From: Caproiciproducens sp. CPB-2
GTDB taxonomy: Bacteria; Bacillota; Clostridia; Oscillospirales; Acutalibacteraceae
Length of the DNA stretch: 64,000 nucleotides
Direction: 5' to 3'
NCBI RefSeq assembly: GCF_036287215.1
Contig: NZ_CP142860.1
Span: 806,001-870,000, forward strand
Part shown: piece by piece, positions 1-64,000 of the stretch
Layout of the letters: each line of letters starts with the position of its first letter
How positions within the stretch are numbered: the stretch's first letter is position 1
The notes under the pieces: model-generated
Told to the model about the DNA's origin: nothing
Database searches by the model: none
The model's input: the letters and a program-made list of their open reading frames with translations, nothing else
Program-made: the position numbers and the translations under genes

Positions 1-519
1 ACCGGCGGCGTCCCGGAACAGAAGCGGCTGAATGCCGAACTCAATCGCGGCGCACAGCGCGGCGGTGTTGATGCCTATGTACGAACCGATGACAATTCCG
101 AGATATTCGCCTTTTTCGGAACGCACCCTGTCCCTGATGAACTTATAAATGAAATACCCTACAAACGGTAACACGAACGCCATGTTGAAGCAGTTTGCGC
201 CGAAGGAAAGGATTCCGCCGTCGCCGAAAAACAGGGCCTGTATCAGCAGCGCCACCGAAACGGAAATACAGGCCGAAAACGGCCCCAGAAGGATCGCCAG
301 AAGGGTCCCGCCCACCGCGTGGCCGGTTGTGCCGCCCGGAAGCGGAACATTGAACATCATCATTAAAAAGGAAAAGGAAGCGCCGATCCCCAGCAGGGGC
401 ATTTTGGCCCTGGTGATTTCCTTTTTCACCTTTTTTACGGAAACCGCCCAGAACGGAACGACGGCCGCGCCCAAAGCGGCGCAGGTGGCGGGGCTCAGAT
501 AATTGTCGGGAATATGCAT
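1..519 (-). CDS. cbiM: CbiM-type cobalt/nickel ECF transporter S component (3' end outside window)
   Basis: The reverse strand opens with MHIPDNYLSP, the diagnostic metal-binding N-terminus of CbiM/NikM; the N-terminal Met-His is known to coordinate Co2+/Ni2+ in this family. Hydrophobic segments follow, including a PLPGGTTGHAVGG stretch typical of the family. The protein is the membrane substrate-binding unit of an energy-coupling-factor uptake system for cobalt (B12 synthesis) or nickel. The start ATG (517-519) follows a GGAGAGG ribosome site. About 173 codons are visible before the window edge; the usual partners (CbiN/Q/O) would lie beyond it. Whether Co or Ni is the substrate cannot be told here. 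Confidence 0.9.
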   Translation of the reverse strand, partial: MHIPDNYLSPATCAALGAAVVPFWAVSVKKVKKEITRAKMPLLGIGASFSFLMMMFNVPLPGGTTGHAVGGTLLAILLGPFSACISVSVALLIQALFFGDGGILSFGANCFNMAFVLPFVGYFIYKFIRDRVRSEKGEYLGIVIGSYIGINTAALCAAIEFGIQPLLFRDAAG

Positions 520-546
520 GTTACAACCTCTCCAATCACAAAAAAT

Positions 547-590
547 AACCCAAAAAGAACTACTTCAGTAGCTGCTTTTTGGGTTCATCA
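547..590 (-). terminator. Leader attenuator of cbiM
   Basis: In the cbiM leader the reverse strand forms a long hairpin: AACCCAAAAAG pairs with a TTTTTGGGTT arm and the inner GCTACT with AGTAGT. An ATTTTTT run follows, then the ribosome site. Its place between promoter and start codon suggests regulated premature termination. No known riboswitch consensus was recognised upstream of it. Confidence 0.6.
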
Positions 591-639
591 AATTCAAAAG
601 AAATGTTTGATTGCGGCCTTCATGGCTTATATTGACATC

Positions 640-668
640 ATTTTACCACAGCACAGGACTTTTGTCAA
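640..668 (-). promoter_or_regulatory. Sigma-A promoter of cbiM
   Basis: On the reverse strand TTGACA (663-668) and TAAAAT (640-645) are separated by exactly 17 bases, about 110 bases before the cbiM start. Confidence 0.8.
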
Positions 669-823
669 TTAAGGAACGGCGCGGTATTCCTGAAAACGGA
701 TGGAAAATATTTCAAAATTCCTCATATTATTATTGACATTACGACGATCAGGAGTCATAATTTAATCGGAATAGATCGTTGACGTATTGCGTTTTGAAAA
801 TTCAGTCTGTATTCCTGTGTGCA

Positions 824-864
824 GATCAGACCGGGCCGGTTGCTGTAACCGGCCCGGTCTGATC
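824..864. repeat. Perfect 18-bp inverted repeat
   Basis: GATCAGACCGGGCCGGTT (824-841) is exactly complementary to 847-864 with a 5-base loop. There is no T-run on either side, so it is not an ordinary intrinsic terminator. It lies upstream of the flavoprotein gene. Confidence 0.7.
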
Positions 865-905
865 ACCTTACGGGCCGGATCGCTGTTCCCGGAAATTTTG
901 AAGAG

Positions 906-932
906 AACCTCTCCGCCGCCTGCGGAGAGGTT
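906..932. repeat. 11-bp inverted repeat before the flavoprotein start
   Basis: AACCTCTCCGC (906-916) pairs with 922-932 around a 5-base loop, 30 bases before the ATG. With the larger hairpin at 824-864 it forms a two-hairpin leader. Confidence 0.6.
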
Positions 933-962
933 GAAAATATGATAAAGTATGGAGGGTTCAAA

Positions 963-1589
963 ATGAAAGTCATGCTGATCAACGGAAGTCCTCATGAAAA
1001 AGGCTGCACGTATACGGCCTTGTGCGAGGTTGCCGGAGAGCTTGAAAAAGCCGGAGTGGAAACCGAGATTTTTCAGGTCGGCCAGCAGCCGATCCGCGGC
1101 TGTATCGGCTGCGGCTTCTGCAAGAAGAACAAGGGCAACAAATGCGTGTTCGGCAACGACCCCGTGAACCACGCGCTGGAAAAGGCCAAAGAAACGGACG
1201 GCTTTATTTTCGGCTCTCCCGTCCACTACGCGGCGGCGTCCGGAATGCTGACGTCTTTTCTGGATCGGTTTTTCTATGCGGGAACCGCCCTGAAGTACAA
1301 GCCGGGCGCGTCCGTTGTAAGCTGCCGACGCGGCGGGGCAGCCGCCGCGTTTGACCAGCTGAACAAATACTTTACCATTTCGAGCATGCCGGTTGTTTCC
1401 TCTCAGTACTGGAACATGGTGCACGGGAATACGCCCGAGGAAGTGCGTCAGGACCTGGAGGGGATGCAGACCATGAGGACTCTGGGCAGAAACATGGCCT
1501 GGCTTTTAAAGTCCATTGAGGCCGGAAAACAGGCGGGCATTTCCATTCCGGAGGCGGAAGAGCCGCAGGTCACGAATTTTATCCGGTAA
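963..1589 (+). CDS. Flavodoxin-fold NAD(P)H-dependent FMN reductase / iron-sulfur flavoprotein
   Basis: The protein (208 aa) begins MKVMLINGSPHEKGCT, the phosphate-binding loop of the NADPH-dependent FMN reductase/flavodoxin superfamily. A cysteine cluster CIGCGFC...C (C-x2-C-x2-C-x7-C) near residue 50 resembles that of iron-sulfur flavoproteins, so a 4Fe-4S centre next to FMN is possible. The conserved SPVHYAAASG loop follows. An upstream in-frame ATG at 939 exists, but GGAGGG just before 963 makes 963 the better start. Probably a cytoplasmic electron carrier or quinone/flavin reductase; the partner is not evident from neighbours. Confidence 0.85.
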   Translation: MKVMLINGSPHEKGCTYTALCEVAGELEKAGVETEIFQVGQQPIRGCIGCGFCKKNKGNKCVFGNDPVNHALEKAKETDGFIFGSPVHYAAASGMLTSFLDRFFYAGTALKYKPGASVVSCRRGGAAAAFDQLNKYFTISSMPVVSSQYWNMVHGNTPEEVRQDLEGMQTMRTLGRNMAWLLKSIEAGKQAGISIPEAEEPQVTNFIR

Positions 1590-1613
1590 AAGCCTGCCGG
1601 GGCAAAACCGACA

Positions 1614-1654
1614 GAAAAAAACTGTCCGTTCCCTTTCGGAGCGGGCAGTTTTTT
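1614..1654. terminator. Bidirectional terminator
   Basis: ACTGTCCGTTCC and GGAGCGGGCAGT form a stem (1621-1649) flanked by A7 and T5 runs, between the convergent flavoprotein and uppP genes. Confidence 0.85.
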
Positions 1655-1661
1655 ATGAAGA

Positions 1662-2495
1662 TTATTTTCCAGCCAGAAGGAAATACAGGACAACCACCAC
1701 TCCCAGGACAATCCGATAATAACCGAACGCCTTGAAATCGTGCTTTTTGATATACCCCATCAGGAACTTGATGGCAAAGACCGAGACGATGAACGCCGTG
1801 ATCATTCCGGTCGCTAAAATCATCCCTTCCGCGGGGGTAAAGGCGAATCCGAATTTCAGCATCTTGATCAAGCTGGCGCCGAACATCACGGGGATCGCAA
1901 GGAAAAAGGTAAATTCCGCCGCGATGCTTCTGGAGGTCCCGATCAGCATGGCGCCGACGATGGTGGCCCCGGAACGGGAGGTCCCGGGAATCAGCGCCAG
2001 CACCTGGAAAATGCCGATGAAAAGGGCTGTTTTGTAGGTCAGCTGCGAAAAATTGCGAACAGCGGGCCGCTTGTTCCGGTTGCGGTTTTCAATCACAATA
2101 AACAGCACGCCGTAGAGAATCAGGGTGACCGCCACAGTCTGGTAATTGTAAAAGATTTTATCGATCTGGTCGTTGAACAGGATTCCGATGATGCCCGCCG
2201 GAATGCAGGCGGCGAGAACTTTCAGCCAGAGGTTGACGGTTTCGCGTTTCTGACCGGCCGTCTTTTTGGGAGAGAAGGGATTCAGCTTATGGAAATACAG
2301 CACGACGACCGCCATGATGGCGCCGAGCTGAATGACCACCAGAAACATTTCCTTAAACGCGGGGCTTACGTTCAGCCTGATAAATTCATCGGCAAGGATC
2401 ATATGTCCGGTGCTGCTGATGGGCAGCCATTCGGTCAGCCCTTCTATGATTCCCAGCACAAGCGCTTTCAGGATATCGATTAAGACCACTGTCAT
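1662..2495 (-). CDS. uppP: Undecaprenyl-diphosphatase UppP/BacA
   Basis: This integral membrane phosphatase regenerates undecaprenyl phosphate from the pyrophosphate for cell-wall synthesis and can confer bacitracin tolerance. The sequence carries both family signatures: [14 protein letters not shown] near the N-terminus and [10 protein letters not shown] in the middle, with about eight hydrophobic segments. Its length (277 aa) is typical. ATG at 2495 is preferred; a GTG directly before it (2498) is equally in frame, and neither has a strong ribosome site. It is monocistronic and converges on the flavoprotein gene across a shared terminator. Confidence 0.95.
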
Positions 2496-2579
2496 CACTC
2501 AAATCTTCGTTATTCATCCGGTGCTTACGGATTGCCTTCTATTATAAAATACTTATCTGTCAAATACAAGCAAAATAAA

Positions 2580-2609
2580 GCGCCGCTCCTGCTTTTACAG
2601 GGGCGGCGC
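2580..2609 (-). terminator. Terminator of the tgl operon
   Basis: On the reverse strand a 12-bp GC-rich stem with one G-T pair is followed by TTTATTTT, just past the tgl stop. Confidence 0.75.
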
Positions 2610-2625
2610 GGAGGAAAAGGACACG

Positions 2626-3387
2626 TCAGGCGGCGCTGCGGCGGGAGATACCGTAAAGCCGGTTAAAGTTCGGCCGTCCGGCCGAATCGAGCAGATGGGC
2701 GTCTTCGTCCGCGTCTTCGCTCCGGTTCTGGTTGAGCGCGCGGATGATCTGGTCCGCGTTGCGGATGCCGATGCCGTGCCCGTAATATTTGCCGTCGCCC
2801 AGGTCGATGACATTTTCGCCCTGCCACTGCGGGACCAGCGGGTCGACGTCGGGATTCGCGAAATACCGCCGGTCCCCCGGCAGGTAGACGTCTCTTTTGC
2901 TGATATAGCCGACTTCGCGGAGAAGCGGGTCGATATGGTGCCAGTTCATCAGTTCGATTTTCGGGAAGGTCTTGTCGAACAGGGCTTCCCCGTAGACGGA
3001 CAGAAGCGCCTTATAATAGACGATCATCATGGCGGTGGCGCATTCCGTGCCGTATTTGGAGCCGTTTTCGTAGATATCCATGATCGCTTTGGACGGCTTT
3101 ACGCCGTCTTTCAGCAGGAAGCCCCCCTCCTGCGTCCTTTTCCAGTAATCCGGGTTGCACCGGGTTTCACGGAAAATTTCGAACCCCAGCCCGCTCCGGT
3201 AAAGCTGCAGGGAGGCTGCTATGATTTCTTTGCGCAGCGCCAGCTCAAATTTCAGCTGATCGACGGAGTCGTAGGCGCTTTTCGCGCTGCTGGAAGCGAG
3301 CATGTCGAGGATGGTCCTCTCTATGCTGCCGGGGGCGTATTCCCCTATGCTGTCGGGCTGAACCGTATTTCCTGCTATCACAATCAT
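2626..3387 (-). CDS. tgl: Protein-glutamine gamma-glutamyltransferase (spore coat transglutaminase)
   Basis: The 253-aa protein matches Bacillus Tgl, which cross-links spore coat proteins by epsilon-(gamma-glutamyl)-lysine bonds. The catalytic cysteine is in ECATA at residue 116, the same position as in B. subtilis, and the C-terminal half keeps QWRGEN-like (PQWQGENVIDLG) and YYGHGIGI motifs. The start at 3387 has a GGAGGG site; a longer in-frame extension lacks support. Its ATG overlaps the stop of the upstream gene (ATGA), so the two are translationally coupled. Its presence indicates a spore former. Confidence 0.92.
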   Translation of the reverse strand: MIVIAGNTVQPDSIGEYAPGSIERTILDMLASSSAKSAYDSVDQLKFELALRKEIIAASLQLYRSGLGFEIFRETRCNPDYWKRTQEGGFLLKDGVKPSKAIMDIYENGSKYGTECATAMMIVYYKALLSVYGEALFDKTFPKIELMNWHHIDPLLREVGYISKRDVYLPGDRRYFANPDVDPLVPQWQGENVIDLGDGKYYGHGIGIRNADQIIRALNQNRSEDADEDAHLLDSAGRPNFNRLYGISRRSAA

Positions 3388-4439
3388 GCCAGTTCCCTCC
3401 GGCCATATTTGGCAATGTCGACCTGTTTGCTGACAGGATACTGCATCCATTCGTTCCACGAGGACTCATTTTTGGTATGAAGATTGTGGGAAAATGTCGC
3501 GAGGGCCGCCCTTTCTTCATCTTCCACTTCGTGGAAATGCTCCAGATTGGCGATTTCCTCGTCGGTCAGGGGGGTGAGGGGCCTGTTGTTGCGCGGAGAA
3601 ACATCCTTGCAAAGGTACTTTGCTTCCAGATTGACCCCGCAGACGGAGGGGGCGTTGGTCAGCTGGAGGCTTTCCCCCGTGAAATAGACATAGGGGCTGT
3701 TTTCCTTCAGCCACGACAGGTAGGCGTCGTACTGCTTCTGTTTGTCCCTGCCTGTGTTCAGCGGCGTATCCTCCGGAATGTGCAGAAGCTGACAGGCCAG
3801 CTCGACGTCCTTTTTGTAGGAAGAACGCAGCTTCCCCGCAATGTGCGTGAGCGACTGCGGGTCGCGGGCCTGGAAGAAAGCCCAGATCAGGTCGTGGTTG
3901 TATACGCCCCTGCGGTTGCGCCGGAAAATCAGGTCTGCAATGACCGGCAGAACCGTTTTTTCATGGTGCGTTTTCACCAGCACGGACGCGGTGATATCCA
4001 GAATCTGGTCGAATTCGGCGCTCAGCCCGTCTTCGCCCGCGCCGGTGTTGAACATCCAGAGCATTACGGAGTGGACGTCCTCGCTTTTTAAAGAAATTTC
4101 CCCGCCCGTACCGTCCTGCGGATTTTTTGCACTCCTGATTTTTTGACATATGTTCAGCGCAGTGCGGTTGCGTTCACTGAGCTCCTGATATAGGTTCCGC
4201 TCCCGGATCTCCGGCTGCAGGACAAACAGGGTGGCAAAGAGGAGCCTGTCGTCGTTGATGAGCCTGACGGCGTTTTGCCTGTTTCCCCTTTCCGTTCTCA
4301 GGAAGGCGTTTCTGCAGAAGTTCGCTCCCCGCGTGCGTCTGATACGGTCCAGATAACCGATGGGACCGTTGTAGCCCGAATTCATCCTAATCGCGCTTCT
4401 TTCCATTATGAAATAGTCCCAGAAGGGCCTTCCTTCCAT
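3384..4439 (-). CDS. Uncharacterised protein coupled to tgl
   Basis: I do not recognise this 351-aa protein. It is soluble-looking, rich in charged residues, with scattered cysteines but no clear metal or nucleotide motif, no signal peptide and no membrane segment. Its stop overlaps the tgl start by four bases, so a spore-coat or sporulation role is a reasonable inference. The start is uncertain: ATG at 4439 has no ribosome site, and internal ATGs at 4406 and 4385 are alternatives, the first lying about 20 bases past a GGAAGGAAGG stretch. Confidence 0.7.
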   Translation of the reverse strand: MEGRPFWDYFIMERSAIRMNSGYNGPIGYLDRIRRTRGANFCRNAFLRTERGNRQNAVRLINDDRLLFATLFVLQPEIRERNLYQELSERNRTALNICQKIRSAKNPQDGTGGEISLKSEDVHSVMLWMFNTGAGEDGLSAEFDQILDITASVLVKTHHEKTVLPVIADLIFRRNRRGVYNHDLIWAFFQARDPQSLTHIAGKLRSSYKKDVELACQLLHIPEDTPLNTGRDKQKQYDAYLSWLKENSPYVYFTGESLQLTNAPSVCGVNLEAKYLCKDVSPRNNRPLTPLTDEEIANLEHFHEVEDEERAALATFSHNLHTKNESSWNEWMQYPVSKQVDIAKYGRRELA

Positions 4440-4542
4440 AATATTTTGAAAGAGCGTTTTTGGTTTCTGTAATCGACGGAGTAAACGGGAAAAAAGGAAG
4501 AATTCTAAGTACGGTACATGGATTGAACCGGAACGCGGCGAG

Positions 4543-4571
4543 TTGACAAATTTCGCGAAATCATATACATT
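4543..4571 (+). promoter_or_regulatory. Sigma-A promoter of coaB-coaC
   Basis: TTGACA (4543-4548) and TACATT (4566-4571) are spaced by 17 bases. Transcription would begin near 4578, which favours the TTG start of coaB at 4615 over the ATG at 4591. Confidence 0.8.
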
Positions 4572-4614
4572 AAAACCATAGTAAATTTATATGGATAAGC
4601 AAGGATGTGAGCGC

Positions 4615-5400
4615 TTGAATTTCATTGTTACCGCGGGCGGTACACGGGAAAGAATCGACGCGGTCCGGACCATTGCGAACGAGGCCACCGGGAAGCTGGG
4701 CAGCCTGATTGCGGAAGAACTGGCCGAAAGGCTTTCGGGAAAAGAACACACCGTCTATTTTCTCTGCGGTACGGGCTCGTGCCTTCCAAAAACAGGAAGT
4801 GGGAATATACGCGTCCTGCATGTCGAAGGGACCGGCCAGCTGCAGGATACGCTGATCGGCCTGTTGAAAGAACAGGAGATCGACGCGGTCATCCATTCCA
4901 TGGCGGTGAGCGATTATAAGGTCAGCAGCGTGACGACGCCGGAGCACATTGCGCAGGCGCTGGCGGAAAAATTCCGCGGCGCGCCGCTTCCGCTTTCCGA
5001 AGCGGAGTGGGAGCGGGCGGTCTCACAGGCGGTTTTTGCCCGGCCGCTCAGCGCGGAGCACAAGATCAGCTCCGATCTGGAGCATCCGGTGCTGGTGCTG
5101 GAAAAAACGCCGAAGATTATCGGCCTGATCAAAGATGCCAGCCCGAAGACCCTTCTGGTCGGTTTCAAGCTGCTCAGCGGGGTCAGCCGGAAAGTGCTGA
5201 TCGATACGGCGTACGGTCAGCTGAAAAAGAACCGCTGTACTTACGTCCTTGCCAACGATATGGATTCCGTCGTACGGGGAAACCACGAGGGATTCCTGGT
5301 GGACGAGAGCGGAAACTATGCGGCGTTTTCCGGGAAGGAACAGATTGCGAAGGGCGTCGCGGACAGCGTGCTGAGAAAATTAATGGAGGCTCAAGGATGA
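4615..5400 (+). CDS. coaB: Phosphopantothenate-cysteine ligase (separate CoaB)
   Basis: CoaB joins cysteine to 4'-phosphopantothenate in coenzyme A synthesis. The N-terminal FIVTAGGTRERIDAVR motif, the HSMAVSDYKV motif and the late GFKLLSGV and VLANDMDSV motifs are family hallmarks. In most bacteria CoaB is fused to CoaC; here it is a free-standing protein followed by a free-standing CoaC, as known in some Firmicutes. I choose TTG at 4615 (about 261 aa) because AAGGATGTGA, nearly a perfect anti-16S match, lies seven bases upstream, whereas ATG 4591 has no ribosome site and is almost at the predicted transcript start. Confidence 0.9.
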   Translation: MNFIVTAGGTRERIDAVRTIANEATGKLGSLIAEELAERLSGKEHTVYFLCGTGSCLPKTGSGNIRVLHVEGTGQLQDTLIGLLKEQEIDAVIHSMAVSDYKVSSVTTPEHIAQALAEKFRGAPLPLSEAEWERAVSQAVFARPLSAEHKISSDLEHPVLVLEKTPKIIGLIKDASPKTLLVGFKLLSGVSRKVLIDTAYGQLKKNRCTYVLANDMDSVVRGNHEGFLVDESGNYAAFSGKEQIAKGVADSVLRKLMEAQG

Positions 5401-5936
5401 AAAATATGATACTGGGAGTGACCGGAAGCATCGCGGCGTATAAGGCCGCCGATCTGGCCCACCGCTTTTATAAACAGGGCTATCAGGTAGAGGTGATCCT
5501 GACAAACGGCGCCACGAAATTTGTAACGCCGCTCACGTTCCGCAGCCTGACGCAGAACCGCGTGTACACGGATGTGTTTCAGGACGATTTTCCGCAGGAA
5601 ATCAAGCATATTTCCCTCGCCACGAAAGCGGACGTCGTGCTGATCGCTCCCGCCACCGCCAACATTATCGGAAAGATCGCCTTCGGCATCGGGGACGACA
5701 TGCTTTCCACCACGATTCTGGCCGTCAGGAACAAACCGGTGCTGATCGCTCCGGCGATGAATACGAATATGTGGGAAAATCCGATTGTACAGGAGAATAT
5801 TTCTAAATTGAAAAAATACGGCTACCAATTTATAGAACCGAAGGAAAGCCTGCTCGCGTGCGGAACTTTAGGAAAAGGCGCGCTCGCCGAGCTGGACGAT
5901 ATCTGCAGTGCGGTGAATGCCGCCGTAGGGCGGTAA
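5397..5936 (+). CDS. coaC: Phosphopantothenoylcysteine decarboxylase (separate CoaC)
   Basis: This 179-aa flavoprotein decarboxylates phosphopantothenoylcysteine to phosphopantetheine. The catalytic histidine is in IKHISLA (residue 71), the substrate motif PxMNxxMW is APAMNTNMW, and the redox/clamp cysteine is in ACGTLGKG. The ATG overlaps the coaB stop (ATGA) behind TGGAGG, so both CoA steps are translationally coupled. Confidence 0.93.
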   Translation: MKNMILGVTGSIAAYKAADLAHRFYKQGYQVEVILTNGATKFVTPLTFRSLTQNRVYTDVFQDDFPQEIKHISLATKADVVLIAPATANIIGKIAFGIGDDMLSTTILAVRNKPVLIAPAMNTNMWENPIVQENISKLKKYGYQFIEPKESLLACGTLGKGALAELDDICSAVNAAVGR

Positions 5937-5952
5937 TTTGCTTCTGCGTTCG

Positions 5953-5992
5953 CTTCCATCTTCATAAATTCTCCACAATCTGTTGATAAGAT
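5953..5992 (+). promoter_or_regulatory. Promoter with operator-like repeat, upstream of DUF2318 gene
   Basis: CTTC-ATCTTCATAAA-TCT-CACA-type sequence (5953-5977) is followed after nine bases by TAAGAT (5987-5992). The same 25-base block recurs 22/25 identical at 6634-6658 with the same nine-base gap to a -10. Two half-sites 11 bases apart are typical for OmpR-family response regulators. Confidence 0.6.
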
Positions 5993-6023
5993 GATGCCAA
6001 AACAGATCAGAGGAGTGCATGAA

Positions 6024-6575
6024 ATGGCAAAATCCCAAAAACCAAACTCCGGCCGAAAGGCGGACGCGAAGAAAAAGAGCAATCGCACGATTTATCTGAG
6101 CGCGGGTTTTCTGGTCCTTCTGGCCGCGGCTTTCTTTCTTGTGAAAGGGCTGACCGTCCCCAAAACGGCTGCTCCGTCCGGCGCGTCGCTGACCAGCGTT
6201 GCAGAGACGGGCGCGGACGTTTCCATTGCCAAAAACGAGATCACCGAAACGGCGAAGTTTATTCCCTATAACGCCGGGGGTACCAATATGGAACTGATCG
6301 CCGTAAAAGCGCCGGACGGCACCGTCAGGACGGCGCTGAACACCTGTCAGGTCTGCTACGACTCCGGCAGAGGGTACTATGTGCAGGAGGGCGGCGAACT
6401 GGTCTGCCAGAACTGCGGGAACCGTTTTCAGATCAGCCAGGTGGAAAAGCAGAAAAACGGCTGCAACCCCGTGCCGATTCTGGAGGACAGTAAAACGGAC
6501 GACGGAACGACGATCACCATTTCAAAAGATTTCCTGCAGCAGAGCAAAACCCTGTTTGAAAACTGGAAAAGATGA
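6024..6575 (+). CDS. DUF2318 family membrane-anchored metal-binding protein
   Basis: A 183-aa protein with a lysine-rich N-terminus, one membrane segment (about residues 24-42) and an extracellular cysteine-rich domain: TCQVCYDSG, then LVCQNCGNRF, then a late Cys in KNGCNPVPI. This is the DUF2318 pattern, found with membrane metal/iron transport modules. The role is probably metal delivery at the outer membrane face (inference). ATG 6024 follows AGGAG; the upstream in-frame ATGs overlap the promoter. It shares an operator-like motif with the next gene. Confidence 0.85.
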   Translation: MAKSQKPNSGRKADAKKKSNRTIYLSAGFLVLLAAAFFLVKGLTVPKTAAPSGASLTSVAETGADVSIAKNEITETAKFIPYNAGGTNMELIAVKAPDGTVRTALNTCQVCYDSGRGYYVQEGGELVCQNCGNRFQISQVEKQKNGCNPVPILEDSKTDDGTTITISKDFLQQSKTLFENWKR

Positions 6576-6576
6576 T

Positions 6577-6612
6577 AAAAAGCAGTACCGCCGGCCGGCG
6601 GTACTGCTTTTT
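6577..6612 (+). terminator. Intrinsic terminator after the DUF2318 gene
   Basis: AAAAAGCAGTACCGCCGG is followed immediately by its perfect complement ending in TTTTT. Confidence 0.85.
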
Positions 6613-6633
6613 CGGTCAGGTCCTCATTTTCTT

Positions 6634-6673
6634 CTTCGATCTTCATAAAATCTTCACAGCGGGCTGGTAGGAT
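6634..6673 (+). promoter_or_regulatory. Promoter with operator-like repeat, upstream of the HMA-SafE gene
   Basis: Second copy of the 25-base block (6634-6658), containing ATCTTCATAAA and ATCTTCACA in tandem with an 11-base period, then nine bases and TAGGAT (6668-6673). Confidence 0.6.
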
Positions 6674-6707
6674 GCAGCTACAATCATCTTCGGACGGGAG
6701 AAATGAT

Positions 6708-8579
6708 ATGGAACGGAAGCTGGCGCAGAAAACACTGAAAATAGAGGGCATGACCTGCGCGAACTGTGCCCTGAAAATTGAAAGCACGCTCAGCGGGCTT
6801 TCCGGGGTCGAGAAGGTCTCCGCAAGCTACGGCAGCGGGACGGCGACCGTCGTTTACGACCCGGAAATCATTCGTCTTGAGAAAATCATTGCCGCAATTG
6901 AAGAGCTGGATTATCATGTAACAGACGATAAAAGCCGCCGGAGCGCGGAAAAAGAAAGCGCCGCGAAGGAAAAGGCGGGCGGGACGGCGGACAAAAAATT
7001 CGTCAGTCAGCTCATCGGCGTCGGCCTGCTTCTTTTCGCGGGCTATCTGATTGTTCAAAATACGGTCGGCCTGAATTTTATTCCCGAGGTCTCCCAGAAT
7101 ATGGGATACGGAATTCTGTTTGTGGTCGGCCTGATTACCTCCCTGCACTGTGTGGCGATGTGCGGCGGAATCAATCTTTCGCAGTGCGTGTCCTACCGAT
7201 ACGGGGAAAACGATACGGGCAAATGGGCAAAGCTGAAACCAAGCCTGATGTACAACGCGGGCAGGGTGCTTTCCTACACGGCTGTGGGCGGCATCGTCGG
7301 CGGCCTGGGCTCCGTCGTCAGCTTTTCGGGGACGGCAAAGGGGATCGTCTCGATCCTTTCCGGCGTATTTATGGTGATGATGGGCCTGAATATGCTCGAC
7401 CTGTTCCCGTGGCTGCGTAAATTTGTCCCTCGGATGCCCAAATTTTTCGGCAGCAAAATTTACCGCAATCAGGGGAAGCGCGGGCCGTTCTATGTGGGGC
7501 TTCTGAACGGGCTGATGCCCTGCGGCCCTTTGCAGGCGATGCAGATTTACGCGCTGGGTACGGGGAGCGTTCTGGCCGGAGCGGCCTCCATGTTCGTTTT
7601 CAGCCTCGGCACCGTGCCGCTGATGTTCAGCTTCGGTGCGCTCAGCTCTTTCCTGAGCAGTAAATTCACCCATAAAATGATGAAGGCCAGCGCCGTTCTG
7701 GTGATGCTTCTGGGCGTCGTGATGCTCAACCGGGGATTTGCCCTTTCGGGAATCGGTTTCCCCGGTGTTTCCGCGGCGGCGGCCGGGGGCGGCAATATTG
7801 CCCGAATCGAAAACAATGTGCAGACCGTATCGACAACGTTGCAGCCCGGCAGCTACAGCCCGCTTGTCGTACAGAAGGGCGTCCCGGTAAAATGGACGAT
7901 CAGGGCCGACGCGGACTCGCTGAACGGCTGCAACCGGACCATCACGATTCCGCAGTACAACATTACCAGGACGCTGGAACCGGGCGATAACGAGATTGAT
8001 TTCACCCCGCAGGAGACCGGGAAAATCACCTATACCTGCTGGATGGGAATGATCCGGAGCAATATTACGGTCGTCGACGATCTTGGCAATATCACCGGGC
8101 AGGAGGTCGCGCAGGAATCCGGCCTTTCCGCGGGCGGTGCGTTTGCGGCGGGCGGATGCTGCGGCAACACCCCGGCGAGATTCGCGGACGGTGGGGTCCC
8201 CACGGACAGCATCGGCGTTGCAAAAATCAGCGGCAAGGAGCAGGAAGTAACGGTTAAGGTGGACGATCAGGGCTACACGCCCGCGGTGGTCGTTCTTCAG
8301 AAGGGGATTCCGGCGAAGATCAAATTCGATACCGGCAGCCTGAATTCCTGTAACAGCATCATGGTTTTTCCGGAATACGGCGGTCAGCTGAATCTGGACA
8401 CGGATAAGGAAACGCCGCCGATTACGCCCGAGCAGGATTTTACTTTCCAGTGCGGGATGGGAATGCTCCATGGCTATGTAAAGGTGGTCGACGACCTCGG
8501 CAAAGCGGATCTGGACGCGATCAAAGCCGAGGTGCAGAACTATGTTCCCGCGGGCGGGGGCTCCGGCTGCTGCGGATAA
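6708..8579 (+). CDS. HMA - SafE/UreH-type membrane protein - double cupredoxin-like fusion
   Basis: This 623-aa protein starts with a heavy-metal-associated domain (GMTCANC, cysteines 17 and 20; about residues 5-75). A polytopic TauE/SafE- or UreH-like domain (about 100-355; LITSLHCVAMCGG and LNGLMPCGPLQ motifs) follows, then two tandem extracellular cupredoxin-like domains (about 375-465 and 500-605). Each of these carries paired Cys/Met motifs: SLNGC...CWMGM and SLNSC...CGMGM. It ends in a SGCCG tail. The layout suggests a copper (or similar soft metal) membrane transporter or sensor; direction is unknown. ATG 6708 sits behind GGGAG. Confidence 0.88.
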   Translation: MERKLAQKTLKIEGMTCANCALKIESTLSGLSGVEKVSASYGSGTATVVYDPEIIRLEKIIAAIEELDYHVTDDKSRRSAEKESAAKEKAGGTADKKFVSQLIGVGLLLFAGYLIVQNTVGLNFIPEVSQNMGYGILFVVGLITSLHCVAMCGGINLSQCVSYRYGENDTGKWAKLKPSLMYNAGRVLSYTAVGGIVGGLGSVVSFSGTAKGIVSILSGVFMVMMGLNMLDLFPWLRKFVPRMPKFFGSKIYRNQGKRGPFYVGLLNGLMPCGPLQAMQIYALGTGSVLAGAASMFVFSLGTVPLMFSFGALSSFLSSKFTHKMMKASAVLVMLLGVVMLNRGFALSGIGFPGVSAAAAGGGNIARIENNVQTVSTTLQPGSYSPLVVQKGVPVKWTIRADADSLNGCNRTITIPQYNITRTLEPGDNEIDFTPQETGKITYTCWMGMIRSNITVVDDLGNITGQEVAQESGLSAGGAFAAGGCCGNTPARFADGGVPTDSIGVAKISGKEQEVTVKVDDQGYTPAVVVLQKGIPAKIKFDTGSLNSCNSIMVFPEYGGQLNLDTDKETPPITPEQDFTFQCGMGMLHGYVKVVDDLGKADLDAIKAEVQNYVPAGGGSGCCG

Positions 8580-8601
8580 ATTATGAAAGAGGGATTCTTG
8601 A

Positions 8602-8745
8602 ATGCTGAAAATTTTTAGACGGATGAAAGCATCCGTCAAACGCTCGTTGGACCGTATGGCAAAGGAAAACGAGAAGCAGTTCGGCGGCGGGGTGCCCGAC
8701 TGCTGCAAAATGAACCGTCAGGCCAACGGACGGCCAAGAAAATAA
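8602..8745 (+). CDS. Small LDCC-type putative metal-binding protein
   Basis: A 47-aa ORF directly after the HMA-SafE gene. It is basic at the N-terminus and contains RMAKENEKQFGG followed by PDCC, the pattern of a family of tiny clostridial proteins named for an LDCC motif. The start has AAAGAGGG nine bases upstream. The position in a metal block supports a metal-binding role. Confidence 0.75.
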   Translation: MLKIFRRMKASVKRSLDRMAKENEKQFGGGVPDCCKMNRQANGRPRK

Positions 8746-8775
8746 TACGCCGCTTTCAGAATCGGCAGGAAAATA

Positions 8776-8784
8776 TGGTATAAT
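8776..8784 (+). promoter_or_regulatory. Extended -10 promoter of the two-component operon
   Basis: TGGTATAAT is a TGn-extended -10; no good -35 is visible. A hairpin (8797-8820) with a short T-run lies between it and the ribosome site, possibly an attenuator. Confidence 0.5.
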
Positions 8785-8843
8785 AATCAAAACGGCAGGC
8801 TCCTTTTGAAAAAGGGGCTTTTGTCATTGGAGGCGGAAACGGA

Positions 8844-9536
8844 TTGAACCGGAACAGAAAGCGGATTTTGGTTGTGGACGACGAGCCGAAAATTGTGGAG
8901 GTCGTGACGTCCTATCTTGAAAAAAGCGGATACGCCGTGCGCGGCGTTTTCAGCGGAAAAGAAGCCTATGAAAGCTTTGAAAGGGAGAAGCCGTCCCTTG
9001 TGATCCTCGACTGGATGCTCCCGGACACTACGGGGGAGGAAATCTGCCGGACGCTGCGGCAGAAGTCCGACGTCCCCATCATCATGCTGACCGCCAAGGT
9101 GGAGGAAGAGGACATCCTGCGCGGGCTGCAGATCGGCGCGGACGATTACGTGACCAAACCGTTCAGCCCCCGTCAGCTTGTGGCGCGGGTGGAGGCGGTT
9201 CTTCGCAGGACGGAAGGCAATTCGTCCCCGGTCCTTTCTTTCCGCCGGGGAGAACTGATCGTGGATATGGACGGTTACGACGTCATGCTGAGCGGCCGTC
9301 CGGCCGGTCTGACCCCCAATGAATTCAGAATTGTCGGCGCGCTGGCAAGGCACCCGAACAAGGTGTTTACCCGCGAAGAACTGATCGCCATTGTCAGCGG
9401 AGACGATTTTAACGGATTTGACAGGGTCATCGATACCCATATTAAAAATATCCGCCAGAAGATCGAAACGGACACCAGAAATCCGGAGTACATCCTGACG
9501 GTTCACGGAGTCGGATACAAGTTCGGAGGCGATTGA
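8844..9536 (+). CDS. OmpR-family response regulator
   Basis: The 230-aa protein has a receiver domain (acidic pair in VVDDEPK, phospho-acceptor in LVILDWMLPD, conserved K in VTKPF) and a winged-helix DNA-binding domain (about residues 130-228, ending YILTVHGVGYKFGGD). The start is TTG at 8844 behind GGAGG. Paired with the following kinase. The neighbouring metal genes and their shared promoter repeat suggest these are its targets (inference). Confidence 0.93.
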   Translation: MNRNRKRILVVDDEPKIVEVVTSYLEKSGYAVRGVFSGKEAYESFEREKPSLVILDWMLPDTTGEEICRTLRQKSDVPIIMLTAKVEEEDILRGLQIGADDYVTKPFSPRQLVARVEAVLRRTEGNSSPVLSFRRGELIVDMDGYDVMLSGRPAGLTPNEFRIVGALARHPNKVFTREELIAIVSGDDFNGFDRVIDTHIKNIRQKIETDTRNPEYILTVHGVGYKFGGD

Positions 9537-9537
9537 G

Positions 9538-10932
9538 CTGAAATACAGTTTAAAATCAAAATTGTCGTTTTCCTATGCGGTGATGTCGCTTCTGATGGTC
9601 GCGATTATCAGCTTCTGCATCAATGTTCTGCTGCAGAACCGTTTTCAGGACTATGTCATCAACCAGCGGGAGCAGAGGAACAGCGAAATCGTCAGTATGA
9701 TCGAAAAGCAGTATAACGGGCTGAACGGCGGCTGGAATACGAACGTCATTGAAAATATCGGCGTGAACGCCCTGGAACAGGGAGTCATTGTCAGGCTGAA
9801 AAACGCGGAAGGGAAAACGGTGTGGGACGCCACGGTCCACAATAACGGCCTCTGCGTACAGATGCTGACCCATATGTCCGAAAATATGAACAGCCGCTAT
9901 CCCGGCTTCAAGGGCGGGTATGAGCAGAAGACGTATTCCGTCAAGGCCGGCGCAAAGGAAGTCGGGCACGTCGAGCTGGGGTATTACGGCCCTTATTATT
10001 TTACGGATAACGACATCGCTTTCCTGAACAGCGTCAACACTATCCTGATTGCGGTGGGCATTTTGTCGCTTGTAATGGCGCTGATTCTGGGGACCTTTAT
10101 GGCGAAGCGGGTGAGCGGGCCGATCTCCAAGTCCATCCGTGCCGCGGGGCAGATCGCAAAGGGGAATTTTCGGCAGAGAATCACGGAAAGCTCCGGAACG
10201 AGGGAAATGGCGCGCCTGACGGATACCATCAACTATCTGGCGGACTCTCTGGAGAAGCAGCAGGATTTAAGGAAGCGGATGACCGCCGACGTCGCGCATG
10301 AGCTGAGGACGCCCTTGGCGAACCTGCAAAGCTCCATGGAGGCAATGCTCGACGGGATCTGGGAGCCGGACGAGGCCCGGCTGGAAAGCTGCCATGAAGA
10401 AATCATCCGGCTGAACCGCTTGGTCGGCGACCTGGAAAAGCTGGAACGGTATGAGGCGGAAAACGCATCCCTTTCGCTTTCCGAATTTGACGTATCCGAT
10501 CTGATCCGGCACATTCTGCATAATTTTGAATCGGAGTTCCGCAAAAAGGGCGTCGCGCTTTCCTTCGAGGGGGAGGAGGAAATCCTCCGCGCCGACCGGG
10601 ATAAAATCAGCCAGGTCGTCACCAATCTTGTTTCCAACGCGCTCAAATATACCCCGGAGGGCGGACAGGTACGGGTGCGCGTGCGGGCTGCGGAGCACAG
10701 TACCGAACTGATCGTCAGCGACAGCGGGAAGGGGATTCCGCCGGAGGACCTGCCGTACATCTTCGAACGGTTTTACAGGGCGGACCGGTCGCGCAACAGG
10801 CTGACCGGCGGCCTGGGCCTTGGACTTACGATCACGAAGGCCATTGTGGAAGCCCACCGGGGAACCGTGGAGGTCGTGAGCGAGGTTGACAGGGGAACTA
10901 CCTTTACAGTCAGCCTGCCGAAATCCGGATAA
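9538..10932 (+). CDS. Sensor histidine kinase (BaeS/VicK-like)
   Basis: Membrane kinase with TM1 near residues 12-32, an extracellular domain of about 130 aa, TM2, a HAMP domain, the H-box DVAHELRTPLANLQ, and N, G1 and G2 boxes (NLVSNALKYTPEGG, VSDSGKGIPPEDL, GGLGLGLTI). The first standard start in frame is TTG 9562, but it has no ribosome site. A CTG at 9538 lies eight bases after GGAGG and yields the usual basic N-terminus (KYSLKSKLS), so I extend to it. It nearly overlaps the regulator stop. Confidence 0.9.
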   Translation: MKYSLKSKLSFSYAVMSLLMVAIISFCINVLLQNRFQDYVINQREQRNSEIVSMIEKQYNGLNGGWNTNVIENIGVNALEQGVIVRLKNAEGKTVWDATVHNNGLCVQMLTHMSENMNSRYPGFKGGYEQKTYSVKAGAKEVGHVELGYYGPYYFTDNDIAFLNSVNTILIAVGILSLVMALILGTFMAKRVSGPISKSIRAAGQIAKGNFRQRITESSGTREMARLTDTINYLADSLEKQQDLRKRMTADVAHELRTPLANLQSSMEAMLDGIWEPDEARLESCHEEIIRLNRLVGDLEKLERYEAENASLSLSEFDVSDLIRHILHNFESEFRKKGVALSFEGEEEILRADRDKISQVVTNLVSNALKYTPEGGQVRVRVRAAEHSTELIVSDSGKGIPPEDLPYIFERFYRADRSRNRLTGGLGLGLTITKAIVEAHRGTVEVVSEVDRGTTFTVSLPKSG

Positions 10933-10966
10933 TCAGTAAATCCTGCAAAAACATCCTTCGTAAATT

Positions 10967-11308
10967 TTACCGGCCGCTTACCGTCTGATACGGCCAGGAA
11001 CGGATTCCTCCCATATTGCCGACGCGGGTATATCCCATTGCGGACAGCCGCCTGCAGGCGGCCGCAGCCCGCGCGCCGCTCAGGCAGTAAACCAGAATCT
11101 CCCGGCTTTTATCCGGCACAGTCTTCTTGATTCCCTGCTCAAGCTCGTTGAGAGGGATCAGCCTGCTTCCCGGAATACGGATTTCCCTGTATTCCTCGGG
11201 GGTTCTGACGTCAAGCAGAAGAAGATCGGGATTTTCCTCCAGCCTTTTTTTAGCCTCTTTCGGGGAAACGGTCTCATATGTTTTTGTTCTGAGTAATGTC
11301 TTGAACAT
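10967..11308 (-). CDS. Rhodanese-like sulfurtransferase domain protein
   Basis: A single rhodanese domain of 113 aa with LLLLDVRTPEEY and the active-site loop VYCLSGARA (catalytic Cys followed by six residues). It may carry persulfide sulfur in the cytoplasm. ATG 11308 follows AAAGGTGAT. It is divergent from pta and convergent with the kinase gene, so probably monocistronic. Confidence 0.92.
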   Translation of the reverse strand: MFKTLLRTKTYETVSPKEAKKRLEENPDLLLLDVRTPEEYREIRIPGSRLIPLNELEQGIKKTVPDKSREILVYCLSGARAAAACRRLSAMGYTRVGNMGGIRSWPYQTVSGR

Positions 11309-11414
11309 TCTTTCATCACCTTTCTTTTTTATTAATATAACCGGATTCTTTTATTTTGTCTGTGACTTGGTAACAGAATGCCGACGCGTTTTATGAAAAC
11401 AACGGATTAAGGGA

Positions 11415-11443
11415 TTGTAATCTTGAAACGTGAGTGTTATAGT
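11415..11443 (+). promoter_or_regulatory. Promoter of pta
   Basis: TTGTAA (11415-11420), a 17-base spacer and TATAGT (11438-11443), about 35 bases before the pta ribosome site. Confidence 0.65.
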
Positions 11444-11463
11444 GAAAATGTCGATATCATTAA

Positions 11464-12474
<1,011 letters not shown>

Positions 12475-12540
12475 CCGGTATTTTTCATAAAAGGAGCCTT
12501 CTTCTTTAGAAGCGGGCTTACAGACCGCAGGACCAAGGAA

Positions 12541-12583
12541 AAGGGACTGCTGCAAGACGAAAGTTTTGCGGCGGTCCCTTTTT
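12541..12583 (+). terminator. Terminator of pta
   Basis: AAGGGAC...GCAAGAC stem with a GAAA loop and complementary GTTTTGC...GTCCCTT arm, then TTT. Confidence 0.8.
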
Positions 12584-12628
12584 GTACGAACCCCCGGCTA
12601 TGTGAACAGGGCAATAGGAAGCAGACAG

Positions 12629-12796
12629 AAAAATACCGCCGTTTTACGGGCGGTATTCTAAGAAAGAAGAGAAATATGAAAAAGATATTGAAACCCTCAC
12701 CCGAGGGGCTTGTAATTGATTTTCCGGCCCTTGCGCCGACGTCGCGTCACAAACAAAGACCGGGGATACAAATGTATTTGCGATGTTTATAGTATA
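12629..12796 (-). ncRNA. Possible small RNA locus (gene-free 12584-12927)
   Basis: This stretch has no convincing ORF. On the reverse strand a TATACT box (12791-12796) is followed about 130 bases later by a clear intrinsic terminator (ATACCGCC/GGCGGTAT stem, 12633-12656, then T5). The enclosed sequence has a small CCCTC/GAGGG hairpin. No good -35 is seen and no known RNA family was recognised, so a small transcript is only a possibility. Confidence 0.3.
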
Positions 12797-12926
12797 GGCA
12801 TATTATGTGTATTTATGGTGAAGTTGATTTGAAAATTTCGAGAAATCTTTTCAATCTTTCAAAGGTGAGGGGCTCCCTGTTTCAGAAAATCCGCCGGGAA
12901 AGGTTCCGCTGGAGGCTCAAGATCAG

Positions 12927-12967
12927 AAAAAACCCGGAGGGATGTATCAAAAAACATCCCTCCGGGT
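12927..12967 (-). terminator. Terminator of the Rrf2 gene
   Basis: On the reverse strand ACCCGGAGGGATGT pairs perfectly across a short loop (stem 12932-12967) and is followed by a T6 run. Confidence 0.85.
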
Positions 12968-12977
12968 CCGGCTCCCC

Positions 12978-13424
12978 TTAGATATAGAACATGAATCCGC
13001 CTTCCTGCGTCCTCTTTTCCACGTCATCCGCAATATCGTAAAGGGAGATCCTTTTCAGCTCCGCTTCAATTGCGTTGTCGATGACGGAAAAAACGGAGTG
13101 CTGCATGGCCTGTTCCATTGCGGGGGCTTTCTTTTCCACCGACTCTTCCGTTTTCTCGAACAGGGACTGCTCCAGTGACCGCAGGATTTCGTATGCATTT
13201 ATTTTCTGAGGAGGCATCGCAAGCTTGTACCCGCCCTGCGCTCCTTTGACGGCTATCACCAGCTCGGCCCTTTTTAAAAGGGAAAACACCTGCTCCAAAT
13301 AAATTTTGGAAATTCCCAGCTTTTCCGATATGCTCACAATCGTAATACATTCGTTGGTGGTATAATTCTGCGCCATGGTGATCATGGCGGCCAGTCCGTA
13401 CCTTCCTTTTGAAGAAATTCTCAT
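12978..13424 (-). CDS. Rrf2-family regulator, CymR-like
   Basis: The 148-aa protein starts MRISSKGRYGLAAM, followed by a winged helix with LGISKIYLEQVFSLLKRAELV and the GAQGGYKLA wing, all typical of Rrf2. It lacks the three-cysteine Fe-S motif of IscR (its only cysteine, in NECITIV, lies near the N-terminus), as in CymR, which represses cysteine metabolism genes with CysK as partner. A transsulfuration gene lies just upstream and cysK 1.7 kb away, supporting that assignment (inference). Start 13424 has AAAGGAGA. Confidence 0.85.
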   Translation of the reverse strand: MRISSKGRYGLAAMITMAQNYTTNECITIVSISEKLGISKIYLEQVFSLLKRAELVIAVKGAQGGYKLAMPPQKINAYEILRSLEQSLFEKTEESVEKKAPAMEQAMQHSVFSVIDNAIEAELKRISLYDIADDVEKRTQEGGFMFYI

Positions 13425-13518
13425 GGGTTTCTCCTTTATAAAGATCATATTTTTTATAATACCTATTTATCATATCTTGAAAGAAGGATTTCGTCAAGAG
13501 GGGCGCGGATTTTTCGGA

Positions 13519-14652
13519 TTATCGCAATGCCTGTTCCAGGTCACGGATCAGGTCTTCCGCGCTTTCCAGCCCGACGGAAAGACGCAGCAGGCACTCGTTG
13601 ATTCCCTTTGCTTCCCGTTCTTCTTTGGGAACGTCGGCGTGCGTCTGCAGCATCGGATAGGTAATCAGCGTTTCCACCCCGCCCAGGCTTTCCGCGTACT
13701 GGATCAGCCCGACGCGCTCCAAAAGCTGTTTTGCCGTCTGCTCACGGTCCACTTCAAAAGAGATCATTGCACCGAATCCGGAGGACTGCCTTTTTGAAAT
13801 CGCATACCCCGGGTCTTCGGGCAGGCCGACATAGTGCACCGCTTTGATTTTTTCCTGTGCGCACAGCCACCCGGCGAGCCGCATCGCGTTTTCCTGCTGC
13901 TTTTCCATGCGCACGGCAAGCGTCTTGATGCCGCGGATCAGAAGCCAGCTGTCAAACGGGGGAAGGCACGCTCCGGTGGTCGTGCTCAGAACCTGCAGCC
14001 GGTCAAAGAGCTGCTGATCGGCGGTGATGACAAAGCCGGCAAGGGTGTCGTTGTGCCCGCAAAGATATTTTGTCCCGCTGTGGACGACGATATCTGCCCC
14101 CAGCTTCAGCGGCTGCTGAAAATACGGGGTCAGAAACGTGTTGTCCACAATGAGCAGCAGGTTCCGCTCTTTGGTGATTTTTGAAACGGCTTCAATATCG
14201 GTCACCTGCATCATCGGATTGGTGGGCGTTTCGATAAACACGGCTTTGGTTTCCGGCCTGATGCGGGACTCGATCAAAGCGGGATCGGAGGTGTTCACAA
14301 AGTCGAAGGTAAGGCCGTTCTTGATGGATATTTTGTGAAAGTAGCGGTGGGAGCCGCCGTAGAGGTCGTCGGACGCGATGATGTGGTCGCCGGGCGAAAA
14401 AAGCTCCATGAGGGTCGCGATGGCGGCCATTCCGCTGGAAAAAGCCTTGGCGCCAGCGCCGCCTTCCAGCGCCGCTACCGTTTTTTCAAGATGCTCCCTT
14501 GTGGGATTCTGCAGCCGTGAGTAGTCGTAGCCCGTGCTTTGGCCGACCATGGGGTGCGCAAAGGTGGCCGACTGAAAAATAGGCACGCTCACGGCGCCGG
14601 TATAGTCGTACCGGTCGGAGCTTCCGTGTATACAAAGTGTGGTAAAATCCAT
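13519..14652 (-). CDS. Cystathionine gamma-synthase / beta-lyase family PLP enzyme
   Basis: This 377-aa fold-type I PLP enzyme of transsulfuration has YSRLQNPTREHLE, AFSSGMAAI, VDNTFLTPYFQQPL and the PLP lysine in VVHSGTKYLCGHNDTLAG. It could be cystathionine gamma-synthase, gamma-lyase or beta-lyase; sequence alone does not settle which. Start ATG 14652 sits behind CAGGAG. It lies upstream of, and reads toward, the CymR-like gene. A leader ORF lies 25 bases before it. Confidence 0.88.
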   Translation of the reverse strand: MDFTTLCIHGSSDRYDYTGAVSVPIFQSATFAHPMVGQSTGYDYSRLQNPTREHLEKTVAALEGGAGAKAFSSGMAAIATLMELFSPGDHIIASDDLYGGSHRYFHKISIKNGLTFDFVNTSDPALIESRIRPETKAVFIETPTNPMMQVTDIEAVSKITKERNLLLIVDNTFLTPYFQQPLKLGADIVVHSGTKYLCGHNDTLAGFVITADQQLFDRLQVLSTTTGACLPPFDSWLLIRGIKTLAVRMEKQQENAMRLAGWLCAQEKIKAVHYVGLPEDPGYAISKRQSSGFGAMISFEVDREQTAKQLLERVGLIQYAESLGGVETLITYPMLQTHADVPKEEREAKGINECLLRLSVGLESAEDLIRDLEQALR

Positions 14653-14677
14653 ATTTCCGTCTCCTGTCTGAATCATA

Positions 14678-14842
14678 TTAGAGAGAAATGCGTATCCTAA
14701 GCAGATAACCGGGTGCGGCTATCTGCCCGCGCATTCGCGCAATCCCTCCGTGTATGAAAAATTTCAGGTTCCGGCGGCAGCGCCCGTTTTGTCCGGGGCC
14801 GGTGATGAGAACGGGCGAACAGGCCCTTGTAAAAATTTTCAT
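14678..14842 (-). CDS. Possible leader ORF of the transsulfuration gene (54 aa)
   Basis: ATG 14842 follows GGAGA by five bases and reads 54 codons to a TAA 25 bases before the PLP enzyme start. The product is basic, with cysteines in TRACSPV and GRCRRN. The ORF spans an inverted repeat (GCAGATA...TATCTGC, about 14700-14726). It could be a translated leader that senses cysteine supply, or a chance ORF in a structured leader. Confidence 0.4.
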   Translation of the reverse strand: MKIFTRACSPVLITGPGQNGRCRRNLKFFIHGGIARMRGQIAAPGYLLRIRISL

Positions 14843-14865
14843 CACATTCTCCAAATCATAGTAAT

Positions 14866-14896
14866 ATTATATGTATTAAATAATAATCGAAAACAA
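14866..14896 (-). promoter_or_regulatory. Likely promoter of the transsulfuration operon
   Basis: On the reverse strand TATAAT (14866-14871) is preceded by TTGTTT at a long 19-base spacing. The -10 is embedded in ACATATAATATT, which recurs at the metK promoter. Confidence 0.45.
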
Positions 14897-14951
14897 GGGT
14901 TGTGTCAATAGCCCGCGCCGGGAAATCCCACTTGCAATCTCTCTGCCGGCC

Positions 14952-14980
14952 TTGACAAGCGGATTTGTTCAGGTTAAAAT
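14952..14980 (+). promoter_or_regulatory. Sigma-A promoter of cysK
   Basis: TTGACA (14952-14957), 17-base spacer, TAAAAT (14975-14980). An AACATATATG element (14995-15004) lies just downstream, near the predicted start of transcription. Confidence 0.85.
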
Positions 14981-15019
14981 ATTTTTATATATTAAACATA
15001 TATGAAAATTTGCATATCT

Positions 15020-15119
15020 ACAGCAATTTCATTTCGGTTTGAGAGACAAAGCACGTTTTTCCCCCGCCGAAGGCGGGGGAAAAACGTAATTTTGTTGCAG
15101 AATCAACTGGAAATGCTGT
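15020..15119 (+). promoter_or_regulatory. Structured leader of cysK
   Basis: Within the roughly 165-base leader, ACAGCAATTTC (15020-15030) can pair with GGAAATGCTGT (15109-15119), enclosing a perfect 16-bp hairpin with a 3-base loop (arms 15053-15068 and 15072-15087). No T-run follows the hairpin. No known riboswitch or T-box signature was seen; function unknown. Confidence 0.5.
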
Positions 15120-15152
15120 AAATCATTAAATTTGAACGGAGGTTTCCTGTAA

Positions 15153-16085
15153 ATGTCGAAGATTTATCATAGTCTGACCGATTTGATCGGAAAAACACCT
15201 TTGCTGGAGCTGTCGAACTTTGAAAAGAAGCATGACCTGAAAGCCGCGGTTGTTGCAAAGCTGGAGTATTTCAATCCTGCGGGGAGCGTAAAGGACAGAA
15301 TTGCCAAAGCCATGATCGACGACGCGGAGGAAAAGGGACTTTTAAAGCCGGATTCCGTTATTATTGAACCGACCAGCGGCAATACCGGTATTGGCCTTGC
15401 TTCCGTCGCGGCCGCCAGGGGATACCGGGTGATTCTCACCATGCCGGAAACCATGAGCATGGAGCGCCGGAACCTTTTAAAGGCTTACGGGGCGGAGCTT
15501 GCGCTGACGGATGGCAGCAAGGGCATGAGGGGAGCAATCGATAAAGCGGATGAGCTTACCAAAGAGATTCCGAACTCCTTTATTGCCGGCCAGTTTGTCA
15601 ATCCCGCCAATCCGAAGATACACAGGGAGACCACCGGTCCGGAAATCTGGGAGGACACCGAGGGCAAGGTAGATTTCTTTGTCGCGGGGATCGGCACCGG
15701 CGGAACGATCACAGGCGTCGGGGAATATCTGAAATCCCAAAATCCCGGCGTCAAGGTCATTGCGGTGGAGCCGTTCGATTCTCCGGTCCTTTCCGAGGGC
15801 AAGGCCGGACCGCATAAAATTCAGGGAATCGGCGCGGGCTTTGTGCCGAAGGTACTCAATACGGCGGTGTATGACGAAATCATCAAGGTGAAAAATGAAG
15901 ATGCCTTCCGGACCGGCAGGGAGCTTTCCAAAACGGAGGGCCTGCTCGCGGGTATCTCTTCCGGGGCGGCGCTGTGGGCGGCCGCCGAGCTGGCAAAGCG
16001 GCCGGAGAACGCCGGAAAAACGATCGTGGCGCTTTTGCCGGATACCGGGGAAAGGTATTTATCCACCCCGCTTTTTTCTGAATAA
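15153..16085 (+). CDS. cysK: Cysteine synthase (O-acetylserine sulfhydrylase)
   Basis: CysK makes cysteine from O-acetylserine and sulfide. The 310-aa protein has the PLP lysine in NPAGSVKDR, the substrate loop [10 protein letters not shown], the phosphate-binding GTGGTITG and the late SSGAALWAA motif. ATG 15153 follows GGAGG. In Firmicutes CysK also partners CymR to repress sulfur genes; a CymR-like gene is nearby. Confidence 0.96.
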
Positions 16086-16103
16086 TATCCCCACACAAAA
16101 CAG

Positions 16104-16141
16104 CGGGCCGGGGCAATCGGTAAGATTGCCCCGGCCCGTTT
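16104..16141 (+). terminator. Terminator of cysK
   Basis: Perfect 15-bp GC-rich stem with a GGTAA loop, followed by TTT. Confidence 0.75.
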
Positions 16142-16175
16142 GCCGTTCTTCGGCAATCCGAAGCGGCAGGCGGTT

Positions 16176-16622
16176 TTATTTTACCATTTCCAGGATAAAT
16201 TGATTGGCGGCCTCCAGGTCGGCGTCGTTGGGATGCCCTTTGGAAATGCCCCCGACGAGCTTGAACGGCCCGTAGGTGTCAAATCCCTTGCAGGCAAAGT
16301 CCCCGGCGATGACAGCGCCCTTCTTTTTCAGCAGATCACTCAGAGCGCTGTGGCTTGCGGTATTTCCCATTCCGCTCGTAGAAAACACGAAGACCGGTTT
16401 GCCGTTCAGGCTGAGCTCCTCCACGGCCTCCATCAGCCCGCTGTAATGTTTTCCGTAGGCGATACCCGCGCCGAATCCGATCATGTCATAATCCGAAAGA
16501 CTTTTATTTTTGATTCCGTCCGCTTTGCAGAGTTCTGCACCGGCAGTCTCCGCCATAGCGGAGGCGATCTTTGCCGTGTTGCCGTGATGGTAGGAGTCGT
16601 AAACAATCAGGCATTTTTTCAA
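16176..16622 (-). CDS. Flavodoxin-like protein
   Basis: A 148-aa flavodoxin-fold protein with the FMN phosphate loop VYDSYHHGNTAKIA and FGAGIAYGKHYSGL and FVFSTSGMGN loops. Probably a cytoplasmic electron carrier. The start is TTG at 16622, with GGAGGAA upstream. It converges on cysK. Confidence 0.88.
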   Translation of the reverse strand: MKKCLIVYDSYHHGNTAKIASAMAETAGAELCKADGIKNKSLSDYDMIGFGAGIAYGKHYSGLMEAVEELSLNGKPVFVFSTSGMGNTASHSALSDLLKKKGAVIAGDFACKGFDTYGPFKLVGGISKGHPNDADLEAANQFILEMVK

Positions 16623-16806
16623 AAAAGATTCCTCCTAAAATAAAATCGGACTGTGCTGTCTCTATGATAGTATGATGAAGGGAGAGATGCAATATTCCGA
16701 CGATGAAAATCGATATTTTATTTTCGGGCGGTACAAAACCGATACGGACGGCTTTTGGAAGGAAGGCACAATTTTATTGGAGAATTGCAGAAAATATTGG
16801 TTATAA

Positions 16807-16826
16807 ACTTGACAAGCTTTATCCAG
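16807..16826. promoter_or_regulatory. Operator-like palindrome at the Rrf2 promoter
   Basis: ACTTGACAAGCTTTATCCAG overlaps the -35 and spacer. Its reverse complement matches 17 of 20 bases at 17335-17354, before the acyl-CoA dehydrogenase gene. Core: GAtAA-n3-TTATC. Confidence 0.6.
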
Positions 16827-16837
16827 AATGATACACT
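16809..16837 (+). promoter_or_regulatory. Promoter of the second Rrf2 gene
   Basis: TTGACA (16809-16814), 17-base spacer, TACACT (16832-16837). Confidence 0.8.
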
Positions 16838-16885
16838 GGTTTTAATAAATAAAAACTTCCATTTTATGGAGCGGAGGGGTTTTAT

Positions 16886-17296
16886 CTGCTGATTACAAGG
16901 GAAACGGATTATGCGCTGCGCATTCTGCGCGCGGTGTCCCACGGGGAACAGCTTACGGCCGGGGATATCTGCCGGCGGGAACTGCTGCCGCAGCAGTTTG
17001 TATATAAAATTCTCAAAAAGCTGGAACGGGCCGGCTTGGTTCAAATCACCCGCGGTGCGGGCGGCGGCTGCCGGCTGGCGGCGGATCTGAAAAAGGTGAG
17101 CCTCTACGACCTGACGGAAGTGATGGATGCGGAAAAGCTCATCAGCGCTTGTATGCAGCCCGGGTTTCAGTGCGCGTGGCAGCAGAAATGCAGCGCTCCT
17201 TGTACGGTTCATCGGCAGCTTTCCCGGATTCAGGGCATTCTGGACGCGGAGCTGCGTGCGGTCAGTCTTCACCAGATGCTGTTTCAGGCGGATTGA
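16886..17296 (+). CDS. Rrf2-family regulator with candidate Fe-S cysteines, CTG start
   Basis: A 136-aa Rrf2 protein. Reading from CTG 16886 gives the family-typical N-terminus LLITRETDYALRIL, and GGAGGGG lies six bases before it; the first in-frame GTG (16934) would cut into the DNA-binding domain. The GAGGGCRL wing is present. Four cysteines near residues 90-110 (C-x6-C-x5-C-x3-C) are where NsrR/IscR proteins bind an Fe-S cluster. It probably senses O2, NO or Fe-S status and controls the acyl-CoA dehydrogenase fusion and flavodiiron protein downstream (inference). Confidence 0.85.
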   Translation: MLITRETDYALRILRAVSHGEQLTAGDICRRELLPQQFVYKILKKLERAGLVQITRGAGGGCRLAADLKKVSLYDLTEVMDAEKLISACMQPGFQCAWQQKCSAPCTVHRQLSRIQGILDAELRAVSLHQMLFQAD

Positions 17297-17334
17297 AAAT
17301 ACTTCGGCATAGCCGGTGTTTTTTTGCGGCCAAA

Positions 17335-17354
17335 CTGGATAAGATTTATCAAGT
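17335..17354. promoter_or_regulatory. Operator-like palindrome before the acyl-CoA dehydrogenase fusion gene
   Basis: CTGGATAAGATTTATCAAGT contains the palindrome GATAA-n3-TTATC and matches the site at the Rrf2 promoter in inverted orientation. It lies in the 180-base gap upstream of the target operon. Confidence 0.6.
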
Positions 17355-17478
17355 ATATTGCTGCCTGAGCGGAGGCCGGTTTTCCCGGTCTGCCGCGTTT
17401 CCTTACGATTCTGTTTTATAAATTTCTTATGGAATTCATAAAATGAAATATAACTGGTTATTAAAGGGAGGAATCAAT

Positions 17479-19383
17479 ATGTCTTTTAAAACAACGGAAG
17501 ACCACGAGGCTCTCCGTGCGAAGGTCCGGGAGTTTGCCGAGGCGGAGGTGAAGCCGCTGGCGTTCCTGCTGGACAAGGAGAATGAATTTCCCGCGGACAT
17601 TGTGACAAAAATGGGGCAAATGGGGCTGATGGGAATCCCCTACCCGAAGGAGTACGGCGGCGCGGGGCTGGACATGGTCAGCTATGCCGTTGCCGTGGAG
17701 GAGCTGGCCCGGGTGGACGGCGGAACCGGCGTCATCCTCTCCGCGCACACCTCGCTCGGGTCCTGGCCGATCTTTGCCTACGGCACGGAAGAACAGAAAC
17801 AGAAATACCTGATTCCGCTGGCCAAAGGCGAAAAGCTGGGTGCTTTCGGCCTGACCGAGCAGAACGCGGGCAGCGACGCGAGCGGAACGGAAACCACCGC
17901 CGTGCTGGACGGCGACCATTACGTTTTGAACGGCGGCAAGATTTTTATCACCAACGCCGACAAGGCGGATACCTATGTGGTGTTTGCCGTCACCACTCCG
18001 GACATCGGCACGCACGGAATCAGCGCGTTCATTGTGGAAAAGGGCTGGGAAGGCTTTACCTTCGGCGACCACTACGACAAAATGGGCATCCGTTCCTCCT
18101 CCACCGCGGAGCTGATTTTCAACGACGTGAAGGTCCCCTGTGAAAATCTTCTCGGAAAAGAGGGCGAAGGCTTCAAAATCGCCATGTCCACGCTGGACGG
18201 CGGCCGAATCGGGATCGCCGCGCAGGCGCTGGGCATTGCGCAGGGCGCCTACGAAAGCGCGCTGGAGTATTCCAAGGAGCGTGTCCAGTTCGGCAGGCCC
18301 ATCTGTCAGCAGCAGATCATCTCCTTTAAGCTGGCGGATATGGCGACCAAGCTTCGCGCGGCCCGTTTTCTGGTCTACAGTGCCGCCGAGCTGAAAGAAA
18401 ATCACGAGCCCTACGGCATGGAGTCCGCCATGGCAAAACAGTACGCTTCCGATGTCTGTCTGGAAATCGTCAACGACGCCCTTCAGATTTTCGGCGGCAA
18501 CGGATACCTCAAGGGCATGGAAGTGGAGCGCGCCTACCGCGACGCCAAAATCTGCACCATTTATGAAGGCACCAACGAGATTCAGAGGGTGGTCATCGCT
18601 TCCCACATTATCGGAAAAATGCCAAAGGACGCGGTTCCGTCCGGTGCCCAGCATGGACCCGTTACCGGCGTGCGCAAGAAGATGATCCTCAAGGAGGGCG
18701 CCGCCGGAGAGCGGGTGAACGCACTGGTGGAGGCTCTGAAAGCGGACGGCTACGACTTTACCGTCGGCATCGACATCGACACTCCCATCACCCAGGCGGA
18801 GCGGGTGGTCAGCGCCGGAAAGGGCATCGGGGAAAAGGAAAATATGGCATTGGTCAGGGCCCTTGCCGTTCAGGCCGGCGCGGCGCTCGGTTCCTCCCGT
18901 CCGGTGGCGGAAACGCTGAAATATGTGCCGCTGAACCGCTATGTGGGAATGTCGGGCCAGAAATTCAACGGCAATTTGTACATAGCCTGCGGTATTTCCG
19001 GAGCGGGCCAGCATCTGAAAGGCATCAAGGACGCCACCACCATTGTTGCCATCAACAACAACCCCAACGCGCCAATTTTCAAAAACTGCGACTACGGCAT
19101 TGTGGGCGACGTGCTGGAAATCCTCCCGCTGCTCACCGCCGCGCTGGACAACGGGGAGGCCAAAAAGCCCGCGCCTCCCATGAAGAAAATGAAACGGGCC
19201 GTTGTGAAGAAAGTAAAGCCCTCCTGGCACACCTATGTCTGCAACGGCTGCGGTTACGAATATGACCCCGCGGTGGGCGACCCGGAAAACGATATCCGTC
19301 CCGGCACCCTGTTCGACGCGCTCCCGGAAGAATGGATCTGCCCGGAGTGCGGTGAGGAAAAAGACCAGTTTATTGAGGTCTGA
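17479..19383 (+). CDS. Acyl-CoA dehydrogenase - ETF-alpha domain - rubredoxin fusion
   Basis: A 634-aa three-part protein. Residues about 5-378 are a short-chain acyl-CoA dehydrogenase ([21 protein letters not shown], and the catalytic Glu in [10 protein letters not shown]). Residues about 425-550 are the FAD-binding C-terminal domain of ETF alpha ([38 protein letters not shown]). Residues about 578-634 are a rubredoxin with two C-x2-C iron knuckles ([10 protein letters not shown] and [11 protein letters not shown]). One chain could thus pass electrons from an acyl-CoA through flavins to rubredoxin. ATG 17479 has GGGAGG. The flavodiiron gene follows by 51 bases. Confidence 0.92.
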
Positions 19384-19434
19384 CCCGGTATGGAAGCCGG
19401 AAAACAATGATTTCGTATCAAGGAGGATTGAATC

Positions 19435-20640
19435 ATGCATTGTGTCAGAAAAGTAACGGAAAATCTTTATTGGGTCGGAGGCAACGACCGCCGGCTTGCC
19501 CTTTTTGAGAATATTCATCCGATTCCGCGCGGCGTTTCCTACAACTCGTATCTGCTTCTGGATAAGCAGGCGGTTCTGTTCGATACGGTGGACTGGTCGG
19601 CCTGCCGCCAGTTTTTGGAGAATGTGGAGTATCTTCTGGACGGAAGGCCGCTCGATTATCTGGTGATCAACCACATGGAGCCCGACCACGGTGCGTCCAT
19701 AGAGGAAATCCTGCTGCGCTACCCCAAGGCAAAAATTATCAGCACGGAAAAAGCTTTCATGCTTATGCGTCAGTTCGGTTTCCATATCGACGGCCGCATG
19801 GAGGAAGTGAAGGAGGGCGACACAAGATCCTTCGGGAAACATGTGGTGACCTTCGTGTCCGCGCCGATGGTGCACTGGCCGGAGGCGATGGTGACCTTCG
19901 ACACGACCAACGGAGTGCTTTTCTCCGCGGACGCCTTTGGTTCCTTCGGCGCTCTGGACGGAAAGCTCTTTAACGACGAGGTGAATTTCGACCGCGACTG
20001 GATCGACGACGCCCGCAGATACTACACCAACATTGTCGGAAAGTACGGGCCGCATGTGCAGGCGCTTCTGAAAAAGGCGGGCGGGATCGACATCAAGATC
20101 ATCTGTCCGCTGCACGGGCCGGTCTGGCGCACCGATCTGGGATATTTTCTCGATAAATACGCTCACTGGAGCAGCTACGAGCCGGAAGAGCAGGGCATCA
20201 TGATTGTTTACGCCACCATGTACGGAAATACCGAAAGCGCCGCGGGCGCACTCGCGACCAGGCTGGCGGAAAAAGGGATGACCAATGTCGTGATGTACGA
20301 CGTGTCCAAAACCCATGTGTCCTACCTGATTTCGGAAGCCTTCCGCCTCAGTCATATTGTGCTGGCCTCCGTTACCTATAATCTGGGGATTTACCCGCCG
20401 ATGCACAATTTTCTGATGGATATGAAGGCGCTCAATCTTCAGAAACGCACCGTCGCGATTGTGGAAAACGGCTCCTGGGCGTGCAAGTCCGGGACCCTGA
20501 TGCGTGAATTCCTCGAAAATGAGATGAAGGATATCAACGTGCTGGATGAGAAGCTGACGCTGAATTCCGCCATGAACGAGGATAACCTGCCGGAAATGGA
20601 CGCCCTTGCCGACAGCCTGATCGCGTCTATGAAGCGATAA
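19435..20640 (+). CDS. Flavodiiron protein (FprA, A-type)
   Basis: The 401-aa protein has a metallo-beta-lactamase diiron domain (ligands HMEPDH, VHWPEAM, SADAFGSFG, CPLHGPVW) and a flavodoxin domain (VYATMYGNTES) for FMN. Such enzymes reduce O2 to water and/or NO to N2O using rubredoxin. The upstream fusion protein supplies a rubredoxin domain, making it the likely donor. Start ATG behind AAGGAGG. Confidence 0.95.
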   Translation: MHCVRKVTENLYWVGGNDRRLALFENIHPIPRGVSYNSYLLLDKQAVLFDTVDWSACRQFLENVEYLLDGRPLDYLVINHMEPDHGASIEEILLRYPKAKIISTEKAFMLMRQFGFHIDGRMEEVKEGDTRSFGKHVVTFVSAPMVHWPEAMVTFDTTNGVLFSADAFGSFGALDGKLFNDEVNFDRDWIDDARRYYTNIVGKYGPHVQALLKKAGGIDIKIICPLHGPVWRTDLGYFLDKYAHWSSYEPEEQGIMIVYATMYGNTESAAGALATRLAEKGMTNVVMYDVSKTHVSYLISEAFRLSHIVLASVTYNLGIYPPMHNFLMDMKALNLQKRTVAIVENGSWACKSGTLMREFLENEMKDINVLDEKLTLNSAMNEDNLPEMDALADSLIASMKR

Positions 20641-20670
20641 CCCAAACAGAATCCGTCTGCCGTCCTTGCG

Positions 20671-20704
20671 AAAAACTGCCGGAGTTTGACTCCGGTGGTT
20701 TTTT
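20671..20704 (+). terminator. Terminator of the flavodiiron operon
   Basis: AACTGCCGGAGT stem with a complementary CTCCGGTGGTT arm and T6. The remaining 20705-20916 holds no gene I can support. Confidence 0.8.
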
Positions 20705-20931
20705 CGTGTCCCGGGGCGGCGGAATTCAGGCGGTACAGCCTCCCTACGGCCTTGGCAGCGCTTTTTTCGGCTGACGGCCGGAACGATCTTCCCATCTTTT
20801 CGGGATCACATCTTCCCCTGCCCTTGCAATCATTGGATTTATGATATAAAGTTTATAGCATAATATTATTTTACAATTGTCTGCCCGTGCGCACATTTCT
20901 TTGTAGATACATGGGGAAAGAGGGTATTGTG

Positions 20932-21486
20932 GTGAAATTAATCCTGAAAAACCGCTTGTTTAAAATGGTGGCCTGTGATCCTTCCGGCCAACCGCTCTAT
21001 CAGATCAGGAGCCGCCCTTTCAGCCCTCAAAAAGTAATCGCGGCCAATCATCATGGAATTTTGTACTACACCGACATTATCGGGTCGGAAGCTTCTTCCG
21101 CATCCGCTGACGAACCTGCTTCCCACCGGTATATCGTCTGCCGCGGCTCCAGAGAAGCGGAACCGGTGATAACAGCCGCCATAGGCTATGAAGTGTCCTC
21201 CGGCAGGAAAGACGTGCGGCATTTTCCCTATAAGCTGCCGCGGGCGGAGCGCCTGAATATTCAGATAAAAGACCCCGGACAGTCCGGCGTGACAATCCGT
21301 ATGGAACGGGACGGCTCCTGCCGGATTTACAACCGGCAGAATCAGACGGTGGGGACTTTGTCGGGGTACCGTCCCTTTCAGGGATATGCGCTTGAGAGCA
21401 GCTCCATAGCGGATGGCGGTCTGCTGTGCGCGCTGTTTGTCCTGACCCGCTATATGGCTAAGGAAAATGAACTGATTGTGGTCTGA
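20932..21486 (+). CDS. Uncharacterised protein, beta-rich
   Basis: I do not recognise this 184-aa protein with certainty. It starts KLILKNRLFKMVACDPSG and alternates short strands, with conserved-looking GYRPFQGYALES near the end; the overall pattern recalls tubby/LURP-one-like beta-barrels, but this is weak. There is no signal peptide. GTG 20932 is chosen because AAAGAGGG lies seven bases upstream; a longer reading from GTG 20887 has no ribosome site. It stands alone between two terminators. Confidence 0.7.
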   Translation: MKLILKNRLFKMVACDPSGQPLYQIRSRPFSPQKVIAANHHGILYYTDIIGSEASSASADEPASHRYIVCRGSREAEPVITAAIGYEVSSGRKDVRHFPYKLPRAERLNIQIKDPGQSGVTIRMERDGSCRIYNRQNQTVGTLSGYRPFQGYALESSSIADGGLLCALFVLTRYMAKENELIVV

Positions 21487-21532
21487 CGTTTCTTTTTCAC
21501 TGAAATCCCTTCAGAAATTTCTCCGTTGTTAT

Positions 21533-21565
21533 AAAAAGCTGTCGCTTTCGGGCGATGGCTTTTTT
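21533..21565 (+). terminator. Intrinsic terminator
   Basis: AAAAAGCTGTCGC pairs (two G-T) with GGCGATGGCTTTTTT. Confidence 0.75.
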
Positions 21566-21788
21566 GATTGGAAAAAGTTTTTCTTCGTTCTGCGGGATAC
21601 GGAAGCACGTGACTGCGCAAAAAACTGTATGGGAAATAGTAACCGAAACAATTCTTTGCACAAATCGCGCTTTTCGCCATGAATGCTTTTGGTAATAGTC
21701 AATATGAACAATATATGTTAAGATACATGCAATAAAATGTTTAAACTAATAAACTTACAAAAAGGCAGAGCCTTGGAAGGAGAAAACA

Positions 21789-22049
21789 ATGTATCAGAAA
21801 GAGATCGTCATCAATAATAAAACGGGGCTTCATGCGCGTCCGGCGTCGGAATTGGTGGAATTTTGCAAAAATATTAAAAGCGACATCATTCTGAAAAAGG
21901 GCACCGAAGAAATCAATGCAAAAAGTATTTTAAGTATTTTGAGCGGAGGAGTGTATCAGGGAACAAAACTTGTGGTACAAGTAAATGGTACGGATGAGCA
22001 GACGGCGGGCCCGCAGGTCATTCATTTTTTACAAAATCTTTCCGACTGA
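21789..22049 (+). CDS. HPr-family phosphocarrier protein (accessory, copy 1)
   Basis: An 86-aa HPr with the phosphorylatable His15 in GLHARPAS and an intact regulatory Ser46 in AKSILSILSGG. It heads a PTS gene set that has its own EI and EIIABC, so it is likely dedicated to that system or able to substitute for the general HPr. ATG follows GAAGGAG. It is followed after 22 bases by the PRD regulator. Confidence 0.92.
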   Translation: MYQKEIVINNKTGLHARPASELVEFCKNIKSDIILKKGTEEINAKSILSILSGGVYQGTKLVVQVNGTDEQTAGPQVIHFLQNLSD

Positions 22050-22071
22050 GGCCGGAAGACGGGAGGCACAA

Positions 22072-24255
22072 ATGGAACTTAAGAGCAGGCAGATTTATAT
22101 TTTACGCGTCCTGCTGACGACGAAACAAGGTGTTGCACCCGAAAAATTTCTGGAAAAGCTGGGCGTAGGCAAACGCACCATGTATTACGATCTGGAAAAA
22201 ATCAATGATTGGTTAAAGTACTACGGACTGGGAAAGGTAGTCATTTCCGGGCGGACCATCCTTGCGGAAGTGCCGGACGCGTCGGCTCTGGACCAGCGGC
22301 TGCGGGAAAGTACGACCTATTTCTTTTCGGTGGAAGAGCGGCGCGCAATGGAAGTGGTCCATATTTCGCTTTCCAGCACCAACATTACCATCAATTGCCT
22401 GATGGAGCTGTTTGGGGTCAGCAAAAACACCGTTCTCAGCGATATCAGGGAAGTGCGCGCCGTGCTGGAAGGATGGGGCCTGACCCTGAACAGTACCATT
22501 AAATCCGGTTATCTGATTTCTGGTGAAGAAATGACCATCCGGAAAATGCTGGGGGAACAGTTTCAAATGCTGTCCAGCCCGGGCTGCCAGACGTATATCC
22601 ATCAGTTTCTGCAGAAAAACCTTGTGTGCCTCTACCACAATGAAATCGACTTCGGCGAGCTGTGCCGCTGCCTGATCAAACAGTACGAGACGGATATTCA
22701 CGGCGATTATATTCTGGCAAATATCGAATTAATCAGAATGATGATTCAGGTTTCCTGGATACGCAGCCGCAAGGGGAATATCATCCAGCTGAGCAGCGAC
22801 GAACAGCTTGCCCTGATGAAAAGCCTTTCCTTCCGTTCCGTGGAGTTCAGCCTCCAGAAGCTGCGCGTTCACGGAGTGGAAGTCGCCATGCAGGAAACCT
22901 ATTACATAACCACTTTGTTTCTCGGTATCCAGACAACGGACTTTCTGTCCCAGGAGCAGGAGGATACCTTTATTGCGGAATTTGCGGAGGAGCTGGTGCT
23001 GAGCTTTGAGCGCATCGCCTGCCTCTCCTTTCCGAACCGCGAACGGCTGCAGAGGCAGCTCAGCCATCACATCCGCCCCATGTATTACCGCATCAAATAC
23101 GGAATCCCCGATAAAAACCCGCTGGTCAAGGATATCAAGACCATGTACCCGTTTGTGTTTGACTTTACCCGCAAAGCCGTGCAGGAGGCCAAGATGGATC
23201 TTCCGGAGGGGGGGATTTCGGAGGATGAGCTGGCGTATCTGTGCGTCTATTTTGTCAGCAACCTCAGCGAAAAATATCTGGTCAAGGAAAACGCGGACAG
23301 CAAGGGCGTGCTGATTGTCGGTGCCGAAAACATGGCCGTGGCGGTCCTGCTGCGGGAACAGCTGCAGGATGTGTTCGGCCTTTCGCTGGATTACCGCGTC
23401 ATCAGCCAGAGCAAGCTGCGCGAATGGATGCTGGGGGACTACGCGCTGGTGGTTTCTCTGGTGCCGCTGGGCAAAAACTTTTCCTACAGTAAAATCGTGG
23501 AAACCGGCCCCATCATTACGGAAAACACGCAGCGCCGGATCATGGAAATCCTGCGCGGGGACCGCTCCGTCGCCCGTTACGACGACATGATCTGCGAAAT
23601 TATCAACCGGGTCAAGGGCAGCGTGGACGGAAAGGTGCAGGATGACAAGCTGTACCTTGACCTTTTCCGTTATTTTGAGGAAAAAGAACGAGGTAAACGG
23701 CCGCGCGCCAAGAGCGATATCTTTTATGAAAAAATTGAACAGAACCGGTTTTTGCTGCTCCCGGAAACGGCGGATCTGGAACAGACTCTCCACAACTGCA
23801 GCAAGGTGCTGCGGCAGGGGGCGGCCGGTCAGCGTCTTGCACAGAGAATGTACAATCTGATGCAGAACAAAAAGCTGCAGACCTACCGTATTCAGGGGGA
23901 CGTGGTACTGGTCCATTTTCCTTTACAGGGAGATGCAAATCCGAAAATAGACGTCTGTATCGCGCTTGCCCCAAAAGGGCTGGAATGCCCCGACGGAAGA
24001 ACCGCCGGGATTCTGGTCGGGCTTGCGACGAAGGACTCTTATTCCCATTGGGCGGTGCTGGAAAGCATTTACCGCTATTTCAGCGACCCCAATCATATCA
24101 ACGGCATTAAACAAATCTATCAAAATGACAAGGAGCATTGCGGAAATGAAAAAATTTACCGGCCTTGCGGGAGCGGGAGGACGCGACCTGTCGCAGACCT
24201 TGGTTCTGCACAGGAAGAAGCTGACACTGGAGAAAAAGGCGGTGGAGGACTGTGA
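22072..24255 (+). CDS. PRD-containing PTS-controlled transcriptional regulator (MtlR/LicR-like)
   Basis: A 727-aa regulator: N-terminal helix-turn-helix domains (about 1-165, TKQGVAPEKFLEKLGVGKRTMYYDLEKI and FGVSKNTVLSDIREV), two PTS regulation domains (about 190-415), an EIIB-like domain (from GVLIVGAENMAVAVLL) and an EIIA-like C-terminus (about 560-690). It would sense phosphorylation by the PTS and control the downstream genes. ATG 22072 follows GGGAGG. Its last 36 codons overlap the EI gene in another frame, a 109-base overlap, so its C-terminal tail may be a recent read-through extension. Confidence 0.9.
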   Translation: MELKSRQIYILRVLLTTKQGVAPEKFLEKLGVGKRTMYYDLEKINDWLKYYGLGKVVISGRTILAEVPDASALDQRLRESTTYFFSVEERRAMEVVHISLSSTNITINCLMELFGVSKNTVLSDIREVRAVLEGWGLTLNSTIKSGYLISGEEMTIRKMLGEQFQMLSSPGCQTYIHQFLQKNLVCLYHNEIDFGELCRCLIKQYETDIHGDYILANIELIRMMIQVSWIRSRKGNIIQLSSDEQLALMKSLSFRSVEFSLQKLRVHGVEVAMQETYYITTLFLGIQTTDFLSQEQEDTFIAEFAEELVLSFERIACLSFPNRERLQRQLSHHIRPMYYRIKYGIPDKNPLVKDIKTMYPFVFDFTRKAVQEAKMDLPEGGISEDELAYLCVYFVSNLSEKYLVKENADSKGVLIVGAENMAVAVLLREQLQDVFGLSLDYRVISQSKLREWMLGDYALVVSLVPLGKNFSYSKIVETGPIITENTQRRIMEILRGDRSVARYDDMICEIINRVKGSVDGKVQDDKLYLDLFRYFEEKERGKRPRAKSDIFYEKIEQNRFLLLPETADLEQTLHNCSKVLRQGAAGQRLAQRMYNLMQNKKLQTYRIQGDVVLVHFPLQGDANPKIDVCIALAPKGLECPDGRTAGILVGLATKDSYSHWAVLESIYRYFSDPNHINGIKQIYQNDKEHCGNEKIYRPCGSGRTRPVADLGSAQEEADTGEKGGGGL

Positions 24256-25867
24256 ACAGGAAATAGAGCGCTTCAGAAAGGTGCGTCGTGAGTACGCCGA
24301 AGAGCTGGAAAGGCTGTACCGTACCACCCTGGCTGAGGACGGGGAAAAAACAGCCGGTATTTTTAAGGCGTACCGCACGATCGTTGAGGACGATTTTCTG
24401 TTTAAAAATCCGATTCAGACCGTATGGGAGGAACAGATAGGAATCGATTACGCGATTGAGCAGGAAAAGGAGAAAATCAGCAAAAAATTTGCCGCCATGC
24501 CCGACGCGTATATGCAGGAGCGTGCGAACGATATCCGCAACGTCTGCGATGAGATCGTCCGCCGCCTGAACGGCGTTGCCGACGGCGGGCAGGAAATGCG
24601 GAATATGCGGGAGCCCTTCATCCTGGTGGCGGAGGACCTTTCCCCGGAGGACACCATCCGGGTCGACAAGCGCTTCCTGAGGGGCTTCATTACCGAAAAG
24701 GGCGGGATCACCTCCCATGTGGTGATTCTGGCCAAAACGCTGGGGATCCCGGCTGTCGTAGGCGCGGCCGGCATTATGCGGGAGGCCCGTTCCGGCCAAA
24801 ATATCTTTGTGGACGGCGACTGCGGCTACGGGATTCTGGAACCCGACGAGGCTTTTGCCTGCTCTTTCAGGAAGGACAAAGCCTGCCTTGACGAACAAAA
24901 AAAGCTTTACGCCGCCATGGCGGGGGAGCCCGCCGTCACGGCGGACGGCCATCCGGTGGCGGTGTGCATGAATTCCGGAGACGCCGAAAGCCTGAAAAAT
25001 TTCTGCGCGGAGCAGTGTGACGGCGTGGGCCTTTTCCGCACCGAATTTCTTTTTATGAACCAGCACGATTATCCGGATGAAGAGCTGCAGTTCCAGACCT
25101 ACAGAAGCATTGCGGAGAACGCGAAGGGAAAAGAAGTGATTATCCGCACGCTGGATATCGGCGGTGACAAGCAGCTGGATTATATGGACATTCCGAAGGA
25201 AAGCAATCCATTTCTGGGTTACCGCGCGATCCGGATCTGTCTGGACCGCGAAGAGGTTTTTCTGACGCAGCTGCGAGCCATTTTGCGCGCCTCGGCATAT
25301 GGAAATGTCAAGATCATGTTCCCGATGATCGTGACACTGGAAGAACTGCGTCAGGCAAAAGGAATGGTGAAAAAGGCAAAGGATCAGCTCCGTGCCGAAG
25401 GGACTGTTTTTACGGAAACCATTCCCATCGGCATCATGATTGAAACACCGGCCTCGGTCCTCATCAGCGACAAGCTGGCAAGGGAAGCTGTATTTTTCTC
25501 GATTGGGACAAACGACCTGATCCAGTACACCACGGCGACCGACCGGATGAACGAGCGCGTCCAGCACCTGTACGACCCTTGTAATCTTTCGGTGCTGCGC
25601 TCCATTGATACGGTGATCCGCAGCGCGCACAGCGCGGGGATTTCCGTCGGTATGTGCGGCGAGGTCGCCTCGGATGCACGGCTGACGCCGCTGCTGCTGG
25701 CAATGGGTCTGGACGAGTTCAGCGTCGTGCCCAAACAGGTGGGCAGAATCAAATATCTGGTCCGCCGGTACGATCTGGGTAAGCTCGCCGGACTGAAAGA
25801 GCGGGTGCTCGACAGCAATACCATTGAGGAAGTGAAACAACTGCTGGCGGAGTATTCCGCGGAATAG
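24147..25867 (+). CDS. PTS enzyme I (phosphoenolpyruvate-protein phosphotransferase)
   Basis: A 573-aa EI with the active histidine in GGITSHVVILAKTLGIPAVVG, the PEP-binding GLFRTEFLFM and RTLDIGGDKQ motifs, and the FFSIGTNDLIQYT and GMCGEVASD motifs. It autophosphorylates from PEP and feeds HPr. EI is usually encoded once per genome beside ptsH; here it sits within a sugar-specific regulon, suggesting an accessory copy. ATG 24147 follows AAGGAG and lies inside the end of the regulator gene. Confidence 0.93.
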
Positions 25868-25880
25868 GAAGGGGTGCCGG

Positions 25881-26372
25881 ATGAAATCGGAAGCCAAAAA
25901 GCGCGCGGAAAGCCGGGAAGCGGCAAAAGCGCAGGAGGCGAGAAAGCAGAGGGAAAAAGCGCGCGCTACCAGAAAGATAGGGGAGGAGCCCTGCCTGTAC
26001 TGCGGGAAGCCGACGCTTTGCAGGAAATATATCATCAATCCGGAGGCGGAGCATGAGCTGCCCTGCTGCAGCGAGGAATGCTTTCATAAGACCAGGCAGT
26101 TTGTGGATTACGATACCCGCTTCCGCACACCGTTTTATATGGTGCTTTTGGTTTTCGTCATCGCAAATCTTCTGCTGTTCACGTTTCAACCCGCTGCCCG
26201 GTGGACTTACCTGCCTTTATTCGGCATGGGGATTGCCGTTTTTGTATGTCCGCTGGTTTTTACCCGGTATGAACGTTACCAGAAATTCGGGATCGGGAAG
26301 ACGCGGAAGATCATCCGGGTTGCGGCGGCGGCGGTTTCTGCATTTGCGCTGCTGTTGATTATTTGTTACTAA
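25881..26372 (+). CDS. Zinc-finger membrane protein of unknown function
   Basis: A 163-aa protein with a very basic/Ala-rich coiled N-terminus (1-33), a TRASH/MYM-like zinc site (CLYCGKP...CCSEECFHK, about 38-70), and three hydrophobic segments (about 84-102, 108-127, 145-162). It is 13 bases downstream of EI with AAGGGG, so likely cotranscribed. No function can be named. Confidence 0.7.
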   Translation: MKSEAKKRAESREAAKAQEARKQREKARATRKIGEEPCLYCGKPTLCRKYIINPEAEHELPCCSEECFHKTRQFVDYDTRFRTPFYMVLLVFVIANLLLFTFQPAARWTYLPLFGMGIAVFVCPLVFTRYERYQKFGIGKTRKIIRVAAAAVSAFALLLIICY

Positions 26373-26512
26373 GTGTGCCGGTTTGCACAAAACAGTTCAG
26401 CGGATTGCAAAATTAACTGTACAATCTGTGAAAAAACTTGGTCTTTTTTGAACCGGTGGAATATGGTATGTTGTAAACAGCGAGATATTCACATCAACTA
26501 GTTGAAAGAGAA

Positions 26513-26998
26513 ATGAAAAAGGAGGCGTCTGGAATAGGAGCATTACTGGATGAACGGCTGATCGTTTTGGATGCGGATGTAAACAGCGACGAAGAATGTA
26601 TCCGGCTGATGGCTACCCGGTTTGAAGAAGCCGGATATGTCAAGCCCGGATACGGAGACGCAGTGATTGAACGGGAAAAGGCCCTTCCCACCGGTCTTCC
26701 GGGAAAAAAGATCAACTTAGCAATCCCTCACACGAACAACAAGCTGGTGATCAAGCCGGCGGTCGGGGTCATTATCCCGAAAAGGCCGGTTGTTTTTCAT
26801 ATGATGGGGGACCGGGAAACCTCGCTGGACTGCGAAGTGATTCTGCCGCTGGTGGTCAAGGATTCCAAGCAGCAGATAGGGATGCTGAAAAAAATCATGA
26901 AGATCATTCAAAACAGTGAGCTGTTGGAGAAGCTGAAAAATTCCGGGAGCAAGGCGGAGATTATGGACTGCCTGAGTTCTTTGGAAGACGAATCATAA
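26513..26998 (+). CDS. PTS EIIA, galactitol/fructose type
   Basis: A 161-aa EIIA of the mannitol/fructose superfamily; the phosphorylated histidine is in INLAIPHTNN. It receives phosphate from HPr and passes it to the EIIB. ATG 26513 has only a weak AAAGAG site; a strong AAGGAGG occurs inside the ORF, 18 codons before the conserved LDERLIVLD-like start, without a good start codon after it. Confidence 0.9.
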   Translation: MKKEASGIGALLDERLIVLDADVNSDEECIRLMATRFEEAGYVKPGYGDAVIEREKALPTGLPGKKINLAIPHTNNKLVIKPAVGVIIPKRPVVFHMMGDRETSLDCEVILPLVVKDSKQQIGMLKKIMKIIQNSELLEKLKNSGSKAEIMDCLSSLEDES

Positions 26999-27023
26999 TA
27001 AAAACTAAGGGAGGAGAATCTTG

Positions 27024-27326
27024 ATGCGCGCAGTGAAGGTTTTATCGGTATGCGGTTCCGGTACGGTCAGTTCTGCCATGCTGTCGTCCAAACTGGAGGA
27101 CGTGCTGGCGGAGCACGGCTACAAAATGGAATCCACGGAGGTCGCGCCGGGCGGCGTGGAACTTGCAGTCGCGAACGGAGGCTATGATTTAATCGCCTAC
27201 ACAAGCCCGGTGGACGACATCTACGGAATCCCGGTACTGAATGCGACGGGGTTTCTGGTTGGAATCAATGAAGACGAGTTTGTAGAGGAGCTCCTTGCTG
27301 TACTGAGCAAGCTGGATCTGGGTTAA
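27024..27326 (+). CDS. PTS EIIB, galactitol type
   Basis: A 100-aa EIIB with the phosphocysteine P-loop SVCGSGTVSSAM. ATG 27024 follows GGAGGAG. It sits between EIIA and EIIC. Confidence 0.9.
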   Translation: MRAVKVLSVCGSGTVSSAMLSSKLEDVLAEHGYKMESTEVAPGGVELAVANGGYDLIAYTSPVDDIYGIPVLNATGFLVGINEDEFVEELLAVLSKLDLG

Positions 27327-27391
27327 AGCGGCATACGTGGAAGATCCCCTTTTTCAGACAGAAATTACCGAAAAGAGGAAGGTAAGGAATT

Positions 27392-28828
27392 ATGTTTTTT
27401 GCAGTATTGAAAAGTGTATTTGACACCTTTGGAAACTATATCACAGTACCCCTCATTATTTTTGTTATCTGCAAGCTGTTTAAGGCCCCCACCAAAAAAG
27501 CGTTTTCTTCCGCCGTACTGATCGGCGTGGGACTCAAGGGCATGGCTTTCATCACCACAGAATTCGGAGCCGTCCTGTCCCCGCTGGTACAGCAGATTGT
27601 AAAAGCGAGCGGGCTGAATCTGCCCGCGTTGGACATCGGCTGGCAGGCGGTCGCCTCCGTGGCTTATTCCACGAACATCGGCATGATGTTCATCGGCGTC
27701 GGTCTGGTTTTCCAGATCATCCTCTGGCTGATCAAATGGACCGACATCTTTATGCCGTCCGACCTGTGGAACAACTATTCGATCATCGTCTGGGGCTCCA
27801 TGCTGTACCAGCTGACGCAAAACCTGGCGATGGCGTTTGCGCTGATGCTTTTTGTCAACCTGGTCACCCTGCTGATTGCGGAGGTCCTGCAGAAGAGATG
27901 GTCCACTTATTATCACTATCCCTCCTGCGCAATGACCGCGCCGCACCACAACGGCGACGCCCCGATGTATCTTGTCCTGAACATTCTGTTCAGCAAGCTG
28001 GGGATGGATAAAATCAAGGCGGACCCTGTTACGATCCGCAAAAAGATCGGCTTCATGGGAGAACCGATGTACATAGGACTGATTGTCGGTATTATTCTGG
28101 GTGTGATTGGCAATATTACCGCGCTGAACAACATGGCGTCCTGGGGACAGGTTGTCAACGTATCCGTGACCTGCTCCGCCGTTATGGCGATCTTCCCGAA
28201 GGTTGCCGGGCTGTTTGCCTCCGGATTTACCACTCTGACCGATTATTCCCGCAAGACGCTGAAGAACAGCAAGTACGGGAAAGACCGTGAGTTCATTATC
28301 GCCGTCAACGACGCGCTCGGCTACGGCGAGCCGGCTACCCTGACCACCGGACTGCTGGTCATTCCCTTCGCCGTTCTGCTTGCGTTTCTGCTCCCGGGCA
28401 ACGTGGTAATTCCGGTTATGGTTCTTCCCTCTTTGCCATATATGGTGGAAATCCCCGTATGCCTGAGCAACGGCAATATTGTGAAGTCCTGGCTGATGGG
28501 CTGCATCGTTTTCGCGGCCAAGATCATGATGGCCTCCTACTGGGCGACCGTCTTTACCCAGGTCGCGGCCGGCGCCGGATTTGAGGCGGCCACCACCGCT
28601 TTGGCCGGAGGCACCCTCATCATCGGCTTCATTATGTCCAACTGCACGGCCGGTATCATCACCATGGCTTTCCTGACCATGAACCCGATCATCATCGCCG
28701 CGGTCGTCGCCGTGTATCTGGTGCTGTTTGTCCTGTATAAGAAGAATAAGGGCGCTGTACAGGAATATCTGGAAAAGCATGCTCTGGGCGAAGCGTATGT
28801 CGCTCCCCAGCCGGCTGTAAACGCCTGA
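27392..28828 (+). CDS. PTS EIIC, galactitol family (GatC-like)
   Basis: A 478-aa polytopic permease of the galactitol EIIC family, with about ten hydrophobic segments and a YHYPSCAMTAPHHNGDAP loop. It imports and phosphorylates an alditol with EIIA/EIIB. The substrate may be galactitol or a related polyol; the catabolic genes that follow do not include tagatose enzymes, so galactitol itself is not certain. Confidence 0.9.
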   Translation: MFFAVLKSVFDTFGNYITVPLIIFVICKLFKAPTKKAFSSAVLIGVGLKGMAFITTEFGAVLSPLVQQIVKASGLNLPALDIGWQAVASVAYSTNIGMMFIGVGLVFQIILWLIKWTDIFMPSDLWNNYSIIVWGSMLYQLTQNLAMAFALMLFVNLVTLLIAEVLQKRWSTYYHYPSCAMTAPHHNGDAPMYLVLNILFSKLGMDKIKADPVTIRKKIGFMGEPMYIGLIVGIILGVIGNITALNNMASWGQVVNVSVTCSAVMAIFPKVAGLFASGFTTLTDYSRKTLKNSKYGKDREFIIAVNDALGYGEPATLTTGLLVIPFAVLLAFLLPGNVVIPVMVLPSLPYMVEIPVCLSNGNIVKSWLMGCIVFAAKIMMASYWATVFTQVAAGAGFEAATTALAGGTLIIGFIMSNCTAGIITMAFLTMNPIIIAAVVAVYLVLFVLYKKNKGAVQEYLEKHALGEAYVAPQPAVNA

Positions 28829-28860
28829 CCCCGAAACCTTAGTATGAGAGACTGACGGAT

Positions 28861-28902
28861 AAGCATTCATTTTGCCGCTTTGAAACGGCAGAATGGATGC
28901 TT
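28861..28902 (+). repeat. Intercistronic hairpin
   Basis: A 17-bp stem (two G-T pairs) with an 8-base loop between the EIIC and dehydrogenase genes, followed by GTTTAAG. It may lower downstream expression or protect the upstream mRNA. Confidence 0.6.
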
Positions 28903-28924
28903 GTTTAAGAAGAAAGGAATTTCT

Positions 28925-29980
28925 ATGAAAATTGTAGTAATCGGCGATATCGTCGTCCCCTGTGAGCTGCTGACGGAGGCGGCGGAGTCCCTGGGCAAAC
29001 CCGGTCAGAACACGGTCGTTCCGATTGTGTGGCCGGCCGAAACGCGCCAGGAATTTCAAAAGAAAGCGCAGAACATAGAAAAAAACGGTCCGACGGCGGA
29101 GAAGGTCCCCGAAGAGGTCTACCGTGAAATCGCGGACGCGGACATCCTGCTCACGCATTTCTGCCCGGTTCCCGGGGATCTCATCGCACAGGGAAAAAAG
29201 CTCAGACTCATCGGGACCTGCCGCGGCGGCATGGAGCATGTGGATGTCGCGGCCGCGACCAAATACAACATTCCCGTTATCCACTGCATCCGCAACGCGG
29301 AAGCAACCTCGGACTTTGCAATCGGCCTGATGTTCGCGGAAGCACGCAATATCGCCCGGGCACACGCCGCGCTCAAACAGGGTGAATGGCGCAAGGAATA
29401 TGTAAATAACGGCTATACCACCTCCATGTGCGAAATAACGCTGGGTGTGGTCGGCCTTGGACATATCGGCAAGCTGGTCGCCAAAAAGGCCGCGGGAGTG
29501 GGCATGAAGGTCATCGCCTACGACCCGTACGTAACGCAGGAGTCCCTGGATGAAATGGGACTGCCGGTCCGGCTGGCGGAACAGGAGGAACTGTTCAGAA
29601 CGGCGGATATCGTCACGCTGCATCTGCGCCTGACCCCTGAAACAAAAAACAGCGTGGACGGGAAGCTGATCGGCCTGATGAAGCCCACCGCCTATCTCAT
29701 CAACACCTCCCGCGCCGGCGTGCTGGATAAGGACGCCTTCGTGAAAGCGCTGCAGAACAGGACCATCGGCGGCGCCGCGCTGGACGTGTACTGGGAAGAG
29801 CCCATCCCGAAGGACGACCCGCTTCTGGCGCTGGACAATCTGACCATGACGCCGCACAACGCGGGCAACGTGGTGGACGCCCTTCCCAAATCGCCTCTGC
29901 TGCTCGCGCGCACCATCAAAGCTTTCTGGGAGACCGGAAAGAGCGATATGGTGGTGAATCTCAGAAATATCAAACTTTGA
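28925..29980 (+). CDS. D-isomer-specific 2-hydroxyacid dehydrogenase
   Basis: A 351-aa NAD-dependent enzyme with the Rossmann motif LGVVGLGHIGKLVAKKA, the catalytic Arg in LHLRLTPET, and the TMTPHNAGNVV histidine motif. Related to phosphoglycerate dehydrogenase. Substrate unknown; the location in a polyol PTS operon suggests a sugar acid or phosphate. ATG 28925 follows AAAGGAA. Confidence 0.88.
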   Translation: MKIVVIGDIVVPCELLTEAAESLGKPGQNTVVPIVWPAETRQEFQKKAQNIEKNGPTAEKVPEEVYREIADADILLTHFCPVPGDLIAQGKKLRLIGTCRGGMEHVDVAAATKYNIPVIHCIRNAEATSDFAIGLMFAEARNIARAHAALKQGEWRKEYVNNGYTTSMCEITLGVVGLGHIGKLVAKKAAGVGMKVIAYDPYVTQESLDEMGLPVRLAEQEELFRTADIVTLHLRLTPETKNSVDGKLIGLMKPTAYLINTSRAGVLDKDAFVKALQNRTIGGAALDVYWEEPIPKDDPLLALDNLTMTPHNAGNVVDALPKSPLLLARTIKAFWETGKSDMVVNLRNIKL

Positions 29981-30027
29981 ACCGATTGGCGGGGATATTC
30001 CCCGCGTATGAAAAGGAGAAATGACTT

Positions 30028-30708
30028 ATGTTGATGGAAAAGGAAAGAAAAGAAATTGCAGAGTACGGCCGTAAAATGAGCTCTTCCGGCCTGAGCAAGG
30101 GCACCAGCGGCAATATCAGCATTTATGACCCGGAAACCGGCTATATGGCAATCAGCCCTTCCGGCCTCGGATACTTCGACACCGAGCCGGAAGACGTGGT
30201 CGTCATGGACCTGAAGGGCAATATTATCGACGGCAGCCGCAAACCCTCCAGTGAGCACGGCCTTCACACCGTGATGTATCTGAACAAACCGGACGCCCGC
30301 GCGGTGGTACATACCCATTCCACCTTCTGCACTACGCTGGCCTGCCTCAACACCCCTCTGAAAGCGGTGCACTACGTTATCGGCGGCGCGGGTGCGGCAA
30401 CGGTCCCCTGTGCGGAATACGCAACCTTCGGAACACCGGAGCTGGCGGAAAACGTCGCCAAGGCGATCGGCAAAAGCAAAGCCGTTCTGCTGGCGAACCA
30501 CGGCCTTGTCACCAGCGGCCCAAGCCTTGCCAAAGCCTTCGGCCTGGCCGTCAATCTGGAATTCGTAGCCGAAATGCAGTGGAGAGCTTCCTGCGTGGGA
30601 ACCCCCGTTGTGCTGAGCGACGCGGAGATGGATACGGTGATGGAAAGCTTCAAGAGCTACGGCCAGCCGAAAAAAGCGGATGAGAAAAAGGACGGAATGG
30701 GCTATTAA
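30028..30708 (+). CDS. Class II aldolase (fuculose-/ribulose-phosphate aldolase family)
   Basis: A 226-aa zinc aldolase/adducin family protein: GTSGNISIYD, SGLGYFDTEPEDVV, the metal HTH in VVHTHS and ANHGLVTSG. It would split a ketose 1-phosphate into dihydroxyacetone phosphate and an aldehyde. ATG follows AAGGAG. Confidence 0.9.
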   Translation: MLMEKERKEIAEYGRKMSSSGLSKGTSGNISIYDPETGYMAISPSGLGYFDTEPEDVVVMDLKGNIIDGSRKPSSEHGLHTVMYLNKPDARAVVHTHSTFCTTLACLNTPLKAVHYVIGGAGAATVPCAEYATFGTPELAENVAKAIGKSKAVLLANHGLVTSGPSLAKAFGLAVNLEFVAEMQWRASCVGTPVVLSDAEMDTVMESFKSYGQPKKADEKKDGMGY

Positions 30709-30732
30709 TCTGAATGACGGGAGAATGGAAAA

Positions 30733-31758
30733 ATGCTGGCTGCCATGCTGTACGGTGTGGAGGATATCCGCATCATGGAAGTACCTATCCCGGAAATCGG
30801 ACCGGGCGAGGTACTGATTCAAAATAAGATTTCAACAACCTGCGGCACCGATGTGAAAAACTTTAAAAGAGGATATCCTCTTTTAAAGCCGCCGCATCCT
30901 TACGGACATGAATTTTCCGGCGTGATCGCCGCAGTGGGAAAAGACGTTAAGGGCTTTCACGAGGGCGACCGCGTAGCGGTCCACAACACGGCCCCCTGCA
31001 ACGAGTGCTATTACTGCAAGAAAGGCCTTTACTCCATGTGCTCCAATATGACCTTTAACCGCGGCAGCTACGCGGAATACGTAAAGGTACCCGAGTCCAT
31101 TGTGCGTCAGAACATGTTTGTTCTGGACAGTTCCGTTTCCCACAAGACCGCTTCCCTGATGGAGCCGTTTTCCTGCGCGGTTTACGGCATTGAGAACTGC
31201 CCCGTCCATCTGGGCGACACCGTCGTCGTGAACGGCGCGGGACCCATCGGCCTGATGTTTGCGCGTCTGGCGGTGCTGAAGGGCGCCAAGGTCATTGTAA
31301 CGGATATGATGGAGAACCGTCTGAAGCTGGCGGAAAAAATGGGGGTCTGGAAAACCTGCAATCTGACCGGTGTGGAAAATCCGGTGGAGGCTGTCCGTGA
31401 GCTGACGGATGAGAAGCGCGGCGCGGACATCGTCATCGAGGCCACGGGCCTGATCGACGTGTGGAAAACCAGCGTGCAGATGGTGCGCAAAGGGGGATTC
31501 GTGCTTCTGTTCGGCGGCACAAAATCCGGCAGCGAGCTGACGGTGGACGCCACCCTGCTGCACTACTCGCAGATTACCATCAAAGGCGTGTTCCACACCA
31601 CCCCGCTTCATGTCATGACGGCGCTGGAGCTTTTGAAAATGGGTGTGATTTTAAGCGAGGATTATATTCAGAAGGAATACAGGCTGCCGGATCTGGAAAA
31701 GGCGATCCGCGAACACGCTTCCGGCAGCGTTATCAAAAACTGTATCGTATACGATTAA
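30733..31758 (+). CDS. Zinc-dependent medium-chain polyol/alcohol dehydrogenase
   Basis: A 341-aa MDR enzyme: catalytic zinc ligands in TTCGTD and GHEFSG, structural zinc cysteines in CNECYYCKKGLYSMC, and NAD motif GAGPIGLM. Related to sorbitol and galactitol-1-phosphate 5-dehydrogenases. It probably oxidises the imported alditol phosphate to a ketose phosphate (inference from order PTS-dehydrogenase-aldolase). Confidence 0.9.
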   Translation: MLAAMLYGVEDIRIMEVPIPEIGPGEVLIQNKISTTCGTDVKNFKRGYPLLKPPHPYGHEFSGVIAAVGKDVKGFHEGDRVAVHNTAPCNECYYCKKGLYSMCSNMTFNRGSYAEYVKVPESIVRQNMFVLDSSVSHKTASLMEPFSCAVYGIENCPVHLGDTVVVNGAGPIGLMFARLAVLKGAKVIVTDMMENRLKLAEKMGVWKTCNLTGVENPVEAVRELTDEKRGADIVIEATGLIDVWKTSVQMVRKGGFVLLFGGTKSGSELTVDATLLHYSQITIKGVFHTTPLHVMTALELLKMGVILSEDYIQKEYRLPDLEKAIREHASGSVIKNCIVYD

Positions 31759-31777
31759 AAGGAGTGGGAAAGCAACA

Positions 31778-32950
31778 ATGTATTCAATCAAGCTCGGCTG
31801 TGAACATATCTACTGCGGGGAAAACGCGGTGCAGTACCTGAAGGAGCTGCCCGCCGTCCGTAAGCGCGCCTACATTGTCATGAGCGGCACCATTCTTCAG
31901 GAACTGGGGCAGCTCAAAATTGTCACGGACGTTCTGGAAGAGTCCGGCTTCGCATGGAAGGCCTATACCGATGTGGAGCCGGAGCCCAGCTTTGAAACCG
32001 TCAGACGCGGAACCGCGGACATGATGGAATTCGAACCGGACTGGGTGATCGGATTCGGCGGCGGCTCCGCCATGGACGCCGCGAAAGCCATGTGGGTTTT
32101 CTATGAAAATCCGGAGTACCGGGAGCTGGACGACGTAATGCCCCCCAACGAGATCAGAAACCTAAAGGTAAAGGCGCGCGTGGCCTGTATCCCCACCTCG
32201 GCGGGAACCGGCAGCGAGGCGACCCGCGCCGCTTTGATCAAAGATACCGTAAAGAAGAAGAAATACTCGATCCGCTGCCTGAAAGGCCGCATGGTGCCGG
32301 ATGTCGCCATCCTCGATCCGGCATTTTCCATGACGATGCCGAAAAGCCTGACGGCCGCTTCAGGGATGGACGCGCTGACCCATGCCATCGAATCCTATGT
32401 CACCCCGATTGCCAATCCGTTTTCAGACGGGATGGCAATGGCCGCGTTTATTTACGGATATCAGAATCTGCCTGTCTGCTATGAGGACGGAAAAAATGCG
32501 GAGGCCAGAGCAAAGATGCTGGAGGCTTCCTGTATGGCCGGTATTGCGTTTTCCAACTGCGCGCTGGGCATCGTACACAGCATTGCCCACACCTTCGGGG
32601 CTGAGTACGGTGTGCCGCACGGCCTGGCGAACGCTATTGTGCTTCCGTACGGACTGCGATTTAATTCGCGCGACAGCCGAACGCAGGCCCGTTATGACGA
32701 GCTGGCTTCCTTTGTGGGGGAAGCCTCCCTGCTGGACGGGGTCCTGGCGCTGCGCAAACGAATCGACGTGCCTCCCCGCATGAAAGACGTTGTGCCCGAT
32801 GAGCAGGACGTGCTCGGCAAAATCGACGCGCTTGTGGAAAAGGCCATGTCCGACGTCTGTACGCCGTTTACTCCCGTAAAGCCCACCATGGAAGAGCTGA
32901 AAGCGTTGATCCTAAAGGTTTACTACGGAGAAAAAGGGCATCAGGCTTAA
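31778..32950 (+). CDS. Iron-containing alcohol dehydrogenase
   Basis: A 390-aa group III alcohol dehydrogenase with the GGGSAMDAAKAM nucleotide site, PTSAGTGSEATRAA, and iron ligands in DALTHAIESY and SIAHTFGAEYGVPHG. A likely job is reducing the short aldehyde released by the aldolase (as lactaldehyde reductase FucO does), balancing the NADH made earlier. Confidence 0.9.
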   Translation: MYSIKLGCEHIYCGENAVQYLKELPAVRKRAYIVMSGTILQELGQLKIVTDVLEESGFAWKAYTDVEPEPSFETVRRGTADMMEFEPDWVIGFGGGSAMDAAKAMWVFYENPEYRELDDVMPPNEIRNLKVKARVACIPTSAGTGSEATRAALIKDTVKKKKYSIRCLKGRMVPDVAILDPAFSMTMPKSLTAASGMDALTHAIESYVTPIANPFSDGMAMAAFIYGYQNLPVCYEDGKNAEARAKMLEASCMAGIAFSNCALGIVHSIAHTFGAEYGVPHGLANAIVLPYGLRFNSRDSRTQARYDELASFVGEASLLDGVLALRKRIDVPPRMKDVVPDEQDVLGKIDALVEKAMSDVCTPFTPVKPTMEELKALILKVYYGEKGHQA

Positions 32951-33012
32951 TTTTCCCGATTGTTTATACGTACTTGCTCATGACGAACGACTTCCGATAC
33001 TTAGAATTCAGC

Positions 33013-33040
33013 AAAAGCGCCGCTGTTAAGCGGCGTTTTT
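33013..33040 (+). terminator. Terminator of the polyol PTS operon
   Basis: CGCCGCT/AGCGGCG stem with AAAA/T5 flanks. Confidence 0.8.
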
Positions 33041-33155
33041 GTGCTTGAGCAGGCTTTGTTTTAACGGTTGTTTTCAAAACAACTGTATTCCTGCTCATAA
33101 AACGAGATGCTTTATCAATAATAATAGCGAAGTCTTTTGTAAAGGAGCTGTATTT

Positions 33156-33386
33156 ATGAAAAGCAAACCGGACGACCGCCGGGACAATGTGGAACGCATT
33201 CAGGAAAACATCAACATGACGGTCGAAAACATGCGCCGGGCGGATGAGACGATCAAAGCGACTTCCGATCATAAAATGAGGAAGAATCTGATCGCGAAAA
33301 ATGAAAGAAGAGAAGAAGCGCTCGGCGGCATGCGCGAAGAAATCCGTGACGAAGCCGCCGCGCGTAAAAAAGGATACGACAAGTGA
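33156..33386 (+). CDS. tlp: Small acid-soluble spore protein Tlp
   Basis: A 76-aa, highly charged, Ala-poor helix-forming protein matching the Tlp family: PDDRRDNVERIQ at the start and KNERREEALGGMREEIRDEAAARKKGY-type ending (shown here split: KNERREEAL, RDEAAARKKGY). Tlp accumulates in the forespore core. ATG 33156 follows AAAGGAG. It is monocistronic, with its own terminator. Confidence 0.88.
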   Translation: MKSKPDDRRDNVERIQENINMTVENMRRADETIKATSDHKMRKNLIAKNERREEALGGMREEIRDEAAARKKGYDK

Positions 33387-33432
33387 CCGATGCCCGGAGC
33401 ACCCGCGTCTGACAAAATATTTCGTCTGTTTG

Positions 33433-33462
33433 AACCAGCCAATGAAAAATTGGCTGGTTTTT
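33433..33462 (+). terminator. Terminator of tlp
   Basis: AACCAGCCAAT/ATTGGCTGGTT perfect stem followed by T5. Confidence 0.85.
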
Positions 33463-33582
33463 ATATTTTGACAGAGAGAAACGGCACAACCTCTTGGGAA
33501 TAAAACAATTGCTGAGTCTCAAAATTGCAGAAAAAATTTTTATTTTGCAAAAGAATAAGGTAACGCGGGAGGGAAATTATGA

Positions 33583-33606
33583 TAACATAATTTTAACATA
33601 AATTTT
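33583..33606 (+). repeat. 11-base direct repeat upstream of the PRD regulator
   Basis: TAACATAA occurs at 33583 and again at 33594, each followed by a T-rich run, 130 bases before the regulator start. The 11-base period is that of a response-regulator site, but it may be AT-rich coincidence. Confidence 0.35.
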
Positions 33607-33728
33607 ACACGAACGGCGGATAACACTGTCAATCTGTCCAGACAGCCAAAAAACATGCGGCGGTATAGCGGAACGGAATGACGGAAACAGATTGATCGGG
33701 GAAAGCTTTTGGGAAGGATGGCGGCAGA

Positions 33729-35678
33729 ATGAATAGAAAATTGAAACCAAGGCAATATGAAATACTGAAAATTTTAGTTACTTCCTCCGCCCCGCTGGAT
33801 ATCACCTTTTTCCGCGACGAACTGAAAAAAAGTGAACGGACCGTCTGGTATGACATCAATGAACTGAAGAAAATCTGCGCGGAAAAAAACGTGGAAATAC
33901 GCCACCGCTCAAAGTGGGGGTTCTACATACCGGTCGAACAAAAGCCCAGGTGCTCGGAAATCCTGATTGCCGGACGGCCCGAAAAGGACGCGGGATTTCT
34001 GAAGAGTATTGAAGATGAGCGCATTTTAAACCTTTTCTTTTATTTCTATGTGAAGAAAAGAGACGTCACGGCGGAGCTGCTCGCCAGAGAATTTTATATC
34101 TCCCGGTCCACTCTGATGAGAATCGTACCGCGGTTTGACGAATATTTCGATAACCGGATTCATCTGTCCTCCCTCAAAACAGGGGGCTATGAGCTTCAGG
34201 GGGACGAATTTACCATTCGCCATATTCTGGCGGAACGGCTGGCTCAGTATTTTAAGGGAAGCTATACGGCGGAAGACTGGTATCTGCTTTTGCCCGACCC
34301 GTTGAAAAAATACATCAATCTTCAAAGGATCATTACGATCAGCAATGAGATCAAAAGAGTAAATGAGCAGTATAATGTCTGGATTTCCAACAGCGGTTTT
34401 TTAAATCTGCTGTCTTATTGCATTGCGGGCGATATACGGAAATACTTCTGCAGCCCCGGGGATTCTGCGGACGATTCGCAGGGGTATGCCGAAACTCTTT
34501 TAAAAAGGCTGAACAAAAAGATCGACAAAACGGAACTGGGTTATCTGAAGTCCGTTCTGATGGAAAACGAAATCATCGTCAATATTCAGGAAATCGAGGA
34601 GCAGAAGGTCAATTCCAGCCTGCAGAAGATTCTAAAGTTCTTGAAAACGCAGGAAGAAAAAGGCAGCTACAAGTTTGATATGACCTCTCTTTTTGACGAT
34701 TTATACGGGCATCTGAAAAGCTCGCTGTTCCTGTTCCTCAACGCGAAGGAGAAAAAAGAGGAGAACTATATTGTTATCCGTGAGGTAAAAGAAAATTACC
34801 TCGACTTCTACCGCATGGCACAAGAGTGTTCCAACATCCTGAAACAGGATTTTTCAATTGATTTTACGGAAACGGAAGTTTGCTATATTGCCGTTTACTT
34901 ATATAAAAACTGCAAAAATCAATTAAACAGGAAGAAAAATGTTCTGCTGGTCTGCGGAACGGGCAAGGGCCTGTCGAACCTGCTGGCCATCCGGCTGGGC
35001 AACGTGTTTCCCATGCTGAATATCGCGGGACAGGTTTCTCCTTATCAGCTTTCCAATATGAATTTCGGGAAAGCGGTCGACTTTGTCATATCGACCATCC
35101 CGCTGAACATCACAAGCATACCGGTTCTGAAAATCTCACAGATACTTCCGATGGAGGACATCAAACGCATTCAGGAGTTTCTTGACTACGGCAAACTGGT
35201 CGATGAGATTCCCCTGCAGGAGAAAAACCGGGCCTCCTTTAACTCAAAGGACGACCCGTTTGAAATAGCCGGAACCGTTCAGCAGAAAACAGCCTTTCAT
35301 AATCTGACCTATGCCGCCAATATCATCAGCAAGCTGATTTTGACGCTTTTGGAATATACCTCCAAATTCCCGGAGAATTACAGGATGAGTCAGGATGTGC
35401 TTCTCGGCATGGTGATCCATATGAGCATGGCTGTTCCACGGTGGTTTCAGGGCTCGGATCACGATACCCCGCCCGAAATCGCGGAAGAGTACATCAGGAT
35501 CGCGAATGACCACAGGGTGATTTACGAGATCATGGAGCAGTTCTTTAAGCTGGTGGAAAACTCCCTGCAGGTGAGTATCAGCATAGAAGAAAAAATAGCG
35601 TTTTTCTTATACATTATAGGAGGAAATGAGGATGAAAGTACTAACGATCAAAAAGGGGAGGCTGATTTCCCCGGTTAA
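33729..35678 (+). CDS. PRD-containing transcriptional regulator (BglG/MtlR-like)
   Basis: A 649-aa regulator: two N-terminal helix-turn-helix segments (LDITFFRDELKKSERTVWYDI and LLAREFYISRSTLMRIV), PTS regulation domains (about 190-400), an EIIB-like domain with VLLVCGTGKGLSN, and a C-terminal PRD-like helical segment. It likely controls the following operon in response to PTS phosphorylation. Its last 47 bases overlap the amidohydrolase gene. ATG 33729 is only weakly supported by GGATGG upstream. Confidence 0.88.
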   Translation: MNRKLKPRQYEILKILVTSSAPLDITFFRDELKKSERTVWYDINELKKICAEKNVEIRHRSKWGFYIPVEQKPRCSEILIAGRPEKDAGFLKSIEDERILNLFFYFYVKKRDVTAELLAREFYISRSTLMRIVPRFDEYFDNRIHLSSLKTGGYELQGDEFTIRHILAERLAQYFKGSYTAEDWYLLLPDPLKKYINLQRIITISNEIKRVNEQYNVWISNSGFLNLLSYCIAGDIRKYFCSPGDSADDSQGYAETLLKRLNKKIDKTELGYLKSVLMENEIIVNIQEIEEQKVNSSLQKILKFLKTQEEKGSYKFDMTSLFDDLYGHLKSSLFLFLNAKEKKEENYIVIREVKENYLDFYRMAQECSNILKQDFSIDFTETEVCYIAVYLYKNCKNQLNRKKNVLLVCGTGKGLSNLLAIRLGNVFPMLNIAGQVSPYQLSNMNFGKAVDFVISTIPLNITSIPVLKISQILPMEDIKRIQEFLDYGKLVDEIPLQEKNRASFNSKDDPFEIAGTVQQKTAFHNLTYAANIISKLILTLLEYTSKFPENYRMSQDVLLGMVIHMSMAVPRWFQGSDHDTPPEIAEEYIRIANDHRVIYEIMEQFFKLVENSLQVSISIEEKIAFFLYIIGGNEDESTNDQKGEADFPG

Positions 35679-36762
35679 CGGATATCACGGGGATGTCAGG
35701 GATATTCTGGTCAGGGACGGAGTCATCGCGGCAGTCGGGGATTCCATCGATCCCCAGGGGACCGTCGTCGATGCACGGGGATGTATCGTTACCCCCGGCT
35801 TCATCGATATCCATACGCACTGTTACCCGAAGGTATCGCTGGGAATGGAACCGGATGAGCTGGGTATCCGGCGGGGGTCTACGGCGATTCTGGACGCCGG
35901 GAGCAGCGGCGCGGACAATTACGAGGATTTCCGGGAGAACTATATTGAAAAAAGCGGAACAAAAGTATTTACCCTTTTAAACCTCGCCAAAGAAGGGCTC
36001 ACCCACGGCCATGAGCTGAGCGACAGGAAGAATATCGACATTCCCCGGCTGAAGGAGATGCTCCAAAAATATCCGGACAACATCGTGGGGCTGAAGGCCA
36101 GAGCCAGCGCCAGCGTCGTCTGCGCCATGGGGCTGGAGCCCATCGCGCTTGCGGTCAGGACGGCCCGCGAGGTGGGCAAGCCGCTGATGGTGCACGTCGG
36201 GAACCGCCCTCCGGAATTTACGGAGGTGCTGGACCTGCTGCAGAAAAACGATGTCGTGACCCACTCCTTCCACGGAAAGGCGGGCGGCATCCTCGACGAA
36301 GAGGGACATGTGATCCCACAGGCGCGCAGGGCCAGGGAAAGGGGAGTCCAGTTTGATGTGGGCCACGGAGTCGCGAGCTTCAGCTTCCGCGTGTTTGAGC
36401 GGGCGCTGAGGGACGGTTTCGACTGCGATATGATCTCTACCGATTTACATATTGAAAATTATAACGGGCCTGTTTACAGCCTGGCGGCTGTTGTCAGCAA
36501 GACCATCAACTGCGGGGAAGAGCTGGAAAACGCGGTGGCGAAGTGCACCAGCGTACCGGCCAGACATTTCGGCCTGAAAGGGCTGGGGGAGATCGTCGTC
36601 GGCATGACCGCCGACTTTAACGTTATGGAACTGACGTCCTGCGAGGAAACCGTGCTGGATTCCATCGGCGATTCCCTGAAACTGAAACAAAAGCTTGTAT
36701 TAAAGAAAACGATATACAGTAGAGGTAATGAAAGTGCAATCATGGAACACGCTGTTAAATGA
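35632..36762 (+). CDS. Amidohydrolase/deacetylase family metallohydrolase
   Basis: A 376-aa TIM-barrel metal hydrolase with the PGFIDIHTHCYP metal motif near residue 60, a carboxylated-Lys candidate in NIVGLKARAS, HVGNRPP, THSFHGKAGG, FDVGHG and the ISTDLHI aspartate. It belongs to the amidohydrolase type found with DgaE/DgaF-like genes, and may deacylate an N-acyl sugar acid. ATG 35632 has AGGAGG at eight bases; ATG 35626 is too close to it. Confidence 0.88.
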   Translation: MKVLTIKKGRLISPVNGYHGDVRDILVRDGVIAAVGDSIDPQGTVVDARGCIVTPGFIDIHTHCYPKVSLGMEPDELGIRRGSTAILDAGSSGADNYEDFRENYIEKSGTKVFTLLNLAKEGLTHGHELSDRKNIDIPRLKEMLQKYPDNIVGLKARASASVVCAMGLEPIALAVRTAREVGKPLMVHVGNRPPEFTEVLDLLQKNDVVTHSFHGKAGGILDEEGHVIPQARRARERGVQFDVGHGVASFSFRVFERALRDGFDCDMISTDLHIENYNGPVYSLAAVVSKTINCGEELENAVAKCTSVPARHFGLKGLGEIVVGMTADFNVMELTSCEETVLDSIGDSLKLKQKLVLKKTIYSRGNESAIMEHAVK

Positions 36763-37105
36763 AAGTAAGCTGGATATCTCTGTAAAAAACGAGTTTATCC
36801 GGTGCTATCGGGAAGCAAAGGAAAAATTGAAATCGTATGGGATCGTGATGGATGAAGAGGCGGACTTCATGTTCGCAAACCATATCCTGGCTTTGCTCAA
36901 AAGGGTAAAGACCCGTTCGTTTGTAGAGGATATGGAAGAGGAAGATTTCGAACAGGTGCCCCAAAAAGTGTATGACATGGCGGAAGACATTGTCGGGGGC
37001 TTGTTTGAAAAAGAACATCTGCCCATCAATCAAACAGAAGTATTTCTTGTGGCAACCCATATAGAAATGACAATCCAAAAGACAAAAGGAGGAACAGAAC
37101 AATGA
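36728..37105 (+). CDS. Stand-alone PRD-domain protein
   Basis: A 125-aa protein consisting of one PTS regulation domain (ADFMFANHILALLKRVK and FLVATHIEMTIQ hold the conserved histidines). It has no DNA-binding domain, so it may modulate the regulator or transporter. Overlaps the amidohydrolase end and the next gene start. A GTG at 36734 has better spacing to AGAGGT than ATG 36728. Confidence 0.82.
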   Translation: MKVQSWNTLLNESKLDISVKNEFIRCYREAKEKLKSYGIVMDEEADFMFANHILALLKRVKTRSFVEDMEEEDFEQVPQKVYDMAEDIVGGLFEKEHLPINQTEVFLVATHIEMTIQKTKGGTEQ

Positions 37106-37470
37106 GTGAAAAAAAGGTGCTGGTCGTGATCGGACACCGTATGGGGAAAGGTCAGGCCGTCGCCCGCGGAGTGGAAAAGGCCGGGGGAACGGCCATCGTG
37201 ATTCCGGGAATGGCCGCGGATATGAAGCTGGGGGACGTGATGCATGAAAACAATGCGGACCTCGGGATCAGCTTCTGCGGAAGCGGCGGCGCCGGCGCGC
37301 TGACGGCAAAGACCAAATACGGTTATCCGGCAAAATCCGAGCTTCGTTCCGTAGAGGCAGCCTGTACTGCCGTGGAAGAAGGGTGCAAGGTGGTCGGTCT
37401 GGGATTTCTGGATGTGGAAGAGCTGGGCCAGAGGCTGGTAGAAACTTATCGCAAGGTCCACGGTGAATAA
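37102..37470 (+). CDS. Glycine-rich SFCGS family protein
   Basis: A 122-aa protein of the conserved but uncharacterised SFCGS family: VLVVIGHRMGKGQAVARGVEK, then the signature ISFCGSGGAGALTAKTKYG around residue 55. The Cys-Gly-Ser-Gly loop resembles the phosphocysteine loop of PTS EIIB proteins (my inference). ATG overlaps the PRD stop (ATGA). Confidence 0.88.
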   Translation: MSEKKVLVVIGHRMGKGQAVARGVEKAGGTAIVIPGMAADMKLGDVMHENNADLGISFCGSGGAGALTAKTKYGYPAKSELRSVEAACTAVEEGCKVVGLGFLDVEELGQRLVETYRKVHGE

Positions 37471-37472
37471 GT

Positions 37473-37787
37473 ATGCTGAATAATCTGCAAAACAAGCAGC
37501 TGCTGAAAGAAATCAGCCACGAGCTTGTGGTTACCGCAAGCGGAGATTCTTTGGAAAGTGTTACAGGCAAGCTTTTCCAGAATATGCGGAAACAAATCTT
37601 CGCGGAGTTCCGGAAACCGATTATCCAGATGGAAGCCGAGGAAGTCTTTTTTCAAAAGGTGGATACAAAGAGCCGGACGGAGCATTTTATGCTGTTCTTC
37701 TGGCCGAGGGAGAAAGTCGCTTATACCATTACCGCCAAAATCGTGGTGAAAGTAAAGTATCTTGATATTGCGAAGGAGGAGCTTTAA
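37473..37787 (+). CDS. DUF4312 family protein
   Basis: A 104-aa soluble protein of the DUF4312 family, with EAEEVFFQKVDT and a conserved-type FMLFFWPREKVAYT region. It always travels with the SFCGS, DUF4311 and DUF4310 genes in this kind of operon. Function unknown. Its stop directly abuts the next ATG. Confidence 0.88.
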   Translation: MLNNLQNKQLLKEISHELVVTASGDSLESVTGKLFQNMRKQIFAEFRKPIIQMEAEEVFFQKVDTKSRTEHFMLFFWPREKVAYTITAKIVVKVKYLDIAKEEL

Positions 37788-38510
37788 ATGTTGGAGATCA
37801 TTCTTTATTCCTTGATTATCGGGGCTGTCGGCGGGGGCTGTATTGCCGCCGGCGCGGCGCGCATGTTTCACGCGCCGGAAGTACAGGCAATGGGGTCTTT
37901 CCGAACACTGGGCGAAATGAACGCCTGCAACGGGGACCCGATCGCCCATTTTTCGTTTGGACTGGGATTTTTCTTTTCCTCAGCGGCTTCAGCTGTCGCG
38001 GCCGGTGCCTTGACGCAGGATGTGTTTCACAGAATCGTTACAAACTGGGGCGCGGCGGTTCTGCTGTTGAAAAACAGAAATATGGAGGAGACGGTCTGGA
38101 ATCCGAGAAAGATGATGCTGGCCGGTTCCGCGGTGGGCGCGGTCGTCGTTGTTTTCCTGAACACCATGTCTCAGCTCATTCCGGAAAAGCTGTCCCTGAT
38201 TGCAAAAAATGTACTGACCCCTGCCACCGGATGGCTGATCAATCCGGTCATGCCCGCTATTTTCTGGCTGGCCGCTGTTGATGCCGGAAAGGTAGTCGGA
38301 ATATGGGGGACCGTGCTGGGCGGAGTCTCCGCGCTGATTTCCGGAAATGCGGTGCCCGGTATCGTACTGGGAATTCTGATTGGAAAATCCGCTGAAGAAA
38401 ACGGCTATAAGAGCAGAATGGTCCAGATATTGATCGGCATCGTGGTGATCATGTTTGTCGCGATCGCTTATTTCAGGGGATTTTTCGGCAAGTTCGTTAT
38501 CGGTTCATGA
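37788..38510 (+). CDS. DUF4311 family membrane protein
   Basis: A 240-aa polytopic membrane protein with about six to seven hydrophobic segments, including a Gly/Ala-rich N-terminal one (IIGAVGGGCIAAGAARMFHAP) with the following MGSFRTLGEMNACNGDP loop. Probably one of two transporter subunits with DUF4310. GGAGGAG ribosome site. Confidence 0.88.
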   Translation: MLEIILYSLIIGAVGGGCIAAGAARMFHAPEVQAMGSFRTLGEMNACNGDPIAHFSFGLGFFFSSAASAVAAGALTQDVFHRIVTNWGAAVLLLKNRNMEETVWNPRKMMLAGSAVGAVVVVFLNTMSQLIPEKLSLIAKNVLTPATGWLINPVMPAIFWLAAVDAGKVVGIWGTVLGGVSALISGNAVPGIVLGILIGKSAEENGYKSRMVQILIGIVVIMFVAIAYFRGFFGKFVIGS

Positions 38511-38538
38511 TTCTGATACATACAGGAGGAAATCTTAA

Positions 38539-39186
38539 ATGGAAAAGAGAACATTTTCGGAAAAATTTGATGCCTTCATGATGAAAGACAGTACCTTTAT
38601 TCTGCTCGTGATGGGAGCGGCCGCCTCGATCTTTGCCGGAACCTATCTGTTTATCAAATTCGGTACCGGCGCGTTTAATGAAATCTCCATCGTCGCCATG
38701 CTGACCGACGGGATGAGCAGCGGCGATTACGCGGCAGCCGCGGGCTTTGCCGCTGGGTTCCTGATCGCCAGAATTCTGGAAGGGCCGCTGGTCGGTCTGA
38801 TGGATATCGGCGGAAGCCTGATGACCGGCGTAGGCATCGGCATCCCGGCAGTGTTTTTGTCCATGGGCTGGAAGTTCCCGTTTTCCAATTTCTTTGCCGC
38901 GTTAATCGTAGGCGCGGTGATTGGAATTGTCATTGGTGTTGTGCTGATTATTATCCGCAAGGTAGTGCCGGAAGGCATGACCGTCGGCGGTACCAGCATC
39001 ATGATGGGCGCCGGCAATGCGGTGGGACGTTACCTTGCTCCGCTGATTGTCGTCGCGGCAACACAGTATAATGTTTTTGCGGGAATCGGCGCGATTGTCG
39101 GGGCGGCAATTTTCTACAAGTGGGGCAAAGAAATGACCGGCGGCGCCATTCTGGGCGCCATGATTCTGGGTGCGATTTTTCTGTAA
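38539..39186 (+). CDS. DUF4310 family membrane protein
   Basis: A 215-aa membrane protein with about six hydrophobic segments and a Gly-rich core (VGLMDIGGSLMTGVGIGIPAV, and GGTSIMMGAGNAVGRYL). Paired with DUF4311; together they probably form the membrane part of an uncharacterised transporter. AGGAGG before the ATG. Confidence 0.88.
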   Translation: MEKRTFSEKFDAFMMKDSTFILLVMGAAASIFAGTYLFIKFGTGAFNEISIVAMLTDGMSSGDYAAAAGFAAGFLIARILEGPLVGLMDIGGSLMTGVGIGIPAVFLSMGWKFPFSNFFAALIVGAVIGIVIGVVLIIIRKVVPEGMTVGGTSIMMGAGNAVGRYLAPLIVVAATQYNVFAGIGAIVGAAIFYKWGKEMTGGAILGAMILGAIFL

Positions 39187-39218
39187 TGAACAGTGAAAGG
39201 GATTAAAGAGAATTCAAA

Positions 39219-40325
39219 ATGAGTGTATATCAGGATATCGGATTAAAAAGGGTGGTTAACTGCTGCGGGCGCGTAACCCTGCTGGGTGTTTCCACCCTGA
39301 GCGATGAAGTGGCCCGGGCCGCGGCCGCCGGGGGACAGTCCTATGTGGTGATCGAGGATTTGATCAACCGCGCAGGCGAGATTATTTCCCGGTACACAGG
39401 GGGCGAGGACAGCTGCGTGGCGTCCTGCGCTTCCGCCGCGATTTGCCTCACAGTGGCCGGGCTGATCTCAAAAGGGAAAAAATCGATTATGGACCGCCTT
39501 CCGGACTCCGCAGGGCTTCCGAATGAAATTGTTCTTCAGAAGGGGCACAGCATCGAATTCGGGGCGCCGATGACGACGATGCTCCGGCTTGGAGGCGGGG
39601 TGCCGGTGGAAGCGGGCACCGTGAATGAAGTCGTCCCGGAGGACGTGGAAGAGGCCATCAACGAAAGAACGGTTGCTTTGCTGTATGTCAAGAGCCATCA
39701 CTGCGTGCAGAAGGGGATGCTGGATATCGAAACAATGCGGAATATCGCGCACCGTCACCAGCTCCCCCTGATCATCGACGCGGCGGCGGAAGAGGATTTC
39801 CGGAAATACCTCGCCATGGGGGCCGATCTGGTGGTGTACAGCGGGGCAAAGGCCCTTGAAGCGACGACCTCCGGATTTGTGACCGGGAAAAAGGAATATA
39901 TCGAGTATGCAAAAAAGCAGTACCACGGAATCGGACGCCCCATGAAGATCGGCAAAGAAGGCATTATGGGCCTTTTGAAGGCTTTGGACCGCTATGAAAA
40001 CAAGGACCGCGAAAAGGAAGTCAAAGAGAATCTGGGAAAAGTGCGCTACCTGTGCGACGAGATCAACAGGATTCCCGGCCTGAAGGCGGTTCAGATCCAG
40101 GATGAAGCGGGCCGGGCGATTTACCGGGCCAGAGTGACGGTGGACACGGCGGTCAGCGACAAAAAGATCGAGGACATCAACAGGGAGCTGCGCGCCGGGG
40201 ACCCCATTATTTACTGCCGGGCCGAATTTCTGAATCTGGGCAAGCTGGACCTTGACCCGAGACCGCTGTGCGAGGGCGACAAGGAACTGATTGTAAGCAG
40301 ACTGAAAGAAATTATGAAGGGATGA
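39219..40325 (+). CDS. dgaE: DgaE-family PLP-dependent ammonia lyase
   Basis: A 368-aa SelA-like fold-type I PLP enzyme; the PLP lysine is in VVYSGAKALEATTSGFV and the Asp in LPLIIDAAAEEDF. Characterised DgaE converts D-glucosaminate 6-phosphate to 2-keto-3-deoxygluconate 6-phosphate plus ammonia. Followed after four bases by the matching aldolase gene, supporting the assignment; the exact substrate here is not proven. Confidence 0.88.
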   Translation: MSVYQDIGLKRVVNCCGRVTLLGVSTLSDEVARAAAAGGQSYVVIEDLINRAGEIISRYTGGEDSCVASCASAAICLTVAGLISKGKKSIMDRLPDSAGLPNEIVLQKGHSIEFGAPMTTMLRLGGGVPVEAGTVNEVVPEDVEEAINERTVALLYVKSHHCVQKGMLDIETMRNIAHRHQLPLIIDAAAEEDFRKYLAMGADLVVYSGAKALEATTSGFVTGKKEYIEYAKKQYHGIGRPMKIGKEGIMGLLKALDRYENKDREKEVKENLGKVRYLCDEINRIPGLKAVQIQDEAGRAIYRARVTVDTAVSDKKIEDINRELRAGDPIIYCRAEFLNLGKLDLDPRPLCEGDKELIVSRLKEIMKG

Positions 40326-40329
40326 AATC

Positions 40330-41064
40330 ATGGGAATCAATTACTATCATCATCGTGTATGCCTGAACGTGCTGGCCGGAAGCCTGAAAAACGCGGAAGA
40401 AATCTATCGGGCGGCGGAAAAGCATGTGGAGGCCGGCGTGCTCTCCGCCAGCTATCCGGATGTTCCGAGCGCGGTAGAGGATATGAAAAAATACATGGAC
40501 GTGCTGGAAGGGAATCTCTCTGTCGGGCTGGGCGGCGGAAATCCCGCTCAGTGGAAAGCGGTCGCGGAGATTGCAAGGGAAGTCAAGGCCAATCACTTTA
40601 ACCAGGTGTTTTCCGCGGTCGGCTGCACAAGGGCAAACGTGGGGAATGAATCCAGCCATATCAACGCCCTCGTGTCCCCCTCTGGAACGGCCGGAATGGT
40701 GAAGATCTCCACCGGGCCGCTGTCCAAGGACTGCGAACAGCCCGCGGTCATCCCGGTGGACACGGCCATTGCCATGATTCGGGAAATGGGCGGGAACTCC
40801 ATCAAGTTTTTCCCGATGGGCGGCTTGAAAAGCAGGGAAGAGCTGAAAGCGGTGGCGCAGGCCTGCGCCGGAAACCATTTCATTCTGGAGCCGACCGGCG
40901 GGATCAGCCCGGATAATTTCCGTGAAATTATGGAGATTATCTTACAGGCGGGTGTGGAAAAAATCATTCCGCATGTCTACAGCTCTATTATTGACAAAGA
41001 GAGCGGAAACACAAAGATTGACGAGGTAAGGAATCTGCTGTCGATCGTAAAAGAATTGGTATAA
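40330..41064 (+). CDS. dgaF: DgaF-family 2-keto-3-deoxy-phosphogluconate aldolase
   Basis: A 244-aa aldolase of the KDGP/DgaF type: VGLGGGNPAQWKAV, SPSGTAGMVKISTGP, the Schiff-base lysine in GGNSIKFFPMGG, and LEPTGGISPDNF. It would split KDGP to pyruvate and glyceraldehyde 3-phosphate, completing the pathway begun by DgaE. Confidence 0.9.
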   Translation: MGINYYHHRVCLNVLAGSLKNAEEIYRAAEKHVEAGVLSASYPDVPSAVEDMKKYMDVLEGNLSVGLGGGNPAQWKAVAEIAREVKANHFNQVFSAVGCTRANVGNESSHINALVSPSGTAGMVKISTGPLSKDCEQPAVIPVDTAIAMIREMGGNSIKFFPMGGLKSREELKAVAQACAGNHFILEPTGGISPDNFREIMEIILQAGVEKIIPHVYSSIIDKESGNTKIDEVRNLLSIVKELV

Positions 41065-41087
41065 ATTTAGAATTAGGAAAAGAAGAT

Positions 41088-41348
41088 ATGAAAGAATTTA
41101 CTTATACAATCAAAGATCAATTGGGAATTCATGCGAGGCCCGCCGGGATGCTGGTAAAGGAAGCGAAAAAGTTCAGCAGTTCGATTACCATCCGCGGCAA
41201 AGACGGGAAAAGCTCGGACGTTTCCAAAATTCTGAACCTGATGGCGATGGGCGTCAAGCACGGCGACGTCATCACGGTACAGGCTGACGGTAAGGACGAG
41301 GAAGCCGCTATCTCCGCGATGAAGACACTGGTTACCAACAATTTGTAG
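41088..41348 (+). CDS. HPr-family phosphocarrier protein (accessory, copy 2)
   Basis: An 86-aa HPr with His15 in GIHARPAG. At the regulatory serine position the alignment gives DVSKILNLMAMG: the Ser46 equivalent is Lys (one residue after a Ser), so HPr-kinase control may be lost. It closes the DUF4310-4312 operon, linking that system to PTS phosphotransfer. ATG behind AGGAAAAGAAG. Confidence 0.9.
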   Translation: MKEFTYTIKDQLGIHARPAGMLVKEAKKFSSSITIRGKDGKSSDVSKILNLMAMGVKHGDVITVQADGKDEEAAISAMKTLVTNNL

Positions 41349-41450
41349 GAGCGGAGACCCGTTCGGGCTTCCGGAGGTCCCTGCCGTGCGGATTGCCGGC
41401 AAAATTCCTTCCGACTCGGAAAATCTCCGCACAAAACGGGGCATAACCGT

Positions 41451-41489
41451 ACAGCCGGTGCAGTTGTTTTTAACAACTGCACCGGCTGT
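41451..41489. terminator. Convergent-gene hairpin
   Basis: A perfect 18-bp stem with a 3-base loop between the convergent HPr and GerAB-like genes. No T-run follows on either strand, so termination efficiency is uncertain. Confidence 0.6.
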
Positions 41490-41509
41490 AACAATATCGG
41501 GCCGCAGTA

Positions 41510-42631
41510 TTACTGAACGATGCCGGGAAGATCGCCGGGGAGATCGGCGGCCGGCTTTGTCTTTTTGCGGTTTCGGATTTCAGCGGAAATCCATATGATT
41601 ACGGGAAAAATCACTTCAAAAGGAGTCATGGAAATTACCAGAGAGGGAATCCGGTCAAAAACATCGCTCAGTTTTTGAAGATCCGACAGGCTGGTTGTCA
41701 ATATGATAAGAGTACAGGGAACGACCAGAAACTTTCGCTCCGTATTGCCGAGAATATGATAGAGTCCTAAAGAAGCGGAGTAAATACAGACACAGAGCTT
41801 TATAGTCCCGGCAAGCACCAGATTTACGCCAACCAGTATTTCAAATCTCTCGAAAAAATCGCCCAGAGAAGCCGTACTGATTGCCATATCGGACGAAAAA
41901 TAATAGATTGATGCCGACGGTCCTAAAACCAGCACATTCCGCAACCCTATCACCAAATGGGTTAATATGATCAGCAGCATAGAGTTTACGAGGATTTTTT
42001 TAGTGCTTTCTTTTCGGTCTATTTTGGAAAAGAAAGACAGACAGATGAAAGCTTCCGACCATGGAATGATAAATATTTTATAGGATGAATTCAAAATCAC
42101 TTTCAGATCGGAATTCATCACCGGCTTTAAATTTTCCAAATTCATATTACCAAGGCAAATCAGAGTGGAAACGCACACAAAGCCGATCACAAATTTTATC
42201 AGAAAATTCGAAGTACGGGCGATTGTTTCGGCTCCGCATGTAACAGCCGCTATGGTCATTATAATGAAAAATATGGAGGTAACGTTTCTTGGAGTGCTGT
42301 CCAAAGCGGTAGTTTTGATGTAAAGACTGAAAGAGCCCAGTACCCTGTACCCGATAAAGAGGGAAAAAAACACGCTGATAAGCGACATGACGGTTCCGAA
42401 GAAACGCCCGAATATGGCAAACAGCATTTCGTACAGATCTTTTTCCGGGTAAAGCCTTGTTAATCGGATATACAGTGCGGCCATCGGTATCATGAAAACA
42501 GCCGCAAGTAAAATCGATACCCAAAAGTCCTGCTTTACATCCTTATCGGCGCCGAAAAGGACGAGAGTCCCAAACCAGAACAGAGAAAAGAGGCTTGTCA
42601 TCTGTTTTCCCGTTATTTTGTAATTTGTCAT
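41510..42631 (-). CDS. GerAB/YndE-type spore germination permease
   Basis: A 373-aa amino-acid-permease-like protein with about ten membrane segments. It starts TNYKITGKQMTSLFSLFWFG and has the typical ITPFEV-like MTPFEVIFPVIIW near the end. Such proteins are the B subunit of germinant receptors. No A or C subunit is adjacent, so it is an orphan. Start 42631 is behind AGGAAG. Confidence 0.85.
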   Translation of the reverse strand: MTNYKITGKQMTSLFSLFWFGTLVLFGADKDVKQDFWVSILLAAVFMIPMAALYIRLTRLYPEKDLYEMLFAIFGRFFGTVMSLISVFFSLFIGYRVLGSFSLYIKTTALDSTPRNVTSIFFIIMTIAAVTCGAETIARTSNFLIKFVIGFVCVSTLICLGNMNLENLKPVMNSDLKVILNSSYKIFIIPWSEAFICLSFFSKIDRKESTKKILVNSMLLIILTHLVIGLRNVLVLGPSASIYYFSSDMAISTASLGDFFERFEILVGVNLVLAGTIKLCVCIYSASLGLYHILGNTERKFLVVPCTLIILTTSLSDLQKLSDVFDRIPSLVISMTPFEVIFPVIIWISAEIRNRKKTKPAADLPGDLPGIVQ

Positions 42632-42937
42632 TCTGTCTGCTTCCTCGCGTGAACAAAAAAATTTGGTGATCGGCAACAATCATTGCTATTATTCTCAAGA
42701 GCAGGGTAATTTACTCTAAGTGTGATAAGGGGAATTTGATTTCAGACCCCAAAAATCCGGCCCAAAGTTTACTGAAGCCATCCTGCATATTGTGGGTTTC
42801 TAACCGCTTTTTATACCCAAGAACAGCCAAACAAGGGAAACAGCTTCGGCCGGTATTATCGTACAGCCAGTGCGGTGGCCATTGATCTTGTCACATTGTA
42901 TCAGAATACAGCGATAAATGTTTTCATTGGGATTCGC

Positions 42938-42967
42938 TTGACTTTAAAACAAAAATTGTGCTAATAT
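42938..42967 (+). promoter_or_regulatory. Promoter of the DUF2798 gene
   Basis: TTGACT (42938-42943), 18-base spacer, TAATAT (42962-42967). The rest of 42632-42937 shows no gene I can support. Confidence 0.7.
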
Positions 42968-42987
42968 CTATTTGATCGAGTAGCTTT

Positions 42988-43024
42988 AACGCGTAAGTCC
43001 AGATTCCGGACTTACGCGTTTTTT
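42988..43024 (+). terminator. Leader terminator/attenuator of the DUF2798 gene
   Basis: AACGCGTAAGTCC and its perfect complement (13 bp, 7-base loop) followed by TTTT, about 20 bases after the predicted transcript start and 70 bases before the ribosome site. Confidence 0.7.
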
Positions 43025-43092
43025 GCTGCCATAAAGTATGCGGCCCCGTTCCGAATGGCGAGCGCGCATATTGACCTTAGGAGGAAAATTCA

Positions 43093-43560
43093 ATGCCAAA
43101 AACAAAATTCCAAGGATTTATCTTCAGTGTAATGATGTCGATTATCATGGCCTATGGTATGGAATTGTACAACGTTGCACAAAAAATGGGGGGAATGAGC
43201 AATTCTGTATTTTTGCCCGCGCTGATTGAGACGTCCTACATGAGTCTGTTCGTGTTTGCAATATCGAATTTGTGCGGAAATAAAATCGGGAAGAAGCTGG
43301 CTTTTAGACATGTCTCGCCCGGAAAGGACAATCCATTTTTTATTACGGTCATGATATCCGGTTGTACGGTTGGATTTATGTGTCCCGCAATGAGTCTGGT
43401 AGCAACGGTTGTTTTTTCTGGCGTCAGTACGCAGTTTATTGCGGACTGGTTCGCAACGGTTGTAAAAAATTTTCCCATGGCCCTGCTTTGGCAGCTGTTC
43501 TTTGCGGGACCCTTAGTCCGGTTGCTTTTCAGAACGATCTTTAAAAAACAGTTGATCTGA
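43093..43560 (+). CDS. DUF2798 family membrane protein
   Basis: A 155-aa membrane protein with four hydrophobic segments; both repeats of the family are recognisable (FIFSVMMSIIMAYGMELYN and FFITVMISGCTVGFMCPAMS, each opening a two-helix unit). Function unknown. ATG 43093 follows AGGAGG. Its leader contains an intrinsic terminator, implying regulated read-through. Confidence 0.85.
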   Translation: MPKTKFQGFIFSVMMSIIMAYGMELYNVAQKMGGMSNSVFLPALIETSYMSLFVFAISNLCGNKIGKKLAFRHVSPGKDNPFFITVMISGCTVGFMCPAMSLVATVVFSGVSTQFIADWFATVVKNFPMALLWQLFFAGPLVRLLFRTIFKKQLI

Positions 43561-43813
43561 TTGCCATGCGGAAACCAATCAGGAAGCAACGAAGGGAAAT
43601 TTAGGGCAGGGAGCATAAGGGAACATTAATTCCTACTTCTTCGGCCGGGAGGATGGGCTGAATATTGGCAAATTGGTGCTTTGCTTTTTAAACAAAAATG
43701 CAATGGACTATCATGCGCAGATTTAACGAACTTTTCCGAAGCGCAAAAATTTTGCTTGCGCGTGAATTTTGAAAAGGATTACAATATTATTATAAAAAAG
43801 GAGGAATTTTACA

Positions 43814-44053
43814 ATGAAACGGATTCAATCTGCTTGTTTGGAGCAAACCATTCATTTTCAGCTTAATGAAAATCTTGGGCATGAAGAGGCAGTCAACGAT
43901 ATAAAGACGGAGGTCGAAAAGTATAAAGCGCAATTGAAACATAAGCGCATTCAGTATAAAATTGAAGAGGAGAAAACACAGCCAGACGGTTCCGTTACCG
44001 TAAAGATCAAAAAACAGTACAATGGAAAGAACTGCGGAGAATATTTGGCATAA
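43814..44053 (+). CDS. Small conserved protein of unknown function
   Basis: A 79-aa charged protein (ACLEQTIHFQL, EVEKYKAQLKHKRIQYKI, QPDGSVTVKIKKQYNG) with a likely helix-strand layout; not recognised. AAGGAGG before the ATG and a TACAAT -10 about 20 bases further up (43776-43781) support expression. Terminated at 44110-44147. Confidence 0.75.
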   Translation: MKRIQSACLEQTIHFQLNENLGHEEAVNDIKTEVEKYKAQLKHKRIQYKIEEEKTQPDGSVTVKIKKQYNGKNCGEYLA

Positions 44054-44109
44054 CATCAGTTGAAAACCAGACTTATTTTTTATATGACGCACCGTCCCTT
44101 ACTTAACAA

Positions 44110-44147
44110 AGGCAAGATTGCTGTTAACAAAAGCAATCTTGCCTTTT
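44110..44147 (+). terminator. Intrinsic terminator
   Basis: AGGCAAGATTGCT pairs with AGCAATCTTGCCT followed by TTT. Confidence 0.8.
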
Positions 44148-44259
44148 GGTCGAAATTATTTGATTTTATGGCAAATCGATTTTTCAGGACAGACTTATTG
44201 GATTTTTCTAACTGCATAACGCTTTGCAGTGGAAGATATTTGATGAAAGGAGTGTTCCC

Positions 44260-44607
44260 ATGGTTTTATGGAATGAAAAAGTCAGTCATCGTGTATTCGG
44301 TCAGGGGGTAGTCGTCGATCAGAATGATGAAAAGCTGACGATTCAATTTTCAGACCGGTATGGAATCAAGCAGTTTATATATCCAGATGCATTTCAAAGA
44401 TATTTAAAGCTGTTAAATGACGATTTAGAGTCATCCGTATTGAAAGAGCTGGATGATAAAAAGAAGCAGATCGAAGCCGAGAGACTGATGAAAAAACAGA
44501 AACGGGAACAGGAGGAAAACGACCGAAGAATGGCGCTAAAAAAAGCAAAGGATGATTCCCAAAAGAGGAACCGGGCGCGTAAGTCAAAGACCGTGGTGCA
44601 GCCGTAG
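44260..44607 (+). CDS. Small protein with N-terminal SH3-like barrel and basic coiled tail
   Basis: A 115-aa protein. Residues about 5-45 (KVSHRVFGQGVVVDQNDEKL and KQFIYPDAF) resemble small beta-barrels of CarD/DUF3553 type; the remainder is a lysine/arginine-rich coiled-coil. Possibly nucleic-acid-associated (inference). ATG 44260 follows AAAGGAG. Confidence 0.72.
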   Translation: MVLWNEKVSHRVFGQGVVVDQNDEKLTIQFSDRYGIKQFIYPDAFQRYLKLLNDDLESSVLKELDDKKKQIEAERLMKKQKREQEENDRRMALKKAKDDSQKRNRARKSKTVVQP

Positions 44608-44655
44608 AAATTCTATGGCTGCCTTTATTTTTCATAACAATGAGCAAAACCGGAG

Positions 44656-44678
44656 GCCGGAAGGCTTCCGGCTTTTTT
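44656..44678 (+). terminator. Intrinsic terminator
   Basis: GCCGGAA/TTCCGGC stem followed by T6. Confidence 0.8.
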
Positions 44679-44773
44679 ATTCCGATTTGGAACGGTTTAA
44701 AAACAGGCTGCGGCTCGCTGTAGATATTCTTTATGTGTTACCAAGAAAAAGTTTATGCATTGCCATCCTGTAA

Positions 44774-44801
44774 TTGACATTCGCCGGATAAAACATATAA
44801 T
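44774..44801 (+). promoter_or_regulatory. Promoter of metK
   Basis: TTGACA (44774-44779), 16-base spacer, TATAAT (44796-44801), with an AACATATAATATTT element around the -10. No SAM-riboswitch consensus is seen in the 140-base leader. Confidence 0.8.
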
Positions 44802-44940
44802 ATTTAAAACAGATATGAATACTATGAATATTTCGGGCCGCTGTAGTTCCGGCCTTCATGAGCAGAACAGCCATTCCATCCAGAAAGATTTGTGGTTCTT
44901 GCACTGTCTGTAAACCAAGAAAAGAAATGAGGAAAATGTT

Positions 44941-46119
44941 GTGGGAAAATTATTTACATCTGAATCAGTCACCGAAGGACATCCGGATAAAATTTGCGAT
45001 CAGATATCCGACGCCGTATTGGACGCGCTGATCTCTCAGGACCCGTCTTCGCGCGTAGCAGTGGAAACGGCCGTTTCCACCGGATTGGTGCTGATTATTG
45101 GAGAAGTGACGACGAAAGCGTATGTCGATATTTCCAAAATAGCCCGCCAAACCATCCGTGAAATCGGGTACGACGGCCTTGGCGGCGGATTTGACGGAAA
45201 TACCTGCTCTGTCCTCGTTTCCCTTGACGAGCAGTCGCCGGATATTGCGCTCGGCGTTGATCAGGCATATGAAAACAAAGAGGGAAATACGGAGAAGGAT
45301 TACGGGACCGGAGCCGGAGATCAGGGAATCATTTTCGGGTACGCGACGAATGAGACACCGGAATATTTGCCGCCCGCCATTTCCTTTGCCCACAGACTGG
45401 CCAGAAAATTGGCGGAAGTGCGCAAGAACGGAACCCTGGGCTATTTAAGGCCGGACGGGAAATCACAGGCCACGGTGGAATTCGACGACGACGGGAAGCT
45501 GGCCAGAGTGGATACCATCGTTGTTTCCACCCAGCACAGTGAAGAGGTACCCTTGGAGCAGATCAGAGAGGACGTCATCAAGCATGTCGTTCAGACGGTG
45601 ATCCCCTCCGATCTGCTGGATGAAAATACGAAGTATTTTATCAATCCCACAGGGCGCTTCGTGATCGGCGGCCCGCAGGGGGACGCCGGGCTGACCGGAA
45701 GAAAGATCATCGTAGACACGTACGGAGGGACCGGACGGCACGGCGGCGGAGCCTTCTCGGGGAAAGACCCGACCAAAGTGGACCGCTCCGCGGCGTATGC
45801 GTCCAGATGGGTGGCGAAAAATCTGGTGGCGGCCGGCGTGGCCGACAAGCTGGAAATTGAAATTGCCTATGCAATCGGCGTAGCGACTCCCGTATCCGTA
45901 TCGGTGGATACCTTCGGGACGGGGAAGATCGAGCACAGCAAAATCATTGAGATCATCCAAAACGTGTTTGACCTCAGGCCGGCCGCCATTATAGACGCGC
46001 TTGATTTGAGAAGGCCCATTTTCAGGCAAACGGCCGCGTACGGGCATTTCGGAAGAATCGATATCGACCTTCCCTGGGAAGCACTCGACAAGGTCGATGA
46101 AATCAAAAAATATTTGTAA
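44941..46119 (+). CDS. metK: S-adenosylmethionine synthase
   Basis: MetK makes SAM from methionine and ATP. The 392-aa protein has [50 protein letters not shown] and [19 protein letters not shown]. The start is GTG 44941 with GAGGAAAA upstream. It precedes the ABC/radical-SAM module by 144 bases without an obvious terminator, so SAM supply and SAM-using enzyme may be co-transcribed. Confidence 0.97.
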
Positions 46120-46263
46120 TTGGGATATGGCCGCCGCCATGCCAGGACAATCAAGTTTTTCCAGACAATTTTTTCGGCTGCCGCCGCCGATGTTCCCATG
46201 ACAAACGGATGAAAATGAACCATACAGCGGTTGATGCAGAAAACATATGAAAGAGGTAACCTT

Positions 46264-47292
46264 ATGAAAAAATTACTGATCTCGTTATTGATTGCGGCCC
46301 TTGCCCTTACCGGCGCCGGCTGCGCAAATACCGGTTCCGATACGTCGGCATCCGCGGTGCCGGCGGCCTCCGGCAGCCAAAGCAATGCGGATTCTTCCAG
46401 CGACAAGGGCGTTACGATCCGTGTCGGCGATCTTGCCAGCTATGAGCTGATCAAGGACGCCGATGAAAAAGGATTTTTTAAAGAAGAATTTTCCAAGGAC
46501 GGTGTTACCGTTGAAATCAAAAGCTTTCAGTCCGGCCCGCCGGAGCTGGAAGCGCTGACGGCGAAAGACCTTGATTTTGCTCTGATGGGCGACCAGCCGG
46601 CGGTGCAGGGTGTCGCGAATGAAATCGGTATTCAGGTGATTTCCGGTCTGTTGGACGGCACGCACGGAAACGGTCTGATTGCCCGTGAAGACGCCGGTAT
46701 CAGTCAGGTGGCCGATCTGAAAGGGAAAAAGGTGGGCGTGCCTGTCGGGACGACAGCTCATCAGCTGTTAATTAAAATGCTCGAAAAGAACAACCTGAAA
46801 ACCTCGGACATCCAGCTTGTCAATTTGGCGGCGGGCGATATCGTCACCTCGCTACAGACCGGAAACATCCAGGCCGCCGTTACCTTCGAGCCAAGCCTGA
46901 CCAAGGCCGTGGCGGGCGGCGGAATCAAGAAAATAAGCGATGCCGAGGGATACAAGGAAATTATCAACGTCATTGTCGGCAGGACGGAATTTACGAAGGA
47001 GCATCCCGATCTGGCTGTGCGTTTTCTGAAGGTCATCAAGAAGACGGCGGAGTGGCGTGATTCCAATTTTGAAGAATCTCTGGGTATCCTTGCAAAACGC
47101 ACCGGCGTTGACAAGGAAGCCCTGCGTGCCAGTGCTTCCTCCATGCCGCCGCTTCTGGCGCTGAAGGACAGCCATAAACAGGCGATCCTGGAAACCGCCC
47201 AGTATCTGAAGAACAACAATATTATCCGTAAGGACCTGACGATCGACCAGATTTTTAACGACGAGTACGCCGTAAAAGCGGGAATTCAATAA
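46264..47292 (+). CDS. Sulfonate/taurine-type ABC transporter substrate-binding lipoprotein (module A)
   Basis: A 342-aa SsuA/TauA-like (NMT1-superfamily) binding protein. Signal peptide with lipobox-like TGAGC (Cys20), then a Ser/Ala linker, and binding domain with FQSGPPELEALTAKDLDFALMG and LKGKKVGVPVGTTAHQLL. It should capture an organosulfur (or other small anionic/heterocyclic) solute outside the cell. Paralog of the protein at 61194-62267. AAAGAGG before the ATG. Confidence 0.9.
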   Translation: MKKLLISLLIAALALTGAGCANTGSDTSASAVPAASGSQSNADSSSDKGVTIRVGDLASYELIKDADEKGFFKEEFSKDGVTVEIKSFQSGPPELEALTAKDLDFALMGDQPAVQGVANEIGIQVISGLLDGTHGNGLIAREDAGISQVADLKGKKVGVPVGTTAHQLLIKMLEKNNLKTSDIQLVNLAAGDIVTSLQTGNIQAAVTFEPSLTKAVAGGGIKKISDAEGYKEIINVIVGRTEFTKEHPDLAVRFLKVIKKTAEWRDSNFEESLGILAKRTGVDKEALRASASSMPPLLALKDSHKQAILETAQYLKNNNIIRKDLTIDQIFNDEYAVKAGIQ

Positions 47293-47305
47293 GGAGGCTG
47301 ACAGC

Positions 47306-48565
47306 ATGGCAGAGAGCAAACACAGCTGGCGTGAGGATGAGCTCAGCCTGCAGGAGGTCATAAAGAAATACCCGGACGTATCTCCTTTCGTGATTCTGAA
47401 AACAGATGTTCAGCGAAGGGGAGTCGACTTCACACAGCGTGCGATCGACGCGGTGGACCCCGACAGGGACGCGGTTGTTTATCGCGGGATTTACAGCGAA
47501 AAAAACGACCGTATCCCCAACGGGCTGATTCTTCGGGACGGAACAACGATTCTGGCCGACCGTGTCGTTCCCTCCTCCGGATTCAACGGCGGACGCGACC
47601 CCTATCTCATTGATATCGCGGACGGAAAAGCCGTGCTGACCGACGAAGGCAAAGTGATTGAAGAGGTCGGATACTGGCCGAAGCCCGATTATTTTGACAA
47701 AGTGACCAGCAGCGGAAAGCCTATGTGGCAGGTGCTGGTCGCAAGGCCGCAGCGGATGGACATTAATCTTTATCAGAACTGCGATTTTTGGAAAGATATC
47801 GGCATGGGCTGTAAATTCTGTCCGATCGCGGCAACCTACAGCAAAACCAAAAATATAAAGCGCGAGCATCTGGATTATCAGGACGTCGCGGAGGCGGTCG
47901 CCGAGGCGCTCAAACAGCCGGGGCGGTTCCGGATGATCCAGCTTTGTTCGGGCAGCCTGCTGGGCGGGAAGGAGCTGCTGGATGATGAAATTGACCAGTA
48001 TATCACCATGCTGAAGCTGCTGGAAAAGAATTTCAGCCATAAAAAGGTGATGACCCAGCTTATTTCCACCGCGCATAACGAACGGCAGCTGCGCCGCCTG
48101 CACGAGGAAACGATCCTGACGGGGTATACCGCCGACATCGAAGTCCTGAATGAAGAAATTTTCAACTGGATATGCCCCGGCAAAGCGAAGTACATCGGCT
48201 ATCAGGAATGGAAAAGGCGCCTGTATCAGGCGGCTGAAATTTTCGGCCCGGGAGCCGTCAATACCGGGATCGTCTCCGGTGTGGAGCTGGTGAAGCCAAA
48301 CGGTTTCCGCTCCGAAGAGGAAGCGCTGGAAAAGGGCCTTGCGGAAGCCGAGGAGCTCGCGCGGCACGGCGTCGGCGTCGCCCAGACGGTTTACCGTGTG
48401 GCGGAAGGCTCGTACTTCCAGAAGCAGAAAGCGGCGTCCCTGGATTACCTGACCGCTTTTGCCAAGGGGCTTGACACGCTTCAGCGCAGGTACCGTCAGG
48501 AAGCGTACTTCGACGACTACCGTACCTGCGGGAACCATCCCAACACCGATCTGGCGCGGATATAA
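47306..48565 (+). CDS. Radical SAM protein with C-x9-C-x2-C cluster motif (module A)
   Basis: A 419-aa protein: about 150 N-terminal residues of unknown fold, then the cluster motif NCDFWKDIGMGCKFC (Cys159, 169, 172; C-x9-C-x2-C rather than the usual C-x3-C-x2-C), then a radical SAM barrel (LCSGSLLGGKE, TQLISTAHNE, YTADIEVLNEEIF, NTGIVSGVELVKPNGF). The C-terminus CGNHPNTDLARI is shared with its paralog at 59431. The 4Fe-4S cluster would cleave SAM. Setting beside a sulfonate-type ABC transporter suggests cleavage of an imported organosulfur compound (inference). Confidence 0.88.
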   Translation: MAESKHSWREDELSLQEVIKKYPDVSPFVILKTDVQRRGVDFTQRAIDAVDPDRDAVVYRGIYSEKNDRIPNGLILRDGTTILADRVVPSSGFNGGRDPYLIDIADGKAVLTDEGKVIEEVGYWPKPDYFDKVTSSGKPMWQVLVARPQRMDINLYQNCDFWKDIGMGCKFCPIAATYSKTKNIKREHLDYQDVAEAVAEALKQPGRFRMIQLCSGSLLGGKELLDDEIDQYITMLKLLEKNFSHKKVMTQLISTAHNERQLRRLHEETILTGYTADIEVLNEEIFNWICPGKAKYIGYQEWKRRLYQAAEIFGPGAVNTGIVSGVELVKPNGFRSEEEALEKGLAEAEELARHGVGVAQTVYRVAEGSYFQKQKAASLDYLTAFAKGLDTLQRRYRQEAYFDDYRTCGNHPNTDLARI

Positions 48566-48577
48566 GGAGCGGAAAAA

Positions 48578-49039
48578 ATGAGCATACAATTGAACGATCA
48601 GATGATTGCGCTGATCAACGATCCCAAAACACTGAAGGTACTGGCCAGCGCCGATCAAGACGGAATTCCCCATGTGGTCTTTAAAGGCTCCGTCTCCGTC
48701 AATGCGGACGGGAAGCTGCAATATCTTGAAATCATCGAAACCTCTCAGACAAACAGGAATCTGGTGCACAGCATCTGGTTCCGCCGCCAGGTTGCCGTCG
48801 GTATCCTTACACAGGATTCCAGAAACTATCAGATCAAAGGCACTCCGGTACGGGCCGTGATCTGCGGAGAATTATTTGAAAAAAATTATATTGCCGTAAG
48901 GGAACGTTTCGGTAAGGACGCGGACCTTTCGACCGTATGGATCATTGATCCCGAAGAAATCAGAGAGGAAACGTTCAGCGTGCAGGCCTCGCGGGAGCGG
49001 GAAGCTTACCCGCTGATCGGGCACCTTGACCGATTCTGA
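48578..49039 (+). CDS. Pyridoxamine-phosphate-oxidase-like flavin split-barrel protein (module A)
   Basis: A 153-aa FMN-binding split-barrel protein (LASADQDGIPHVVFKGSV, ETSQTNRNLVHSIWF). It starts 12 bases after the radical SAM gene; the same pair recurs in module B. It may supply electrons to, or finish the reaction of, the radical enzyme (inference). Confidence 0.85.
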   Translation: MSIQLNDQMIALINDPKTLKVLASADQDGIPHVVFKGSVSVNADGKLQYLEIIETSQTNRNLVHSIWFRRQVAVGILTQDSRNYQIKGTPVRAVICGELFEKNYIAVRERFGKDADLSTVWIIDPEEIREETFSVQASREREAYPLIGHLDRF

Positions 49040-49066
49040 CAAACCTGTAAAGAAGGAAACATTCTC

Positions 49067-49864
49067 ATGATCAATCAAAAAAAGAAGGTGGGAAACAGCG
49101 GCGTTTTTACGGAATTGGTGCTGCCCGTGCTTTTTCCCCTGCTGCTGCTTTTTGTGTGGGAGACATTGAGCGCGCGGCGCATCATCAATCCTGCCATTTT
49201 GCCCGCGCCGTCAAGCATCTTTTCTACCTGCTGGTCCATGCTTGCCAGCGGCGAAATCGCAAGGCATATGCGGATGAGCGCTTTTCGCGTATGCTCGGGG
49301 TTCCTGCTGGGCAGTGCCGGCGGGCTGGTGCTGGGGATTCTGATCGGGCTGTTCCATAAAATCGACCGTGCCCTGACGCTGATCATCGGCGTTCTCCGGC
49401 CGATTCCGATGATCGCGCTGATTCCTCTGTTTATCCTCTGGATGGGAATCGATGAAACCTCAAAAATCGCGGTGATTACGGTCGGCTCTTTCTGGTCCGT
49501 TCTGATCAATACGATTTATGGAATCAAAAGTGTCGACAAAAAGCTGGTGGAGGTCGCCTTTATTTTGAAGAAAAGCCGTACGGAGACGCTTCTGAAGATC
49601 GTGCTGCCCGCCGCCCTCCCGTCCATTTTTGCGGGGATCCGGCTGGGGGCCAGCAACGCGTGGGCCTGCGTGGTGGCGGCGGAAATGATCGCCGCCTCGT
49701 CGGGAATCGGCTACCTTGTGATGTTTGCCAGAGAGGTGTCTCAGCCGGATGTCATGCTGGTCGGCATCCTGATGATCGGACTGTTCGGCCTGCTGATCGA
49801 TTTTCTGCTCGTTCACCTCGAAAAGCGCCTGCTGCGCTGGAATGAAACGGAAACGAAGGACTGA
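49067..49864 (+). CDS. ABC transporter permease, SsuC/TauC type (module A)
   Basis: A 265-aa permease with six membrane segments and the EAA loop EVAFILKKSRTETLLKIVLPAALPSIFAGIR-type region (split: KKSRTETLLKIVLP, ALPSIFAGIRLG). Works with the adjacent ATPase and the binding protein at 46264. Confidence 0.92.
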   Translation: MINQKKKVGNSGVFTELVLPVLFPLLLLFVWETLSARRIINPAILPAPSSIFSTCWSMLASGEIARHMRMSAFRVCSGFLLGSAGGLVLGILIGLFHKIDRALTLIIGVLRPIPMIALIPLFILWMGIDETSKIAVITVGSFWSVLINTIYGIKSVDKKLVEVAFILKKSRTETLLKIVLPAALPSIFAGIRLGASNAWACVVAAEMIAASSGIGYLVMFAREVSQPDVMLVGILMIGLFGLLIDFLLVHLEKRLLRWNETETKD

Positions 49865-49874
49865 GGGGGTAGCT

Positions 49875-50648
49875 ATGAGCGGATTACTGTCTATCAATCA
49901 CATCAAGAAAAATTTTATCATCGATAAAAAACAGGTGGAAGTCCTTTCAGATATCAGCCTGGATGTAAACAAAGGGGAATTCATCAGCATCATCGGTTCG
50001 AGCGGATGCGGAAAAAGCACGCTGCTGAAGCTGATCATCGGGCTGGAAAGCGCGACGGACGGACAGATTACTCTGGACGGCAAACCCCTTGTGGAGCCTT
50101 CGGAGCTGTGCGGCATGGTCTTTCAGGAATCGAGGCTGTTTCCCTGGTTCAACGTGGAGCAGAATATTGACTTCGGCATTCCGAAAAGCGTCGGCGCGGC
50201 GGAGCGGAAAAAAAGGATTGACGAGCATATCGCGCTGGTGGGGCTCACCGAGTTTACAAAGGCCAGGCCGAACCAGCTCTCGGGCGGAATGCAGCAGAGG
50301 GTCAGCATCGCCAGAGCGCTTGTCGGACAGCCGGAGCTGCTGCTGCTCGACGAGCCCTTCGGAGCCCTCGACGCCCTGACCCGCATCAATATGCAGCAGG
50401 AAATCCTGCGCATCTGGGAGGCGGAGAAAACAACAATGGTGCTTGTCACCCACGATATTGACGAAGCGATTTACTTGGGGGACCGGGTGGTGGTCATGTC
50501 CAAGCGTCCCGGCGTCATCAAAAAGATCATCCCGGTGGAGCTTGCCCGTCCCCACAGCCGGACAAGTGAAAACTTTGCCGTCATGCGCCAGAAGGTGTAC
50601 CGCGAATTTCTGGAGGAATCCGAAATCACACCGGATTACTATATCTGA
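49875..50648 (+). CDS. ABC transporter ATP-binding protein, SsuB/TauB type (module A)
   Basis: A 257-aa ATPase: Walker A GSSGCGKST, Q-loop FQESRLFPW, signature LSGGMQQRVS, Walker B LLLLDEPFGALD, and switch His in VTHDIDEA. ATG 49875 follows GAGGGGG; the longer in-frame start has none. Confidence 0.94.
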   Translation: MSGLLSINHIKKNFIIDKKQVEVLSDISLDVNKGEFISIIGSSGCGKSTLLKLIIGLESATDGQITLDGKPLVEPSELCGMVFQESRLFPWFNVEQNIDFGIPKSVGAAERKKRIDEHIALVGLTEFTKARPNQLSGGMQQRVSIARALVGQPELLLLDEPFGALDALTRINMQQEILRIWEAEKTTMVLVTHDIDEAIYLGDRVVVMSKRPGVIKKIIPVELARPHSRTSENFAVMRQKVYREFLEESEITPDYYI

Positions 50649-50663
50649 GAGCCCTGCGAAACC

Positions 50664-50703
50664 AAAGACGGCCGTTCCGGCATTTGCCGGAACGGCCGTC
50701 TTT
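50664..50703. terminator. Bidirectional terminator between opposed sulfur operons
   Basis: A perfect 19-bp stem with a 2-base loop, ending in a short T-run on both strands, between the module A ATPase and the ThiS-like gene. Confidence 0.85.
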
Positions 50704-50715
50704 TCAACGCTTTTA

Positions 50716-50937
50716 TCATGCGATTTTTTTGTACTGACCGCCGCCCATGTAATAAAGGAACTCCACACGGTCCCCGTCGCGGACGGTAATAGAGCTGAAA
50801 TCCTTCCGGCTGATGATCTCATCATTCAGCTGTACCGTTACATATTCCTGCATATCGACCTCGGTCTTTTCCAGAAGCTCCTGAACAGACATTTCCGCTT
50901 CAAAACTGTTTTGCTTGCCGTTGATCGTAATTATCAT
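50716..50937 (-). CDS. ThiS/HcyS-like sulfur carrier with C-terminal tail
   Basis: A 73-aa beta-grasp protein (IITINGKQNSF, VTVRDGDRVEFLYYMGGG). A ThiS carrier ends in Gly-Gly; this one has Gly65-67 followed by QYKKIA, so it must be trimmed before it can be adenylated and thiocarboxylated. The JAMM protease at 54863 is the obvious candidate. Comparable systems: HcyS/HcyF of Wolinella and QbsE/QbsD of Pseudomonas. It is the last gene of the operon starting at 54542. Confidence 0.88.
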   Translation of the reverse strand: MIITINGKQNSFEAEMSVQELLEKTEVDMQEYVTVQLNDEIISRKDFSSITVRDGDRVEFLYYMGGGQYKKIA

Positions 50938-50939
50938 AG

Positions 50940-51782
50940 CTAAATCTCCTTACTTTCTTCGTGCCGGCCGGCAGGTGAAAAACTGCACGCCTTCTGTTCA
51001 TAGTCGATCAGATGAGTGATGGTCGGGTGGTCTCCGCAAACCGCGCATTCAGGGTCACGGGTGATTTTGATTTTACGGAACTCCATTTTTGCCGCGTCGT
51101 AGGTAAGCAGGCTCCCGTTCAGCAGATCGCCGACTCCTAAAAGATACTTCATGGCCTCGGCCGCCTGAATCGTTCCGATGACGCCGCCCATGACCCCCAG
51201 CACCCCGGCCTGCTGGCAGGTCGGAACAGCGTCCGGCGGCGGGGGATTTTTAAATACGCAACGGTAGCAGGGGCCTTCCCCGGGAAGGAATGTCATGGTC
51301 TGCCCCTGAAAACGGATGATTCCCGCGTGTGAAAAGGGCTTTTTCAGCATGACACAGGCGTCGTTGATCAGAAATTTCACGGGGAAATTGTCCGTGCCGT
51401 CGATGATGAAGTCGTAATCCCGGTCCCTGATAATATCCAGAATATTTGCCGAAGTCGCATACTCGTGATACATAACGACGTCTACGTCGGGGTTCATCTG
51501 GTTGATCGTCTCTTTGCCGGAGAGTACCTTCGGCTTGCCGACGTCCCGCGTGCCGTGGATAATCTGTCGCTGCAGGTTGGAAAGGTCCACGGAATCCGCG
51601 TCGACCAGGCCGATGGTGCCTACGCCTGCTGCGCCCAGATACATTGCGGCGGGCGCGCCGAGCCCGCCGGTGCCGATGATCAGCACTTTTCCGTTCAGCA
51701 GCTTTTTCTGTCCGCTCACGCCGACGTTGCTCAAAATAATGTGCCGTGAATACCGCTCAAGTTGTTCGTTCGTGAATTTCAT
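50940..51782 (-). CDS. ThiF/MoeB/HesA-family carrier-activating enzyme
   Basis: A 280-aa E1-like enzyme that adenylates the C-terminal glycine of a sulfur carrier. ATP site IIGTGGLGAPAAMYLG, DADSVDLSNLQRQ, zinc cysteines in GPCYRCVF and PECAVCGDHP, and a candidate catalytic Cys in PTCQQAGVLG. ATG overlaps the receiver gene stop (ATGA). Two bases separate it from the carrier gene. Confidence 0.93.
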   Translation of the reverse strand: MKFTNEQLERYSRHIILSNVGVSGQKKLLNGKVLIIGTGGLGAPAAMYLGAAGVGTIGLVDADSVDLSNLQRQIIHGTRDVGKPKVLSGKETINQMNPDVDVVMYHEYATSANILDIIRDRDYDFIIDGTDNFPVKFLINDACVMLKKPFSHAGIIRFQGQTMTFLPGEGPCYRCVFKNPPPPDAVPTCQQAGVLGVMGGVIGTIQAAEAMKYLLGVGDLLNGSLLTYDAAKMEFRKIKITRDPECAVCGDHPTITHLIDYEQKACSFSPAGRHEESKEI

Positions 51783-52183
51783 AGGGAAGTCTCCTTTGGA
51801 ATTTGGCCGGTGGACTGGCTTTCCAGTATTTTACGCACGAGAATGGCAAGCTGATGTAAATTTTCTTTCAGAAGATAGGCGCAGCAGCGGTTCTTCATCG
51901 CATAGCGGATGCTTTCCGGCGCAACGTCTTCGGAAACGATGATAAACGGCGTTTTCGGTGTCAGGCGGTTGCGCACGGACAGCGCCTGAATGGCGTTGAA
52001 GTGCGGCGTGGAATCGTCGGAAAGAATAATATCCCATTTTTCCTGCAGCAATGCCTGGCACATGGCCAGTTCGCTGGAAACGTACCGGCTGCAGACGCTG
52101 TAGCCTCCCCGCTTCAGCTCCAGGACATTCAGATCGGCAATATACCGGAATTCCTCCACAATGAGGACGTTGATGGTTTGCAT
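51779..52183 (-). CDS. Single-domain receiver protein inside the sulfur operon
   Basis: A 134-aa CheY-like receiver without output domain: acidic pair E10-E11 in LIVEEF (Asp is usual), phospho-acceptor Asp56/57 in IILSDDSTP, Ser84 in IIVSED, Lys106 in AYLLKEN, all in register. GGAGG precedes ATG 52183. Unusual between metY and the ThiF-like gene and coupled to the latter. It may be the partner of the sensorless kinase at 55284. Confidence 0.8.
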   Translation of the reverse strand: MQTINVLIVEEFRYIADLNVLELKRGGYSVCSRYVSSELAMCQALLQEKWDIILSDDSTPHFNAIQALSVRNRLTPKTPFIIVSEDVAPESIRYAMKNRCCAYLLKENLHQLAILVRKILESQSTGQIPKETSL

Positions 52184-52204
52184 TCGGCAATCCTCCGTAT
52201 CGTT

Positions 52205-53434
52205 TTATAGTCCGCCGACAGCGTTTTCAAAATCCTCGGCCAGGTCCTCAATATCTTCCAGACCGACGCTGACACGGATCAGATCTTCGTAAACGCCTGC
52301 GTTTTCCTTTTCCATCGTACTGCTGTTCGCATAGATCGTGGAAGCGGGATGGATGACCAGCGTCCTAAGGTCGCCTATATTTGCAATATTGCACGCGTAT
52401 TTTAAATGATTGATGATGGAAAAAGCGTTTTCCTTCGTACCGGCCCGCAGGGTCAATATCGCCCCGTAACCGCCGGAAAACTGCCGCCGGGCCGTTTGGT
52501 GCCACGGGCTGGATTTTAGTCCCGGATAGTTGACGTACGCTAACTTGGGATTGCCCGAAAGCTGTTGCGCAAGCTTCTGGGCATTGCCGCAGAGGCGCTC
52601 CATCCGGATGCCCAGCGTTTCCAGGCCCAGGCTGCACAGGAAGGCGTTGAACGGGGAAAAGCAGGAGCCGGTGTTGCGGAATAGCCCGCCTCTCAGTTTG
52701 GAAAGGTAGGCGAATTCCCCGAACCTGACAAATTTTGCGATCGCCGGATAACGCTCCGGGTCCCACGCAAAGTTTCCGCTGTCGACAATGATCCCGCCGA
52801 TGGAATTTCCGCTGCCGTTGATATACTTGGACACGGAGTGCACGACGATGTCCGCGCCAAGCTCGATGGGGCGCACAAGGAAGGGGGTGGCGGCGGTATT
52901 GTCGACGATTACCGGAATTTTGTGTCTGTGCGCCATTTGCGACAGGGCAGAAATGTCGGGGACGTCCAGCTTTGGGTTCCCGATGGTCTCGACAAACAGC
53001 AGCTTCGTATGCCCGGTGATCTGATTTTCAAAGCTTTCGGGCGCGCTGTCCGCGACATAGCGGGTGGTGATCCCGTAGCTTTCCAGATCGCGGAACAGGC
53101 CGATCGTTCCGCCGAAGATTCCCGCGGCGGAAAGGATTTCATCCCCGGCGCTCAAAAGATTCAAAACGGACAGGGAGATGGCGGCCATGCCGGAAGCGCA
53201 GGCCACCGCCCCGATACCGCCTTCCAGCGTGGCGACGCGGCGCTCAAAAGCTTCGACGGTGGGGTTGTTGATTCTGGTGTAGGAGAAGCCCGGCGCACGG
53301 TTGTTGAAGATCGCCTCCAGCTCCTCCGCGGTTTTGTGTTCAAAGGCGCTGGACTGGTAAATGGGCGTATGGGTGGCTCCCGTCGCCCTGTCCGGGCCGT
53401 TGTCTTTATGAAGCAGAGCAGTATTGAACCTCAT
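52205..53434 (-). CDS. metY: O-acetylhomoserine sulfhydrylase
   Basis: A 409-aa Cys/Met-metabolism PLP enzyme of MetY type: THTPIYQSSAFEH, FSYTRINNPT, the PLP lysine in VVHSVSKYINGSGNSIGG, and RLSVGLE-like ending (RVSVGLEDIEDL). It forms homocysteine from O-acetylhomoserine and sulfide or a carrier thiocarboxylate. Overlaps the TusA stop by four bases. Its operon partners point to the carrier-bound sulfur route. Confidence 0.92.
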   Translation of the reverse strand: MRFNTALLHKDNGPDRATGATHTPIYQSSAFEHKTAEELEAIFNNRAPGFSYTRINNPTVEAFERRVATLEGGIGAVACASGMAAISLSVLNLLSAGDEILSAAGIFGGTIGLFRDLESYGITTRYVADSAPESFENQITGHTKLLFVETIGNPKLDVPDISALSQMAHRHKIPVIVDNTAATPFLVRPIELGADIVVHSVSKYINGSGNSIGGIIVDSGNFAWDPERYPAIAKFVRFGEFAYLSKLRGGLFRNTGSCFSPFNAFLCSLGLETLGIRMERLCGNAQKLAQQLSGNPKLAYVNYPGLKSSPWHQTARRQFSGGYGAILTLRAGTKENAFSIINHLKYACNIANIGDLRTLVIHPASTIYANSSTMEKENAGVYEDLIRVSVGLEDIEDLAEDFENAVGGL

Positions 53435-53679
53435 TCCAATCCGCCCTTTATCACGCCGAGCAGGTAGGTTCCGTCGCTGTTCTGAACCACCTCGATCACC
53501 TTGTGCTTTTCATTTTTCAGGCTGCGGGGAACATTCTGAATCGGTTCTCCGTCATTCAGCCGGATTTGCAGGGTCTGTCCGTTTTCCAGCTCCTCCAGCG
53601 CGACTTTTGTCTTTACGAAGGTGATCGGACACACCACATCCGTAATATCGACAAAAGCGTCATAGCTTTGCTTGCTCAT
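53431..53679 (-). CDS. TusA-family sulfur relay protein
   Basis: An 82-aa TusA-like protein with the persulfide cysteine in VVCPITFVKTK (Cys17). GGAGG precedes ATG 53679, which overlaps the sulfite reductase stop; its own stop overlaps the metY start. It may pass sulfur from sulfite/sulfide metabolism to the carrier system. Confidence 0.9.
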   Translation of the reverse strand: MSKQSYDAFVDITDVVCPITFVKTKVALEELENGQTLQIRLNDGEPIQNVPRSLKNEKHKVIEVVQNSDGTYLLGVIKGGLE

Positions 53680-54542
53680 CGGATTGCCTCCTCCAGTTTT
53701 TCCTTTAATTGATCCTCGCCGATGCGGTCGATCGTCCGGCGGAAACGTTCGCCCGGCTTTCCGTGTTCCTGAAAGAAGGCGATGGCGGCGTCTACCACGC
53801 GGAACAGCTGTTCCTTCTCTGTAATCAGCGGAAGCAGCGGCTTTCCAAAGGCCATATCGTTCCCGAAGGTGCCGCCGAAGGAGGTAATGTAGCCGCTTTT
53901 CCCCGACCAGGCGTCTGTGGGGCAGGATTTTACGCATTTCCCGCAGTAAATGCAGCGGCTTTCGTCAAACGCAAGCGAATTTGGCCCGCGGCTGACGCTG
54001 ATTGCCTTTACGGGGCATGCGGCCGCGCATACGCCGCAGTAGGTGCAGTCTCCGCTGTGCCACTCGGGGCGAAGCCCTCCTTTAATACCGAGGTCGTTTT
54101 CTTCCGCTCTCAGGCAGTTGTTTTTGCACCCGGTAATGCCGATTTTAAATTTGTGGGGCAGGTCCCTGCCGAAATATTTGGCGTCCAGTTCCTTAGCGAG
54201 CCCGCTGGTCTCGATCAGACCGCTTCCGCAGATCGCGTTGCCCTGGCACGCGGTGACCGTACGCACGCGCGGGCCGCATGCCCCCGGCTGAAGCCCTACT
54301 TCGGCCAGCTCGCCCTTTACCGCCTCCACGTCTGCAAAGTCGATGAACGGGATTTCAATTCCCTGCCGTGACGTCATATGGACATAGCCCTTTCCGTACC
54401 GCTCGGCTATCTCGCTGACTTTTTTAATCTGCTTTCCCTGCAGCTGACCGCCGACCACACGGATTCTCAGCGAAAATTTACTGTTTTGAATCTGCCTCAT
54501 AAATCCGCCTTTTTTCAGCTCTTTATATATCGACTCATCCAT
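53676..54542 (-). CDS. Small siroheme/ferredoxin-type sulfite reductase
   Basis: A 288-aa protein of the nitrite/sulfite reductase family: siroheme-4Fe-4S cysteines 99, 105, 139 and 143 (TACQGNAIC and TGCKNNC), plus two ferredoxin 4Fe-4S motifs (Cys166-176 and 197-207). This is the compact anaerobic type that reduces sulfite to sulfide with low-potential electrons. First gene of the thiocarboxylate operon; AAGGAGG before ATG 54542. Confidence 0.9.
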   Translation of the reverse strand: MDESIYKELKKGGFMRQIQNSKFSLRIRVVGGQLQGKQIKKVSEIAERYGKGYVHMTSRQGIEIPFIDFADVEAVKGELAEVGLQPGACGPRVRTVTACQGNAICGSGLIETSGLAKELDAKYFGRDLPHKFKIGITGCKNNCLRAEENDLGIKGGLRPEWHSGDCTYCGVCAAACPVKAISVSRGPNSLAFDESRCIYCGKCVKSCPTDAWSGKSGYITSFGGTFGNDMAFGKPLLPLITEKEQLFRVVDAAIAFFQEHGKPGERFRRTIDRIGEDQLKEKLEEAIR

Positions 54543-54583
54543 CTGAGTATTCCTCCTTACCGTACTTCTGAATTGTACATTTA

Positions 54584-54612
54584 ATTATAGAATACGGTCC
54601 CCGCTCTGACAA
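54584..54612 (-). promoter_or_regulatory. Promoter of the sulfite reductase/thiocarboxylate operon
   Basis: On the reverse strand TTGTCA (54607-54612), 17 bases, TATAAT (54584-54589); the transcript would start about 35 bases before the ATG. Confidence 0.8.
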
Positions 54613-54785
54613 GGCGAATAAATTTAGCATAAGGGGGGAATATCTTTGGCTGTCAAAACCGGACGATTGACTTTGCCCGCCGGCATGTTAAACTATTTCA
54701 TAACTGATACAGTAAACATATGTGTATTATATACTTTTAAAGCGCTGCATTTCCGGGAGGAGCTTTGAAATGCACGCCCTTTTAT

Positions 54786-54819
54786 TTGACATTTCTATAG
54801 CATATAAAACATATATGTT
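54786..54819 (+). promoter_or_regulatory. Promoter/operator of the JAMM operon
   Basis: TTGACA (54786-54791) is followed at promoter spacing by AACATATATGTT (54808-54819), a perfect 12-base palindrome covering the -10. An 8-bp hairpin (54746-54753 with 54767-54774) and AACATATGTG (54715 on) also lie in the 320-base divergent region 54543-54862. Confidence 0.5.
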
Positions 54820-54862
54820 AAATTAAGTTAATATCTTTTTTAGAAGATACGGGAGGTTTATT

Positions 54863-55276
54863 GTGATAATATTAAAAAAACAGCAGATAGGGGAAATGAT
54901 ACGCCACAGCATTGCCGGGCTTCCCAACGAAAGCTGCGGGCTGATCGCGGGAACCGTCGAAAACGATTGCAAAACGATTGAAAGGGTATATCTGCTGAGG
55001 AACATCGACGAAAGCCCGGAGCATTTTTCCATGGATGTGCGGGAGCAGTTTGCGGCGGTCGCGGATATGCGAAAGAACGGCTGGAAGCTGATCGGCAATT
55101 TTCACAGCCATCCGCAGACGCCGTCCCGCCCTTCACAGGAGGACATCCGGCTGGCCTTTGACCCGTCGCTGAGCTATTTGATCCTTTCCCTTGCGAACAG
55201 GCGGGAGCCGGTGCTGAACAGCTTTCTGATACGGAATCAATCCGTGGAGAAAGAAGAAATAAAAAGTTTGGAGTGA
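54863..55276 (+). CDS. JAMM/MPN (M67) metalloprotease
   Basis: A 137-aa Mec/HcyF/QbsD-like zinc protease. Active-site Glu23 (PNESCGLIAG), His81 and His83 and Asp94 in HSHPQTPSRPSQED. Family members cut at Gly-Gly ends of sulfur carriers; here it likely removes the QYKKIA tail from the ThiS-like protein or releases the product. The start is GTG 54863 with GGGAGG. Confidence 0.9.
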   Translation: MIILKKQQIGEMIRHSIAGLPNESCGLIAGTVENDCKTIERVYLLRNIDESPEHFSMDVREQFAAVADMRKNGWKLIGNFHSHPQTPSRPSQEDIRLAFDPSLSYLILSLANRREPVLNSFLIRNQSVEKEEIKSLE

Positions 55277-55283
55277 GTTTGTC

Positions 55284-56042
55284 ATGGACCCCCGTGAACA
55301 CGAGGCCTTTGCAGGAATTCAGGAACAGGAGCAGAAATCCCCGCGCGACGACGGCCATGACCTGCAGATGCTCAGTTCTACGATCTCCCATGAAATCAAA
55401 GCGCCGGTACGCGCCATTGACGGCTACGCGCGGATCTTCCTTGAGGATTACCGCGATAAAATCGATGAGGACGGCCTGCTGCTGATCTCCAATATCCGCA
55501 CGATATGTGGGGAAACGCTTGCCATGATCGACAGGCTTCTGGAATACACCCGGCTTTCCGGAGTGGAACCCGTCAAGGAAACGGTCAATCTGCAGCAGAT
55601 GATTCAGGACGTGTGCGACGAGCTTGCGGCGGGCTATAAAAGCAAAAAAGCTACCGTGTTGAAATTTCAGGAGGAGATTCCGTTTGTCCTGTGCGACGGG
55701 ACCCTGATGCATCAGGTGGTGGTGAACCTGGTCTCAAACGCGCTGAAATTTACCCGCGAAGAACAGACCGCCGTCATTACCGCGGGCTTCCATCCCGAAA
55801 ACGGGGAGGATGTATTTTATATCCGCGATAACGGCGTGGGGTTCGATATGGAATATTCCCAGAATCTGTTCGGCATGTTCCAGCGCATGCATTCCGATGA
55901 TGAATTCGAGGGGAGCGGCGTAGGCCTTTCCATTGTGAAAAAGCTCATTCAGGCAATGGGCGGTAGAGTCTGGATAACCGGCGAGGTCGGAAAGGGGGCC
56001 TGTGTGTATTTTACCCTTCCCCCGGGCAATATTTTGAAATAG
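55284..56042 (+). CDS. Soluble histidine kinase without a sensor domain
   Basis: A 252-aa kinase with H-box STISHEIKAPVRAIDGY (His36), N-box NLVSNALKF, G1 RDNGVGFDM and G2 GSGVGLSIVKKL. Only about 25 residues precede the dimerisation helix, with no membrane segment, so the signal must come from a partner. It resembles the kinase core of phytochrome-type proteins. Starts eight bases after the JAMM stop. Confidence 0.9.
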   Translation: MDPREHEAFAGIQEQEQKSPRDDGHDLQMLSSTISHEIKAPVRAIDGYARIFLEDYRDKIDEDGLLLISNIRTICGETLAMIDRLLEYTRLSGVEPVKETVNLQQMIQDVCDELAAGYKSKKATVLKFQEEIPFVLCDGTLMHQVVVNLVSNALKFTREEQTAVITAGFHPENGEDVFYIRDNGVGFDMEYSQNLFGMFQRMHSDDEFEGSGVGLSIVKKLIQAMGGRVWITGEVGKGACVYFTLPPGNILK

Positions 56043-56082
56043 AGCCGTGTGGTCGCTTGTTTCTGTTAGGAGGTGTCGGCAG

Positions 56083-57210
56083 ATGTATCGGGTTTTATTG
56101 GTGGATGACCGGGATATTTTTCTCATGGAGCTGAAAAGGCTGAAGGTATGGGGGAATATTTCCGGGTTCGAGGTGGCGGGAAAGGCCAACAACGGAAGAC
56201 AGGCAATGGAAATGCTGAAATCCTCTTCCTATGATCTGGTCCTTACGGATATCCGCATGCCGGTGGTCGACGGCCTGCAGCTTCTGCGGGTCATCAATCA
56301 GGAGAACCTGTGCTCCTGCGTGGTGCTCCTGAGCGAGTACAGTGAATTCAATTACGCCCGGCAGGGAATTGTGCTGGGCGCTTTCGATTATCTTGTCAAG
56401 CCTCCCAGCCGGGAAAAGCTTTTGGAGCTGTTCCGGCGGGCGCACCGCTTTCTGGAAACCCGCAAAAAAGGGGAAGACGCCTACGGGAACCCGCTGGAGA
56501 CCGACTTTGGCTGGGCATACCCCTCTGCGGAGGAAAAAAGGGTTGTCGACGGGTTCCTGAACCGGAGCCCCGATACGGCGCAGATTTTTGAAAGCGCCGT
56601 GAAAAGCGTGTACACCATGATGGGCGACAATATGATCAAGGCCGACATCCTTGTCAGAAAGCTGTACCACCATATCATCGAAGAGGTTTATTCAAAAATC
56701 CCCTGGCTGAGCGATTTTATCGATATCCGCTTTTTTGACGCCACGGAATATCTGCAGGAAAGCGGACCGGATACCTATAAAGAATATTACTGCGGGAAAA
56801 TAACTTTTTTGCTGAACTTCATCCGCAGGTATCAGCCGGAGGTGGAGAACGGTACCATCAGCGAAATCTGCGCTTACATACTGGGCCATTCGGAAGACGA
56901 TATCAAGCTGAAGGTGCTCGCGGAAAAATTTTATATCAACAATACTTATCTGAGCAATACCTTTGTCGTTAAAACCGGAATGCACTACAACAGCTTCGTC
57001 ACGATGGTAAAGATGGCGCGCGCGGAATACCTTTTTAAAAATACGGATTTGAAAACCTATGAAATCTGCTATCAGCTGGGGTATCACGATATCAATTACT
57101 TTTCCAGACTATTTAAGAGCTACATCGGCAAAAGCCCGGCGGAGTACCGGAGCCTGCAGCTCAAAAATTGCCCGGTGGCCATGGAGAGCTGCTGCAAGAT
57201 AGCTCCGTAA
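56083..57210 (+). CDS. AraC-type (YesN-like) response regulator
   Basis: A 375-aa regulator: receiver domain (DD pair in LLVDDRD, phospho-Asp56 in LVLTDIRMP, Lys in YLVKPP), a middle helical segment, and a C-terminal AraC DNA-binding domain (FYINNTYLSNTFVVKTGM, CYQLGYHDINYFSRLFKSYIG). Likely receives phosphate from the upstream kinase and controls the sulfur operons (inference). AGGAGG before ATG 56083. Confidence 0.9.
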   Translation: MYRVLLVDDRDIFLMELKRLKVWGNISGFEVAGKANNGRQAMEMLKSSSYDLVLTDIRMPVVDGLQLLRVINQENLCSCVVLLSEYSEFNYARQGIVLGAFDYLVKPPSREKLLELFRRAHRFLETRKKGEDAYGNPLETDFGWAYPSAEEKRVVDGFLNRSPDTAQIFESAVKSVYTMMGDNMIKADILVRKLYHHIIEEVYSKIPWLSDFIDIRFFDATEYLQESGPDTYKEYYCGKITFLLNFIRRYQPEVENGTISEICAYILGHSEDDIKLKVLAEKFYINNTYLSNTFVVKTGMHYNSFVTMVKMARAEYLFKNTDLKTYEICYQLGYHDINYFSRLFKSYIGKSPAEYRSLQLKNCPVAMESCCKIAP

Positions 57211-57225
57211 AACAGCATCACACAA

Positions 57226-57265
57226 AAAAGCCCGAAAACGCTTTTCAGCGTTTCTTCGGGCTTTT
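57226..57265. terminator. Bidirectional terminator
   Basis: AAAAGCCCGAA...CGC stem with GCG...TTCGGGCTTTT, between the convergent regulator and LysM-GH18 genes. Confidence 0.8.
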
Positions 57266-57365
57266 GCATTTGAGTGCGGGGCATGTGGAATTCCATGGGA
57301 GTACAGCCGGACGATGCTTCGGAGCGGAACGGAATACGCTTTTGCAGCAAGCATTGCGGGAGGGA

Positions 57366-58787
57366 TTATGAGGAGAAATTCCATTTTCTGATCGTAAAAT
57401 TATCTTCAAGCAGGGTCCAGTTCTGCGGGAACGGATAGCCCAGGGCCCAGTAGCTTATCCCCGGCAGGTTATAGCTCTTCACCATATCGAATTTTGCCTG
57501 GGCGCTGCGCGCGTCCTCAAACCACACTTCGTGCTCCCTGCCCTGTTCGTCCCAATACCGGAAGAAAGGAGCCTGGGCGACCGGGTCGTACTGAATTTCC
57601 GCGCCGTACCTGACGGCCCTCGCGATCGCCTCCTGGGAGCTGAACGTTTCCGCCTCCTGCCCCTCGGTATGGGGCAATAACCAGTCTCTGGCATAGATCT
57701 GGAAGCCGAAGTAGATTTTCTCCCGGGGAATGACCGTGACGGCATAGTCAAGAACCTGCTCGATCTGATTCAAAGGGGAAATCGGCTGAGGCGGCCCTTT
57801 CCGATAGCCCCATTCGTAAGTCATCAGGATCACGAAATCGACGATTCTGCCGTGCGCCGCGTAATCGTGCGCTTCATAGAGCAGACCGGCCTGCTCTTCG
57901 GATGTTTTCGGTGCGAGCGCCGTGGATACAAAGAAGCCCTGCGCATGCAGGCGGTCCACCGCGCGCTGGAGAAAGCGGTTGTAGGCTTCGCGGTCGGCCG
58001 GAAGCACGTTCTCCAGATCGATGTTTAATCCCCGGTATCCCTTTTCTTTCATCAGGGTAATGATTTCAGTCAGCAGACGTTCCACGATCTGCGGGCTGTT
58101 CAGCACGACGGACGCAAGATTCGCTCCCTGGGACGTCGAAGTAAAATTGGTGATGGACATCATGGGGACCACTCTTTCCGCCAGAGCGGCCTGTACGGCG
58201 GGTTCATCATCGATCGGCTGCAGCGTCCCGTCCTCCCTGATCAGATAAGCAAACGGGCTCAGATAGGTCAGAAATCTGCCGTCCTCCCTGACGATCGGAA
58301 CGGCGTCCTCCCCCAGCATATAAAGATACCCGTTCACATTGAGAGGGGGCCTTGCCCTGCGCGGAATAACCAGTACGGTTCCGGGAATGATCACGTCCGG
58401 ATCAGCGATCCGGTTGACTGTAATGAGGGACTGCAGCGGCACGCCGTACCTCTGCGCGATCCCCCCCAGGGTTTCCCCGGGCTGTACACGGTGCCGGGGG
58501 GCGGGGACATACAAGATCATTCCCGGACGGATACTGTCCGGGTCCGTAATCTGGTTGGCCTGCACGATTTCCCGTACGGTGGTCCCGTATGTCTGAGCGA
58601 TCCTCCACAGGGTGTCTCCGGGCCGTACGGTATAAAAATCCTCGCTGGGAATCACCAGGGCTTGACCGATAACAAGCCGGTTGGGATTTTGCAGCCCATT
58701 CACCGCCGCTGTTTCCGCCGCGGAAACACCATATCGATTTGCAATCTGCCAAAGCGTTTCGCCCGGCATGACTACATGAATGAACAT
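57366..58787 (-). CDS. LysM-GH18 spore peptidoglycan hydrolase (SleL/YaaH-like)
   Basis: A 473-aa protein with three LysM repeats (about 2-47, 50-95 and 98-142; each with PGETLWQIA-type opening) and a GH18 domain (about 150-473) whose catalytic motif is GLNIDLENV (Glu at the end of DLE). No signal peptide, as in spore coat/cortex enzymes YaaH and SleL (N-acetylglucosaminidases acting at germination). AAGGTGAC precedes the ATG. Confidence 0.92.
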   Translation of the reverse strand: MFIHVVMPGETLWQIANRYGVSAAETAAVNGLQNPNRLVIGQALVIPSEDFYTVRPGDTLWRIAQTYGTTVREIVQANQITDPDSIRPGMILYVPAPRHRVQPGETLGGIAQRYGVPLQSLITVNRIADPDVIIPGTVLVIPRRARPPLNVNGYLYMLGEDAVPIVREDGRFLTYLSPFAYLIREDGTLQPIDDEPAVQAALAERVVPMMSITNFTSTSQGANLASVVLNSPQIVERLLTEIITLMKEKGYRGLNIDLENVLPADREAYNRFLQRAVDRLHAQGFFVSTALAPKTSEEQAGLLYEAHDYAAHGRIVDFVILMTYEWGYRKGPPQPISPLNQIEQVLDYAVTVIPREKIYFGFQIYARDWLLPHTEGQEAETFSSQEAIARAVRYGAEIQYDPVAQAPFFRYWDEQGREHEVWFEDARSAQAKFDMVKSYNLPGISYWALGYPFPQNWTLLEDNFTIRKWNFSS

Positions 58788-59109
58788 AAAACGTCACCTT
58801 CTTTTTTCACAATATATGTGAAAATTCCGGGGTGTGTGAAAGCTTTCCTTTACCGGGAACCAATCTGCAAAATACGGGATCCGAACGGTCTTTTCAGCTT
58901 CATAAAAGATCGGGAACAGCAACTTTTGAGAAGCGTTTTTGATAGCAGGAAAGCTGCGCTCCGCCAGCCATAGGGAATATAAAAACAATAGCCGGATCAC
59001 AGCACGGTCGATCCGTGAAGAAGGCGACAAACAATACTGCGGCAGCAAAATTTGTTCTGCGCCAGGTCCTATCCAAACAATTTCTGCCATTATGCAAAAG
59101 TTAGTCATG

Positions 59110-59138
59110 TTGTAGAAGAGATTTTCATGATATATAAT
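59110..59138 (+). promoter_or_regulatory. Promoter of module B
   Basis: TTGTAG (59110-59115), 17-base spacer, TATAAT (59133-59138). AATATATGTT follows at 59140. The transcript leader of about 290 bases holds hairpins at 59179-59197 and 59242-59270. The rest of 58788-59109 shows nothing I can support. Confidence 0.65.
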
Positions 59139-59241
59139 TAATATATGTTTAGTAGATTATAAACCTTGCTCTCAAATTGCAGACCGGCAAGGTCTGCTCC
59201 GGTGGTTTTATCGATAATCCTGGCTATCTGTAAAACGCTCG

Positions 59242-59270
59242 GCAACAGGAGTTTGCTATGCTCCTGTTGC
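59242..59270 (+). repeat. Leader hairpin of module B
   Basis: GCAACAGGAG and its perfect complement around a 9-base loop; a smaller GCAGACC/GGTCTGC hairpin precedes it (59179-59197). Neither has a T-run. Confidence 0.5.
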
Positions 59271-59323
59271 TGTTATGATGCGCCCGGATCAGGAACTGAT
59301 TGACAAGGTGGAACAAGGGGGAG

Positions 59324-59407
59324 ATGCGCGTGCTTTATCATTTCATAATCCCAAGAGGGATCCGGGAGTACTGTCTCGGCTCCTATAGATTATTTATCAT
59401 TCAATGA
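59324..59407 (+). CDS. Possible leader ORF of module B (27 aa)
   Basis: A 27-codon ORF (or 25 from GTG 59330, better spaced from AAGGGGGAG) with GIREYCLGSYRLF near its end. It stops 23 bases before the TTG start of the radical SAM gene. It could couple translation to, or sense amino-acid supply for, the module. It may also be chance. Confidence 0.35.
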   Translation: MRVLYHFIIPRGIREYCLGSYRLFIIQ

Positions 59408-59430
59408 AAAAGAAAGTAGGCGGATACAGA

Positions 59431-60678
59431 TTGAGTAATGATCGCAATTGGCGGGAAAAAGAGCGCAGCCTTTCGGAAGTGATCCGGAAATATCCCGACG
59501 TTTCCCCGTTTGTCATTATAAAAACCGATGTGCAGCGCAGAGGGGTTCTCTATACCGAAAAGGCTCTCGCCGCCGTCGATCCGGACATCCATCTTACCAA
59601 ATTGCGCAGCGATTACAGCAATAAGGAGGATTTGACGCCTGTTTCTCTTACGATGCGGGACGGCACCTCCATTAACGTCGGGGACGAGGGTAGCGGGGAC
59701 GCGCATAGCGACAGAGACCCCTACCAAGTGGATGTGGTGGATGGAAAAATCGTATTGGTGGATGAAGGAAACGTCATTGAAGAGGTTTCTTACTGGGAAA
59801 AGCCGGATTATTATGAAAAAGTAACCTCACGGGGTACTCCCATGTGGCATGTGGTTTCTCCCCGCCCGCAGCGGCTGTGCATCCATCCCCACCAGCAATG
59901 CGATTTTTGGAAAACGCCCGGCTACGGCTGCAAGTTCTGTACCATGTCCGCCGTTTACCACGCGGGCAACAAGCCGGAGCTGCTGAACACGCAGGATATT
60001 GTGGAGACTGTGGCCGAGGCACTCAAGGAGCCGGGGCGCAATGTCAATATCTTCCTGACGGGCGGAACGCTGAGGGGCGGGAAAAATTTCCTGGACGAGG
60101 AGCTCGACTGTTATATTGACATTCTGGCAGGAATCACCAGGCTGTTTGGGGGAAAGCGTTTTCCGAGCCAGCTGATCAGCACGGCCTTCTCACGGGAGCA
60201 GCTCCGGCGCCTGCACGACAGCACGGGCCTTGCTTCCTATACGGCGGACCTCGAGGTGCTCAATAAAAGCCTGTTTGAATGGATCTGTCCGGGCAAGGCG
60301 GCGACGATCGGTTATGAGGAATGGAAAAACCGTTTGTATGAGGCTGTAGAGATATTCGGACGCGGCAATGTGGACACCGGAATCGTGGCGGGCGTGGAAC
60401 TCGCGCAGCCAAACGGCTTTCAAACAGAGGAGGAGGCTCTGGAATCCACCCTCTCCGAAGCGGATGAAATATCCTCCCACGGCGTGGGGGTGGTCGGCTG
60501 CGTGTGGAAGGTGCATCCCGGTTCTGTTTTTCGTAAGCAGACGTCTCCCAGCCTGGAATATTACGTGCGTCTTGCCCGCGGGCTTGACCAGATACGCCGG
60601 AAATACAACCTTAGTATCGATATGGACAATTACCGGCGGTGCGGCAACCATCCCGATACGGATCTTTCCAGAATTTAG
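59431..60678 (+). CDS. Radical SAM protein with C-x9-C-x2-C cluster motif (module B)
   Basis: A 415-aa paralog of the protein at 47306. The cluster motif is QCDFWKTPGYGCKFC; shared blocks include VIRKYPDVSPFVIIKTDVQRRG, LISTAFSREQLRRLHD, ASYTADLEVLN and CGNHPDTDLSRI. TTG 59431 is chosen because AGGCGGA lies upstream and it aligns the N-terminus with the paralog; ATG 59404 has no ribosome site. Confidence 0.87.
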   Translation: MSNDRNWREKERSLSEVIRKYPDVSPFVIIKTDVQRRGVLYTEKALAAVDPDIHLTKLRSDYSNKEDLTPVSLTMRDGTSINVGDEGSGDAHSDRDPYQVDVVDGKIVLVDEGNVIEEVSYWEKPDYYEKVTSRGTPMWHVVSPRPQRLCIHPHQQCDFWKTPGYGCKFCTMSAVYHAGNKPELLNTQDIVETVAEALKEPGRNVNIFLTGGTLRGGKNFLDEELDCYIDILAGITRLFGGKRFPSQLISTAFSREQLRRLHDSTGLASYTADLEVLNKSLFEWICPGKAATIGYEEWKNRLYEAVEIFGRGNVDTGIVAGVELAQPNGFQTEEEALESTLSEADEISSHGVGVVGCVWKVHPGSVFRKQTSPSLEYYVRLARGLDQIRRKYNLSIDMDNYRRCGNHPDTDLSRI

Positions 60679-60691
60679 GAGGAGAACGATG

Positions 60692-61165
60692 ATGAGTGCA
60701 ATACTCGGCGAAGAAATCAAGCGGGCACTTGCCGATCCCGGAACGGTCCGGGCCGTGGCCACCGTGGGGAAGGACGGCGCTCCGCATATCGCATTCAAAC
60801 AATCTCTCAGGCTGCGCGGGGATGGGAACCTTGAGTACGACGAGGGGATTGAAACGTCCCAAACCAATAAAAACCTCGTGTATTCCATCTGGTTCGGGAA
60901 AACCGTTTCCATCAGCCTGCTGACCCCGGACCGGTGCGGCTACAACATCGTGGGGCGTCCCCTTCGGGTGCTGATCGCGGGAAGGGAATTCCGTACGCAC
61001 TACACAGCGGCCCGGGAAGAACGGGGGGATATCGATCTGTCTGCCGTTTGGGTGATTGAACCGGTCGCGTCGTATGAACAGAGCTTTGACAAACGCAGGC
61101 AGGAGGAAGAGGCGGCACACCCCCTGCTGCAGCATTTAGACCGCCTGACCGTAACCGGTCAATAA
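60692..61165 (+). CDS. Pyridoxamine-phosphate-oxidase-like flavin split-barrel protein (module B)
   Basis: A 157-aa paralog of 48578-49039 (ATVGKDGAPHIAFKQSL, ETSQTNKNLVYSIWFGK). Two adjacent ATGs (60689, 60692) follow AGGAGGAG that begins inside the radical SAM stop. Confidence 0.85.
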   Translation: MSAILGEEIKRALADPGTVRAVATVGKDGAPHIAFKQSLRLRGDGNLEYDEGIETSQTNKNLVYSIWFGKTVSISLLTPDRCGYNIVGRPLRVLIAGREFRTHYTAAREERGDIDLSAVWVIEPVASYEQSFDKRRQEEEAAHPLLQHLDRLTVTGQ

Positions 61166-61193
61166 CTATTTTTAAAATTTGAGGAGAAATTTC

Positions 61194-62267
61194 ATGATGA
61201 AAAACCATTTAAAAAGGAGTAAGCCTTTCATTCCGGTGCTGATTCTGGCGACCCTTCTGTCGGTATCCGGGTGCGCGTCCGCGGCTCCGTCTTCCGGTAC
61301 CTCGCAGGCGGTCGCCTCCGCTCCCGCGTCCTCCGCTTCCGCTTCGGCGCAGGAGTCCGAAAAAGATTACGGTGGGCTGACCATCCATATCGCCACCCAG
61401 CCCAGCCAGACCCAGCCCGCCCTGGCGGAGGAGCTTGGCTATTTTAAGGAGGAATTCGGCAAGAACAACATCAATTTCGATGTGCGTACCTTTGCTTCCG
61501 GCCCTCCGATCATCGAGGCGTTTGCCGCCGGTGATATCGATATCGGTCAGGTGGGCGCGCAGCCGGCCGTCCAGGCGGCCGCCAACGATATTCCGCTTAA
61601 AATCATCGCCGCCTATATGACCGGAAACGGCAAGGGCGACGGCCTGCTTGCCCGAAAGGGTTCCGGCATCAATGCGCTCGCAGATATCCGCGGGAAGAAA
61701 GTCGGCGTGCAGATCGGTTCCAATTCCCATATGCTCCTGCTGCGGATTCTGGAGTCGGTCAACCTGACCGAAAAAAACATCCAGCTGGTAAACCTTTCTT
61801 TCACGGACATCAACACCGCGCTGGAGGCCGGCAATATCGACGCCGGCGTCAGCCAGCTTCCGCAGCTGCAGACCGTAATCGACAACGGGACCGCCACCCT
61901 GCTGGAGGTAGACGGCTCTCAATTTCCAAGAACGTCGAGCGTCATTATCGTTTCGGAGGAATTTACCAAAAAATATCCCGAGCTGATTCCCCGCATCCTG
62001 AAAACGCTGGACAAAACGGTTACTTATTGCAAGGAACACGAGGACGAGGCGATCAAGATTCTTTCCAAGAGAAACGGCGTGGCGGAAAACTCTTATAAAG
62101 CGTCCTTTGCTTCCACTGAATTTTCATTATATCTGGACAAAGAACGGCTCGGTACCCTACAGGACACAAAGGAGTTCCTGCAGGAACAGGGTACCATAAA
62201 AGACGTGGACCTGGACCAGATTATCGACACCTCTTATCTGGAGAAAGCAGGAATCAGCAAAAATTAA
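61194..62267 (+). CDS. Sulfonate/taurine-type ABC substrate-binding lipoprotein (module B)
   Basis: A 357-aa binding protein: signal peptide with lipobox SVSGC, Ser/Ala linker, then TFASGPPIIEAFAAGDIDIGQVG-like core (split: ASGPPIIEAF, DIDIGQVGAQPAV) and IRGKKVGVQIGSNSHMLLL. Diverged from module A protein, suggesting a different ligand. GAGGAG before the start. Confidence 0.9.
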   Translation: MMKNHLKRSKPFIPVLILATLLSVSGCASAAPSSGTSQAVASAPASSASASAQESEKDYGGLTIHIATQPSQTQPALAEELGYFKEEFGKNNINFDVRTFASGPPIIEAFAAGDIDIGQVGAQPAVQAAANDIPLKIIAAYMTGNGKGDGLLARKGSGINALADIRGKKVGVQIGSNSHMLLLRILESVNLTEKNIQLVNLSFTDINTALEAGNIDAGVSQLPQLQTVIDNGTATLLEVDGSQFPRTSSVIIVSEEFTKKYPELIPRILKTLDKTVTYCKEHEDEAIKILSKRNGVAENSYKASFASTEFSLYLDKERLGTLQDTKEFLQEQGTIKDVDLDQIIDTSYLEKAGISKN

Positions 62268-62286
62268 CCGGAAGGGACGCTTTTGT

Positions 62287-63066
62287 ATGACTTCAAACCT
62301 GAAAAACCGGGTTATCAGGATCGGCCTGGGGTGCGTTCTGCCGGCGGTGCTGATCCTGACCTGGGAAATTCTGGGGCGGCAGGGAATCATCAACCGCTCC
62401 ATCTTCCCTTATCCCACACGCATTTTTGAAACCTATCTGGATATGGTGCGGAAGGGCAGCATACAAAAGGATCTTTCCGTAAGTGCGGGGCGGGTTATCA
62501 AGGGCTTTTGCATTGGTTCCGTCCTGGGGCTGAGTATCGGCGTTATCATCGGTCTTTCCAAAACGGCAAACAGCCTTGCGGCCTCCATCATCGGGCTTCT
62601 GCGCCCGATCCCTATGATCGCGTGGGTCCCTCTGCTCATTTTGTGGATGGGGATCGACGAAGCTTCCAAGGTGACGCTCATTTCAATCGGTACCTTTTGG
62701 CCGGTGGTGATCAACACCAGCCGCGGGATACTCAACAGCGATAAAAAGCTGCTGGAGGTGGGCACTATTCTGGAGAAAACCCGATTTCAGATGCTTACCA
62801 AGGTGGTTTTGCCCGGTGCGTTTCCCTTTATTTTTACCGGCCTGCGTCTGGGAGTGAGCAGCGCGTGGACCTGTGTCGTAACGGCGGAAGCCATCGCGGC
62901 CGCCTCGGGCATCGGCTACCTGATCATGTATGCGCGCGAGCTTTCACAGCCGCCCGTAATGTTCTCCGGCGTAATCACCATCGGCTTGGTGGGATTGCTT
63001 CTCGATACGGTTCTGCAGCAAATCGAAAAGCACGTTTTGCGCTGGAACGAGACTGATGGAAAGTAG
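62287..63066 (+). CDS. ABC transporter permease, SsuC/TauC type (module B)
   Basis: A 259-aa six-helix permease with EAA loop VGTILEKTRFQMLTKVVLPG. Paralog of 49067-49864; same operon as its binding protein and ATPase. Confidence 0.92.
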   Translation: MTSNLKNRVIRIGLGCVLPAVLILTWEILGRQGIINRSIFPYPTRIFETYLDMVRKGSIQKDLSVSAGRVIKGFCIGSVLGLSIGVIIGLSKTANSLAASIIGLLRPIPMIAWVPLLILWMGIDEASKVTLISIGTFWPVVINTSRGILNSDKKLLEVGTILEKTRFQMLTKVVLPGAFPFIFTGLRLGVSSAWTCVVTAEAIAAASGIGYLIMYARELSQPPVMFSGVITIGLVGLLLDTVLQQIEKHVLRWNETDGK

Positions 63067-63074
63067 ATATCAAA

Positions 63075-63854
63075 ATGGCTGAAAATAAAAACATAGATAT
63101 AGCAGGTGTCTCAAAAACCTTCAGGCTTTCGTCCGGGGACCTGCCGGTGCTCAACAGCATCGATTTGCAGATCGAAAGCGGCGAGTTTATCAGTGTGGTG
63201 GGCGCCAGCGGGTGCGGCAAAAGCACCCTTTTACGGATTCTTTCCGGGCTGGAAACAGCCACCACGGGCGAGGTGCGGATCGGCGGGCGCAAAGTGGAGC
63301 GCCCCAGCGTGCTTACGGGCGTGATCTTCCAGGAATCCAGGCTGTTCCCATGGCTGAACGTAGAGCAAAATATCGCGTTCGGCATCCATCAAAAAATCGA
63401 TAAGGAGCAAAGGGCGCGGTCCATAGCGGAACATATCGAACTGGTGGGGCTGAAAGGTTTTGAGAAGGCGTTGCCAAAGCAGCTTTCCGGTGGAATGCAG
63501 CAGCGGGTGAGCATCGCCCGTGCGCTGATCAATCAGCCCAACGTGCTTCTGCTGGATGAGCCGTTCGGCGCGCTGGACGCTCTCACCCGAATCCACATGC
63601 AGAATGAGATTCTGCGGATATGGGACAAAGAAAAATCGACGATGGTTTTAGTCACCCATGATGTGGACGAGGCAATCTTTCTGAGCGACCGGATTGTGCT
63701 CTTATCAAATCGTCCGGGAGAGGTCAAGAAAGTGATCTCCGTCGGTCTGAACCGCCCCAGGGACCGCAGCAGCGCCCGCTTCATCGAGATCCGCAAAGAA
63801 ATTTACACTCATTTTTTCGAGGACTCCTCCCTGTCGATCGAATACTATCTGTAG
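63075..63854 (+). CDS. ABC transporter ATP-binding protein, SsuB/TauB type (module B)
   Basis: A 259-aa ATPase: GASGCGKST, FQESRLFPW, LSGGMQQRVS, LLLDEPFGALD, VTHDVDEA. Closes module B, nine bases after the permease; followed by a terminator. Confidence 0.94.
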   Translation: MAENKNIDIAGVSKTFRLSSGDLPVLNSIDLQIESGEFISVVGASGCGKSTLLRILSGLETATTGEVRIGGRKVERPSVLTGVIFQESRLFPWLNVEQNIAFGIHQKIDKEQRARSIAEHIELVGLKGFEKALPKQLSGGMQQRVSIARALINQPNVLLLDEPFGALDALTRIHMQNEILRIWDKEKSTMVLVTHDVDEAIFLSDRIVLLSNRPGEVKKVISVGLNRPRDRSSARFIEIRKEIYTHFFEDSSLSIEYYL

Positions 63855-63917
63855 TTTCATTTTCCCGTCTTGCATACTATCCGGAGCATCTGAAAATTCA
63901 GCACTATATCATATCAG

Positions 63918-63960
63918 GAAAGCCGCAGCCAGACCGATTGGAATGGTTGCGGCTTTCTTT
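63918..63960 (+). terminator. Terminator of module B
   Basis: GAAAGCCGCAGCCA and TGGTTGCGGCTTTC (one G-T pair) followed by TTT. Confidence 0.8.
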
Positions 63961-64000
63961 AACGGCATCTCTTTTTCCATTAAAAAGGGAGACCTTTTAC

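Follow-up and report, generated by a model that had tools for sequence, protein, structure and literature searches.

The use of sulfonate sulfur without oxygen by fermentative anaerobes has long been reported, and its mechanism is partly explained; SsuABC together with SsuD/SsuE, as well as DszABC, are aerobic systems. For isethionate, the routes Xsc, IslAB and Isr have been compared, and within the last of these, Rhodobacter was found unable to use isethionate anaerobically in the absence of IsrB, with the question of whether this protein cleaves the C-S bond or merely activates a nitrogenase-like enzyme left open (PMC11423573, 2024). The methylthio-alkane reductase MarBHDK, as portrayed in an excerpt of its description (PMC12552129), is an enzyme with nitrogenase P- and [Fe8S9C]-clusters, and its MarB has all conserved NifB motifs.

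The locus considered here comes from Caproiciproducens sp. CPB-2 (genome G000 in our set; in GTDB, Bacteria; Bacillota; Clostridia; Oscillospirales; Acutalibacteraceae) and lies in a window of 64,000 nucleotides (GCF_036287215.1, contig NZ_CP142860.1, forward-strand positions 806,001-870,000), of which the part beyond the first 40 kb was studied and positions 46,264-63,854 are the segment in question (Table 1). Modules A and B each consist of five genes, for a sulfonate-type binding lipoprotein, a radical SAM (rSAM) enzyme, a split-barrel protein, a permease and an ATPase, and flank a sulfite-to-homocysteine set of sulfite reductase (Sir), TusA, MetY, ThiF, ThiS and JAMM genes. A sequence-only reading had described two modules sharing these five gene types, with the binding-protein gene leading in A and third in B and the sulfur genes in between. 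The ORFs and family scans confirm the shared composition and the intervening genes, and the coordinates confirm the order; both modules are real, but their total is three, as module C begins 9.5 kb beyond the window and carries two extra DszB-like desulfinases. A recent duplication producing A and B is ruled out by their 56.5% identity and by A joining Treponema-type relatives before B. No Rfam family at the gathering threshold and no tRNA was found in the whole window.

Table 1. Genes of the two modules, the sulfur pathway between them and the adjoining metK, in window coordinates.
Feature	Position	Strand	Remarks
metK (S-adenosylmethionine synthetase)	44941..46119	+	named by eye from ORF; 144 bases upstream of module A
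module A SsuA-family binding lipoprotein	46264..47292	+	TIGR01728 189.0 bits, cut-off 163.5; lipobox LTGAGC by eye
module A radical SAM enzyme	47306..48565	+	Cx9CxxC at C159/C169/C172; C290 in CPGK; C408 in CGNH
module A split-barrel protein (fold of a type that binds FMN, F420 or haem)	48578..49039	+	
module A SsuC-like permease	49067..49864	+	BPD_transp_1; top NCBIfam match SsuC, under equivalog cut-off
module A SsuB-like ATPase	49842..50648	+	ABC_tran
ThiS-like sulfur carrier	50716..50937	-	TIGR01683 above cut-off; C-terminus MGGGQYKKIA, residues beyond GG
ThiF/MoeB-like E1 enzyme	50940..51782	-	PF00899 272 bits
receiver-only (response-regulator-like) protein	51779..52183	-	PF00072 under cut-off; L019 homologue 200 bits
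MetY-like O-acetylhomoserine sulfhydrylase family	52205..53434	-	PF01053 387 bits; TIGR01326 455 bits, under cut-off 495
TusA-like sulfurtransferase	53431..53676	-	PF01206 66.7 bits
small sulfite reductase with ferredoxin domain (AsrC-like)	53676..54542	-	PF01077, PF03460, Fer4; TIGR02912 146 bits, under cut-off 324
JAMM/Prok-JAB protease (HcyD-like)	54863..55276	+	PF14464 78 bits
histidine kinase	55284..56042	+	HATPase_c, HisKA; L019 homologue 195 bits
response regulator with AraC-type DNA-binding domain	56047..57210	+	PF00072, PF12833; L019 homologue 451 bits
module B radical SAM enzyme	59404..60678	+	NF045502 181 bits; start ATG 59404 or TTG 59431
module B split-barrel protein	60692..61165	+	44.7% identity to module A copy; 218 bits in A4 search
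module B SsuA-family binding lipoprotein	61194..62267	+	TIGR01728 195.7 bits
module B SsuC-like permease	62287..63066	+	PF00528
module B SsuB-like ATPase	63075..63854	+	ABC_tran

In fold and motif, the rSAM enzymes belong to the radical SAM superfamily: they have its barrel and the cysteine triad that holds the SAM-binding 4Fe-4S cluster. All three pass NCBIfam NF045502 (variant_rSAM, cut-off 125), A with 155, B with 181 and C with 201 bits; no credible PDB match came from sequence searches, whether with the rSAM or with its profile. In the rSAM tree, the window enzymes form a clade apart from, and sister to, the IsrB-like core of NF045502, a core that we equate with IsrB by synteny and cysteine pattern only. 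Core rSAMs adjoin nitrogenase-like Isr-type H, D and K genes in G336 and G859, and for 7 of the 12 (six from G1025, one from G778), nitrogenase-like neighbours are not on record. As far as sequence can tell, the window rSAM family is linked through gene order to isethionate reductase.

The rSAM and split-barrel genes form one nearly fixed unit. The split-barrel gene immediately follows the rSAM gene in 22 of 25 cases from 17 genomes, and SsuABC-type transporter genes are neighbours in 19, so that the co-occurrence check proposed along with the sequence-only reading came out in its favor. Across 396 genomes of the phylum, with at most nine candidates per genome scored, strong split-barrel matches are confined to the same five genomes as the rSAM, the other matches being two weak ones elsewhere and a partial extra copy in G366, about 3 kb from the pair. 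Recurring neighbours also include MetK, MetY, sulfite reductase and sirohaem or sulfate-transport genes, whereas most of the remaining neighbours were judged by eye from the opening 70 residues of each ORF. Seven of the 17 rSAM-positive genomes, Caproiciproducens sp. CPB-2 among them, have a metK homologue no more than about 3.5 kb away from an rSAM gene. This recurrence of sulfur genes across loci of unrelated genomes ties the pair to sulfur assimilation elsewhere, too.

The split-barrel protein has the PNPOx-like split-barrel fold, with the module A protein short of the Pfam PNPOx_N cut-off (20.0 vs 28.1 bits) and 13 of 20 family members matching PNPOx_N at E<=0.01 (best 1.4e-5); a PDB sequence search with the module C protein gave no credible match. 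The cofactor of the protein would probably be a flavin. Among the binding proteins, A (189.0 bits) and B (195.7) exceed the SsuA-family TIGR01728 cut-off of 163.5, and that of module C, with 142.6 bits, falls under it; all three lack the RxGG and HFT motifs of the DszB-like proteins. Both DszB-like proteins of module C retain, in alignments, four active-site residues (C12/H52/R62/G65 and C11/H52/R62/G65), corresponding to Cys27, His60, Arg70 and Gly73 of DszB, as given in an excerpt of PMC12168087.

The central set combines ThiS-, ThiF-, JAMM- and MetY-type genes (the last under the TIGR01326 cut-off), the signature of the thiocarboxylate homocysteine pathway. Krishnamoorthy and Begley reportedly described in 2011 such a protein-thiocarboxylate methionine pathway, HcyS/HcyF/HcyD/MetY, in Wolinella. 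As there, ThiS-, ThiF-, JAMM-, MetY- and Sir-type genes are grouped, and the ThiS C-terminus runs past GG, as if in need of JAMM trimming; unlike the Wolinella pathway, the window set also has TusA, a receiver protein and the two genes of a two-component system, and is linked to organosulfur import modules. At L019, a homologue of the receiver-only protein likewise lies between MetY and ThiF. Sir cannot be taken to imply sulfite from sulfonates only, given that CysD, CysN and the adenylylsulfate-reductase alpha gene are encoded in the same genome (C1, ~509-513 kb). The central pathway, therefore, need not be fed by sulfonates alone, and with genes for assimilating sulfate present as well, neither Sir nor MetY points specifically to sulfonate use.

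Taken together, we consider it fairly probable, judging from the genes, that each module is an oxygen-independent unit that imports and desulfurises one class of organosulfur anions, most likely sulfonates, with the rSAM as the catalyst, the split-barrel protein as its redox partner and no need for a nitrogenase-like component. In this scheme, the SsuABC-type transporter, as its family suggests, would import the compound; in the cytoplasm, the rSAM would generate a 5'-deoxyadenosyl radical and take a hydrogen from the carbon adjoining the C-S bond, so that sulfite (or sulfinate) is lost; and the split-barrel protein, probably flavin-bearing, would donate or accept the electron that closes the cycle. 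To go by the neighbours, SAM would come from MetK, and the spent nucleoside would be disposed of, in some relatives, by nucleoside phosphorylases. In module C, a sulfinate, released or imported, would be converted to sulfite by the DszB-like desulfinases, given their conserved active-site residues; homology further suggests that Sir would reduce sulfite to sulfide, which TusA/ThiS/ThiF/JAMM and MetY would pass on to homocysteine. The divergence of the three modules suggests different substrates. The interpretation offered with the sequence-only reading, that the pair is an oxygen-free C-S cleaving system, is supported in part, through the near-constant pairing of the two genes and their link to sulfur assimilation. 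A more specific version, to which we give somewhat less than even weight, is that the pair itself cleaves the C-S bond of sulfonates (or does so to form a sulfinate) with no nitrogenase involved and, with the desulfinases of module C, does anaerobically what the aerobic Dsz route does for aryl-sulfur compounds.

Several parts of this scheme could be read differently. The best structural match of the split-barrel family profile in PDB is HupZ (6e-4), a haem-binding protein, and it is conceivable, albeit unlikely, that the ligand of the split-barrel protein is haem or F420, not flavin, and that the protein has a scavenging or protective role instead of serving as redox partner. The pair might also be a helper, acting as activase, as maturase or as a source of electrons, while the C-S bond is cleaved by another enzyme encoded elsewhere, be it nitrogenase-like, a double-cubane reductase or a glycyl-radical enzyme. 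Twelve of the 17 rSAM-positive genomes encode nitrogenase-like proteins, which share the rSAM neighbourhood in G859 and G336, so that a helper role is possible there; HgdB/BadF genes (double-cubane-like, under the NF040772 cut-off) occur in the L029 operon and beside that of L049; and the role of IsrB itself is called unclear (PMC11423573). Against this stand the lack of any other candidate lyase within modules A and B and the five genomes (G000, G774, G775, G777 and G1145) in which PF00148, the nitrogenase-like component 1, had no match, suggesting that, within the sensitivity of the search, such a component is dispensable in Caproiciproducens sp. CPB-2. We regard the helper role as decidedly improbable.

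Less easily discounted, although still rather doubtful, is that the pair works on organosulfur compounds other than sulfonates, such as thioethers, thiophene-like compounds or aryl sulfinates, opening the C-S bond to a thiol or sulfinate. The two DszB-like desulfinases would fit this, as would L008, one of the six rSAM genes without an SsuABC-type neighbour in the fetched DNA, which has an oligopeptide-type transporter named by eye; the SsuA-family scores of the A and B binding proteins, sulfite reductase as the sink, and the L030 module, which includes genes of the galactarate/altronate dehydratase family, to which the sulfolactate lyase SuyAB belongs, speak for sulfonates. By far the least probable is a non-sulfur pathway (thiamine precursor, nitrile or phosphonate, for example) with sulfur genes nearby by chance. 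Ligands without sulfur are also known for SsuA-family binding proteins, those of the NMT1/THI5 type also transport thiamine precursors, and the second, weak NCBIfam match (38 and 52 bits against 304) is to the MSMEG_0568 family, which has a nitrilase in its neighbourhood; but the association with sulfur genes repeats across unrelated genomes, and module C has DszB-like enzymes. Use for thiamine or riboflavin precursors was rejected: the pattern that the sequence-only reading had named as its refutation, homologues consistently beside such genes, is not seen in the loci read, mostly by eye, no such gene was noticed next to the pair, and the ThiS/ThiF/JAMM genes suit the thiocarboxylate route to methionine.

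If the pair is itself the C-S lyase, it would be a further oxygen-independent route to sulfonate sulfur, beside Xsc, IslAB and Isr; lyases for other sulfonates are already known. The modules would be a compact five-gene set for the import and release of organic sulfur, and a sister rSAM that comes with a split-barrel protein and the same kind of transporter, with no detectable nitrogenase-like component, makes the question of the role of IsrB directly testable.

The sequence-only reading knew of no described system of such composition. For the exact make-up of rSAM, split-barrel protein and sulfonate transporter, this holds in the open-licence PMC literature, searched by titles and the starts of abstracts, but there is a close precedent from 2024, IsrBHDK (IsrB: WP_013067946.1) with SsuCAB of Rhodobacter capsulatus (PMC11423573), that has in common with the proposed scheme the anaerobic assimilation of sulfonate sulfur and the combination of an rSAM with a transporter of Ssu type. 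Rhodobacter sphaeroides, which has no Isr, served as host in that study. The modules would work like Isr but are not Isr: no IsrHDK-type nitrogenase-like component 1 accompanies the rSAM here in a PF00148 search, the rSAM belongs to a separate clade, and there is a split-barrel partner, whereas 'flavin', 'split barrel' and 'pyridoxamine' are absent from the main text of PMC11423573. With MarBHDK, to the extent that the excerpt of PMC12552129 covers it, the modules would share oxygen-free C-S cleavage involving an rSAM, which is accessory in MarBHDK; unlike that system, the genome of Caproiciproducens sp. CPB-2 yielded no PF00148 protein. The proposed radical, oxygen-independent release of sulfite resembles that by the glycyl-radical isethionate sulfite-lyase IslAB, as presented in an excerpt of PMC6386719. 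As in the aerobic Ssu and Dsz systems, there are an Ssu-type transporter and, in module C, DszB-like desulfinases; unlike in those systems, the modules have no monooxygenase gene, and the rSAM and split-barrel genes occupy its place.

The two five-gene modules that the sequence-only reading placed around a set of sulfur-pathway genes are present as stated, and a third, module C, enlarges the arrangement. Intergenic gaps within modules A and B range from -23 to 28 bases, and a GH18-LysM gene separates module B from the sulfur and regulatory genes. The genome is a single contig (C1) of 3.45 Mb, on which the window spans C1:806001-870000, and a family search across all of it recovered a third radical SAM protein (rSAM) above the cut-off, about 12 kb past the window end. 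The receiver-only protein encoded among the sulfur genes is found likewise in L019, a locus from another family, where the regulator-kinase-JAMM genes (JAMM, HcyD-like protease), the sulfite reductase (Sir)-TusA-MetY-receiver-ThiF-ThiS genes, MetK and a five-gene module all recur.

Coordinates and contents of the modules and associated features
Feature	Location	Strand	Contents or setting
Module A	window 46264-50648		binding lipoprotein, rSAM, split-barrel protein, permease, ATPase
Sulfur genes	between A and B	minus	Sir-TusA-MetY-receiver-ThiF-ThiS; gaps -4 to 21 bases
Receiver-only protein	window 51779-52183	minus	between MetY and ThiF
Regulatory genes	between A and B	plus	JAMM-histidine kinase-AraC-type regulator
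Module B	window 59404-63854		gene types as in A; order rSAM, split-barrel, binding protein, permease, ATPase
Module C			binding lipoprotein, LUD-domain protein, rSAM, split-barrel protein, DszB-like, two permeases, ATPase, second DszB-like
Module C rSAM	C1:881662-882762		
Module C LUD-domain protein	L010:12700-13527		between binding protein and rSAM
Module B ATPase to patatin-like gene	L010:1855 to L011:2129		window genome
Same interval	L040:13360-13815		near relative
CysDN, adenylylsulfate-reductase alpha	L053 (C1 ~509-513 kb)		
Nucleoside phosphorylase	L019:13729-14523		after module
Nucleoside phosphorylase	L063:1438-2316		G859, beside IsrB-like rSAM
HgdB-type, BadF-type genes	L029:4260-7485		G534
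HgdB-type, BadF-type genes	L049:2890-8050		G892
PALP-family enzyme	L018:3732-4946		G336

Both DszB-like proteins of module C (its permeases and ATPase were named by eye) have dibenzothiophene desulfurization enzyme B as a match (E 4.6e-11 and 7.1e-17) and keep Cys27, His60, Arg70 and Gly73, the DszB active-site residues given in PMC12168087; in neither was a signal peptide seen by eye. The RxGG and HFT motifs are absent from all three binding proteins, and that of module C scores under the SsuA-family cut-off (142.6 vs 163.5). The LUD-domain protein of this module carries a cysteine-rich segment. Modules A and B are both present in the genome entitled Amazonia massiliensis MS4, which yielded no third rSAM match, and a genome from the window's own genus has none. 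The distance from the module B ATPase to a patatin-like gene is ~18.8 kb here, a stretch taken up by module C and by genes judged by eye to be of sugar-uptake type, vs ~0.45 kb in a near relative, which implies a recent gain or loss of module C.

The rSAM is rare. With alignment A1 at E<=1e-60, and the centre genome included in each count, matches occur in 4/391 class, 5/398 phylum and 1/100 family genomes, as well as in 4/248 and 2/229 genomes of the classes of the Treponema and Accumulibacter genomes, respectively; a genome-collection scan gave 5 loci, with 9 rSAM genes in their genomes. The comparison set comprised 25 rSAM genes from 17 genomes, two of them, the window genome and G774, being near-duplicates with respect to modules A and B. 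The neighbourhood check bore out the suggested co-occurrence: 22/25 rSAM genes have the split-barrel gene as immediate neighbour, and SsuABC-type permease or ATPase genes adjoin 19/25. Of the three rSAMs in G578, the middle one is separated by one gene from an rSAM/split-barrel pair; the rSAM of G778 (L009) adjoins pieces of a frame-broken split-barrel gene; and G1145, among the two most distant members, has no split-barrel gene. In a separate search of 396 phylum genomes (at most 9 candidates scored per genome), split-barrel matches at E<=1e-40 were confined to the 5 rSAM-positive genomes, two further genomes giving only weak matches (8e-11 and 3e-14). The rSAM and split-barrel proteins show correlated pairwise distances, and shared descent alone accounts for some of this correlation. 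No SsuABC-type neighbour was found in the fetched DNA for L008, L009, L020, L041, L043 and L052, of which the L041 and L043 contigs are only 7.2 and 5.7 kb; in L008, an oligopeptide-type transporter lies beside the rSAM (by eye).

The interpretation of the modules as an organosulfur C-S cleavage system stands in part. The analysis establishes the gene set and family assignments, and every reaction step is one that we infer; an anaerobic host is a premise of the sequence-only reading. The transporter would import an organosulfur compound, radical attack by the rSAM would lead to loss of sulfite or sulfinate, and the split-barrel partner would close the catalytic cycle; in module C only, the DszB-like proteins would carry out desulfination. 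Sulfite would then pass to Sir and the thiocarboxylate/MetY route. MetY and Sir occur in the fetched stretches of 6/17 (G000, the window genome, G774, G318, G366, G534 and G578) and 4/17 genomes (G000, G774, G366 and G534), respectively, and in a Treponema MAG (L006) sirohaem-synthesis genes and a sulfate transporter flank the JAMM gene, a ThiS-like gene and module A. For sulfate assimilation, the window genome has CysDN and an adenylylsulfate-reductase alpha gene in place of a CysH-type reductase, CysD being its sole PF01507 match; the sulfite sink is thus shared with sulfate assimilation. MetK lies within ~3.5 kb of the rSAM in 7/17 genomes and, together with the nucleoside phosphorylase neighbours, suggests SAM consumption, the phosphorylases suggesting disposal of 5'-deoxyadenosine. 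Galactarate/altronate dehydratase family genes, the family to which SuyAB belongs, lie inside the L030 module. HgdB-type reductase and BadF-type activator genes share an operon (L029) or neighbourhood (L049) with an SsuABC-type transporter and an rSAM/split-barrel pair; these reductases are double-cubane-like, under the cut-off of the double-cubane family, and might constitute a further ATP-driven organosulfur reductase.

The sister clade of the window-type rSAMs, the NF045502 core, described in NCBIfam only as 'radical SAM protein', comprises 12 genes (370-483 bits) in 5/17 genomes. Five of these genes (G336, G318, G859) have nitrogenase-like component 1 genes within ~4 to 9 kb; the six in G1025 are not near such genes, and that of G778 is on another contig. 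The order in G859 is rSAM, phosphorylase, H, D, K, transporter, split-barrel, window-type rSAM. By eye, the G336 and G859 D proteins have Pro at the NifD third P-cluster Cys position and retain one Cys at the second, matching the description of IsrD (PMC11423573); D proteins near the G534 and G366 loci do not fit this pattern. Given these IsrD-like proteins and the gene order with Isr-type D/K genes, the core (L018:1009-2211, L061, L063) is probably IsrB of isethionate reductase. A PALP-family PLP-dependent enzyme, which by eye resembles threonine synthase or cysteate synthase, is encoded among the isethionate-reductase-type and rSAM genes of G336. A FastTree phylogeny covered 25 window-type sequences and 5 from the core; with the root chosen to lie between these groups, the window-type rSAMs fall into a clade of their own. 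PF00148 (nitrogenase-like component 1) has matches in 12/17 rSAM-positive genomes and none in G000, G774, G775, G777 and G1145, the absence being weaker evidence for G775 and G777 because both are MAGs. The module composition was not found in the open-licence literature surveyed; the closest precedent for the modules is the isethionate reductase Isr of Rhodobacter capsulatus.
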